Source: Coffea arabica (taxonomy: Eukaryota; Streptophyta; Magnoliopsida; Gentianales; Rubiaceae). Taken from it: a DNA stretch of 64,000 nucleotides. The notes beneath the pieces are model-generated. The model saw nothing but the letters and a program-made list of their open reading frames with translations, was not told the origin of the DNA and did not search any database. The translations under genes were made by a program, and so were the position numbers. Shown here piece after piece: positions 1 through 64,000 of this stretch; within the stretch, counting starts at the first letter, position 1; the number at the start of each line of letters is the position of its first letter. The stretch is from the NCBI RefSeq assembly GCF_036785885.1, contig NC_092312.1, positions 27,114,739 to 27,178,738 on the forward strand, read 5' to 3'.

Positions 1-2147
1 CCTATATCCAGTCCAATGTCGATGGGATGGTGATATAGTTGTTTGTCCATGCACCACTCAGAATTAGTATCTCTAATCATATAGACATCGCATGTAAAAT
101 GTAGTCTAACCAAGATATCCTACCACAGATGATAACCGACTAAGTGCATGAATCTTTACCTAATATTTGCACTCATCATGCAAATCAAGATTATAGATTT
201 GGTTTTTGTGTTTCTGTTTTTTTTTCTTGAGAAAAAAAGATCCCAATAAACAAAGTTCTGCATTGGATTCACATTTTTTAGAAGCAAGAGAGAGCAACAA
301 CAGTTGAGTAAATGTTAAGTAGATCTGAAGAACAACAATCGCCTGAACGTTAAACCCAAGAAGTACTACGTGTATTCGTGGCGAAAAGGGATTAGGCCAC
401 CTCTTAATTTAACTTCAGAAAAGTCTTTGGACCTCTCAATTTGTTTTTCTCTAGTCCTATGATGTCTTCCCCTGGCCACATTCTTTACATTTTTGCAGTA
501 GCTTAACTAGACAGGCATGATCCAGATTCGGTGATATCTCTATAGCTGGAAGAAGGTTCCCTCTATTATTGTCTAATGTTGTGTTTTGACAGCAGTTAAG
601 AACTCTTTGAGTAGATGATTAAGAAAAGATTGTGTGGAGCTGATGGAATTTAAGGTATCTTTTGTTCTTTAATTTGTTTAATGTTTTCTTGGAGACATCA
701 CTTTAATGCTGAGTCATAGACTAAAGTCTAAAAAATGGTCAACATTTTTGACTAGGACCTAACATTTGTTGTGGAAAAAGTACGGCTGATTTACGGCTGG
801 TCTTTGAATACAGATTTGCTTGTGTACTGTCGGAAGTTTCCCCGTGATTCCCTTTTATTCTTCATCTTTGTGGCACTGCTCATTCATGCATTTTTTATTG
901 GGGATTTCGTGGCATACCTGTTGATTATGTGAGGGTCCATATGAATTTTATGAAGCATTATTGGTGAAAATGTATGCAATTTTCCAACTTTCCATGAATC
1001 GTCGGTTTGTTTTGATAGGGAAAGTGCTTTAAAAATACTGATTTCACAGGATGGATAGATAGGTTTTGTCTATAGCTAGGCAGTAATATCAGGGGATCAG
1101 TACCTGAGGAAGGTTTATACATTTCCATGTTCATGTGCTCTGTTAAATTTTAACAAACTGCTGACTACTTCATCTTGCTTCACGCACTAATATAGATCGC
1201 TAAATGCAGTATATTTCGGCGCTTGATGCGCCCCTGGTATTGTTCTCTGCATCTTCCCATTTTCTTGGGAGAAAACTGTCCTTAGATGATGCCACGAGTG
1301 CCTGCCTATTCCTGCTGGAAAACTGGACTGAAAAATCAGCTGATTTTTGGCCTAACTTTTAGACACATCTGAAAGAAGTGATACTGCTCATCTAACTTTT
1401 GTTCATAACTGAAATCTACCGATGACTATCATTGAAACATGTTTAATACGAATCGCACACTTTATAATACTATGATTGATTAGGTTAGCAACCAGCTGAT
1501 TTCAGTCAAGATTTGGAATGTTATGCTTGAGATGTTGTATATTCTTTCTCATGCTAGCTCTGAATTTGAAGAGACATTTTCTTTTTTTCTTGTTACTGAT
1601 ATCAGTGTTAGTAATTCCAACGTACGTGTAAAATTACATATAGCTTTGGTAAAGCTGCCATGACATTACATGTCTTCCACAACCAGTGGAGGTTCAAACA
1701 GTTAGCTCTAGAGCAATAAGCTATAAATTGACACAATTTTGTCACCATCCCAGCGCCTGAATTCCTCCATTTTGTATCAACTAGACTCGCATTCCTTTCG
1801 CCATTTGGTAGATTAACTTGCAAGTTCTTGTGGCTGATTGTTAAGCTTGGCGTGTCTGCCAAAAGCTGCAATTTGTTTACCTTACTAGTTCGTGCTTTCT
1901 GTTTTCACTCCACTGTGAATTTAGGCAAGTCACTTTAACAAATAGAGTTGATGCTTAACCACTTCTAAAGCTGAAAGATTCAGTAACTGGTTCTACATCG
2001 ATTCTGCTGTCTAATAATCTAAAACTGTGTATCTATAATTTCTGGCAGCCACATAATAGTTTGGTTGGCACTGTTGCACAGCCTGCAATAGGATTGCTGT
2101 CTACTCCCCGGCAAGAATCAGCCAAGTGGTAGATCTATAGCTTTGGC
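1..2147. other. Non-coding region upstream of orphan MATE exon 1
   Basis: I see no convincing protein gene here. An 87-codon open frame on the minus strand (1608-1871) has no recognisable family. The stretch is likely the 5' flank or leader intron of the MATE gene. A plausible 3' splice site lies at 2047-2048, about 100 bases before the start codon, so the leader may be spliced; this is inference. The same sequence sits at 26765-28911 and, in front of the intact gene, at 53529-55675. Confidence 0.5.
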
Positions 2148-2224
2148 ATGGCAGATAATGCTGTTCTGGCTTCCCCTGAGAGAAAATGGAATTTCCCCCT
2201 CTTGGTTTTCTTCAAAGATGTTAG
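2148..2224 (+). pseudogene. Orphan first coding exon of MATE transporter
   Basis: This is a copy of exon 1 of the MATE gene whose intact version starts at 55676. It begins with ATG at 2148, preceded by an in-frame TAG at 2130, encodes 25 codons ending in the family's N-terminal FPLLVFFKDVR motif, and ends with a normal donor (AG then gtacat). Intron 1 is cut by the repeat junction at 2370/2371, and exons 2-13 are absent downstream. The fragment cannot make a transporter. If its promoter is active, the transcript would read into the next unit, antisense to the tRNA-Ser gene. Confidence 0.9.
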
Positions 2225-2428
2225 GTACATTTTCGGGATGCTATTGCAATCTTTCAACTTGTTAAGATAATCCAAGTGGCTCTTAGTTTCAGCTCTGCCT
2301 CCAAACACCATCTGTTAGTAACGAATGGTTCCTGAAAAGTAATCTGGGACCCTAAAAATGAGCCAAAAACGAAAAGCCTGGAGAAGGGAAGTGTATATGC
2401 GGTCCAGGATGCAATTAACAAAACTAAC

Positions 2429-2510
2429 CGTCGCCTGAGAGATTCGAACTCTCGCGGGGAAACCCCATGTACTTAGCAGGCACACGCCTTAACCACTCGG
2501 CCAAAGCGAC
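2429..2510 (-). tRNA. trnS-GCU: tRNA-Ser, anticodon GCU
   Basis: On the minus strand this is an 82-base class II tRNA. It has a 7-bp acceptor stem (5' GTCGCTT pairing with AGGCGAC), discriminator G, a D-arm with GGCCGAGTGGTTAAGGC, an anticodon loop CTGCTAA (anticodon at 2475-2477), a long variable arm as expected for serine, and a T-arm with GTTCGAATC. It has no encoded CCA and no intron, so it is of nuclear type. A TTTT run follows on its 3' side (2420-2423 read on the minus strand) and can act as the Pol III terminator. It lies 58 bases from the repeat junction. It decodes AGC and AGU. Confidence 0.97.
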
Positions 2511-3053
2511 TGGTTCGAGGTGGGGGGAACTATTTTCTATCTTATGGAATATTCCACAAGTTGGAACAGATGATGAATGAGATTAGTATTTACTTTAGAA
2601 ATTAGATGTTTCTGAATTTTTGAATCTTTTCCAAATGGTTATTGTAGATCAAGTTGAAGTTCGAATCATATAATATGCCCTGAATATCACGTTAAAGGGC
2701 TCTTGAATTTCAGGCCCAAGTCATGATGACTTTTTCCATGGATTTGTATGTGAAGGGACTTGCAGGAGTAGAAACTTTTGGTTTTAAGTGCATTACCAAA
2801 TTTCTATGGAATTGTCATTTGTTGACATTGATAGCACTATTTGGGAAAACCATCTAAAAGTTGGTAGCCCAACCCATAAGAAATAGTATATTATTCAATG
2901 CAATTTTTCCATAGTTAATTGCAGGGATATTCAGTAGTTAAGTTCAGTGTGACACATGCTATTGGATATGGATGGTAATTGGAACGAGTGCCTGCGAAAG
3001 TTCAATGAGGTTGGGGGCAAATGCAGGCCCCATCCCATCATCCGCCTTAATTT

Positions 3054-3120
3054 AATATATATATATAATATAAAATACATAATATAATATAGTTATATAT
3101 GTGTGTGTGTGTGTGTGTGT
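3054..3120. repeat. Compound (AT)n/(GT)10 microsatellite
   Basis: An AT-rich run is followed by ten perfect GT units (3101-3120). The length is identical in the second unit, which is useful for judging how recent or artificial the duplication is. Confidence 0.9.
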
Positions 3121-3174
3121 AATATGAAATGAATATTATGATATTTTCTTGTGATAATATAATAAAATTTTGAA

Positions 3175-3316
3175 AAATGTTATTTGTACTCCCATTTTTG
3201 TTAATTACACTTCCATTATTATTTTAATTATATGATTTTTATTTATTTATTAGACTATATGATAAAATGAATGGTAGGAGTGCAAATTCCAAAACAATGA
3301 AATGCAAATAACATTT
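3175..3316. mobile_element. MITE family 1, copy a
   Basis: This 142-bp element starts with aaatgttattt and ends with aaataacattt, a perfect 11-bp terminal inverted repeat. Inner inverted motifs (tactccc / ggagtgcaaa) extend the symmetry. A second member of the same family lies at 7416-7551 and shares the central tagactatatgat motif. There is no coding capacity. Confidence 0.75.
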
Positions 3317-6297
3317 TTCTATAATTTTTTGTGGTAAAATGATAATTTTGTTATGTTAGTTTACCTTTTTTCTTTTGCTATGTCATGTTGTTTATAAAAA
3401 TAATGATAATTCATTTAGAATTCATGTAACATCAGACATAGAGAAGCGGATTCACATCACATGGTCAAAAATAATTTTTATACTTTATCTCATGTTAAAT
3501 TTTTTGATGTGAAATTTGAAAAAATGATTAGTAAATCTATTATTAGTGTTATACATATATTAAAAAAAATGACATGAAAAATAAAAATAGTAGCAAGACA
3601 ATTCGGGGCATCCACGGGGATAGCGGGGCAGGACGGGGGCAGGGAGTGCCCAAACCCGCCCTATTGCCAACCATACTATTGGGCGGTTTTCTTCGCATCT
3701 CTTGAATTCTGTATGGCATGCCCCATATGACATTTTCTACATATCATCAATTCATCATTTTTATTTATCTGGTTTATTAATCGTGAATTTTGTCATTCAC
3801 ATTCATTTTTAGAGCAGGAAGTTTAATTCCTCAACCGTTGATTAATAATTCAAAGAGCATGTCTTGTCTACCTTGGACAAAATGCATGATGCCATATAAT
3901 TTGTACGGTGTAATGGAAAAACCACGTAGATATTTGTGGGGTTAAATGTTTTATTGTCAAGAGGATTTCTTCACAAAATTTTGAATTATTAATCGATAGA
4001 AATAAATTACCCAAAGTTTGCCCTCTAATTTGAAGAATATGAGTGTCTGTAGTGATGTATATGCACCCATGTAGAGAGGATGCTATACTATGCAGTGCTC
4101 CAATCGCGTTGCAGTCTGATCATGTAGAAGTTCCAATGCTTGATTTTCGACTGATTTAATTGAAGAAGAACTTAAAGATAGACTGCAAAAAACCAGAGAC
4201 CACCAGAAAATACTAATTACACCCTCTTGAGGTAAATTAAAATCTTTTTTTTTAAATAAAGAAAAAAAAAAGTTAGACTATTGTGCTCAAATGTATAGAC
4301 GAAATAAGAAAATTTACTTCTAGAGATGAATGTTAACACCCTCAGTTTGGGATATCAAGCCATCGCATGGGCCTTGGTCATATATATATATATATATATA
4401 TAAATTTTTATGAGTGAAAAAAAACTATATTGCTAACAAATATTTTTTAAAAAAATTTTTAATTTTCTATAGGAGTAAATACATTTGTTTTCAATAGAGC
4501 ATGGGGTACGTATCTCAATTTATGAAGACATTCCAAAGTATCTAAATCTATTGCGTATTATCAAGCTGCCACAAAATAAGTGAATGAGGTGAGACCTTGA
4601 TTGACGATTGATTTCATTATGCACACCACCTTTTGAACCAAATAAATCTTCCATTCAATTGGCCCACGTGAGAAAACACACAGGGCAAGTTATTTTTGGG
4701 GAATCATTGATACAATTTTAATTTTGGCTTCATTTGTTCCTTTTTTGGTTTGTTTTCACCTAATAATGAAGAAAAGCATGAAAAAGAAGTGGAGTATACT
4801 ATTCTTGATTCAATTCCTTTTTCTTTTTTCTTTTTTCTTTTACTGTTAAGCAAATTTATAAACATTCCATTTATAAATCATATTATATATGCAATAATAC
4901 ATAAGCTCTCTTGCACTATCATATAAATATGACTCGTTTATTAATAATATTGATTTCTGTTTTATATATAAAAAAAAAAATCATGTAGACGTGACTCGTG
5001 ATCACTTTTCTTACATCACGTGACTATAAAATATACTACATGATTTACAAGCGACATTTTAGACAACCTCTGCATAAGCATTTAACTGGTGGAAAACAAG
5101 CCCTGTAAAAATACAGCAACATGTAAAATTAGCACATTCTTTGTCTGGGCTGTGCTCCAGATTTTGAACGTTCCTGGCTCCTAGTTGACAAAAAAAAAAA
5201 AAAAGATGAAATATTGAATTTAATTCAAAATTCATCCTACTCTCCGAAATCCCTAATACATAGATTTACCTAATGTGTTCGGTGCTAAAACATGGTACTC
5301 AACATGTTCAACAATAGGAATCTAGGTCTATAGATTGGTACTCCAAATTTGAACTCATTATGTCTTCCTATAAAAGCAAAAGCAGTGCCCCTTAAATTAT
5401 TTTCAATCATGACCCCTTATGCTTTATCTTGCATATCAATCCACCGCTCTATCTCTTCAAAAGCAAGAAATATCAGCAAAATTCATAGTTGAGTAATGGG
5501 AATCATCAAGTGTATCTTCTTTCCTATGCACGCCTAAAACATGCATTATGTCTTTGCCACTTGATGATCAACGAAGTCAAAATATGTTGTAATACGAGAT
5601 CTCAATCCGACCTGTTAATTTTTCTACGTTTGATTCTAACAGTTGAATTGAAACATCGACAAGGCTTCAGACCTGATGAATAGCAGCAGCTCAGTGGGAT
5701 GAGCGGATTTTGGATATGGGGGAAACAGTGCAAAGAACCAATTAATTTTGCTTTGATTTTTGAGCATTATGGGTTTTGGTTGGGGAAAATCTCCAATTAA
5801 TTCTAGTCCGATCAATGTGCAAATGTTATTGAAACAAATTATGCAACAATAAAATTCTAGGTACTTCATAATTAATTTATACTTACATGCACCTTTTAAA
5901 ATAAAAAAGATTTAAGACGGATGCCTTGCAAATTGTGGCCGCAGAGAAGGTTTCATTGTCTAAAATCAACCGTCACATGTCCCAATCATAGACCTTTTGC
6001 AACCAGAGAAAAAGATTTTATCTGGGGATGAAAATTGAAATTCATGAAAGGATTTCACATTAATTTTCAAGTTGATGGACCAATGGATATGATCGATTTT
6101 CACCTGAATGGCTTTGGGAACATTGTATTCTAAGGTCATTTTCAGAATTGGTCATGATGGCCTCCATCTATCAAAAGCAAACCTCTCCTTTTCGCTGTTT
6201 AAAAACCCTCCAAAAACCCTTTCCCATGTCAAGCAAATCATTCTTCCCAGCCCATCTTTCTGATCACTCACACACACACACTTTCACTGCACTAGCG

Positions 6298-9200
6298 ATG
6301 ACTATCTACAGAACAGATCCAGAAGAGGAAGCTTTATTCCGCTCCTATCCTTGCGCAGTTTACTACGTACAGAGTCCATCATCAGTTTCCCATGCATACA
6401 GTGCTGAAATTCGTAACATCAACAATGAATCTGCATTAGAAACTTTTGCCAACAATCCCAACAACGCAAGCCAAGAAGCAGCCAATCGGCTTGCTCTATC
6501 GCGTTACTCGTCCTCTCATGGATCAACCAACCTTTTCCTGCATGAGAAGAAAATCCCTTATGATCATGATGTTCAAAGCCATGGAACAGGAGTTACGTAC
6601 AATGAAGAGATTAATCGTCACGAAGGCAATATGGTTGTTGTTGATAGACTCAGAAATGGCTATCACATTGAAGAAGATCATGAGTATGAAGAGGATGAGG
6701 AATATTTTGAGGAGAAGGCCGAATGGTGGAGAATGTTTTCTTTCGGTGGTTCTATTTCTGGAGGGTGGAAGTTTCTGCAGATGACTTGGAGGTTTATACT
6801 GAGTGTGGTGATTGCACTAGTTGTGTTCTACATTCTCACCAAGCCACCAGCTCCTAAGATGTCTATTAAGGTAAAATCTCTAGCCCTTTTTCCCCTTTTA
6901 GATATTTGATTCGGCCCATTCTCAACTGATTTTCTTCACTTGCTTTTAGTTTCTGATTTTGACTGTTGTCAGTGCGTGCTTCTAGTTTCTGATTTTAACG
7001 GTTATCAGTGCGGCGTGCAGTAGATGCATCTCCTTTTTTTTGGTAATTGAACGTAGGACCTCCTATTTATAATTGCTCGTATCTTACTATTTAACCCAAC
7101 CCTTCCCGCAGTAGATGCATCTTAACCGTCAGTGGAAAAGTTAATTAGAATTAAAATAAAAAGAGTTTCATGACAATTTTGGCATTCCTTTCTTCGTAAC
7201 ATTTTTTGCCATATGACATTATGGTTGTGCATAATCCGACAACTAGGGCAATGCCAATATGTAAAATCTCCCAAACCATGTTGAAAACAGAAAGCAAAAG
7301 AAACAAATGCAATGACCCCAAGATTTGTGTAAAACTGTGGAGTGACTCAATATGGAAATCTTCACAGGAGTCAAAGAATTGTGTTTCTGACAAATGTATA
7401 GAATTTTATGTAAATAAATGTTATTTACACTCCTCTTTTGTTATTTGCGCTTCCACTACTATTTTTATTATATAGTTTTCGTTTATTAGACTATATGATA
7501 TAACAAAAGGTGAGAGTGCAAATAACAAAATATGAAGTGCAAATAACATTTCCCTTTCATAAATAGCTAATTCACCTGGTTATATGTTTACGTGATGTAA
7601 AAAAGTTACATTGGAAGAAGATTAGAAAGAAAAGTTAAAGAGCCTTTTGAAAATCTTGCACGCTAATACTAAATGTATGAATGATTACTATTAGCCATCA
7701 TTTTCTTAGCCATATATAGCTAATGCAAAGGAAATCATCTTTTTCATAGGAGTGTAAACTAGCCTAAATAAGCTGAATATCTTAGTGTTCAGATTTATTT
7801 GATTATTTTAATGATATTGAATTTTGTTCAAATTTGACTTGTTTTCTTCTCGAATTGAGGTTGAATAAACTTTTGTCGAGGCGAAATCGAGTCGAGATCG
7901 AATAGTTTGAACTTTTTATATGTAAATTTCACTTATATGCTAATTAAACCAAACTTGAGCTGAATTTGAAAATTTATCAAGTACAAAATGTTGTTCAAGT
8001 TTGGTTTGATTAGTTGACGAACCAAATTTGCTTGAACTCTTATCGAGCTGAGTTTAATTCAAATATCGAATAGTTTAGTTTATCTTTCACCTTCACTTTT
8101 CATAATTCTCTAAATATGAAAACGGGGAAGTTTATTCTGGAATTATTCTTTTTTTTTTTTTTTACATAACGGCACATCTAACTTAGTCTAACGGTGGCCT
8201 AACTAGGTCGAGAAAATCGAATGAGACTGAACCACTATCTGACCAAACGGATGCACCACGTACACGCATATGAACTTAGAAAAAAATCACATATAGTGGC
8301 ACATTGACGGGTACCCTACAATCCATGTAGTAGCCAACTCCTTTAGAGAAAGTTGGTTCTTGAAAGAAGGCAATTTTGCTTTTGGGCTGTAGTTGGGCTT
8401 TGTCTGCTACACCTTCCCATCATTGTTCAAAAAAAAAAAAAAACAATTGTTTCCTATTGGGCTTAAAAGGCCCAATCCTATCACTGGAAAAGATTAAAAC
8501 GTCCGATAGGAATTCAACAATAATTCATGCCTCATGGAAATTGAACTATTAACACTTTTAGGGACCTTATTTTAGTCATTTTGAGCAATAAAGCAGATCC
8601 ACTTCAAGAAATTGTGACCCTTGGTTATCAAAGCAGACATGCTTTTACCTTAACCATTTGTAGGCCCTTTCTAGCCTTTACTTGCTTTTGTTTAAAGAAA
8701 GAGATTTGTCTCATTCTAAAGGCTGAAAGGTATCATTGAAGTTGGAAGAGAAAAACGTCAAGTAAGAAATTAAGAGTAGAAAAATCAAATGTTGCTATCT
8801 TAACTATTTGTTTGTAGGGCCATTATCCTGACTATCTTAAATGGTTCTCAGAACACATGAAAACTTTTTTTTTAATAAAAAAAACTAGAAAATTTTATTA
8901 AATTGAAGATAGATCTGCAGTAATTGCGGAGGAAAGAAAAGATGGTGAAGAAAATCTCCAAGTACGAATGTCTGAAATAGAACTAACATTCCTAGCTGAT
9001 AAATGAGCAATCACATCTAGATTCTTAAGAACCCAATTGGCCACCCAAATGACGAAAATTACACAGTTAGATGTTTATTCTCCTCGGATAAGTGCAAATT
9101 AATTTCACAAGTTGGTATAGCCATTATTAGCTCATGAAATAGTAATCAACTCAAGATGAAACATAAATGGAAGAAAACTTTGTAAATTAATATACCTAAT

Positions 9201-11636
9201 TTACATTGCACCATCTATTTTAAGTATTTTTAATTTTTTATTCCTTATAAGTGTATTGTTTCAATTAGCTTGCTACAGGTTGCTGTTCCTAGTATAAAAT
9301 ATATTGCTAGTACCTTTGAATATTTTTGTGTACGTACAAGATCCTTCTAGATGGATTAAGAGTCCTTGATTTTTTTCCGGGATTGGAAGTATAGTGGCAT
9401 GTTCAAAGGGACAAATGTTTGTGATCGAAATGGAAGCTCCACCTCTCATGGGATCTGTTATCCATCAAATCCACAATATACAAAGGCTCAGGCAAATCCA
9501 CCACTAAGAATTGTTTACTTCTATCTTGTCTCTCTTTGTGGCTCACCTGTTCTTGACCATTTAATTAATTTCAATGACATGAACAATTTCCTTGTTTTCA
9601 ACTTGATATTAAACCACATAAACTCTATATATATTGCATGAGAAGGTTGGTATCAATGATAGGAAATTAATTCGTACGCTTAATAATTTGCTTGTTCGTT
9701 TGTTGCTAATAACACCAGACCAGAATTTTGTTGTTTTCCATTCTTTGGATGAACAAATCAGGAGCATTTAGTCGTATTTTTGGCTTCAAGCTCATTTTGC
9801 CATTCTGAATTATTTACAAATCATTCCATCACATCAATACGTTCATATATGAGAGGAGAAGAGCAAGAGCACGAGTGTGTCATCCCACCTTATAATGCAC
9901 GCATGATTGTGGTTTCATCCTCAACCATTGCTTCTGTGTCTGTTATCCTCTTCTTGATTGTCATGATTGCCTTGTTATCTTCGTCAAACGGTACTCTCCT
10001 GTCATTTAGCAATATCATTTTTGAGAGATGATACAGTTCCTTTTGGATATCATGCCCTCGAATTAAAATTACCATAAGTGATTTTAACCCTTAAATTGTC
10101 ATTATTCAAAAAAATATAAATAATTATCATTCTTGAGAGATACAAATTGAGGGAATTGTTCTTAAAAGCGACATAAAATCTTCCATCATTTTTTACCCTG
10201 GATTATTGATGTTAGGCAAAAATATGCAATAGTACCTCAATATTTTGGATAAACTACAATGGACCGCTCTAATCTGGGACACTCAAAGAATCATAAATGT
10301 TAAAAATCTACACATCAAACATGTAAATTAACCAATGTCTTTTCAACTTTAATTCAAGTTCTATGTAACACGATGTATAGCAAACTCAGATTCCACAGTT
10401 CCTTCCATCAGCCAAAAAGTTACAGTATCAGATTTCCAATATGCATCAAAATTCAACATGAAATGACATAGTTGTGTAGGTCAGAATCGATCTCCAACTC
10501 ACGTATCCGTTCCTTAATATTGTACCTCTTGTAACAAGTCGATATTTGCAAAGATGGCAGGAATTCCCCAGTTTGAATTGGTTGAAGGAGTTGATGCATC
10601 TGGTGTCACCACCAAGCTGCTCACTTGCAATTGTACCGTGGACTTAGTGGTGGACAACAAGTCGAAGCTATTTGGGCTACACATTCATCCACCCTTCCTG
10701 GCAATGTCATTTGGCAATCTCCCTTTTGCATTGACTGAAGTAAGCATTTGTGTGGTATACATTTTTCAACCTTTAATCATTACAGTCACTTGTACCGTCA
10801 AGGACAGAAGGAAGCATGCATGCTTTATCCAATTGCCAGCAAGGATTCTATTGTCTCTCTCTGTTTTAGTCTTGTCAGTATTCTATTTTGGCCAAAAGTA
10901 AACAATCTGGGACTTAAACTTCATCTGATCTCAGTTTGCAGCCTTAATTCGGCCTCGTAAAAGAGCAGCTCATATTCTCTCCATTTGAAGCAAAGTGGCG
11001 GACTTAATATTTTTTAAATGTCCGCAAGATTTTAGCTGCATGAAAATACTATGTAGCTGCATGAAATTACTATAAGGTAGAAGATTTGATTTACAAGTTT
11101 AAAAACAAAAACAAATTTGAGGTGCACAATAGAACTTTACAACCAATTGTTGAAGTTGTATTTTTGTCGTTCGTCAGGACATACGTACATACATACATAT
11201 ACCTACCATAATTGCTCTTTCTTTGGTACTGATCATGATTAGATTTTTCTTGTCCCAAAAAAAGGGGAAAAGTAAAACATCTTAAAATTTTTGGGTTATC
11301 TTTTGCACACTTGAACTAATACTCAAGATTTAAAAAATGTTGCAGGCTCCAGAGTTTCATACAGGGATTGATGATACAGAAATGTTCAAGTTGTTTGTGG
11401 GCACTAGAAATAAACCAATGTATGCTGCAGGAAGAAGCATGCAAGATTTGCTTGAATCAAACAAGGGATTGCCTCTCGTCATTCGCGTGCACCTAAGATC
11501 AAGTTTTAAAGTAGTTTGGGGACTCATCAAGCCTAAATTTCATCACGAAGCTCAGTGCCTAATTATTCTTCGAAAAGCATATGACAAGAAACATAGAACT
11601 CAAGAATTTATTGGCAAGTGTGCCATTTCTTCATAG
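6298..11636 (+). CDS. LEA-2 / NHL-like hydroxyproline-rich glycoprotein family protein (YYVQSPS type)
   Basis: Three exons: 6298-6870, 10554-10739 and 11346-11636, all with GT-AG introns in phase 0, giving 349 residues. Seen in the protein: an N-terminal cytosolic part with the family motif YYVQSPS (residues 22-28), a strongly acidic stretch (about 125-142), one membrane segment (about 166-180), then a lumen-side LEA-2 domain. Within that domain are EGVDASGVTTKLLTCNCTVDL in exon 2 and the conserved C-terminal block around VVWGLIKPKFHH and KAYDKKHRTQ in exon 3. The length fits the Arabidopsis At5g42860/At1g45688 group. The start at 6298 is preferred. An upstream in-frame ATG at 6148 would add 50 residues of leader-like sequence without family similarity. 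Proteins of this type are single-pass endomembrane or plasma-membrane proteins linked to stress responses; the exact function is unknown. Intron 1 is unusually long (3,683 bp) and carries transposons. Confidence 0.9.
7030..7115 (-). mobile_element. SINE-like remnant in LEA-2 intron 1
   Basis: Read on the minus strand, this stretch contains a Pol III B-box-like motif (gtcctacgttcaattac) after a degraded tRNA-like head and ends in an A-rich run. That suits an old plant SINE. No target-site duplication was found. Confidence 0.4.
7416..7551. mobile_element. MITE family 1, copy b (LEA-2 intron 1)
   Basis: This 136-bp element has the same terminal inverted repeat (aaatgttattt / aaataacattt) as 3175-3316 and the same central tagactatatgat motif. 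The internal inverted repeats (gttatttgcgcttcc / gaagtgcaaataac) are better kept than in copy a. Confidence 0.75.
7747..8095. mobile_element. hAT-like MITE remnant in LEA-2 intron 1
   Basis: The segment opens with taggagtgtaaactagcc, a typical start of a common plant non-autonomous hAT-like group. It continues with the repetitive tcgag/cgaat-rich text characteristic of that group. A better example of the group starts near 63510. The right end is not clear. Confidence 0.45.
9366..10031 (+). other. Unassigned open frames inside LEA-2 intron 1
   Basis: Two open frames lie in the long intron. The first (9366-9641, 91 codons) has no recognised family. The second (9780-10031, 83 codons) contains MRGEEQEHECVIPPYN, then about 25 hydrophobic residues (near codons 42-67) like a single membrane anchor. 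A downstream donor-like site follows the second. They could be a decayed gene fragment or chance. They are not part of the LEA-2 reading frame. Confidence 0.2.
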
Positions 11637-13669
11637 CCCAAACATTTATTCAGTCGAATTGAACTCAATTGGGGTTTTCACCTCAATGAAATAGTAATCA
11701 AAGTTCCAATCGAAGAACATGCCATTTTGAAGTCTATTGAAAAGATCTAGTCTTCTTTGGTTATATTTTCAAGAACGAGAGGATAACAAATTTAACAAAA
11801 CGTGAGAGAGAACTTCAATCCAGAATTCAACAACCTTTGCGTAATTAAAGTTCTACATTCACCATCTAAAACATTTCAGATTTGAACGTCCTTTACTTTT
11901 CGCAGAACAAATGAGAAGGAAGATCATTCTTCAATTCTTTTCCTATACCATTGCCCCACCAAATTTAAGACTCAAATGGGACCAAAAGTTGGAAAAGGCA
12001 ATGAAACGAGGCAACCATACTATAATATTTCTAGTCTTCTTCACCTTTTTGAGTCAGGCACTATCATTTGGTATTCTTCGACTATAGAACACCTGTTACA
12101 AGAAGGCATCTTCCAATTGATGCATCATTTTCAAAAAAGCTATTTTAGTTGATGTACCATTACTGTTCTAGGATTAGATAAAATAATAATGTCTAGTGCA
12201 GGAACTTTTTATTTCTATACAAATTGTGAACAGTGGTGCTTGTGTTTGGCACACGCAAAAAGACTTTCCATACCACGAAATTGATATGACAAAAAGTTAT
12301 GTTAACATCAACCCTTTAAACAAACAAATCTCACAAGAAAGTGGCCAAAGTGGCGAACCCAAATGGAACATAATGCTGACATAAAAAAAGATCGACACAA
12401 CTTGTGCATAGAATTTTATCAATATTTTTTGGGACCCTTTAAGCTTGTCACCAGTAAGATCATCCTATCAAGGTGTTAGCAAACAAGAAAAATGTAGTTT
12501 TACGTACTAAGTAAAAGTATGCCCTATTAGAATAAGTAGGGTTTATCTTATGTTGCTGTTATCTCCTTTAGCTAGAATAAAGAAATATTAAAAGATGGTT
12601 TGAATACATTATCACCTTAAAGGAGTACCTAATTGGTTTTTACATTACCTTGTAATTGGTCCCCAGCCGATATTTTTTGTGATCTTTTTATAGGCCATAA
12701 TTCTGCTAATTAATTGGTCTCCAATTTCCTTGTAATTGGTTTGAATACATTTTTTCTGATCATGTTAAACTTAGCTTTAGATTGAGATTTTAAATGATAA
12801 CTAGTAATATGTCATGTGCTTTGCCCATGGATATATTTTTGAAGATATAGTATTTTTTATATACTAAATTTCTTTGCTAAATGTTGATTGTTGATATAAT
12901 ATATTCTAAGAAACTATGACTAACAAAATTTAGTAATTGCTAGTCATACAAAATGTATATTGCATATAAAAAATTAAAATTTTGTGATACATTCTACCAT
13001 ATAAAAACTTTGAAGATGAAAGTTAGTTGAGTTATTGTCTATTTTACTGGAATTGCAATAGAAAAAAGATGAAATTTTTTATAATTTATAAAACCAGTGC
13101 ATAAATGAAAGTTAGAAAAATATTTGCTAAAGCGTGCTCATTTTTAGCGATTGCAGAATAGATCTTGGGCTAACTCCTTCCAACTCTAAATAGAATCAAT
13201 TGGAATACTTGCCTCCAAAATCAATGCAAAAGTTTAAGAATATCTTAGGGCTAAACTTGTATATTTCTATAGAAAATTGAGCCACAGTCAAAATAATACC
13301 TTAAAATCTCTAGAAACATTCTCAAGTATGTCCAAGTTAAAGTTCTGTATCCAAAAGTCCTTTTGCTTTAAGAACCAATTTCCAATTCCAATCTAGCAAT
13401 ATTTTTCCTCTTTGTAATTAAGCTTTCTTTCTCATGCAACTTGAAAAAAAAATCTTTTTTGTAACTTTAGTCTTCACCAAATCTTGATTTATTCCATTTT
13501 ATTGGGCATTAATGGATCAATTAATGATTAATAACATCAATTTATTGCCCCATTTTCACATTGTAGAGCTCTAGCAATAGTGAAAATTAATTAACGGTTT
13601 CAGGTTGGATCATTATATTAGATTGATTATGGGGATTGATTTTTTATTTCTGTAATGACAGTTGCCTTT

Positions 13670-13805
13670 GAAATGTGTTTGGATAATAGATTATTTGGGA
13701 TAATTTTTTGAAAAAAAATATTATAGCACTTTTTTGATGTGATATATATGGGATAAAAAGATGATTGAAAAATCTATTGATGATACAAGCAAATAAATTT
13801 TGCAT
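13670..13805. mobile_element. MITE family 2 member
   Basis: The sequence begins with tgtgtttggataat, has ttttttgaaaaaaaatatta and agcacttttttgatgtgata in its body, and ends in an A/T-rich tail. Related members lie at 62284-62407 and 62936-63076; the last has recognisable terminal inverted repeats. The right end is approximate. Confidence 0.5.
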
Positions 13806-14949
13806 GTTTTTTACATAAATATACAAGCTTTCATGCCTCACAGCAATAAAGTTTCATTAACAAAAATTAAGTAATGATCCCTCTTTTCCCACCAACATAT
13901 TCCTTAAAAAACTAATTTTCAAATCACAATTTTGGACAATTTTGAGAAGAACTTTTCCGAGCAATGTTTTGGTATTTTTCTAATAATTTAAGACATTAAA
14001 AAGTGAGGATAATGGGAGAAAATGTGTGTTAATATAAGCACAATTTTGAAAAGTTAACTGTAGTTAAAAATTTGAATATAATCAATATTTATCAGTTTCA
14101 CTACCTATAGAATTTTTGTCTTAAGAGTTTTTGAATTATTCTCGCCATTCTTTTTTTTTCTTAATCAATATATTAATAATATAGTAATCTTAGTTGTCAA
14201 TTTAACATTTTATCTTCTCATTAACTGTTTTAAACCAGCACATATGATATAATGAGTTAATGACTTTAATCATCATTAAACAATAAGGGCACAATATGAA
14301 CTTTCAATCGTCAATTACTAATGGTATAATAGGGATAAGAAAAACTAAGACAACAACAATTGCCCTCAAAACGCCAAAACGCATGGTTACGGTAATAATA
14401 GATAGATAATAATGTGGAAGCGAGCCCATAGATTTTGGGTGCATGCCTTTGAATTACTTGACTTATGTCACCAGATTGTGATAAGCATGTCATCATGGAC
14501 CTCGTTGCTGATTAGATCAGACCACAATTCTAATTGGTAATATTGTATCATATTTTAATCAAATTTAGATCAAATTTGACGTTTAGTGAGAGTAGCTCAC
14601 TAATTTAATCTTAATTTGTCCAAACAGATCAGGCTAGCACATTCATTCGCAATCCCAATTCATTGGCAATCCGATAAAAAAACAATATATTCGATTAATG
14701 ATAAATTGGTTAAACACTCTTCTCACTTCCACTAATTTCAAGTTATAAACATATCTGATTTGACGTTTCTACGCGTAATTATCATGGACTTGTCGCTTTC
14801 TTTCTTGGGTTATTTTTATTGGTGATAATTTGACTCTGTCTCGAAATTTCTACCATTTCAATTGGCCCTCAAATTAATATTAAACTTGCCTTCCCTAATT
14901 TGAGAATGACTTTATTCTGAAACAATGTATAGTTCTACTGAAGAAGGTT

Positions 14950-15125
14950 TACATGCCCTCCCTGAGTTAGCTTTTCTGGTAACAAGCGCATCTTCAGGCC
15001 ATGCTTATCAGGTTTCGAGTCTTGCCTGGGGTTATCACGTTCGAGGGGTAGGCTTCCTCTAGGGGGATTAGTTGGATCGAAAGTCCGGATACCCCTTGTG
15101 TCTGAAAAAAAAAGAAGAAGAAGAA
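14950..15125 (+). mobile_element. SINE with target-site duplication
   Basis: A tRNA-like head carries a B-box-like ggtttcgagtc near 15011. The element has a G-rich body, a short A run and a (GAA)n tail. It is bracketed by a 10-bp direct repeat gaagaaggtt at 14940-14949 and 15126-15135, as expected for retroposition. The tail composition overlaps the duplication, so the right edge may shift by a few bases. There is no coding capacity. Confidence 0.65.
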
Positions 15126-16330
15126 GAAGAAGGTTGCAAGTTGATCAAAATAAGTTAGAACAAACTTCAAGAAGATCTGATATTAAACATCTTTCAGCTT
15201 CAACTTATTTCAAACGTATTCCCAAATAAAGAAAAAGGAAGAGTTCCAAAAATATTTGTTAAAACTGGTTATCATATAACGATGCTGATAAGTTGTCCGA
15301 AAAATTGCCACTTTATTTTTGTCTCTGGGAATTGATAAGCTAACTAAATTTGATAAAAGCTTGTCAAGGGATACTAAACAAAATTATCTCCAAACAAAGA
15401 AAAGAGAAAAAGGAGAACAATCAAACTCCAATCGATCAGTACAAAGTAGCTTTTAGCTTAATAAACATGATATGCAACTGAGCTTAAGCAACTCATATCC
15501 GGGCCATGTACAATTCAAAACTATAGCCTAGAAGCACTTCTTAACACTGAGGAAAAGAAGATGGGAACTAAATGTCTTTATTTGATTCCATTTTGCAAAA
15601 AAAAAAAAAAAAAAAAGATTATTTAAGAGAAGATGGAGCAAATGATGACACAACTACGCCACTTAAGCATAATAATAATGATCCAATAGTGGAACTTTCA
15701 AATCAATGATGACTCCACTTGTGCTCTTGTCCTAATCCTTGCTAACCACATTTTTCCTTGCTAAGAGCCAAAAAATTTCCTCAATCATGCTAGAATTTTA
15801 CTTATCTCCATTTGGTAGATAACTCAATTCATAATTATTGTCTCCCAATGTCAATTTTATGTTGGTTTGTCTCAATATTTCTGTTTAAGTGTCAAATGAT
15901 ACATTAAGCAATTCATGATTAAGGCCTTCCACGTAAATTATGGTGTGGACTTCCATGTTGATTGTGCTAAGTGATCACTTGGTAATTGCTTCATTACGTC
16001 CACTCAAGTCTTAACTGCTCTTATGTTTTTCTGAGTTTGCGGTAAATTACATTACCAAGCGTTCAATCAATTGACTAAATACACGGTTATATTGGAAGAA
16101 GAAGTCATAGAGTCTGAATAATTTGACAACATTGATAAGCGTTCAAGAAGACTGCTGAGATCCCAAAACATGACAAATTGTTGAGTCCCAAAGTATGAAA
16201 AAATTGCTAGTTTTAGTCCATTGGTCAAGTCTTCTGCAAAGCTTTTTTTTTTTTTTTTTTTTCCAGCTGATGTAGCTATATTTTTTAGCAAGTACTTGCT
16301 GAGATTTTGAGAATTAACTATTACAAACGA

Positions 16331-16395
16331 GGGCGGAAGAGGGTGTATAAGTGAGATATCTCGAGTTCAAAACTTTCAACTTATACTAAAAACAA
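16331..16395 (+). mobile_element. SINE-like remnant
   Basis: A fragment with ataagtgagatatctcgagttc and a polyA-like end resembles the sequence near 62219-62270 (ataagtgagaaatgctaagttcgag). Both keep a B-box-like core. It is too degraded to place exact ends. Confidence 0.35.
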
Positions 16396-17989
16396 ATATA
16401 ATAGATGCTTTTTGCTCCCCATCGATAAATATGCTTTTTTAGCTTAAAAAAAGTTTGAGAAATCAAATTAATGCATCAAGTGCGGCCTATTCTTCAATAT
16501 AGCTATGAATCATTTAAAACGAAGTTAATTTGGTTCTTTAATCATTTAAAATGAGGGATAAGAACAATGGATGGTCTTACAAATATTTAAGGGATAAATA
16601 TATTTCTTTACCTAAAAAAAGAAGTTTCTTTACAATCCATTTAGCCAAGGTTATAGTATTGCATTAGTCAAAAAGCTGGCTGCGGCCTCGATAATTGTTA
16701 AGCATGTCATAGAACTTGTACAATTTTAACCACTGCACACTTTCTTTCTTTCTTTTTTTTTTTTTTGATAAAAGAAAATTTCGTTAACATATTATTGAGA
16801 ATCATCCAACATGATTTGATCTATATCGGTACTCTAATGGGCGGGTTAAACGTGCACTAGAAATTACAGATTTACAATTTAATAAATATAATAGATCTGA
16901 AAAAATACAAATTTCACAATTGTCTTCTGATATATATGTCTATCACTACTGTTCCTCTTCGTGTATGTTGCAATCTCTAGATTTGCTAATTGATGGTTTT
17001 AAATTCTAATAATAATGATGAAATGTGTCGAAATAGATTCAACATCCAAAAGAATTTAGAATCTGACAATCATATCTGAAATAGCCACTGCACACATTGT
17101 TCTATGAAAATGTATATCAGTGCATGTCTTATCACAATTCATACAATATGTACGGAAACATACAAATCATTTCTGGTTCAATGCGGACCACGAACTCTAC
17201 CCCAGTCCAATTAATCAAACGACAATATGAATCTTGTTCTAGATATTTTCACGTACATTTCAAGAAAATTTCATTGTGATACTCAGTTCTCGTAGGCTGC
17301 TTGAAGGGAAAGGAGATACAGTACTTTTTCTGAAAATATTTCCTCTTGTTAGCACACAGAAAAATTGCTTTATACATATCAAATACAGAAACACATTTCA
17401 AAGAGCTGATCCATTCTTGTGTAATCTTTAGATCTAAATACTAATTATTAAAATGCTAAACGCAAGATCACAAGGCAATTGATAAATCACTTTCTTTACC
17501 TTTTCTCACAACTATTTTTTTCCTCTGTAACCAAAATTTCAATGTTGCATGCTTAAAACCAGGAAAAGTTAGGTTACCCAACTATGGGAGTGGCATGCAA
17601 GCAAAGGATGATGTTGGGAATCCAACGTGCCCCATATCACTAGAGCCCTCCAATCGTACCAACTTCAAGCACTGACATTTGGACCACTACCATAGAAGAG
17701 AGATTACATAGTTTTAAATTTTAATTGCTCTATACAAATTGCTGACATAGGTTATGGATTCCACTTTAGTTTCGATTAGAGTATCCACTGAAATTGTTTG
17801 CAAATAACAATTATGGAGAATTTTGATGCTAAGTTGTTGGCATACAGACGAGGAAACACACTTGGAAGAGTGAAAACAGGCACTAGTCCATGACAATTTG
17901 TATGCATATAGTTTATAGTAATGCAGGCACAAGTTCCATATTAACGCACACTGGAACGCTTGAGTTTAGGGCTTGTGCCCTTAGCGTGG

Positions 17990-18266
17990 GTGACAGCACT
18001 TTCGGCATGAAAAACACCCTCAAAAGGGAATAGGACCTGTTGTTATTGAAGGGAGTAAACATCCAAACTGAAATTATAAAATGAAATAAATACCTAAAAG
18101 ATGAATCACTATGAAGATGTGTAAACCTATAATAGGAGCAAAAGCCGCATCTACAAAAGAGGGCATGAAAGATAACCCTCACGGGATGAGGTGATAGCAC
18201 TTATGGCATGAAAAATAACTCTCACGGCATGAAAAATAACACTCACGGGATGATGTGAAAGCACTT
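17990..18266 (-). repeat. Degenerate short repeats next to copia LTR
   Basis: A motif close to ggcatgaaaaataacnctcacgg occurs at about 18162-18184, 18205-18227 and 18226-18248, with a weaker form near 18005-18030. Copies alternate with gcactt blocks. Their position beside the primer-binding site suggests they belong to the leader of the minus-strand retroelement. Confidence 0.5.
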
Positions 18267-18374
18267 TAAAAAAAAAAAAAAAAAGAAGAAAAGAAAAGGA
18301 ACGCCCATGATAGGAATCCGAATAATTAACATTGTCAAACTACGGAATACCGATGACCCGTTAAGGGATTAAAA

Positions 18375-18607
18375 GCTCTAATACCATGTCAGAATGATGA
18401 TCAAAAAATGAGAAGAAACAGTGTGTATTAATAAAATGGTGTTCTAGCATAAAAGTACCGAAAATCTATATTTATAGGTGTACAAAATATGTAAAAATAG
18501 AAAATTGATCTATTGAAAGTCATTTATACAATTTGAAGATATCATTAATCTCCAATCAATTATTTAAAATTAATACAATGAATGTGGACATAACACAGAC
18601 ATTAACA
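18375..18607 (-). mobile_element. Copia-type LTR (18387-18607) with primer-binding site
   Basis: Read on the minus strand, a 221-bp LTR starts with TGTTAATGTCTG and ends with CATTCTGACA. It is followed directly by TGGTATTAGAGC (18375-18386), a one-base variant of the initiator-Met tRNA primer-binding site of copia elements. A TATAAATATAG box lies inside the LTR at 18466-18477. No pol gene and no second LTR were found, so the element is truncated or non-autonomous. Confidence 0.7.
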
Positions 18608-19860
18608 CCTTCAATAAAAAAAAATGTTTTGAGAACTTTATGTTTCAGGTGAGCGTTTTAATTCTGGCTTGTTTCAGGCTAAAGAAAAAGGAATGCAAAA
18701 AAGAACTTTGAACAATGGGCATTAGGACAATTCTTTTGAAAAAAAAAAAAGAAAAGAAAAAACGGTTGAAACAAACAAGAGGATGCACTTCTTTTTGTTC
18801 ATGGAATAGGAATTAGGACAATTACGTATGGCGTAGATAAAGTAATAGGCAAAACAGCTTATCAAATGCCTGCACTCATATTTTGTATTTGTCTGAGTAT
18901 AGTTATAAGATACCTCTTCAGCTCTTCTCCACTGCAGTGCATGAATAATGTAATATTGATATATCCTACTGTTTTTATTACGTAATTTAGAAGATCTTTC
19001 ACGTAAATTGTTGTCACACTAATACATCCGCTCGACACGTTGCTCTTCTTTCTTTTTTTTTTTTTTTTTTTGGCTCTTTCGTACGTGATGCATCCATTCA
19101 TGATGTCGAATCGCACTAGATATAACCTTAAAATTAAGAATGGAAAAAATTGCGTGATTGGCTCTGACTTTACGGCCACAGAGTTTTTAACAAGTATAAA
19201 GGGTTCAAGAATTTATTCTTATACGCCCAAGTTAGGTTGAGTCCTGCTTTTGTGCATGAAGCTACTGAAAAAGAGAGGAGTTGGTGGTGGAAAGCTTGTA
19301 AGCTCTGCTTTGCTCTAGACCAAATTTCCAAAGGTAAGTAACCAACAATTTCTCAGTTATAAGCTCCCTTGATTTCTCTCTTCAAAACCTATTCTTCCCT
19401 TTATCCAAGGGTCATTGAAGAATTCATGTATATGAATTGCCTTCCTTTTTTCTTCTTTGCATTGTCTTTCTTACCATTCCCATCATCTAAAGTAAATCTA
19501 GCACAATGGCTTCTGTCTTTACTTCTCTACCACTTTTTATTGCAACAGTTTCTAGCTGGATCACATACTTGGTGACTGAATAATGGCTTCATAATTTTAC
19601 ATTTCTCCTAACCAAAACAAAGCAATATGGTTGTATAGCAAACTTTTCATTCATGAAAAACGGAAAAAGTACTAAAAAGATTAGCAGAGTTTTACGTCAT
19701 TTGTTCACAAGCCAAGCGGTACGTTATGGAATGCCCATGCAGGAAACGTGGCAGAAGCAGCCACACGTAGGCAAAAGGAAGACGAATGCCAAAACTATTT
19801 TCTCCAAATTTCTCCATATATTGCATCAATATTTTTGGAGAAAATAACAGTTTATTTTCT

Positions 19861-20032
19861 GTCTATAAATAACATTTGATCTTTCTTCCTCTCCCAGCCA
19901 GAAAAAACAGTCTTAAGTGTTAATTTGGAAGGCGGGAAGAGCCAAGTCTTGAGCCCAAGTCTCCAAGGTCTGCAAGTGAGAAGCCAGGCAGGAGCTCCAC
20001 TTTAGCACCACCCTCATTTTGCATATTAAAAG
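19861..20032 (+). promoter_or_regulatory. Possible promoter and non-coding first exon
   Basis: A good TATA box (TATAAATA, 19863-19870) is followed about 30 bases later by a pyrimidine-rich start-like region. A G/A-rich leader-like segment then ends at 20032 in a strong donor (aaaag then gtgagc). This looks like a plant promoter plus spliced leader exon on the plus strand. The next plus-strand coding exon is MATE exon 1, about 8.9 kb away, so a link to that gene is only a guess. An equivalent exists at 46625-46796. Confidence 0.3.
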
Positions 20033-20059
20033 GTGAGCATTTTAATTTTAGTATTGTTC

Positions 20060-21180
20060 TTATTTTTGGCCTTTACAACACATATTTTCTTGTCTTTTAA
20101 CTTTCTGTCTTACTATAGTATACCCTGTGCAGTTTTTTATTAGTGCAATTCTGTGTACTTTGTAACCTTTACAACTCATCCTAATCTACTACTCGGACCA
20201 TTATTCATCAGTTTCACTTCTAAAAAGTAAAGTAGATGAAGCTGGCTGAATTGAGTGCTGAAGCCTCTTATCTTGATTGGTTGTTGGATGCTAGTTTATC
20301 GTGCACACAAGTTTGTAGCATTGCATGTCTGGCCTGCTTAGTGTTTTACACCTCTACCATACATTAAGGTAGATTTTTTTCATAACATGGTCAAAATAAC
20401 AATACTATTAAGGTGGATGTAAAACGTTAAAATTTAGAAGAAGGGTTCATGCATTTCCACGATAGTGCATGATAGCTTCTATGATAGTGGGTGCTGAATC
20501 TGAGTCGTCTAACTAGTTCGATCAAATAATTCTTGATTCAAGATTGAAAACATGAACTTGAAGTACAAAACTAAAGTTTGTGAGCCATTTTGTGAGCTTG
20601 TATCAAGATTATGGAACATCAAAAAACCAATTTCAGTGACATATGAACCAAAGTTTGAACTCGCACAGTCGGATTATTTGATTTGAGCTAACATGAAAAA
20701 GATTGTACGGCTTTTTGTTGATAAATTGGAAGCACTTCAGGTGTCTTCTGACTGACATATGTATGGAACATGGCGAGGACAGCGGCATGTCTTATAGAAG
20801 GAGATAACGAGTGGACCAGTTCTTTATTTTAGGTCCTTTTATTTTTTTTTTTTCACTTGTTAGGTCCAGTTGGAAGGCCTTCAGATCAATAATTTAGAAA
20901 ACTAGCTGAATTTTTACCCTCTTTGATTGAAAAAAAAAAAAAAAGGAAATTTTACTTTTCAACTTGTACAAGGTTTCAGTTGAACTTGTATTGTATTTCC
21001 AAAAATATTTTTTCCATTTTTTTCTTTTTGAAATTATTAGGATAGATAATTTAGTCCGATTTTGCTTTCATTTTCCCGAATTTTCTCAAAATCTTATCCA
21101 ACATTTCTTCTTCAAACCTATTTGTGGCATGCTGTCAAATTGAAAAGACTTGAAATGCAATTTTTTTTTTTCTGGTTAGT
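20060..21180. repeat. Old local duplication, block A
   Basis: This block aligns by eye, in the same order, with 21361-23960. Shared landmarks are tggcctttacaacacac, gcctcttatcttgattggttgtt, tttgtagcattg, acatatgtatgg, ttgttaggtcca and gtggcatgctgtca. The two are clearly diverged, so this duplication is far older than the 26.8-kb repeat. It has no coding content. Confidence 0.6.
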
Positions 21181-22384
21181 AAATAAGAATCTTGCAATGC
21201 AGTTTTCTATTTGTCATTTTATTTATGGTGCATTTATTTGAAATAGCTTCTAACTTCGTGAAACTTAATAACACACACTTTTCCTTCATGAAAACCGTTT
21301 AAAAGTACTTACAAGAATGCGCAGAAACGTGGCATTTTGCTTTTATTGTTATATTATGCAATTTGTGGCCTTTACAACACACGTACACATTTGCTTACTT
21401 TTCAACTTCTAGTCTTCCTATGGTATTTTGTGCAATTTTTTATTAGTATTATTTTGTGTACTTTTTAGCCTTTACAACCCACACTAATTTTTCACTTGGA
21501 CCCTTTGAATGAGTGTTGAAGCCTCTATCTTGTTCGGTTGTTAGATGCATATTTGTCATTTTAACAGGTTTGTAGCATTGTCTCACCAAGAAGAAAAAAA
21601 AAAAAAAAAAAAAGTTTGTAGCATTGTCTCATTGTTTTGCACCTACATTACATTGACCACAAAATACAACCAAAGCAATAATAATAACTCCGACAATAAC
21701 ATCAAGGCAACGATGTAAAACGTTAAAATAAGGGGAAGGGTGGATGCAGTTTCATTGTCGTGGTAACGTTGATGAAAATCGGTGCTGATGATGCAGCTGC
21801 TGCAAATCAGCTGCCTGAGTCCTCTAGTTCAACCAAGCAATTCCCGCCTGACAAATTGAACTTGAATAAAAATCAAAATCACAATATTCAGTTATGAAAT
21901 GTGAAAATATATGTATGTAAGCATTCATCAAATTCTTGTTGGGTGAAAGGCTCTACTCATTCTCAAATTCTTTTATATTTATTCTTTAATTTCATACACT
22001 GTTTGGGAACGGATTCGAATGCCAGCATGATTTGATTGACCATCCGTCATCCACCAGCCCACTAGATCGGTGCTTATTAGTTTGCATCTACCATCATTCC
22101 TTTTTTTTCCCCTTTCTGTTCCATGTCTTCTGTCATTTCCTCTCATTGCTTGTCTAACATGCATATTTGCAGTTTTATTTGTCAAATGTGGTGTTTTATG
22201 GGTTTATAATTAATCTACTATAAGATATGGACTGATTAAAATCTTGTAAAATGACCTAACGAAATAATATTGAAGGTAAAACATCAAAAACCGATTTGAG
22301 TAACATATGGAACCAAAGTTGGAATTTGAGACAATATTGTCGAAGTATTTGATTAGATTTATGGCATTTGAGGTGTCTTCGAAT

Positions 22385-22990
22385 TAGGGGTGTGCATCGA
22401 AATCGATAATTCAGAACTTTAAATTTGAATTTTTTTGAAATTTTGACATAAAAAATTCCGATCGAATTCGATTTCGAATTCACTAATTCCAAATTCGAAT
22501 TCGTAGCGAATTCAAGAACCCTTTTTCTTTCTTTTGGAGTTTTGTTTTGTATTTCTAATTTTTTATTATAATTATATATAAGTTTTGCTAAACTAAATGC
22601 TAACTTTGTATAATATATGTTTATGATTATAACATAATATAAAACTAACTTCATAAGAGTTATTATTGTATTGTTAAACAATATAATTATTAGTTAGATG
22701 TATTATTATATAATATAAATTTTATATTACATATATTAATATACATATATATAAATGAATTTGAAATCGAAATTGGTATTCGATTTCCAATTTCACACCG
22801 ATTTCAAATTGTGAATTCGAAATCGAAATTTCTGATTTGAAAAACCCCATTACCAAAATTATCGAATTAGAACCAAATTTGTATATTTCGAAATTGGAAA
22901 CCCGAATTCCATTCCAATTTCTGATTTACTGATTTCAAAAATTTTAAATTTGATCAATAAATTAAAATTTTTCGATTTTGCACACTCCTA
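22385..22990. mobile_element. MITE (hAT-like) with TIRs
   Basis: This 606-bp element has terminal inverted repeats: taggggtgtgcatcgaaatc at the left and, on the opposite strand at the right, taggagtgtgcaaaatcg. The interior is AT-rich with many gaattcgaaatcg-type repeats. Block A shows the empty site: gtgtcttc joins directly to tgactgacatatgtatgg. A precise target-site duplication is not clear. Open frames across it are chance. Confidence 0.65.
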
Positions 22991-23302
22991 CTTGAAAGTG
23001 ACATGTGTATGGAAATATATCGACGACCGTCTTCGAAGGACAAAACAGGTGCACCAGCTTCTTGTTAGGTCCACTTGGAAGGAGGCTACCTAAGTTTTAC
23101 CTCCTTTGATAAAAGGTGAAAGCAACACTTTTCTACTCAAGGAACACAAAGTTTAAGTGAACTTGTGAACCGTGTAAATAGTTTTCAAAGTATTTGTTTA
23201 AAACTTCCTACACTGAATTATTTTATAAAAAATATTTAGTATTTTCAAAGCATTTATAGTATTTTTTTTAAATATTTTGGTAAAACTTTCTTTCATCCCA
23301 CG

Positions 23303-23480
23303 AAGGAAGGAGCGGGGACGAGTAGGGGTACGGAAATGAAAAGAAAAAGAGAGGGAGGAGGTAGGGGGAAGGAGGGGAAAGGAGGGTGTGACGGGTGGGA
23401 GGAAGGAGGACAAGGTGGGAGAAAGGGGAAGAGAGGGGTGGTCGTCAGGGGAAGAGAGGAGGTGGCGATGGTAGGTGTGT
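23303..23480. repeat. GA-rich (purine) tract
   Basis: About 180 bases of plus-strand sequence are almost entirely purine, with many gggaagg and gaggagg units. It lies in the transposon-like segment inserted in block B. Open frames on both strands are low-complexity artefacts. Confidence 0.8.
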
Positions 23481-23532
23481 ATTTTTGTTTTTCTTTTCTT
23501 TTGTTTGAGTATTTTTTGGGTATTTTAGTCAA

Positions 23533-23534
<2 letters not shown>

Positions 23535-23594
<60 letters not shown>
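23535..23594. repeat. (TA)n microsatellite
   Basis: About 60 bases of TA repeat are broken by gtatatgtg in the middle. The length is identical in the second unit (50299-50358). Confidence 0.9.
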
Positions 23595-23960
23595 TTAAAG
23601 CACCCCTAAAAACATGACTGCCAAACACATCCTGTATTCTATCCAAGAATATTACTCCATTTTGCTTGTCAAAATTAACTAGCAAAAGATAGAGTACTCC
23701 GTCCGTTTAAACTTTTTTTTTTTTTTTAAGGTAAACCTAAACTTTTGTCAGAAAAACAGACCGAATAAAGTGCTGACAAGGAGTCCAATACTCACAACCA
23801 GAAAAATGCAAAACTTTCGTTTTCCTGATTTTTAGAAAATCAATTATTTTTCAGCTTATCTCATGTCCACCAACAATATGTTTATCTCCCAATATCTCAT
23901 CCGACATTTCTTCATCAACAATAAAGTTGTGGCATGCTGTCACAATGCATTTTTTCATCT

Positions 23961-26677
23961 GTCGTTTCAGAACTATTTAGGTTCCGTTTCATCTGTTCAA
24001 CTTCTGAAATGCAGCTTATAAGAAGACTCCAAAATGATTTCTCAAGGCATGCAAATTTAATTCTATACTTGCACCTTTGACTGTATAGTCTCAAATCTCA
24101 GAGCCACAACTAGTCCTAGCCCTTTGTAAAATGTCACCTTCCGTTTTCTTTCAATCATTTTCGGTTTCCTCTATATACATATATATATATAAGGAGAAGA
24201 CGTGTCGAAGTGGGCAAAAGGGAAGCCTCAATCTAGAAAGGTCTGTCTGTCCCTTGATAATTAATCTGCGTTTTCGGGCCAAATTTCTTCCCCTTGTAAA
24301 GGGATGAAAAGGGAGTTGCCACCTCCAAGTCCAATATAAACATTAGTCGTGTTCATATCCCAAAATGTCCCAAGTAGATGGTTTTTGAAGCCCCTATTGG
24401 ACCCTTCTCTAATGTGAATTTATGTACATTTATTCTCTTCATAAATTTAGTAAAATCCTAAAAATACCCTCCCATATATCTACCATTGTAAATTTGATCT
24501 CCCACCTCTTAAACTGCATAGGTGTGGTGGTGTCCTCTATTCTCTTCATAACTGGTTTATCTTAGATTATTAAGGACAAGCTTGAGAGAGAGTACATTTC
24601 TCCTATTTATGAATCATTTTCCAACCCTAAGGAGAATTTTTCAGATGAATCATTTATGTCATTTGTGTCCGGGGAAGGTGTTTATTAGGACCGGTAACAT
24701 TAGAATTGCCAACTAAGTTGTAATCATCCTTTGCATGTTCAAATCTAGAAGTATGTGCAGGTGTTGACTGGTAAATTATCATCCAAAAGGTCTAATTTCA
24801 CTTTCCATCCAATAATCAAAAGGTCTAATTTCACTTTCTAATCCTTAGTGTGATTATAAATTCTCAATCGATCATACCTTTACTTTTGATTTCGGATGCT
24901 TCATAGTCCATAATCATCTCAAATTTTATTTCAAAGCCCTTGCATTTGAGACTCCTTTAGCCTAGATTTTCGTCCCTTATCGCCTCAATGCTCATGTACA
25001 CAACTTACCTTCTTTTCAAAAATATGCACTAACATTAATTAGTCCTTAAGAATCTCAAATTGAAGATCGAGCTGGTTTCTTGGTTTTGTATTTGTTTATT
25101 TCATTTACTATATTGGTAAGCAACGGGGGTAAAATTTGGGGCCTTTTGATAACTTGAGGATCAAACATCAACACTAACATGAATGCTGCAAACTTTTCTT
25201 TCATTATAAACTTGTCTTTCATTGGCCAATGATCACCTATTTCTTCTACTACATGGCCTTTCCTCGAAACAAAGTACTAGCATTTAATTAGAACGTCTTT
25301 GCTGTACAGAAACTTGACCTAATGTCTCTAATTTAATAGTAGCTTTTCGATGTCAAACGATGATTAAGAGAATTATGCAATTCTTGATGATTTAGAATTT
25401 TAATCTTGCATGTGCTTTGTCTCCCTTAGTTGCATCTTGTCTTCCGGATTCAATGATTTTTTCATGTGATATGCAGATTTTACAATCCAAAAAAAAAATT
25501 TGTGTTGGTAACGTGAACATTTAATGTCTACATATGTATATATTAAACCAGAACATATTTTTCATCTTTGGTGCCTGTCTGCGCATTCACTGTGTGTGAA
25601 TGTGTCACACTGGATTGAATCAAATGTTAAGCAGAATTTTTTGATGTGCCTATTTAAAAGGAGAAGTCAAAGATGGCATTATACTTGAAGAAGGCGAATG
25701 TACGGACTGACCTACAAAATCGTGCCACTATTTCATGATCATTATTTTATTGATCTCTGAAATATTCCCATCTGCATCTCAAACTTTTAAAAGTGCTTAA
25801 AAACTTGACAATTAAGCATAGGGTAACCACTCAAATGAGTGAATTACCACCATTTCCTTTGTCTTGTTCTAAAACAGCACACCAAGTGGACTGGGAAAGA
25901 GATTGAATGGTTATATATATATGAGAAGGTTTGGTGGAATTGTTGTCGTTTCTCTATAGTTTATTGTGCTGAGAATATGTGTAGTTGATTCTTGTGTCCC
26001 TTTTCTTCTTCAAATTGGAAAAGAAAATGACATGCAACAAAATTTTGACGCTAAGAAAACCGTCTGATATCTTCACATTAAAGAAAACAACAAACTACTG
26101 CTGATTGTTTTTGCATTTTCCGAATATAGATTGGTTTTCCAAACGAGGTCACTTTCACTAGAAAATTACTCAGTTTTTCTCTCCTTGAAGTTGAGTTTGT
26201 ACAAGGATCTTTCACAATATAAAGTCAAATTGGAGGTAAAAAAAAGTGACAAGATCTGCCATTGTTAAGATCCAGTTCAGGTGTATCTGTTTTCAATTGT
26301 GTGTTATTTTATTTTCTGTCTAAAAAACATAAGTACAGAACTACAGTAGATTTTTGTTTATTCGTTTTACCAATAACTAAAAAAGAGTAGCTCCAAGAAA
26401 TAGAAGTACAAAGCTTTAGCAGAGTCAAGTATATTTTTGCACAAAGGCTAAGCTAAGAAACATATCACAGTTGCAATGTGCAGACTGTGGATTATTGTAG
26501 GCCTCCTAATTTCCTGAAGTGATCAAGGCTTCTAGGTAGGGATGATCATCCCTACTGGCCTAACTCATGAATTTCAAGATTTTGAATTATTCTGGCAACT
26601 TTAGCAATTACGTGACAAGCTTTTCTTTTTTTTTTTTTCGTGGTCGGTGGAAATGCAGTGGAATTGGTAATTGTACA
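23961..26677. other. Non-coding region, end of the 17-kb gene-poor interval
   Basis: I see no gene or clear transposon. A TATA-like run lies near 24169-24193. The direct repeat aaaaggtctaatttcacttt occurs at 24786 and 24820. Confidence 0.5.
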
Positions 26678-26797
26678 ATGACTGCTGCCACCAAATTTAC
26701 AATCATAAGCAAATTTTCCAAGTTTCTAAGAAGCAAAGGCGGTTGCATGAGATCCAAAGCAATGCCTATATCCAGTCCAATGTCGATGGGATGGTGA
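26678..26797 (+). other. Possible 39-codon small ORF
   Basis: A short open frame follows a splice-acceptor-like site (ggaaatgcag). It encodes a basic, serine- and methionine-rich peptide ending KAMPISSPMSMGW. No family is recognised. It could be a small peptide gene, an upstream ORF of a leader exon, or chance. It is repeated at 53442-53561. Confidence 0.2.
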
Positions 26798-28911
26798 TAT
26801 AGTTGTTTGTCCATGCACCACTCAGAATTAGTATCTCTAATCATATAGACATCGCATGTAAAATGTAGTCTAACCAAGATATCCTACCACAGATGATAAC
26901 CGACTAAGTGCATGAATCTTTACCTAATATTTGCACTCATCATGCAAATCAAGATTATAGATTTGGTTTTTGTGTTTCTGTTTTTTTTTCTTGAGAAAAA
27001 AAGATCCCAATAAACAAAGTTCTGCATTGGATTCACATTTTTTAGAAGCAAGAGAGAGCAACAACAGTTGAGTAAATGTTAAGTAGATCTGAAGAACAAC
27101 AATCGCCTGAACGTTAAACCCAAGAAGTACTACGTGTATTCGTGGCGAAAAGGGATTAGGCCACCTCTTAATTTAACTTCAGAAAAGTCTTTGGACCTCT
27201 CAATTTGTTTTTCTCTAGTCCTATGATGTCTTCCCCTGGCCACATTCTTTACATTTTTGCAGTAGCTTAACTAGACAGGCATGATCCAGATTCGGTGATA
27301 TCTCTATAGCTGGAAGAAGGTTCCCTCTATTATTGTCTAATGTTGTGTTTTGACAGCAGTTAAGAACTCTTTGAGTAGATGATTAAGAAAAGATTGTGTG
27401 GAGCTGATGGAATTTAAGGTATCTTTTGTTCTTTAATTTGTTTAATGTTTTCTTGGAGACATCACTTTAATGCTGAGTCATAGACTAAAGTCTAAAAAAT
27501 GGTCAACATTTTTGACTAGGACCTAACATTTGTTGTGGAAAAAGTACGGCTGATTTACGGCTGGTCTTTGAATACAGATTTGCTTGTGTACTGTCGGAAG
27601 TTTCCCCGTGATTCCCTTTTATTCTTCATCTTTGTGGCACTGCTCATTCATGCATTTTTTATTGGGGATTTCGTGGCATACCTGTTGATTATGTGAGGGT
27701 CCATATGAATTTTATGAAGCATTATTGGTGAAAATGTATGCAATTTTCCAACTTTCCATGAATCGTCGGTTTGTTTTGATAGGGAAAGTGCTTTAAAAAT
27801 ACTGATTTCACAGGATGGATAGATAGGTTTTGTCTATAGCTAGGCAGTAATATCAGGGGATCAGTACCTGAGGAAGGTTTATACATTTCCATGTTCATGT
27901 GCTCTGTTAAATTTTAACAAACTGCTGACTACTTCATCTTGCTTCACGCACTAATATAGATCGCTAAATGCAGTATATTTCGGCGCTTGATGCGCCCCTG
28001 GTATTGTTCTCTGCATCTTCCCATTTTCTTGGGAGAAAACTGTCCTTAGATGATGCCACGAGTGCCTGCCTATTCCTGCTGGAAAACTGGACTGAAAAAT
28101 CAGCTGATTTTTGGCCTAACTTTTAGACACATCTGAAAGAAGTGATACTGCTCATCTAACTTTTGTTCATAACTGAAATCTACCGATGACTATCATTGAA
28201 ACATGTTTAATACGAATCGCACACTTTATAATACTATGATTGATTAGGTTAGCAACCAGCTGATTTCAGTCAAGATTTGGAATGTTATGCTTGAGATGTT
28301 GTATATTCTTTCTCATGCTAGCTCTGAATTTGAAGAGACATTTTCTTTTTTTCTTGTTACTGATATCAGTGTTAGTAATTCCAACGTACGTGTAAAATTA
28401 CATATAGCTTTGGTAAAGCTGCCATGACATTACATGTCTTCCACAACCAGTGGAGGTTCAAACAGTTAGCTCTAGAGCAATAAGCTATAAATTGACACAA
28501 TTTTGTCACCATCCCAGCGCCTGAATTCCTCCATTTTGTATCAACTAGACTCGCATTCCTTTCGCCATTTGGTAGATTAACTTGCAAGTTCTTGTGGCTG
28601 ATTGTTAAGCTTGGCGTGTCTGCCAAAAGCTGCAATTTGTTTACCTTACTAGTTCGTGCTTTCTGTTTTCACTCCACTGTGAATTTAGGCAAGTCACTTT
28701 AACAAATAGAGTTGATGCTTAACCACTTCTAAAGCTGAAAGATTCAGTAACTGGTTCTACATCGATTCTGCTGTCTAATAATCTAAAACTGTGTATCTAT
28801 AATTTCTGGCAGCCACATAATAGTTTGGTTGGCACTGTTGCACAGCCTGCAATAGGATTGCTGTCTACTCCCCGGCAAGAATCAGCCAAGTGGTAGATCT
28901 ATAGCTTTGGC

Positions 28912-28988
28912 ATGGCAGATAATGCTGTTCTGGCTTCCCCTGAGAGAAAATGGAATTTCCCCCTCTTGGTTTTCTTCAAAGATGTTAG
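28912..28988 (+). pseudogene. Orphan first coding exon of MATE transporter, second copy
   Basis: Identical to 2148-2224: start codon, 25 codons, intact donor, then the repeat junction at 29134/29135 instead of the rest of intron 1. No exon 2 follows within reach. Confidence 0.9.
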
Positions 28989-29192
28989 GTACATTTTCGG
29001 GATGCTATTGCAATCTTTCAACTTGTTAAGATAATCCAAGTGGCTCTTAGTTTCAGCTCTGCCTCCAAACACCATCTGTTAGTAACGAATGGTTCCTGAA
29101 AAGTAATCTGGGACCCTAAAAATGAGCCAAAAACGAAAAGCCTGGAGAAGGGAAGTGTATATGCGGTCCAGGATGCAATTAACAAAACTAAC

Positions 29193-29274
29193 CGTCGCCT
29201 GAGAGATTCGAACTCTCGCGGGGAAACCCCATGTACTTAGCAGGCACACGCCTTAACCACTCGGCCAAAGCGAC
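29193..29274 (-). tRNA. trnS-GCU: tRNA-Ser, anticodon GCU, second copy
   Basis: A duplicate of the tRNA gene at 2429-2510 with the same sequence and the same distance (58 bases) from the repeat junction. There is no third copy in the window, because the last unit runs into the MATE gene instead. Confidence 0.97.
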
Positions 29275-32200
29275 TGGTTCGAGGTGGGGGGAACTATTTT
29301 CTATCTTATGGAATATTCCACAAGTTGGAACAGATGATGAATGAGATTAGTATTTACTTTAGAAATTAGATGTTTCTGAATTTTTGAATCTTTTCCAAAT
29401 GGTTATTGTAGATCAAGTTGAAGTTCGAATCATATAATATGCCCTGAATATCACGTTAAAGGGCTCTTGAATTTCAGGCCCAAGTCATGATGACTTTTTC
29501 CATGGATTTGTATGTGAAGGGACTTGCAGGAGTAGAAACTTTTGGTTTTAAGTGCATTACCAAATTTCTATGGAATTGTCATTTGTTGACATTGATAGCA
29601 CTATTTGGGAAAACCATCTAAAAGTTGGTAGCCCAACCCATAAGAAATAGTATATTATTCAATGCAATTTTTCCATAGTTAATTGCAGGGATATTCAGTA
29701 GTTAAGTTCAGTGTGACACATGCTATTGGATATGGATGGTAATTGGAACGAGTGCCTGCGAAAGTTCAATGAGGTTGGGGGCAAATGCAGGCCCCATCCC
29801 ATCATCCGCCTTAATTTAATATATATATATAATATAAAATACATAATATAATATAGTTATATATGTGTGTGTGTGTGTGTGTGTAATATGAAATGAATAT
29901 TATGATATTTTCTTGTGATAATATAATAAAATTTTGAAAAATGTTATTTGTACTCCCATTTTTGTTAATTACACTTCCATTATTATTTTAATTATATGAT
30001 TTTTATTTATTTATTAGACTATATGATAAAATGAATGGTAGGAGTGCAAATTCCAAAACAATGAAATGCAAATAACATTTTTCTATAATTTTTTGTGGTA
30101 AAATGATAATTTTGTTATGTTAGTTTACCTTTTTTCTTTTGCTATGTCATGTTGTTTATAAAAATAATGATAATTCATTTAGAATTCATGTAACATCAGA
30201 CATAGAGAAGCGGATTCACATCACATGGTCAAAAATAATTTTTATACTTTATCTCATGTTAAATTTTTTGATGTGAAATTTGAAAAAATGATTAGTAAAT
30301 CTATTATTAGTGTTATACATATATTAAAAAAAATGACATGAAAAATAAAAATAGTAGCAAGACAATTCGGGGCATCCACGGGGATAGCGGGGCAGGACGG
30401 GGGCAGGGAGTGCCCAAACCCGCCCTATTGCCAACCATACTATTGGGCGGTTTTCTTCGCATCTCTTGAATTCTGTATGGCATGCCCCATATGACATTTT
30501 CTACATATCATCAATTCATCATTTTTATTTATCTGGTTTATTAATCGTGAATTTTGTCATTCACATTCATTTTTAGAGCAGGAAGTTTAATTCCTCAACC
30601 GTTGATTAATAATTCAAAGAGCATGTCTTGTCTACCTTGGACAAAATGCATGATGCCATATAATTTGTACGGTGTAATGGAAAAACCACGTAGATATTTG
30701 TGGGGTTAAATGTTTTATTGTCAAGAGGATTTCTTCACAAAATTTTGAATTATTAATCGATAGAAATAAATTACCCAAAGTTTGCCCTCTAATTTGAAGA
30801 ATATGAGTGTCTGTAGTGATGTATATGCACCCATGTAGAGAGGATGCTATACTATGCAGTGCTCCAATCGCGTTGCAGTCTGATCATGTAGAAGTTCCAA
30901 TGCTTGATTTTCGACTGATTTAATTGAAGAAGAACTTAAAGATAGACTGCAAAAAACCAGAGACCACCAGAAAATACTAATTACACCCTCTTGAGGTAAA
31001 TTAAAATCTTTTTTTTTAAATAAAGAAAAAAAAAAGTTAGACTATTGTGCTCAAATGTATAGACGAAATAAGAAAATTTACTTCTAGAGATGAATGTTAA
31101 CACCCTCAGTTTGGGATATCAAGCCATCGCATGGGCCTTGGTCATATATATATATATATATATATAAATTTTTATGAGTGAAAAAAAACTATATTGCTAA
31201 CAAATATTTTTTAAAAAAATTTTTAATTTTCTATAGGAGTAAATACATTTGTTTTCAATAGAGCATGGGGTACGTATCTCAATTTATGAAGACATTCCAA
31301 AGTATCTAAATCTATTGCGTATTATCAAGCTGCCACAAAATAAGTGAATGAGGTGAGACCTTGATTGACGATTGATTTCATTATGCACACCACCTTTTGA
31401 ACCAAATAAATCTTCCATTCAATTGGCCCACGTGAGAAAACACACAGGGCAAGTTATTTTTGGGGAATCATTGATACAATTTTAATTTTGGCTTCATTTG
31501 TTCCTTTTTTGGTTTGTTTTCACCTAATAATGAAGAAAAGCATGAAAAAGAAGTGGAGTATACTATTCTTGATTCAATTCCTTTTTCTTTTTTCTTTTTT
31601 CTTTTACTGTTAAGCAAATTTATAAACATTCCATTTATAAATCATATTATATATGCAATAATACATAAGCTCTCTTGCACTATCATATAAATATGACTCG
31701 TTTATTAATAATATTGATTTCTGTTTTATATATAAAAAAAAAAATCATGTAGACGTGACTCGTGATCACTTTTCTTACATCACGTGACTATAAAATATAC
31801 TACATGATTTACAAGCGACATTTTAGACAACCTCTGCATAAGCATTTAACTGGTGGAAAACAAGCCCTGTAAAAATACAGCAACATGTAAAATTAGCACA
31901 TTCTTTGTCTGGGCTGTGCTCCAGATTTTGAACGTTCCTGGCTCCTAGTTGACAAAAAAAAAAAAAAAGATGAAATATTGAATTTAATTCAAAATTCATC
32001 CTACTCTCCGAAATCCCTAATACATAGATTTACCTAATGTGTTCGGTGCTAAAACATGGTACTCAACATGTTCAACAATAGGAATCTAGGTCTATAGATT
32101 GGTACTCCAAATTTGAACTCATTATGTCTTCCTATAAAAGCAAAAGCAGTGCCCCTTAAATTATTTTCAATCATGACCCCTTATGCTTTATCTTGCATAT

Positions 32201-33061
32201 CAATCCACCGCTCTATCTCTTCAAAAGCAAGAAATATCAGCAAAATTCATAGTTGAGTAATGGGAATCATCAAGTGTATCTTCTTTCCTATGCACGCCTA
32301 AAACATGCATTATGTCTTTGCCACTTGATGATCAACGAAGTCAAAATATGTTGTAATACGAGATCTCAATCCGACCTGTTAATTTTTCTACGTTTGATTC
32401 TAACAGTTGAATTGAAACATCGACAAGGCTTCAGACCTGATGAATAGCAGCAGCTCAGTGGGATGAGCGGATTTTGGATATGGGGGAAACAGTGCAAAGA
32501 ACCAATTAATTTTGCTTTGATTTTTGAGCATTATGGGTTTTGGTTGGGGAAAATCTCCAATTAATTCTAGTCCGATCAATGTGCAAATGTTATTGAAACA
32601 AATTATGCAACAATAAAATTCTAGGTACTTCATAATTAATTTATACTTACATGCACCTTTTAAAATAAAAAAGATTTAAGACGGATGCCTTGCAAATTGT
32701 GGCCGCAGAGAAGGTTTCATTGTCTAAAATCAACCGTCACATGTCCCAATCATAGACCTTTTGCAACCAGAGAAAAAGATTTTATCTGGGGATGAAAATT
32801 GAAATTCATGAAAGGATTTCACATTAATTTTCAAGTTGATGGACCAATGGATATGATCGATTTTCACCTGAATGGCTTTGGGAACATTGTATTCTAAGGT
32901 CATTTTCAGAATTGGTCATGATGGCCTCCATCTATCAAAAGCAAACCTCTCCTTTTCGCTGTTTAAAAACCCTCCAAAAACCCTTTCCCATGTCAAGCAA
33001 ATCATTCTTCCCAGCCCATCTTTCTGATCACTCACACACACACACTTTCACTGCACTAGCG
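29275..33061. other. Intergenic region, copy of 2511-6297
   Basis: This holds the second-unit copies of the hAT-like element (29776-30435), MITE family 1 copy a (29939-30080) and microsatellites (29818-29884, 31144-31166). No gene is seen. Confidence 0.55.
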
Positions 33062-36000
33062 ATGACTATCTACAGAACAGATCCAGAAGAGGAAGCTTTA
33101 TTCCGCTCCTATCCTTGCGCAGTTTACTACGTACAGAGTCCATCATCAGTTTCCCATGCATACAGTGCTGAAATTCGTAACATCAACAATGAATCTGCAT
33201 TAGAAACTTTTGCCAACAATCCCAACAACGCAAGCCAAGAAGCAGCCAATCGGCTTGCTCTATCGCGTTACTCGTCCTCTCATGGATCAACCAACCTTTT
33301 CCTGCATGAGAAGAAAATCCCTTATGATCATGATGTTCAAAGCCATGGAACAGGAGTTACGTACAATGAAGAGATTAATCGTCACGAAGGCAATATGGTT
33401 GTTGTTGATAGACTCAGAAATGGCTATCACATTGAAGAAGATCATGAGTATGAAGAGGATGAGGAATATTTTGAGGAGAAGGCCGAATGGTGGAGAATGT
33501 TTTCTTTCGGTGGTTCTATTTCTGGAGGGTGGAAGTTTCTGCAGATGACTTGGAGGTTTATACTGAGTGTGGTGATTGCACTAGTTGTGTTCTACATTCT
33601 CACCAAGCCACCAGCTCCTAAGATGTCTATTAAGGTAAAATCTCTAGCCCTTTTTCCCCTTTTAGATATTTGATTCGGCCCATTCTCAACTGATTTTCTT
33701 CACTTGCTTTTAGTTTCTGATTTTGACTGTTGTCAGTGCGTGCTTCTAGTTTCTGATTTTAACGGTTATCAGTGCGGCGTGCAGTAGATGCATCTCCTTT
33801 TTTTTGGTAATTGAACGTAGGACCTCCTATTTATAATTGCTCGTATCTTACTATTTAACCCAACCCTTCCCGCAGTAGATGCATCTTAACCGTCAGTGGA
33901 AAAGTTAATTAGAATTAAAATAAAAAGAGTTTCATGACAATTTTGGCATTCCTTTCTTCGTAACATTTTTTGCCATATGACATTATGGTTGTGCATAATC
34001 CGACAACTAGGGCAATGCCAATATGTAAAATCTCCCAAACCATGTTGAAAACAGAAAGCAAAAGAAACAAATGCAATGACCCCAAGATTTGTGTAAAACT
34101 GTGGAGTGACTCAATATGGAAATCTTCACAGGAGTCAAAGAATTGTGTTTCTGACAAATGTATAGAATTTTATGTAAATAAATGTTATTTACACTCCTCT
34201 TTTGTTATTTGCGCTTCCACTACTATTTTTATTATATAGTTTTCGTTTATTAGACTATATGATATAACAAAAGGTGAGAGTGCAAATAACAAAATATGAA
34301 GTGCAAATAACATTTCCCTTTCATAAATAGCTAATTCACCTGGTTATATGTTTACGTGATGTAAAAAAGTTACATTGGAAGAAGATTAGAAAGAAAAGTT
34401 AAAGAGCCTTTTGAAAATCTTGCACGCTAATACTAAATGTATGAATGATTACTATTAGCCATCATTTTCTTAGCCATATATAGCTAATGCAAAGGAAATC
34501 ATCTTTTTCATAGGAGTGTAAACTAGCCTAAATAAGCTGAATATCTTAGTGTTCAGATTTATTTGATTATTTTAATGATATTGAATTTTGTTCAAATTTG
34601 ACTTGTTTTCTTCTCGAATTGAGGTTGAATAAACTTTTGTCGAGGCGAAATCGAGTCGAGATCGAATAGTTTGAACTTTTTATATGTAAATTTCACTTAT
34701 ATGCTAATTAAACCAAACTTGAGCTGAATTTGAAAATTTATCAAGTACAAAATGTTGTTCAAGTTTGGTTTGATTAGTTGACGAACCAAATTTGCTTGAA
34801 CTCTTATCGAGCTGAGTTTAATTCAAATATCGAATAGTTTAGTTTATCTTTCACCTTCACTTTTCATAATTCTCTAAATATGAAAACGGGGAAGTTTATT
34901 CTGGAATTATTCTTTTTTTTTTTTTTTACATAACGGCACATCTAACTTAGTCTAACGGTGGCCTAACTAGGTCGAGAAAATCGAATGAGACTGAACCACT
35001 ATCTGACCAAACGGATGCACCACGTACACGCATATGAACTTAGAAAAAAATCACATATAGTGGCACATTGACGGGTACCCTACAATCCATGTAGTAGCCA
35101 ACTCCTTTAGAGAAAGTTGGTTCTTGAAAGAAGGCAATTTTGCTTTTGGGCTGTAGTTGGGCTTTGTCTGCTACACCTTCCCATCATTGTTCAAAAAAAA
35201 AAAAAAACAATTGTTTCCTATTGGGCTTAAAAGGCCCAATCCTATCACTGGAAAAGATTAAAACGTCCGATAGGAATTCAACAATAATTCATGCCTCATG
35301 GAAATTGAACTATTAACACTTTTAGGGACCTTATTTTAGTCATTTTGAGCAATAAAGCAGATCCACTTCAAGAAATTGTGACCCTTGGTTATCAAAGCAG
35401 ACATGCTTTTACCTTAACCATTTGTAGGCCCTTTCTAGCCTTTACTTGCTTTTGTTTAAAGAAAGAGATTTGTCTCATTCTAAAGGCTGAAAGGTATCAT
35501 TGAAGTTGGAAGAGAAAAACGTCAAGTAAGAAATTAAGAGTAGAAAAATCAAATGTTGCTATCTTAACTATTTGTTTGTAGGGCCATTATCCTGACTATC
35601 TTAAATGGTTCTCAGAACACATGAAAACTTTTTTTTTAATAAAAAAAACTAGAAAATTTTATTAAATTGAAGATAGATCTGCAGTAATTGCGGAGGAAAG
35701 AAAAGATGGTGAAGAAAATCTCCAAGTACGAATGTCTGAAATAGAACTAACATTCCTAGCTGATAAATGAGCAATCACATCTAGATTCTTAAGAACCCAA
35801 TTGGCCACCCAAATGACGAAAATTACACAGTTAGATGTTTATTCTCCTCGGATAAGTGCAAATTAATTTCACAAGTTGGTATAGCCATTATTAGCTCATG
35901 AAATAGTAATCAACTCAAGATGAAACATAAATGGAAGAAAACTTTGTAAATTAATATACCTAATTTACATTGCACCATCTATTTTAAGTATTTTTAATTT

Positions 36001-38400
36001 TTTATTCCTTATAAGTGTATTGTTTCAATTAGCTTGCTACAGGTTGCTGTTCCTAGTATAAAATATATTGCTAGTACCTTTGAATATTTTTGTGTACGTA
36101 CAAGATCCTTCTAGATGGATTAAGAGTCCTTGATTTTTTTCCGGGATTGGAAGTATAGTGGCATGTTCAAAGGGACAAATGTTTGTGATCGAAATGGAAG
36201 CTCCACCTCTCATGGGATCTGTTATCCATCAAATCCACAATATACAAAGGCTCAGGCAAATCCACCACTAAGAATTGTTTACTTCTATCTTGTCTCTCTT
36301 TGTGGCTCACCTGTTCTTGACCATTTAATTAATTTCAATGACATGAACAATTTCCTTGTTTTCAACTTGATATTAAACCACATAAACTCTATATATATTG
36401 CATGAGAAGGTTGGTATCAATGATAGGAAATTAATTCGTACGCTTAATAATTTGCTTGTTCGTTTGTTGCTAATAACACCAGACCAGAATTTTGTTGTTT
36501 TCCATTCTTTGGATGAACAAATCAGGAGCATTTAGTCGTATTTTTGGCTTCAAGCTCATTTTGCCATTCTGAATTATTTACAAATCATTCCATCACATCA
36601 ATACGTTCATATATGAGAGGAGAAGAGCAAGAGCACGAGTGTGTCATCCCACCTTATAATGCACGCATGATTGTGGTTTCATCCTCAACCATTGCTTCTG
36701 TGTCTGTTATCCTCTTCTTGATTGTCATGATTGCCTTGTTATCTTCGTCAAACGGTACTCTCCTGTCATTTAGCAATATCATTTTTGAGAGATGATACAG
36801 TTCCTTTTGGATATCATGCCCTCGAATTAAAATTACCATAAGTGATTTTAACCCTTAAATTGTCATTATTCAAAAAAATATAAATAATTATCATTCTTGA
36901 GAGATACAAATTGAGGGAATTGTTCTTAAAAGCGACATAAAATCTTCCATCATTTTTTACCCTGGATTATTGATGTTAGGCAAAAATATGCAATAGTACC
37001 TCAATATTTTGGATAAACTACAATGGACCGCTCTAATCTGGGACACTCAAAGAATCATAAATGTTAAAAATCTACACATCAAACATGTAAATTAACCAAT
37101 GTCTTTTCAACTTTAATTCAAGTTCTATGTAACACGATGTATAGCAAACTCAGATTCCACAGTTCCTTCCATCAGCCAAAAAGTTACAGTATCAGATTTC
37201 CAATATGCATCAAAATTCAACATGAAATGACATAGTTGTGTAGGTCAGAATCGATCTCCAACTCACGTATCCGTTCCTTAATATTGTACCTCTTGTAACA
37301 AGTCGATATTTGCAAAGATGGCAGGAATTCCCCAGTTTGAATTGGTTGAAGGAGTTGATGCATCTGGTGTCACCACCAAGCTGCTCACTTGCAATTGTAC
37401 CGTGGACTTAGTGGTGGACAACAAGTCGAAGCTATTTGGGCTACACATTCATCCACCCTTCCTGGCAATGTCATTTGGCAATCTCCCTTTTGCATTGACT
37501 GAAGTAAGCATTTGTGTGGTATACATTTTTCAACCTTTAATCATTACAGTCACTTGTACCGTCAAGGACAGAAGGAAGCATGCATGCTTTATCCAATTGC
37601 CAGCAAGGATTCTATTGTCTCTCTCTGTTTTAGTCTTGTCAGTATTCTATTTTGGCCAAAAGTAAACAATCTGGGACTTAAACTTCATCTGATCTCAGTT
37701 TGCAGCCTTAATTCGGCCTCGTAAAAGAGCAGCTCATATTCTCTCCATTTGAAGCAAAGTGGCGGACTTAATATTTTTTAAATGTCCGCAAGATTTTAGC
37801 TGCATGAAAATACTATGTAGCTGCATGAAATTACTATAAGGTAGAAGATTTGATTTACAAGTTTAAAAACAAAAACAAATTTGAGGTGCACAATAGAACT
37901 TTACAACCAATTGTTGAAGTTGTATTTTTGTCGTTCGTCAGGACATACGTACATACATACATATACCTACCATAATTGCTCTTTCTTTGGTACTGATCAT
38001 GATTAGATTTTTCTTGTCCCAAAAAAAGGGGAAAAGTAAAACATCTTAAAATTTTTGGGTTATCTTTTGCACACTTGAACTAATACTCAAGATTTAAAAA
38101 ATGTTGCAGGCTCCAGAGTTTCATACAGGGATTGATGATACAGAAATGTTCAAGTTGTTTGTGGGCACTAGAAATAAACCAATGTATGCTGCAGGAAGAA
38201 GCATGCAAGATTTGCTTGAATCAAACAAGGGATTGCCTCTCGTCATTCGCGTGCACCTAAGATCAAGTTTTAAAGTAGTTTGGGGACTCATCAAGCCTAA
38301 ATTTCATCACGAAGCTCAGTGCCTAATTATTCTTCGAAAAGCATATGACAAGAAACATAGAACTCAAGAATTTATTGGCAAGTGTGCCATTTCTTCATAG
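33062..38400 (+). CDS. LEA-2 / NHL-like glycoprotein family protein, second copy
   Basis: Exons 33062-33634, 37318-37503 and 38110-38400 encode the same 349-residue protein as the gene at 6298-11636, with no difference seen in translation. The introns, including the long first one with its MITE (34180-34315), SINE-like remnant (33794-33879) and hAT-like remnant (34511-34859), are also copied. If the array is real, the genome has two identical functional copies with the same upstream 3.7 kb. If it is an assembly artefact, there is one gene. Confidence 0.88.
36130..36795 (+). other. Unassigned open frames in LEA-2 intron 1, second copy
   Basis: A copy of 9366-10031. The second frame (36544-36795) has a single hydrophobic segment. 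Function is not recognised. Confidence 0.2.
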
Positions 38401-41400
38401 CCCAAACATTTATTCAGTCGAATTGAACTCAATTGGGGTTTTCACCTCAATGAAATAGTAATCAAAGTTCCAATCGAAGAACATGCCATTTTGAAGTCTA
38501 TTGAAAAGATCTAGTCTTCTTTGGTTATATTTTCAAGAACGAGAGGATAACAAATTTAACAAAACGTGAGAGAGAACTTCAATCCAGAATTCAACAACCT
38601 TTGCGTAATTAAAGTTCTACATTCACCATCTAAAACATTTCAGATTTGAACGTCCTTTACTTTTCGCAGAACAAATGAGAAGGAAGATCATTCTTCAATT
38701 CTTTTCCTATACCATTGCCCCACCAAATTTAAGACTCAAATGGGACCAAAAGTTGGAAAAGGCAATGAAACGAGGCAACCATACTATAATATTTCTAGTC
38801 TTCTTCACCTTTTTGAGTCAGGCACTATCATTTGGTATTCTTCGACTATAGAACACCTGTTACAAGAAGGCATCTTCCAATTGATGCATCATTTTCAAAA
38901 AAGCTATTTTAGTTGATGTACCATTACTGTTCTAGGATTAGATAAAATAATAATGTCTAGTGCAGGAACTTTTTATTTCTATACAAATTGTGAACAGTGG
39001 TGCTTGTGTTTGGCACACGCAAAAAGACTTTCCATACCACGAAATTGATATGACAAAAAGTTATGTTAACATCAACCCTTTAAACAAACAAATCTCACAA
39101 GAAAGTGGCCAAAGTGGCGAACCCAAATGGAACATAATGCTGACATAAAAAAAGATCGACACAACTTGTGCATAGAATTTTATCAATATTTTTTGGGACC
39201 CTTTAAGCTTGTCACCAGTAAGATCATCCTATCAAGGTGTTAGCAAACAAGAAAAATGTAGTTTTACGTACTAAGTAAAAGTATGCCCTATTAGAATAAG
39301 TAGGGTTTATCTTATGTTGCTGTTATCTCCTTTAGCTAGAATAAAGAAATATTAAAAGATGGTTTGAATACATTATCACCTTAAAGGAGTACCTAATTGG
39401 TTTTTACATTACCTTGTAATTGGTCCCCAGCCGATATTTTTTGTGATCTTTTTATAGGCCATAATTCTGCTAATTAATTGGTCTCCAATTTCCTTGTAAT
39501 TGGTTTGAATACATTTTTTCTGATCATGTTAAACTTAGCTTTAGATTGAGATTTTAAATGATAACTAGTAATATGTCATGTGCTTTGCCCATGGATATAT
39601 TTTTGAAGATATAGTATTTTTTATATACTAAATTTCTTTGCTAAATGTTGATTGTTGATATAATATATTCTAAGAAACTATGACTAACAAAATTTAGTAA
39701 TTGCTAGTCATACAAAATGTATATTGCATATAAAAAATTAAAATTTTGTGATACATTCTACCATATAAAAACTTTGAAGATGAAAGTTAGTTGAGTTATT
39801 GTCTATTTTACTGGAATTGCAATAGAAAAAAGATGAAATTTTTTATAATTTATAAAACCAGTGCATAAATGAAAGTTAGAAAAATATTTGCTAAAGCGTG
39901 CTCATTTTTAGCGATTGCAGAATAGATCTTGGGCTAACTCCTTCCAACTCTAAATAGAATCAATTGGAATACTTGCCTCCAAAATCAATGCAAAAGTTTA
40001 AGAATATCTTAGGGCTAAACTTGTATATTTCTATAGAAAATTGAGCCACAGTCAAAATAATACCTTAAAATCTCTAGAAACATTCTCAAGTATGTCCAAG
40101 TTAAAGTTCTGTATCCAAAAGTCCTTTTGCTTTAAGAACCAATTTCCAATTCCAATCTAGCAATATTTTTCCTCTTTGTAATTAAGCTTTCTTTCTCATG
40201 CAACTTGAAAAAAAAATCTTTTTTGTAACTTTAGTCTTCACCAAATCTTGATTTATTCCATTTTATTGGGCATTAATGGATCAATTAATGATTAATAACA
40301 TCAATTTATTGCCCCATTTTCACATTGTAGAGCTCTAGCAATAGTGAAAATTAATTAACGGTTTCAGGTTGGATCATTATATTAGATTGATTATGGGGAT
40401 TGATTTTTTATTTCTGTAATGACAGTTGCCTTTGAAATGTGTTTGGATAATAGATTATTTGGGATAATTTTTTGAAAAAAAATATTATAGCACTTTTTTG
40501 ATGTGATATATATGGGATAAAAAGATGATTGAAAAATCTATTGATGATACAAGCAAATAAATTTTGCATGTTTTTTACATAAATATACAAGCTTTCATGC
40601 CTCACAGCAATAAAGTTTCATTAACAAAAATTAAGTAATGATCCCTCTTTTCCCACCAACATATTCCTTAAAAAACTAATTTTCAAATCACAATTTTGGA
40701 CAATTTTGAGAAGAACTTTTCCGAGCAATGTTTTGGTATTTTTCTAATAATTTAAGACATTAAAAAGTGAGGATAATGGGAGAAAATGTGTGTTAATATA
40801 AGCACAATTTTGAAAAGTTAACTGTAGTTAAAAATTTGAATATAATCAATATTTATCAGTTTCACTACCTATAGAATTTTTGTCTTAAGAGTTTTTGAAT
40901 TATTCTCGCCATTCTTTTTTTTTCTTAATCAATATATTAATAATATAGTAATCTTAGTTGTCAATTTAACATTTTATCTTCTCATTAACTGTTTTAAACC
41001 AGCACATATGATATAATGAGTTAATGACTTTAATCATCATTAAACAATAAGGGCACAATATGAACTTTCAATCGTCAATTACTAATGGTATAATAGGGAT
41101 AAGAAAAACTAAGACAACAACAATTGCCCTCAAAACGCCAAAACGCATGGTTACGGTAATAATAGATAGATAATAATGTGGAAGCGAGCCCATAGATTTT
41201 GGGTGCATGCCTTTGAATTACTTGACTTATGTCACCAGATTGTGATAAGCATGTCATCATGGACCTCGTTGCTGATTAGATCAGACCACAATTCTAATTG
41301 GTAATATTGTATCATATTTTAATCAAATTTAGATCAAATTTGACGTTTAGTGAGAGTAGCTCACTAATTTAATCTTAATTTGTCCAAACAGATCAGGCTA

Positions 41401-41713
41401 GCACATTCATTCGCAATCCCAATTCATTGGCAATCCGATAAAAAAACAATATATTCGATTAATGATAAATTGGTTAAACACTCTTCTCACTTCCACTAAT
41501 TTCAAGTTATAAACATATCTGATTTGACGTTTCTACGCGTAATTATCATGGACTTGTCGCTTTCTTTCTTGGGTTATTTTTATTGGTGATAATTTGACTC
41601 TGTCTCGAAATTTCTACCATTTCAATTGGCCCTCAAATTAATATTAAACTTGCCTTCCCTAATTTGAGAATGACTTTATTCTGAAACAATGTATAGTTCT
41701 ACTGAAGAAGGTT

Positions 41714-41889
41714 TACATGCCCTCCCTGAGTTAGCTTTTCTGGTAACAAGCGCATCTTCAGGCCATGCTTATCAGGTTTCGAGTCTTGCCTGGGGTTATC
41801 ACGTTCGAGGGGTAGGCTTCCTCTAGGGGGATTAGTTGGATCGAAAGTCCGGATACCCCTTGTGTCTGAAAAAAAAAGAAGAAGAAGAA
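41714..41889 (+). mobile_element. SINE with target-site duplication, second copy
   Basis: A copy of 14950-15125, again with gaagaaggtt flanking repeats. It was copied with the unit and is not an independent insertion. Confidence 0.65.
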
Positions 41890-44800
41890 GAAGAAGGTTG
41901 CAAGTTGATCAAAATAAGTTAGAACAAACTTCAAGAAGATCTGATATTAAACATCTTTCAGCTTCAACTTATTTCAAACGTATTCCCAAATAAAGAAAAA
42001 GGAAGAGTTCCAAAAATATTTGTTAAAACTGGTTATCATATAACGATGCTGATAAGTTGTCCGAAAAATTGCCACTTTATTTTTGTCTCTGGGAATTGAT
42101 AAGCTAACTAAATTTGATAAAAGCTTGTCAAGGGATACTAAACAAAATTATCTCCAAACAAAGAAAAGAGAAAAAGGAGAACAATCAAACTCCAATCGAT
42201 CAGTACAAAGTAGCTTTTAGCTTAATAAACATGATATGCAACTGAGCTTAAGCAACTCATATCCGGGCCATGTACAATTCAAAACTATAGCCTAGAAGCA
42301 CTTCTTAACACTGAGGAAAAGAAGATGGGAACTAAATGTCTTTATTTGATTCCATTTTGCAAAAAAAAAAAAAAAAAAAAGATTATTTAAGAGAAGATGG
42401 AGCAAATGATGACACAACTACGCCACTTAAGCATAATAATAATGATCCAATAGTGGAACTTTCAAATCAATGATGACTCCACTTGTGCTCTTGTCCTAAT
42501 CCTTGCTAACCACATTTTTCCTTGCTAAGAGCCAAAAAATTTCCTCAATCATGCTAGAATTTTACTTATCTCCATTTGGTAGATAACTCAATTCATAATT
42601 ATTGTCTCCCAATGTCAATTTTATGTTGGTTTGTCTCAATATTTCTGTTTAAGTGTCAAATGATACATTAAGCAATTCATGATTAAGGCCTTCCACGTAA
42701 ATTATGGTGTGGACTTCCATGTTGATTGTGCTAAGTGATCACTTGGTAATTGCTTCATTACGTCCACTCAAGTCTTAACTGCTCTTATGTTTTTCTGAGT
42801 TTGCGGTAAATTACATTACCAAGCGTTCAATCAATTGACTAAATACACGGTTATATTGGAAGAAGAAGTCATAGAGTCTGAATAATTTGACAACATTGAT
42901 AAGCGTTCAAGAAGACTGCTGAGATCCCAAAACATGACAAATTGTTGAGTCCCAAAGTATGAAAAAATTGCTAGTTTTAGTCCATTGGTCAAGTCTTCTG
43001 CAAAGCTTTTTTTTTTTTTTTTTTTTCCAGCTGATGTAGCTATATTTTTTAGCAAGTACTTGCTGAGATTTTGAGAATTAACTATTACAAACGAGGGCGG
43101 AAGAGGGTGTATAAGTGAGATATCTCGAGTTCAAAACTTTCAACTTATACTAAAAACAAATATAATAGATGCTTTTTGCTCCCCATCGATAAATATGCTT
43201 TTTTAGCTTAAAAAAAGTTTGAGAAATCAAATTAATGCATCAAGTGCGGCCTATTCTTCAATATAGCTATGAATCATTTAAAACGAAGTTAATTTGGTTC
43301 TTTAATCATTTAAAATGAGGGATAAGAACAATGGATGGTCTTACAAATATTTAAGGGATAAATATATTTCTTTACCTAAAAAAAGAAGTTTCTTTACAAT
43401 CCATTTAGCCAAGGTTATAGTATTGCATTAGTCAAAAAGCTGGCTGCGGCCTCGATAATTGTTAAGCATGTCATAGAACTTGTACAATTTTAACCACTGC
43501 ACACTTTCTTTCTTTCTTTTTTTTTTTTTTGATAAAAGAAAATTTCGTTAACATATTATTGAGAATCATCCAACATGATTTGATCTATATCGGTACTCTA
43601 ATGGGCGGGTTAAACGTGCACTAGAAATTACAGATTTACAATTTAATAAATATAATAGATCTGAAAAAATACAAATTTCACAATTGTCTTCTGATATATA
43701 TGTCTATCACTACTGTTCCTCTTCGTGTATGTTGCAATCTCTAGATTTGCTAATTGATGGTTTTAAATTCTAATAATAATGATGAAATGTGTCGAAATAG
43801 ATTCAACATCCAAAAGAATTTAGAATCTGACAATCATATCTGAAATAGCCACTGCACACATTGTTCTATGAAAATGTATATCAGTGCATGTCTTATCACA
43901 ATTCATACAATATGTACGGAAACATACAAATCATTTCTGGTTCAATGCGGACCACGAACTCTACCCCAGTCCAATTAATCAAACGACAATATGAATCTTG
44001 TTCTAGATATTTTCACGTACATTTCAAGAAAATTTCATTGTGATACTCAGTTCTCGTAGGCTGCTTGAAGGGAAAGGAGATACAGTACTTTTTCTGAAAA
44101 TATTTCCTCTTGTTAGCACACAGAAAAATTGCTTTATACATATCAAATACAGAAACACATTTCAAAGAGCTGATCCATTCTTGTGTAATCTTTAGATCTA
44201 AATACTAATTATTAAAATGCTAAACGCAAGATCACAAGGCAATTGATAAATCACTTTCTTTACCTTTTCTCACAACTATTTTTTTCCTCTGTAACCAAAA
44301 TTTCAATGTTGCATGCTTAAAACCAGGAAAAGTTAGGTTACCCAACTATGGGAGTGGCATGCAAGCAAAGGATGATGTTGGGAATCCAACGTGCCCCATA
44401 TCACTAGAGCCCTCCAATCGTACCAACTTCAAGCACTGACATTTGGACCACTACCATAGAAGAGAGATTACATAGTTTTAAATTTTAATTGCTCTATACA
44501 AATTGCTGACATAGGTTATGGATTCCACTTTAGTTTCGATTAGAGTATCCACTGAAATTGTTTGCAAATAACAATTATGGAGAATTTTGATGCTAAGTTG
44601 TTGGCATACAGACGAGGAAACACACTTGGAAGAGTGAAAACAGGCACTAGTCCATGACAATTTGTATGCATATAGTTTATAGTAATGCAGGCACAAGTTC
44701 CATATTAACGCACACTGGAACGCTTGAGTTTAGGGCTTGTGCCCTTAGCGTGGGTGACAGCACTTTCGGCATGAAAAACACCCTCAAAAGGGAATAGGAC

Positions 44801-45138
44801 CTGTTGTTATTGAAGGGAGTAAACATCCAAACTGAAATTATAAAATGAAATAAATACCTAAAAGATGAATCACTATGAAGATGTGTAAACCTATAATAGG
44901 AGCAAAAGCCGCATCTACAAAAGAGGGCATGAAAGATAACCCTCACGGGATGAGGTGATAGCACTTATGGCATGAAAAATAACTCTCACGGCATGAAAAA
45001 TAACACTCACGGGATGATGTGAAAGCACTTTAAAAAAAAAAAAAAAAAGAAGAAAAGAAAAGGAACGCCCATGATAGGAATCCGAATAATTAACATTGTC
45101 AAACTACGGAATACCGATGACCCGTTAAGGGATTAAAA

Positions 45139-45371
45139 GCTCTAATACCATGTCAGAATGATGATCAAAAAATGAGAAGAAACAGTGTGTATTAATAAAA
45201 TGGTGTTCTAGCATAAAAGTACCGAAAATCTATATTTATAGGTGTACAAAATATGTAAAAATAGAAAATTGATCTATTGAAAGTCATTTATACAATTTGA
45301 AGATATCATTAATCTCCAATCAATTATTTAAAATTAATACAATGAATGTGGACATAACACAGACATTAACA
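45139..45371 (-). mobile_element. Copia-type LTR with primer-binding site, second copy
   Basis: A copy of 18375-18607: LTR 45151-45371 and primer-binding site 45139-45150. It was carried by the large duplication, so this pair is not the two LTRs of one element; the two copies have the same orientation and are exactly one unit apart. Confidence 0.7.
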
Positions 45372-46624
45372 CCTTCAATAAAAAAAAATGTTTTGAGAAC
45401 TTTATGTTTCAGGTGAGCGTTTTAATTCTGGCTTGTTTCAGGCTAAAGAAAAAGGAATGCAAAAAAGAACTTTGAACAATGGGCATTAGGACAATTCTTT
45501 TGAAAAAAAAAAAAGAAAAGAAAAAACGGTTGAAACAAACAAGAGGATGCACTTCTTTTTGTTCATGGAATAGGAATTAGGACAATTACGTATGGCGTAG
45601 ATAAAGTAATAGGCAAAACAGCTTATCAAATGCCTGCACTCATATTTTGTATTTGTCTGAGTATAGTTATAAGATACCTCTTCAGCTCTTCTCCACTGCA
45701 GTGCATGAATAATGTAATATTGATATATCCTACTGTTTTTATTACGTAATTTAGAAGATCTTTCACGTAAATTGTTGTCACACTAATACATCCGCTCGAC
45801 ACGTTGCTCTTCTTTCTTTTTTTTTTTTTTTTTTTGGCTCTTTCGTACGTGATGCATCCATTCATGATGTCGAATCGCACTAGATATAACCTTAAAATTA
45901 AGAATGGAAAAAATTGCGTGATTGGCTCTGACTTTACGGCCACAGAGTTTTTAACAAGTATAAAGGGTTCAAGAATTTATTCTTATACGCCCAAGTTAGG
46001 TTGAGTCCTGCTTTTGTGCATGAAGCTACTGAAAAAGAGAGGAGTTGGTGGTGGAAAGCTTGTAAGCTCTGCTTTGCTCTAGACCAAATTTCCAAAGGTA
46101 AGTAACCAACAATTTCTCAGTTATAAGCTCCCTTGATTTCTCTCTTCAAAACCTATTCTTCCCTTTATCCAAGGGTCATTGAAGAATTCATGTATATGAA
46201 TTGCCTTCCTTTTTTCTTCTTTGCATTGTCTTTCTTACCATTCCCATCATCTAAAGTAAATCTAGCACAATGGCTTCTGTCTTTACTTCTCTACCACTTT
46301 TTATTGCAACAGTTTCTAGCTGGATCACATACTTGGTGACTGAATAATGGCTTCATAATTTTACATTTCTCCTAACCAAAACAAAGCAATATGGTTGTAT
46401 AGCAAACTTTTCATTCATGAAAAACGGAAAAAGTACTAAAAAGATTAGCAGAGTTTTACGTCATTTGTTCACAAGCCAAGCGGTACGTTATGGAATGCCC
46501 ATGCAGGAAACGTGGCAGAAGCAGCCACACGTAGGCAAAAGGAAGACGAATGCCAAAACTATTTTCTCCAAATTTCTCCATATATTGCATCAATATTTTT
46601 GGAGAAAATAACAGTTTATTTTCT

Positions 46625-46796
46625 GTCTATAAATAACATTTGATCTTTCTTCCTCTCCCAGCCAGAAAAAACAGTCTTAAGTGTTAATTTGGAAGGCGGG
46701 AAGAGCCAAGTCTTGAGCCCAAGTCTCCAAGGTCTGCAAGTGAGAAGCCAGGCAGGAGCTCCACTTTAGCACCACCCTCATTTTGCATATTAAAAG
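46625..46796 (+). promoter_or_regulatory. Possible promoter and non-coding first exon, second copy
   Basis: A copy of 19861-20032 (TATA box 46627-46634, donor after 46796). This copy is upstream of the intact MATE gene. If it is that gene's distal promoter, the leader intron would span about 8.8 kb. This is speculative. Confidence 0.3.
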
Positions 46797-46823
46797 GTGA
46801 GCATTTTAATTTTAGTATTGTTC

Positions 46824-49800
46824 TTATTTTTGGCCTTTACAACACATATTTTCTTGTCTTTTAACTTTCTGTCTTACTATAGTATACCCTGTGCAGTTTT
46901 TTATTAGTGCAATTCTGTGTACTTTGTAACCTTTACAACTCATCCTAATCTACTACTCGGACCATTATTCATCAGTTTCACTTCTAAAAAGTAAAGTAGA
47001 TGAAGCTGGCTGAATTGAGTGCTGAAGCCTCTTATCTTGATTGGTTGTTGGATGCTAGTTTATCGTGCACACAAGTTTGTAGCATTGCATGTCTGGCCTG
47101 CTTAGTGTTTTACACCTCTACCATACATTAAGGTAGATTTTTTTCATAACATGGTCAAAATAACAATACTATTAAGGTGGATGTAAAACGTTAAAATTTA
47201 GAAGAAGGGTTCATGCATTTCCACGATAGTGCATGATAGCTTCTATGATAGTGGGTGCTGAATCTGAGTCGTCTAACTAGTTCGATCAAATAATTCTTGA
47301 TTCAAGATTGAAAACATGAACTTGAAGTACAAAACTAAAGTTTGTGAGCCATTTTGTGAGCTTGTATCAAGATTATGGAACATCAAAAAACCAATTTCAG
47401 TGACATATGAACCAAAGTTTGAACTCGCACAGTCGGATTATTTGATTTGAGCTAACATGAAAAAGATTGTACGGCTTTTTGTTGATAAATTGGAAGCACT
47501 TCAGGTGTCTTCTGACTGACATATGTATGGAACATGGCGAGGACAGCGGCATGTCTTATAGAAGGAGATAACGAGTGGACCAGTTCTTTATTTTAGGTCC
47601 TTTTATTTTTTTTTTTTCACTTGTTAGGTCCAGTTGGAAGGCCTTCAGATCAATAATTTAGAAAACTAGCTGAATTTTTACCCTCTTTGATTGAAAAAAA
47701 AAAAAAAAGGAAATTTTACTTTTCAACTTGTACAAGGTTTCAGTTGAACTTGTATTGTATTTCCAAAAATATTTTTTCCATTTTTTTCTTTTTGAAATTA
47801 TTAGGATAGATAATTTAGTCCGATTTTGCTTTCATTTTCCCGAATTTTCTCAAAATCTTATCCAACATTTCTTCTTCAAACCTATTTGTGGCATGCTGTC
47901 AAATTGAAAAGACTTGAAATGCAATTTTTTTTTTTCTGGTTAGTAAATAAGAATCTTGCAATGCAGTTTTCTATTTGTCATTTTATTTATGGTGCATTTA
48001 TTTGAAATAGCTTCTAACTTCGTGAAACTTAATAACACACACTTTTCCTTCATGAAAACCGTTTAAAAGTACTTACAAGAATGCGCAGAAACGTGGCATT
48101 TTGCTTTTATTGTTATATTATGCAATTTGTGGCCTTTACAACACACGTACACATTTGCTTACTTTTCAACTTCTAGTCTTCCTATGGTATTTTGTGCAAT
48201 TTTTTATTAGTATTATTTTGTGTACTTTTTAGCCTTTACAACCCACACTAATTTTTCACTTGGACCCTTTGAATGAGTGTTGAAGCCTCTATCTTGTTCG
48301 GTTGTTAGATGCATATTTGTCATTTTAACAGGTTTGTAGCATTGTCTCACCAAGAAGAAAAAAAAAAAAAAAAAAAAGTTTGTAGCATTGTCTCATTGTT
48401 TTGCACCTACATTACATTGACCACAAAATACAACCAAAGCAATAATAATAACTCCGACAATAACATCAAGGCAACGATGTAAAACGTTAAAATAAGGGGA
48501 AGGGTGGATGCAGTTTCATTGTCGTGGTAACGTTGATGAAAATCGGTGCTGATGATGCAGCTGCTGCAAATCAGCTGCCTGAGTCCTCTAGTTCAACCAA
48601 GCAATTCCCGCCTGACAAATTGAACTTGAATAAAAATCAAAATCACAATATTCAGTTATGAAATGTGAAAATATATGTATGTAAGCATTCATCAAATTCT
48701 TGTTGGGTGAAAGGCTCTACTCATTCTCAAATTCTTTTATATTTATTCTTTAATTTCATACACTGTTTGGGAACGGATTCGAATGCCAGCATGATTTGAT
48801 TGACCATCCGTCATCCACCAGCCCACTAGATCGGTGCTTATTAGTTTGCATCTACCATCATTCCTTTTTTTTCCCCTTTCTGTTCCATGTCTTCTGTCAT
48901 TTCCTCTCATTGCTTGTCTAACATGCATATTTGCAGTTTTATTTGTCAAATGTGGTGTTTTATGGGTTTATAATTAATCTACTATAAGATATGGACTGAT
49001 TAAAATCTTGTAAAATGACCTAACGAAATAATATTGAAGGTAAAACATCAAAAACCGATTTGAGTAACATATGGAACCAAAGTTGGAATTTGAGACAATA
49101 TTGTCGAAGTATTTGATTAGATTTATGGCATTTGAGGTGTCTTCGAATTAGGGGTGTGCATCGAAATCGATAATTCAGAACTTTAAATTTGAATTTTTTT
49201 GAAATTTTGACATAAAAAATTCCGATCGAATTCGATTTCGAATTCACTAATTCCAAATTCGAATTCGTAGCGAATTCAAGAACCCTTTTTCTTTCTTTTG
49301 GAGTTTTGTTTTGTATTTCTAATTTTTTATTATAATTATATATAAGTTTTGCTAAACTAAATGCTAACTTTGTATAATATATGTTTATGATTATAACATA
49401 ATATAAAACTAACTTCATAAGAGTTATTATTGTATTGTTAAACAATATAATTATTAGTTAGATGTATTATTATATAATATAAATTTTATATTACATATAT
49501 TAATATACATATATATAAATGAATTTGAAATCGAAATTGGTATTCGATTTCCAATTTCACACCGATTTCAAATTGTGAATTCGAAATCGAAATTTCTGAT
49601 TTGAAAAACCCCATTACCAAAATTATCGAATTAGAACCAAATTTGTATATTTCGAAATTGGAAACCCGAATTCCATTCCAATTTCTGATTTACTGATTTC
49701 AAAAATTTTAAATTTGATCAATAAATTAAAATTTTTCGATTTTGCACACTCCTACTTGAAAGTGACATGTGTATGGAAATATATCGACGACCGTCTTCGA

Positions 49801-50296
49801 AGGACAAAACAGGTGCACCAGCTTCTTGTTAGGTCCACTTGGAAGGAGGCTACCTAAGTTTTACCTCCTTTGATAAAAGGTGAAAGCAACACTTTTCTAC
49901 TCAAGGAACACAAAGTTTAAGTGAACTTGTGAACCGTGTAAATAGTTTTCAAAGTATTTGTTTAAAACTTCCTACACTGAATTATTTTATAAAAAATATT
50001 TAGTATTTTCAAAGCATTTATAGTATTTTTTTTAAATATTTTGGTAAAACTTTCTTTCATCCCACGAAGGAAGGAGCGGGGACGAGTAGGGGTACGGAAA
50101 TGAAAAGAAAAAGAGAGGGAGGAGGTAGGGGGAAGGAGGGGAAAGGAGGGTGTGACGGGTGGGAGGAAGGAGGACAAGGTGGGAGAAAGGGGAAGAGAGG
50201 GGTGGTCGTCAGGGGAAGAGAGGAGGTGGCGATGGTAGGTGTGTATTTTTGTTTTTCTTTTCTTTTGTTTGAGTATTTTTTGGGTATTTTAGTCAA

Positions 50297-50358
<62 letters not shown>

Positions 50359-50724
50359 TTAAAGCACCCCTAAAAACATGACTGCCAAACACATCCTGTA
50401 TTCTATCCAAGAATATTACTCCATTTTGCTTGTCAAAATTAACTAGCAAAAGATAGAGTACTCCGTCCGTTTAAACTTTTTTTTTTTTTTTAAGGTAAAC
50501 CTAAACTTTTGTCAGAAAAACAGACCGAATAAAGTGCTGACAAGGAGTCCAATACTCACAACCAGAAAAATGCAAAACTTTCGTTTTCCTGATTTTTAGA
50601 AAATCAATTATTTTTCAGCTTATCTCATGTCCACCAACAATATGTTTATCTCCCAATATCTCATCCGACATTTCTTCATCAACAATAAAGTTGTGGCATG
50701 CTGTCACAATGCATTTTTTCATCT
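46824..50724. repeat. Old local duplication (blocks A and B), second copy
   Basis: Block A is 46824-47944 and block B is 48125-50724. The latter carries the MITE (49149-49754), GA-rich tract (50067-50244) and TA repeat (50299-50358). This is the same structure as 20060-23960. Confidence 0.6.
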
Positions 50725-53700
50725 GTCGTTTCAGAACTATTTAGGTTCCGTTTCATCTGTTCAACTTCTGAAATGCAGCTTATAAGAAGACTCCAAAATG
50801 ATTTCTCAAGGCATGCAAATTTAATTCTATACTTGCACCTTTGACTGTATAGTCTCAAATCTCAGAGCCACAACTAGTCCTAGCCCTTTGTAAAATGTCA
50901 CCTTCCGTTTTCTTTCAATCATTTTCGGTTTCCTCTATATACATATATATATATAAGGAGAAGACGTGTCGAAGTGGGCAAAAGGGAAGCCTCAATCTAG
51001 AAAGGTCTGTCTGTCCCTTGATAATTAATCTGCGTTTTCGGGCCAAATTTCTTCCCCTTGTAAAGGGATGAAAAGGGAGTTGCCACCTCCAAGTCCAATA
51101 TAAACATTAGTCGTGTTCATATCCCAAAATGTCCCAAGTAGATGGTTTTTGAAGCCCCTATTGGACCCTTCTCTAATGTGAATTTATGTACATTTATTCT
51201 CTTCATAAATTTAGTAAAATCCTAAAAATACCCTCCCATATATCTACCATTGTAAATTTGATCTCCCACCTCTTAAACTGCATAGGTGTGGTGGTGTCCT
51301 CTATTCTCTTCATAACTGGTTTATCTTAGATTATTAAGGACAAGCTTGAGAGAGAGTACATTTCTCCTATTTATGAATCATTTTCCAACCCTAAGGAGAA
51401 TTTTTCAGATGAATCATTTATGTCATTTGTGTCCGGGGAAGGTGTTTATTAGGACCGGTAACATTAGAATTGCCAACTAAGTTGTAATCATCCTTTGCAT
51501 GTTCAAATCTAGAAGTATGTGCAGGTGTTGACTGGTAAATTATCATCCAAAAGGTCTAATTTCACTTTCCATCCAATAATCAAAAGGTCTAATTTCACTT
51601 TCTAATCCTTAGTGTGATTATAAATTCTCAATCGATCATACCTTTACTTTTGATTTCGGATGCTTCATAGTCCATAATCATCTCAAATTTTATTTCAAAG
51701 CCCTTGCATTTGAGACTCCTTTAGCCTAGATTTTCGTCCCTTATCGCCTCAATGCTCATGTACACAACTTACCTTCTTTTCAAAAATATGCACTAACATT
51801 AATTAGTCCTTAAGAATCTCAAATTGAAGATCGAGCTGGTTTCTTGGTTTTGTATTTGTTTATTTCATTTACTATATTGGTAAGCAACGGGGGTAAAATT
51901 TGGGGCCTTTTGATAACTTGAGGATCAAACATCAACACTAACATGAATGCTGCAAACTTTTCTTTCATTATAAACTTGTCTTTCATTGGCCAATGATCAC
52001 CTATTTCTTCTACTACATGGCCTTTCCTCGAAACAAAGTACTAGCATTTAATTAGAACGTCTTTGCTGTACAGAAACTTGACCTAATGTCTCTAATTTAA
52101 TAGTAGCTTTTCGATGTCAAACGATGATTAAGAGAATTATGCAATTCTTGATGATTTAGAATTTTAATCTTGCATGTGCTTTGTCTCCCTTAGTTGCATC
52201 TTGTCTTCCGGATTCAATGATTTTTTCATGTGATATGCAGATTTTACAATCCAAAAAAAAAATTTGTGTTGGTAACGTGAACATTTAATGTCTACATATG
52301 TATATATTAAACCAGAACATATTTTTCATCTTTGGTGCCTGTCTGCGCATTCACTGTGTGTGAATGTGTCACACTGGATTGAATCAAATGTTAAGCAGAA
52401 TTTTTTGATGTGCCTATTTAAAAGGAGAAGTCAAAGATGGCATTATACTTGAAGAAGGCGAATGTACGGACTGACCTACAAAATCGTGCCACTATTTCAT
52501 GATCATTATTTTATTGATCTCTGAAATATTCCCATCTGCATCTCAAACTTTTAAAAGTGCTTAAAAACTTGACAATTAAGCATAGGGTAACCACTCAAAT
52601 GAGTGAATTACCACCATTTCCTTTGTCTTGTTCTAAAACAGCACACCAAGTGGACTGGGAAAGAGATTGAATGGTTATATATATATGAGAAGGTTTGGTG
52701 GAATTGTTGTCGTTTCTCTATAGTTTATTGTGCTGAGAATATGTGTAGTTGATTCTTGTGTCCCTTTTCTTCTTCAAATTGGAAAAGAAAATGACATGCA
52801 ACAAAATTTTGACGCTAAGAAAACCGTCTGATATCTTCACATTAAAGAAAACAACAAACTACTGCTGATTGTTTTTGCATTTTCCGAATATAGATTGGTT
52901 TTCCAAACGAGGTCACTTTCACTAGAAAATTACTCAGTTTTTCTCTCCTTGAAGTTGAGTTTGTACAAGGATCTTTCACAATATAAAGTCAAATTGGAGG
53001 TAAAAAAAAGTGACAAGATCTGCCATTGTTAAGATCCAGTTCAGGTGTATCTGTTTTCAATTGTGTGTTATTTTATTTTCTGTCTAAAAAACATAAGTAC
53101 AGAACTACAGTAGATTTTTGTTTATTCGTTTTACCAATAACTAAAAAAGAGTAGCTCCAAGAAATAGAAGTACAAAGCTTTAGCAGAGTCAAGTATATTT
53201 TTGCACAAAGGCTAAGCTAAGAAACATATCACAGTTGCAATGTGCAGACTGTGGATTATTGTAGGCCTCCTAATTTCCTGAAGTGATCAAGGCTTCTAGG
53301 TAGGGATGATCATCCCTACTGGCCTAACTCATGAATTTCAAGATTTTGAATTATTCTGGCAACTTTAGCAATTACGTGACAAGCTTTTCTTTTTTTTTTT
53401 TTCGTGGTCGGTGGAAATGCAGTGGAATTGGTAATTGTACAATGACTGCTGCCACCAAATTTACAATCATAAGCAAATTTTCCAAGTTTCTAAGAAGCAA
53501 AGGCGGTTGCATGAGATCCAAAGCAATGCCTATATCCAGTCCAATGTCGATGGGATGGTGATATAGTTGTTTGTCCATGCACCACTCAGAATTAGTATCT
53601 CTAATCATATAGACATCGCATGTAAAATGTAGTCTAACCAAGATATCCTACCACAGATGATAACCGACTAAGTGCATGAATCTTTACCTAATATTTGCAC

Positions 53701-55675
53701 TCATCATGCAAATCAAGATTATAGATTTGGTTTTTGTGTTTCTGTTTTTTTTTCTTGAGAAAAAAAGATCCCAATAAACAAAGTTCTGCATTGGATTCAC
53801 ATTTTTTAGAAGCAAGAGAGAGCAACAACAGTTGAGTAAATGTTAAGTAGATCTGAAGAACAACAATCGCCTGAACGTTAAACCCAAGAAGTACTACGTG
53901 TATTCGTGGCGAAAAGGGATTAGGCCACCTCTTAATTTAACTTCAGAAAAGTCTTTGGACCTCTCAATTTGTTTTTCTCTAGTCCTATGATGTCTTCCCC
54001 TGGCCACATTCTTTACATTTTTGCAGTAGCTTAACTAGACAGGCATGATCCAGATTCGGTGATATCTCTATAGCTGGAAGAAGGTTCCCTCTATTATTGT
54101 CTAATGTTGTGTTTTGACAGCAGTTAAGAACTCTTTGAGTAGATGATTAAGAAAAGATTGTGTGGAGCTGATGGAATTTAAGGTATCTTTTGTTCTTTAA
54201 TTTGTTTAATGTTTTCTTGGAGACATCACTTTAATGCTGAGTCATAGACTAAAGTCTAAAAAATGGTCAACATTTTTGACTAGGACCTAACATTTGTTGT
54301 GGAAAAAGTACGGCTGATTTACGGCTGGTCTTTGAATACAGATTTGCTTGTGTACTGTCGGAAGTTTCCCCGTGATTCCCTTTTATTCTTCATCTTTGTG
54401 GCACTGCTCATTCATGCATTTTTTATTGGGGATTTCGTGGCATACCTGTTGATTATGTGAGGGTCCATATGAATTTTATGAAGCATTATTGGTGAAAATG
54501 TATGCAATTTTCCAACTTTCCATGAATCGTCGGTTTGTTTTGATAGGGAAAGTGCTTTAAAAATACTGATTTCACAGGATGGATAGATAGGTTTTGTCTA
54601 TAGCTAGGCAGTAATATCAGGGGATCAGTACCTGAGGAAGGTTTATACATTTCCATGTTCATGTGCTCTGTTAAATTTTAACAAACTGCTGACTACTTCA
54701 TCTTGCTTCACGCACTAATATAGATCGCTAAATGCAGTATATTTCGGCGCTTGATGCGCCCCTGGTATTGTTCTCTGCATCTTCCCATTTTCTTGGGAGA
54801 AAACTGTCCTTAGATGATGCCACGAGTGCCTGCCTATTCCTGCTGGAAAACTGGACTGAAAAATCAGCTGATTTTTGGCCTAACTTTTAGACACATCTGA
54901 AAGAAGTGATACTGCTCATCTAACTTTTGTTCATAACTGAAATCTACCGATGACTATCATTGAAACATGTTTAATACGAATCGCACACTTTATAATACTA
55001 TGATTGATTAGGTTAGCAACCAGCTGATTTCAGTCAAGATTTGGAATGTTATGCTTGAGATGTTGTATATTCTTTCTCATGCTAGCTCTGAATTTGAAGA
55101 GACATTTTCTTTTTTTCTTGTTACTGATATCAGTGTTAGTAATTCCAACGTACGTGTAAAATTACATATAGCTTTGGTAAAGCTGCCATGACATTACATG
55201 TCTTCCACAACCAGTGGAGGTTCAAACAGTTAGCTCTAGAGCAATAAGCTATAAATTGACACAATTTTGTCACCATCCCAGCGCCTGAATTCCTCCATTT
55301 TGTATCAACTAGACTCGCATTCCTTTCGCCATTTGGTAGATTAACTTGCAAGTTCTTGTGGCTGATTGTTAAGCTTGGCGTGTCTGCCAAAAGCTGCAAT
55401 TTGTTTACCTTACTAGTTCGTGCTTTCTGTTTTCACTCCACTGTGAATTTAGGCAAGTCACTTTAACAAATAGAGTTGATGCTTAACCACTTCTAAAGCT
55501 GAAAGATTCAGTAACTGGTTCTACATCGATTCTGCTGTCTAATAATCTAAAACTGTGTATCTATAATTTCTGGCAGCCACATAATAGTTTGGTTGGCACT
55601 GTTGCACAGCCTGCAATAGGATTGCTGTCTACTCCCCGGCAAGAATCAGCCAAGTGGTAGATCTATAGCTTTGGC
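50725..55675. other. Non-coding region upstream of the intact MATE gene
   Basis: This contains the copy of the 39-codon open frame (53442-53561) and the presumed proximal promoter and leader of the MATE gene. A candidate 3' splice site ends at 55576, about 100 bases before the ATG. No separate gene is seen. Confidence 0.5.
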
Positions 55676-58600
55676 ATGGCAGATAATGCTGTTCTGGCTT
55701 CCCCTGAGAGAAAATGGAATTTCCCCCTCTTGGTTTTCTTCAAAGATGTTAGGTACATTTTCGGGATGCTATTGCAATCTTTCAACTTGTTAAGATAATC
55801 CAAGTGGCTCTTAGTTTCAGCTCTGCCTCCAAACACCATCTGTTAGTAACGAATGGTTCCTGAAAAGTAATCTGGGACCCTAAAAATGAGCCAAAAACTC
55901 ATTTTTTGATTTGGAGGGACAGTTGGTTCTATGCTTGAAGGTGACACTGCTTTTTTGACTGAATCTTTTCTCAGGAGTGTCTTCAAATTGGATGATCTTG
56001 GCTTGGAGATCTTGCGCATTGCATTTCCTGCAGCTCTTGCATTGGCTGCTGACCCCATTGCTTCTCTGATTGATACAGCATTTATTGGCCATCTGGGTAT
56101 GCTTTATAATCCCTTTCCATTACCCTAAGCACATTTATCTATCATAAGCTTAAATTATGTCCAGAACGCCCCCTTATGTGGCTAAGTCCAACTACAGACT
56201 ATGACGATTCTGATACATTGGAAACAGATTACCACAAATGGTTACTGATCAACTTTTCCTAACTGTGCAGGTCCAGTAGAAATTGCAGCTGTTGGTGTTG
56301 CAATTGCTATTTTCAATCAAGTGTCGAAGGTAGCCATATTCCCGATAGTTAATATTACAACCTCCTTTGTTGCTGAGGAAGACACAGTCAAAAGAATAGC
56401 TGATGAATCGCAAGCCGATGACTTGGAGAAAGGTTCAGTAAAGATCAATGAAACAGAAGAACAGACGCCAGAAGATGCTAAGGTGGAGAAGTTGGATACT
56501 TCAGGCCCTGAGAATGAACCAAAGGAGTTCGAGAAGGAATGTGGTATGTTTCCTTACCTGAAGAGCTCAGATGGATGAGCAGCTTATTTTGGTGAAGTGT
56601 ATATGTGCAGGTCGTGTCATAACTTCTGAGGATCAAAAGGTATATATATATATTAACTCGTTTTCTCTCTTCAATCAGATTTTAAAACAGCTTCATGCAA
56701 ATCTTCACCTGTAACTAAAAAATCTGCTACTGAGGGAAAACACAAACCTGAGAGGCGACATATCCCTTCAGCATCAACTGCGCTGGTTGTTGGTGGTGTG
56801 CTTGGCCTTCTCCAAACAGTGTTGCTTATATTTCTGGCAAAACCCATCCTTGGATTCATGGGAGTGAAATCTGTGAGTATTAGGAGTACTTGCACCTCCA
56901 GAAAAATGCATCGAACTCTAGGATTCAGGCTTCACACTTCCAACACTGTGTAAGGTGATAACATCTTAATGCCATTTGTCCTTTTTTGGATCAAATAGGG
57001 ATCTCCAATGCTGGCCCCAGCACAGAAGTATCTAACACTGAGGGCACTTGGTTCTCCTGCTGTTGCACTTTCTTTGGCCATGCAAGGCGTCTTTCGAGGT
57101 TTCAAGGATACTAAAACTCCTCTGTACGCCACTGGTAATGCATTCCTTCATTACCTTTTCTTCTGTGTTTCTATTACGTTTCTATATGTCTGCATTAGTC
57201 TTTTAGCAATAAAACCAACACCTTTATATGAAACATTTGGATGTCACCATTAGGACAGCTTTCATTAGTTTCCAGGCACTCAAATTGAAAAGAAGTTTTA
57301 CCAAGTCTGCAACTTTTTTTTGTAAAACAGTATCCATCATCACCAGCTCAAAGAGCAGTTTAGAATTGTAGATTATTTCTCTGGTCCGGAACCAAAATAT
57401 CAGTACTTGACATACCACAATCACAAGTCAAAACACTTCAGCTAATTTCTGCTTGTGTTTTTGTACCAACAGTTGCAGGAGATACAACAAATATCATTTT
57501 AGACCCCATCTTCATATTTGCCTTCCATTTTGGTGTTAGTGGTGCAGCCATTGCCCATGTTCTTTCCCAGTAAGTATTTTATCCATAACTTTCTGCACTA
57601 AATGCATTTCAAAGTGCCTTATTCTTCCCAATGCGCTGCAAAAATGATCAATCACCTAATTTTCTTTCACTTGACCGACAGCTTTACTTTCTTACAGGTA
57701 CTTGATTTCCATTATACTATTGTGCAAGCTAATGAAGCAAGTTGACCTATTGCCTCCAACTACTAAACGTATGCAATTCAGCAAATTTCTCAGGAGCGGT
57801 AGGTATCATGCTTGATTGATAGTATAATATATACTGATGCTACTTTACTATGCAGAGCATTGCTAAAACTAATGACATTATATCTGTGAAAGCATTGCAT
57901 ATACCCGATAATACATAAACGTTGTAATGAAGATTTCAAGTAAATTAGAGAAACCAGAAATGACTTCTGATGTGGAAAAGCAGAGTTCACTTACTTTATA
58001 GTTGATCATGATCACATGTCCCAGAACCTAAAATCTTTGTATAACTCTATTAGACGATGAACAAGAATGAAATATAAATCCAACTAGCGGACCATAACAC
58101 AAAGACAGCAGCTTTGAAGCCGTCCATGTATTTGCAGAAACCTTGTTCTGATTCTCATTGCACATTTATCAACTCGATTAGACGGTAATAGGGAAAAGTG
58201 AAAATATCCACACGATCAAATTCAACTTTGCTTGTCATTCTACTGAAATGAGTTTTACAAATTTCAACTTGGAAGTCCTTTGATGTTTCTTTTTTTCAAA
58301 TGCTGGTGTACACTCAAAGATTTCATTACTTCTTCCCCGGTGTTTGTTACTCAAATACTCCTAATTACTAAGGGTATGAAAAAATTGTCACCTTATCCAA
58401 GTCACATTTTTTCCTTTATCCAACTATCACATCCGAAAACTTAAATAGTATAAATGAACGAATCAAACGCCTTCCACTGATTTTCCCTTGGCTTTTGAGC
58501 ACAGGTTCCCTAATATTAACGAGGGTTCTGGCTGCAACAATTTGTGTGACCTTGGGTGCATCAATGGCTGCAAGGCTTGGGCCAACACCTATGGCTGCAT

Positions 58601-59974
58601 TTCAGGTTTGCTTACAGGTCTGGCTGACATCGTCACTTCTTGCTGATGGTTTAGCTGTTGCAGGACAGGTAAGAATTTTTTTTTCCTTTTGGCAATTGAT
58701 GGAGACCTAAGAAATGAGATTTACCATTAACATGCACGACAAATTCTTTTATGCATCAAGAAAGTAGTCATTCTTTCTTCCTTCAATATATCCTGCAAGC
58801 AAAAACTATCAACTACTACCACTTCATGTTTCCAAGCTTTTACAAATTCTGCTTCTTTTTATTCAGGCCATTCTTGCTTGTGCCTTTGCTGAAAAGGACT
58901 ATGAAAAGACAACAGCAGCAGCAAGACGAGTGTTACAGGTAAATAAGTGCTTGCCATTTATTCTTCCAGAAAAAAGGCAACCCTTCAAAAACCTCAAGGA
59001 TCATACACTGTCATCTTCTTACTAGAAGCTGCTGAAGGCTTCAAGAAATGAAACTCACCTTTTGACTTAGAAGTTTTAGTTATCCGCGAAAAGGGATTTA
59101 ACTAACACTATGACATCTAATCTCCATATACGGCAGTTTCGCAAAACGTAAACTTTATCATGGAATCTTCTTTTACTTATAAGGATTGATCATAAAAACC
59201 ATCTTGATTACATTCGCTCTTTATTCCACAGATGGGGTTGGTGCTTGGAATTGGTCTAGGCCTAGTTGTTGGACTTGGCCTATACTTTGGTTCTGGAATC
59301 TTTTCAAAGGACAAGCACGTGCTTGCAATTATAAGTATAGGCGTGCCGGTATGTTGCAAACAATTAATTTTAATCAAATAATTTGATTTGATGCACATAA
59401 TCTCCATCTTCCTCTTTTCGTTTAAAAATCATCAGTTGAAGCTTTTTCTCTCTTCCTTCATCAGTTTGTTGCAGGCACACAACCAATCAACTCAGTAGCC
59501 TTTGTTTTCGACGGTATCAACTACGGATCATTTGATTTTGCATACTCTGCATACTCCATGGTAAATTCTCTCCACCTTCTAAAAAGAACGATACAAAATC
59601 CAACTCTCTACTGTCTTAGCATTTTTATCTTACATTTCTTTAGCATCCTTCATGACACATTCTCAACTGATCAAGGTTATGGTGGCTGCACTGAGCATTG
59701 GATGCTTGTTTCTCCTCTCCAAAACTCATGGCTTCATTGGAATATGGATTGCTCTAACCATCTACATGGTCCTGCGTGCATTTGCTGGCTTATTGAGGTA
59801 TTCAAATATGATAATTTGACTCAAATGAATCACTTCAACTAGCAGCCTCTACAGACAAATTTATCAAACTGGACATATCCACGTATTCTGTTAACCATGT
59901 TTTATTACAATGTTGGCAGGGTGGGTTCAGGCACAGGACCCTGGAGATATCTTCGAGGGACAGCATTGTCCTAG
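55676..59974 (+). CDS. DTX43-like: MATE efflux transporter, FRD3/DTX43-type (citrate exporter clade)
   Basis: Thirteen coding exons join in frame to 541 residues: 55676-55752, 55975-56096, 56271-56543, 56679-56872, 56999-57134, 57473-57569, 57698-57798, 58505-58668, 58867-58938, 59232-59348, 59465-59560, 59676-59797, 59920-59974. All introns are GT-AG. Family landmarks in order: FPLLVFFKDVR (16-26), DPIASLIDTAFIGHLG (52-67), TSFVAEED (97-104), a long hydrophilic loop (about 105-185) rich in E and K and ending in HIPSAS, FRGFKDTKTPL (254-264), ILDPIFIF in exon 6, AAFQVCLQVWL in exon 8, GTQPIN in exon 11, and the C-terminal GTGPWRYLRG. The long loop between the second and third membrane segments marks the plant FRD3/DTX42/DTX43 clade, known for proton-coupled citrate export in iron transport or aluminium tolerance; 12 membrane segments are expected. 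Substrate here is inferred from family. The gene appears intact and is the only complete copy, because the repeat array ends inside its intron 1. Confidence 0.94.
55882..55906. repeat. Perfect 9-bp hairpin at the repeat breakpoint
   Basis: Left arm aaaaatgag (55882-55890), loop ccaaaaa, right arm ctcattttt (55898-55906), within MATE intron 1. Identity with the other copies ends at 55898, the first base of the right arm. In the other copies the rest of the right arm is replaced by the start of the next unit. Confidence 0.9.
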
Positions 59975-60894
59975 GACACAAAGGAAGCAGTTCTCTAAAT
60001 CTAGAACCTATGCATTAACACGTTATTATTGAATAATCACATTTCTTCCCTTTCTTTTCAAGTATCAATATTGAGTATGTACTATGGGGTAGAGATTAGT
60101 TTGTGAGATTTTCTACCCGTTCTCGTAGATTTTGTTAGACCTATATAATGTACCATGTAATAATAATGTATGAAACAGATGCCTTATATATTGAGCGGCC
60201 CGACTGTGATTGGAGCCGCATGACTGGTTGATGAAAATGTGCATTTGTGTGTTCAATCTTTGATGAAGAATAGAGATGGAAAAATGCATACAATTTTCTC
60301 TTTAGCGGGCAATGAAAGAAAATAGATACTTCTAGCCATGTCAATAGATCGACACTTGCACGGATCTATTCCAGACCCAATCTACTTGGATGGGGTTTGG
60401 ACTTTAATTTCTCAAATTCAAATTCTACCCAAATCCAAAACCTGTAAGAGAGTTGGACGCGGATACAATTGAAATTTTGAAAATAAATAGAAGTAGTTGG
60501 TAATTTTTTTTTTTTTTGGGAGTTTATGACATTGCATTCTACAGCTTGAATATTAATTTTATTATTTAAAAATAAAAACTGGATAGTATTTATATTATTT
60601 TTGAACTCTATATATTTTTACTTTAGCATGTTCAAAAAAAATACAACGAGTACTTATTGAATATCTAGATCTATGAGAGTCCAGGTTTGGACATACATGT
60701 AAGAGTACAAATAACTCACAGCAGTGAGAAATTCGAATAACAGAAGACAAAGTATAGAAAATGATCCATTTGTTCATGTTAACCCGCATTAATTTTACAA
60801 GGTGTAACTTTTAAAGACTAATTTATCAGAACCATGTTTGTAAAACATATGGATTAAAAGAATAAATGAACTAAACTCTAAATCCCTTGAAATT
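59975..60894. other. MATE 3' UTR and intergenic sequence
   Basis: The first 200 bases should be the 3' UTR. AATAAT-type poly(A) signals lie at about 60158-60167. Beyond that I see no gene. A T-run occurs at 60507-60518. Confidence 0.5.
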
Positions 60895-61840
60895 TGCTCC
60901 ATTCGCACTTGACCCCCTTAAACTTATTAAATAGGTACTTTTCCCTCCTAGATATTTTAGTTAGGGCAAAAGTGCCCTTCTATGTTAAATTTTTTATAAT
61001 TTCTTTTACACCCTTTTTTCTTTTTCTACTTATCTCTTTTCTATTTTTTTTAAATTTTTCTCCTTCTTTCGTGTGACCAACTACTTTCTTCTCGTGGCTA
61101 CTATTATTATATATAGACTAATTTTAATCTTCTTAATCTTATTCTTATGGTTTTTTTGTTATTAGGAGTAATAATAATTAGCAAAGTCTATATTATTTCA
61201 AAGTACATATATTAGCTATGCACATGGAATATTTTGTATAATATTTAAGTTAATACATCTAGAGTTTAGAATTAATTAATTGTTAATAGTAAAAGTAATA
61301 AATAAGGATATCATAATAATATAATGTTTAATTAGATATATGTAATTAAAAAATTAATAAGTATTCTTGTTACTTTGATTATTAGGTACATAAATTTAAA
61401 TATTAAGTAATTAAAAATTTTAGCTGGTTAATACCTGTTTAAATAGTTAAATTGCTAGTTATATGCTTTTTGACTATGACACATATACTATTTTCTCATG
61501 CTCTATAATTTGTCATGAATTTCTTAATATTGTGATTAAATAAATAAACTAAAAGAAAAAAATCGTAAGCAAGAAAAGTATTGGGTCTGTTACAATAAGC
61601 ATTCCAATAAGCATAAAATTAGTACTACTACTAGAAAAATGAAGGAAATAGTGACACCAAATAAGTGAAAAAGAAAAAAAAAGGAACATAGTTAAAAAGG
61701 AAAAACAAAAGAATGAATAAACAAGGAGAATGATGAAATAATTTAATCAGGGCACTTTTGTTTTTAAACATCAAACAAAAAGAGAGGGGACAAAGTGTCT
61801 ATTTAATAAGTTTAGGGGATAATCTACAACTAGTGTAAAG
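60895..61840. mobile_element. Long-TIR non-autonomous element (Mutator-like MITE)
   Basis: The ends form a long imperfect inverted repeat. The left has cccttaaacttattaaatag, then gggcaaaagtgccct. The right, on the opposite strand, has cccctaaacttattaaatag, then aacaaaagtgccct. Together they make arms of roughly 100 bases around a very AT-rich interior of about 750 bases. There is no coding capacity. Target-site duplication was not determined, and the limits are approximate. Confidence 0.6.
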
Positions 61841-62164
61841 TTACGACCACACGTTTTTAACTTGGGTTGCCCATTTGAAAGGGTCCAACCGATGACCTAA
61901 ACCGAAGTCCAAACCACTCTGTAATGTTTGGCTGCGAGTGGGTTTTTAAATGACCAGAAAGCAAGCGCCTAACGTAGATCAACACCTTTCCGTCACACAA
62001 AAATATTTAAGGTTTATTTTAGTTTACTCACGGAAGAATTTCTAAAATAACTAAAAAGGAAAAAAATAGAGACCAAAACATTTCCTTCTAGTGCTTAGTA
62101 AGTAGCATCTGAATCTTGAAATCACGGTTATGTTGTTAATCCCATCTAATTTCGTTTTGGGTTA

Positions 62165-62275
62165 GTCCAATTCCGCCCAGGCGGTAGGGGGAGGAATGAG
62201 TTGAGTGATACGAAAAAAATGGAGTATAAGTGAGAAATGCTAAGTTCGAGACTTCCCACTTAAAATAAAAGACTT
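62165..62275 (+). mobile_element. SINE-like remnant
   Basis: The segment gcggtagggggaggaatgag leads to a B-box-like aagttcgagacttcc and an A-rich end. It resembles the fragment at 16331-16395. Ends are uncertain. Confidence 0.4.
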
Positions 62276-62283
62276 GCATGCCC

Positions 62284-62407
62284 ATTTGAATTGATATTTT
62301 TTGAATTTTTGTAGAAAAAATTATACTGTAATGATTTGATGTTTATGAAACAAAAATATATTCATGAAAAATGTAAAAAATTTTTGGAGAAAAAATTGCT
62401 TTCCAAA
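62284..62407. mobile_element. MITE family 2 member
   Basis: Starts near catttgaattgatatttttt, contains gaaaaaattatactgtaatgat, and ends near attgctttccaaa. The ends form a weak inverted repeat. It is related to 62936-63076 and 13670-13805. Confidence 0.45.
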
Positions 62408-62897
62408 GAGGTGCAAGCTAACCACCTTCAAAAAAAAAAATTTCCATTTATAATCCAAAAAATAGTCAAAGCTAATTATTCCAATCCTTGAACTGGGATC
62501 CATCCTATTTCAATTGAATAAATCTACTCTAAGGTCTGATGTCAAGGAAGTATTCTCTTTTGATTACGATAAGTAGGTGTGATCAAAACTGAAGCAATAA
62601 TGACAAAGTAGAAGCTAAAGGCATTTTGTTCAAAGGCAATGAGGATTTTGGTGCAAAAGGTGAAATCCCATTATCACTTTATCTAAAAACTTTAACCAGA
62701 TTCTCGCATGCAGCACCTTATCCTTGACCTCGAAAGAGAAAGAAAAATAAGGTGGATGTCAGGACGAATTGGGTAGCAGAATATGTCCCAGCAAAATATT
62801 CCACCAGTTATCCTATGAAATAATGAGAACCAATACTGCAAAAGGAGAAGTCACATTCTCCTATGATATACAAAAGATTTCATATTACTTAAAGTGC

Positions 62898-63316
62898 GTT
62901 TGATAAAATTGAAGTATGAAAACTGAAATCTAAATTGTGTTTAGATTGCATTTTTTGTCATTTTTCATGAAAAAATTACTGTAGTGATTTGATATATGTG
63001 AGGGAAAAATGTGATAGGAAAATGTGATCACGAAAAACGACAATATTTTCCAACGGAAACAAACAATCCAAACAAGGCCGAATTCATTAAATTATTAAAT
63101 TATCAAGTATTGAATCTAACACATTTTGATATATATTATATTCAGTGATAAGTTAATAACTTATAACTTTTTTTTAAAAGTAAATTTTATCTAAAAAATT
63201 TATTACCACTGAATTAATTCAAATATTCAATTTTTTATTATCAAACGCGTCAGAAATGTTAAGATCTGAATCTATTAAATTTAACTATTAAATGAATTAT
63301 CAAATATGGCCTTAGA
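62898..63316. mobile_element. MITE with a family 2 MITE nested inside
   Basis: The outer ends are similar inverted sequences (aagtgcgtttgataa at the left; aaggccatatttgataattc on the opposite strand at the right). Inside it, 62936-63076 is a family 2 MITE with terminal inverted repeat ttagattg / caatccaaa. The nesting order is an inference from the end positions. Confidence 0.5.
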
Positions 63317-63509
63317 CAATCTAGTAACTAGAAAAGCACAGTGGTCCATTTGAAATTGTAAGTTTTCTAAAGTTTTTATAATATATATATATATATCCTT
63401 CAATAATATAATATATTTAAAATTTAAAAAAATGATTGAAAAATATATCTAACAAATCTTTCTACAAAAGCTTGCAAAATCCACATTCATTTTCGCGAGA
63501 ACTCACAAT

Positions 63510-63905
63510 TAGGGCTGCAAACGAGCCGAATCAAGTCGAATTTTGACCTAATCAAGTCGAAACTTGACTTAATTTTATTGAACTCGAACTCGACGAGCTG
63601 ACAATTTAAATCTCGACCTCGAGTTCGAGCTCGAAAAAAATAAAAAATAATTATTTTATTTAAAAAAAATAAAAAAAATAATTTTTTATAAATAATAATA
63701 TATTAGAAATATATATGTAATTTTATTATTAAAATAAAAATATATATATAAAATAAAAAATATATATACATATACTTAAAATAAAAAATATATGTATATA
63801 CTCAAACTCGCGAATCTAACGAACTTAATATTTTAAACTCGAGTTCGAGCTTAATTTCGATTCAAACTGAATATTGATCGAGCTCGAATCGAGCTGGACT
63901 CGAAC
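63510..63905. mobile_element. hAT-like non-autonomous element
   Basis: Starts with tagggctgcaaacgagccga, a common start of plant hAT-like MITEs. It has tcgag/gagct-rich arms on both sides of an AT-rich core (63640-63800). The right arm (ctcgagttcgagcttaat, gagctcgaatcgagc) mirrors the left. Confidence 0.55.
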
Positions 63906-63907
63906 CA

Positions 63908-64000
63908 ATGTTTTCAAACCCGGACCGGACCGGCCGGGTCGACCGGTTCGACCGCGACCCGGACATGTGTCCGGTCCGGTCTATAGGTTATGTTGACTTT
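63908..64000. mobile_element. GC-rich transposon end, cut by window edge
   Basis: An abrupt switch from AT-rich to GC-rich sequence with repeated ccggaccgg and gaccggttcgacc motifs. It resembles one end of another plant MITE or hAT-like family. The rest lies outside the window. Confidence 0.35.

Follow-up and report, generated by a model that had tools for sequence, protein, structure and literature searches.

Comparable arrays are already known from soybean Rhg1, the cucumber Femaleness (F) locus and maize MATE1. Rhg1 is described with a 31.2-kb unit in up to 10 copies (PMC6712407), and cucumber F is presented as a 30.2-kb tandem repeat (PMC7072070). For maize MATE1, a MATE-family citrate-efflux gene, a review mentions a tandem triplication with copies reported to be 100% identical (PMC4544587). 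Similar to Rhg1 as described there, the coffee locus repeats a block of several genes, roughly 30 kb long, in direct tandem, which would alter the dosage of unrelated genes. In contrast to Rhg1, for which many accessions and a resistance phenotype are known, other genes and one assembly are involved here. With cucumber F the locus shares unit size, a direct tandem array and a junction that gives one copy a new neighbour, and in both unequal crossing-over can alter copy number. The cucumber junction gives rise to CsACS1G with its recombinant distal promoter, whereas the coffee junction, as read from the sequence, leaves the first MATE exon next to a tRNA gene. As in the reviewed maize case, identical tandem copies meet a MATE-family citrate-efflux gene. 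Unlike in maize, where the MATE gene is multiplied, only exon 1 and upstream sequence are multiplied in coffee, and MATE is single left of an assembly gap.

The window, the whole stretch of 64,000 nucleotides that was analysed, corresponds to C3:27114739-27178738 within the 1.198-Gb assembly. Exact 31-base words repeat in it at only two offsets, 26,764 and 53,528. No mismatch separates positions 1-29134 from 26765-55898, and the identity ends between 55898 and 55899. The array is represented by the following features:

1..2370, + strand: tail of unit 2 (C3:27114739-27117108), identical to 26765-29134 and 53529-55898
2371..29134, + strand: unit 3, 26,764 bp (C3:27117109-27143872), identical to 29135-55898
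29135..55898, + strand: unit 4, the last unit left of the gap (C3:27143873-27170636)

The original prediction of a perfect 26,764-bp direct tandem array is reproduced by this self-comparison with an exact period, as are its two full units and the 2,370-bp tail of a third copy. Left of the gap, C3 carries four units in total (27063581-27170636). Units 2, 3 and 4 are identical, while unit 1 is off by one base at 27063715, a between-unit difference of 1 of 26,764. The claim of no visible divergence thus holds inside the window but is not quite true of the whole array. We name the joins L|S (native left flank to unit start), E|S (novel unit end to unit start) and E|U (native right join). The distinguishing base is unit position 135, which is C in the left-linked copy (unit 1) and A in the E|S-linked units and in the counterpart contig C4. 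The junction 30-mer is found at window positions 2356 and 29120, so that at least two head-to-tail copies with a constant junction are present in the assembled sequence. Units 1-4 agree in every simple run listed for the unit, which comprise 25 mononucleotide runs (9-20 bases), eight of dinucleotides and one of trinucleotides. This sameness suggests that a single consensus was reused, as opposed to copies read independently, and the one-base difference of unit 1 could be a consensus error. The perfect identity and the copy number inside the array may reflect one consensus unit walked several times. Judged from the assembled letters, the real copy number would be at least two; it is written as four left of the gap.

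C4 holds one diverged copy of the locus, in which L|S and E|U, the two outer joins, are as on C3, and no full match to the E|S junction was found on C4. C3 and C4 mismatch at 3.0% (829 of 27,497 sites, including up to 2 kb of either flank). Since the C4 locus is single-copy and has both outer joins, a single copy is probably the ancestral state. The two contigs are probably homeologs or haplotypes. Among the matches listed, contigs occur as pairs (C3/C4, C11/C12 and C17/C18).

Two short elements lie at the breakpoints:

29130..29134, + strand: AAAAC, the 5-bp microhomology of the novel E|S junction; it recurs at 2366-2370 and, where the unit meets its native right flank, at 55894-55898
55882..55906, + strand: 9-bp perfect inverted repeat (arms aaaaatgag and ctcattttt) with the 7-base loop CCAAAAA, the breakpoint being the 3' edge of the loop

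AAAAC ends the native left flank on both C3 and C4, and likewise the right side of the unit. A match of at least 5 bp is expected at 0.7% of random breakpoint pairs drawn from these flanks. The longest word common to the unit start and the right breakpoint is 11 bases in direct and 9 in inverted orientation, and shuffles reach 12. Compared by blastn (E<=1e-3) with the 10 kb around the right breakpoint, neither the 10-kb left flank nor the initial 5 kb of the unit showed similarity. A short shared sequence where the ends meet, with no long flanking repeat, is the pattern of microhomology-mediated duplication (FoSTeS/MMBIR or end joining). The hairpin has a DNA fold z of -2.03 and is one of 20 listed hairpins, several of them overlapping, that jointly cover 0.8% of 29135-64000; the junction folds no better than shuffles (z = 1.03). 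Inverted repeats and hairpins are described as possible causes of breaks and fork stalling (PMC12708500). The hairpin and the nearby tRNA were spotted post hoc.

Every unit holds a full tRNA-Ser and a full gene for a 349-aa protein, listed here for unit 4:

29193..29274, - strand: tRNA-Ser(GCT), 58 bp in from the unit's left end
33062..38400, + strand: three-exon gene model, 349 aa, exons 33062-33634, 37318-37503 and 38110-38400, hand-spliced with an open frame

A second full tRNA-Ser(GCT) lies in the window at 2429-2510. The tRNA-Ser had been named in the original prediction and is confirmed, as tRNA-Ser(GCT), by ARAGORN and a match to Rfam RF00005 (57.8 bits). In unit 3 the 349-aa gene occupies 6298-11636, and all three exons are identical between units 3 and 4. 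Its earlier LEA-2 label stays unconfirmed: searching Pfam up to E=10 gave no LEA_2 family, and searching the PDB up to E=1 gave no match; the protein may be LEA-2/NHL-like, by general resemblance only. By eye, it has what looks like a predicted membrane segment. The description of the units as multi-transposon finds no support in protein domains, as none of the 19 stop-to-stop ORFs (90 aa or longer) of the unit at 29135-55898 matched a Pfam family at E<=0.01. We reject a transposon-driven array on this result and on unit ends that are unlike those of a Helitron. Helitrons begin with 5'-TC and end with CTRR-3', whereas the unit begins with GAAAAG and ends with CCAAAAAC, and reads GTTTTT ... CTTTTC on the other strand (compared by eye); a Helitron or rolling-circle transposon is rejected as well.

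The right edge of the array is crossed by a MATE transporter gene, which the original prediction did not mention. Its complete and severed forms are:

55676..59974, + strand: gene model of an intact MATE transporter of 541 aa in 13 exons, GT-AG introns, exon edges hand-chosen
28912..28988, + strand: orphan MATE exon 1, severed by the junction, identical to 55676-55752; the unit start follows 29134
2148-2224, + strand: orphan MATE exon 1 in the tail, placed by the identity of the tail

Exon 1 (55676-55752) lies inside unit 4 and exons 2-13 in the unique flank, with the breakpoint in intron 1, and the reading frame is intact across E|U. The remaining exons follow the last unit only, and the other units have exon 1 alone. 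The spliced protein matches PF01554 (E=4e-30), while the three flank ORFs, of four listed, that were scanned unspliced gave no Pfam match. Against HvAACT1 (9l7l) it scores 610 bits, and the next chain reaches 50 bits. With a MatE domain and HvAACT1 as close relative, the gene classes by sequence as citrate-transporter type, presumably in the AACT1/FRD3 group.

The window ends on the right at a 500-N gap (C3:27178739-27179238), and most of the window recurs behind it:

2554..64000, + strand: 61,447-bp exact repeat, recurring after the gap at C3:27179239-27240685

The match reaches the gap edge on both sides: one copy closes with the base that precedes the Ns, and the other opens with the base that follows them. 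Such exact end-to-start identity across an N gap is the mark of an unmerged contig overlap (homotype false duplication), and most simply the repeat is apparently two overlapping contigs left unmerged. An overlap of this kind would add roughly two spurious units and a spurious second MATE gene immediately beyond the window. The copy counts fit: exon 1 of the 349-aa gene is present in six copies on C3 and one on C4 (7 of 7 candidates), and MATE exon 3 in two and one, respectively (3 of 3 candidates). The post-gap sequence begins 49 bp past the sole distinguishing base, which is where a collapsed graph node that was used again could be expected to begin. Rhie et al. 2021 place homotype false duplications at contig boundaries and describe them as about read-length (PMC8081667). 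The repeat here sits at a contig boundary as well, and in contrast to that description it measures 61 kb.

We consider it likely that two layers act jointly, a real recent tandem duplication on C3 and an unmerged contig overlap at the gap. In the biological layer, a 26,764-bp segment that begins 58 bp from the tRNA-Ser and ends in MATE intron 1 would have been copied head to tail very recently, its right breakpoint at the hairpin loop edge being joined to the left breakpoint via the AAAAC match. The likely route would involve sister strands, through either template switching or end joining, and unequal crossing-over may then have expanded the array to about four copies. In the assembly layer, the array stretch and the post-gap stretch would be the same DNA over 61,447 bp, with contigs placed end to end, as their end-to-start identity suggests. 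The 0 differences in 29,134 sites give a 95% upper limit of 1.0e-4 per site, or about 7,400 generations at a rate of 7e-9, a weak limit because the identity may stem from one reused consensus.

An entirely artefactual array, in which a chimeric read or false overlap at a single-copy C3 locus made a loop that was walked repeatedly, is unlikely. It would account for the perfect identity of units 2-4 down to the long homopolymers, it would fit the evident assembly error at the neighbouring gap, and the post-gap sequence does start close to the one distinguishing base. However, the ends share 5 bp only and the flanks have no blastn similarity (E<=1e-3), which leaves nothing for a false overlap to act on. 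The C at position 135 in the left-linked copy against A in the E|S-linked copies means two different copies, unless the base is an error, and speaks against a chimeric read; had one lone C3 copy been joined artificially, the C would have been retained. A single end-to-end paste of two contigs is also rejected as the origin of the array, given two identical junctions and an identity run that exceeds the period. Such a paste does explain the second block beyond the gap. That all C3 units are real, with a second array past the gap, is very improbable: both blocks are present in the assembly, but 61,447 bp of identity bounded exactly by the gap edges is the signature of an unmerged overlap.

A 26.8-kb extrachromosomal circle, either reintegrated at its home locus by recombination after rolling-circle growth or free and assembled into the chromosome, is quite unlikely. 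A circle closed through that 5-bp microhomology would yield an identical E|S junction, and units 2-4 are mutually identical, yet tandem duplication with unequal crossing-over predicts 4.000 in-register units between both native flanks just as well, and nothing observed points specifically to a circle. Recombination between long flanking repeats, such as a transposon or LTR pair, is the least probable origin. For tandem direct duplications, PMC3744419 names non-allelic homologous recombination (NAHR) as the model that prevails, but here the ends share just 5 bp and blastn (E<=1e-3) found no homologous repeats at both breakpoints (10-kb left flank against 10 kb at the right breakpoint), and we reject it. 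The original prediction had offered recent tandem duplication, a circle and an assembler loop. Of these, recent duplication has the strongest support, from the outer joins on C4, the 5-bp microhomology and the one-base difference of unit 1, and the assembler's part also looks real, because of the exact repeat across the gap and its start 49 bp after the distinguishing base.

Gene dosage at this locus should be read with care: the assembly counts six 349-aa genes and two MATE genes on C3, while the sequence left of the gap supports four and one. A more far-reaching reading of the preferred tandem duplication is tentative and unlikely in full. It holds that a four-copy, chromosome-specific amplification began at the hairpin loop and the tRNA flank and recently raised the dose of tRNA-Ser(GCT) and of the 349-aa gene, with copy number varying between individuals. 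At each inner junction, MATE exon 1 and the region preceding it would come to lie some 4 kb upstream of the 349-aa gene on the same strand, possibly with new transcripts. If real, the locus is a very young tandem array in which both ancestral joins and a microhomology junction are still readable. The array would then lie next to a member of the aluminium-tolerance citrate-transporter group, and within the species it may differ in copy number.

The 26,764-bp repeat holds an exact and constant period. Offsets of 26,764 and 53,528 are the only distances at which exact 31-base words recur in the 64,000-base window, and self-comparison of the window gives positions 26765-55898 as a copy of 1-29134 with 0 mismatches, the identity stopping at 55898. 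This bears out the original prediction of identical copies of constant period up to that position. What the window shows of the array is two complete units preceded by the last 2,370 bp of another. We searched the assembly (1,197,963,845 bases, 131 contigs) for the inner junction, where a unit end meets a unit start, and for the native joins of the array to its flanks, with 9 of 9 candidates scored, and built a layout of C3:27040001-27290000 from 20 pieces and the window. The window lies on C3, at 27114739-27178738; the paired contig, C4, carries a related locus. Full-length matches to the inner junction lie on C3 at 27090310, 27117074 and 27143838, spaced by 26,764, and at 27205785.

Features of the locus
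C3:27063576 and C4:27740220: native left join (genome search)
C3:27170636, C3:27232583 and C4:27778610 (end positions): native right join (genome search)
C3:27063581-27170636: four units after the native left flank; 107,056 bp, 4.000 periods
8,102 bp between array and gap: right flank (C3 layout)
C3:27178739-27179238: 500-N gap directly right of window position 64000; sole N run in C3:27040001-27290000
Window 55676-55752, in the last unit: exon 1 of the MATE gene model (13 exons, 541 aa, in frame, GT-AG introns); exons 2-13 lie in the unique flank

The sequence beyond the gap repeats what precedes it. C3:27179239-27240685 equals C3:27117292-27178738 exactly over 61,447 bp (window equivalent 2554-64000), and the 5 kb beyond 27240685 has no blastn match to the part left of the gap. 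As the right-hand copy starts with the very first base past the gap, and the left-hand copy runs to the final base in front of it, we take this repeat to be a single locus probably written twice, as two overlapping contigs left unmerged, a homotype false duplication in the term of Rhie et al. 2021 (PMC8081667, in excerpt). Withheld sequence is likewise written as N, but would leave this end-to-start identity unaccounted for. The copy counts are consistent with an unmerged overlap: C3 has six copies of exon 1 of the 349-aa gene and C4 has one (7/7 candidates scored); for MATE exon 3 the numbers are two and one (3/3). The apparent false duplication beside the gap doubles the MATE gene.

The sole difference among the four units is C3:27063715, unit position 135 (window equivalent 29269), with C in unit 1 and A in units 2-4, in the full post-gap unit and in C4. 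As C4 shares the base of units 2-4, that of unit 1 looks derived. At two sites close by, the units of the array follow C3 rather than C4. The base is position 6 of tRNA-Ser, where an acceptor-stem T-G pair becomes G-G in unit 1; this tRNA is still called by ARAGORN.

A single C3 copy made into an array by a chimeric read is unlikely, though units 2, 3 and 4 are identical to each other, long runs included (25 mononucleotide runs, 9-20 bases long, plus eight dinucleotide runs and one trinucleotide run), and separate copies assembled independently from long reads should show differences in some of these. The post-gap sequence also opens at unit position 184, 49 bp past the distinguishing base, the pattern that a unit collapsed into one graph node would give. 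However, a chimeric read from one C3 copy would put C after the junction, and the assembled junctions have A; C3 therefore contains at least two differing copies of the left part of the unit, unless the base is an error. Also against an artefact, C4 has the locus single, with both outer joins as on C3 and the inner junction absent, and blastn (E<=1e-3) finds no similarity of either the 10-kb left flank or the first 5 kb of the unit to a 10-kb stretch about the right breakpoint. We conclude that the inner junction is probably real and at least two copies are present, and that a copy number of four with perfect identity is the assembler's statement, not independent evidence.

C3 and C4 differ at 3.0% of sites (829/27,497) in 17 colinear blocks that reach as much as 2 kb into each flank, a count leaving out overlapping and out-of-order blocks (912/28,872 with all blocks). 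The locus measures 38,386 bp on C4 and 26,764 on C3, a difference mostly explained by two C4 stretches. These, C4:27742490-27750572 (8,083 bp) and C4:27760547-27763537 (2,991 bp), align to nothing on C3, where the corresponding unaligned sequence is 613 bp and none, respectively. About 83-1447 bp left of C3:27063581, 1,365 bp on C3 face 12 bp on C4, which by this alignment we read as an insertion or deletion near the left edge of the array.

The left flank ends in ...gcagagAAAAC/GAAAAG, the unit's right side in ...gagccaAAAAC/TCATTT (slash, breakpoint). Since both end in AAAAC, the microhomology at the inner junction is exactly 5 bp; at least 5 bp occurs in 0.7% of random breakpoint pairs drawn from the same flanks. 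This microhomology, like the divergence of C4, counts in favour of a real array. Two after-the-fact observations concern the surroundings: a 9-bp perfect hairpin has the 3' edge of its loop at the right breakpoint, with AAAAC overlapping the loop, and the tRNA-Ser gene lies 58 bp from the left breakpoint. Such hairpins (stem >=9, loop 3-10) make up 0.8% of 29135-64000 (20 listed, several overlapping). The DNA fold of the 61-base native right-join region has z = -2.03, with 9/200 shuffles as good, and that of the 61-base inner junction z = 1.03. C4 carries the same hairpin sequence. Given the hairpin and the tRNA, together with published fork stalling at hairpins (PMC12708500, in part) and template switching at microhomology (PMC4544587, in part), the likeliest start is a replication-based duplication. 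Growth by unequal crossing-over, a process reported for cucumber F (excerpt of PMC7072070), probably followed. The junction would look no different had it arisen through a circular intermediate or by end joining of sister chromatids.

The right breakpoint falls within MATE intron 1. The MATE model, with exon edges picked by hand, reads in frame across the outer right join, so the right end is an ancestral join. The 541-aa protein matches PF01554 (4e-30, Pfam) and scores 610 bits against barley HvAACT1 (9l7l), an aluminium-activated citrate transporter; the next PDB chain scores 50 bits. In unit 3, MATE exon 1 runs into the inner junction. Each unit has one 349-aa gene with three exons and, as predicted, one tRNA-Ser(GCT). 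Each inner junction places MATE upstream sequence and exon 1 (window 28912-29134) ~4 kb before the 349-aa gene (33062), in the same orientation, so that a new transcript is conceivable. Downstream of the MATE gene, window 60890-61842 (~950 bp) matches its own reverse complement (61%, 1,024 aligned columns), like a foldback MITE. The N-terminal motif of the 349-aa gene product presumably fits the initial LEA-2 label; no LEA_2 match appears in Pfam up to E=10, and the PDB search is empty up to E=1. A motif containing YVQSPS is listed among LEA proteins in the available part of PMC11533890.

In the portions available, sources describe Rhg1 (PMC6712407) and cucumber F (PMC7072070) as likewise ~30-kb arrays with few genes per unit, and a review (PMC4544587) reports three copies of maize MATE1 as 100% identical. 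An apparent assembly error adjoins the C3 array. Arrays of ~30 kb with few genes per unit are thus already known in plants, and the C3 array joins them.
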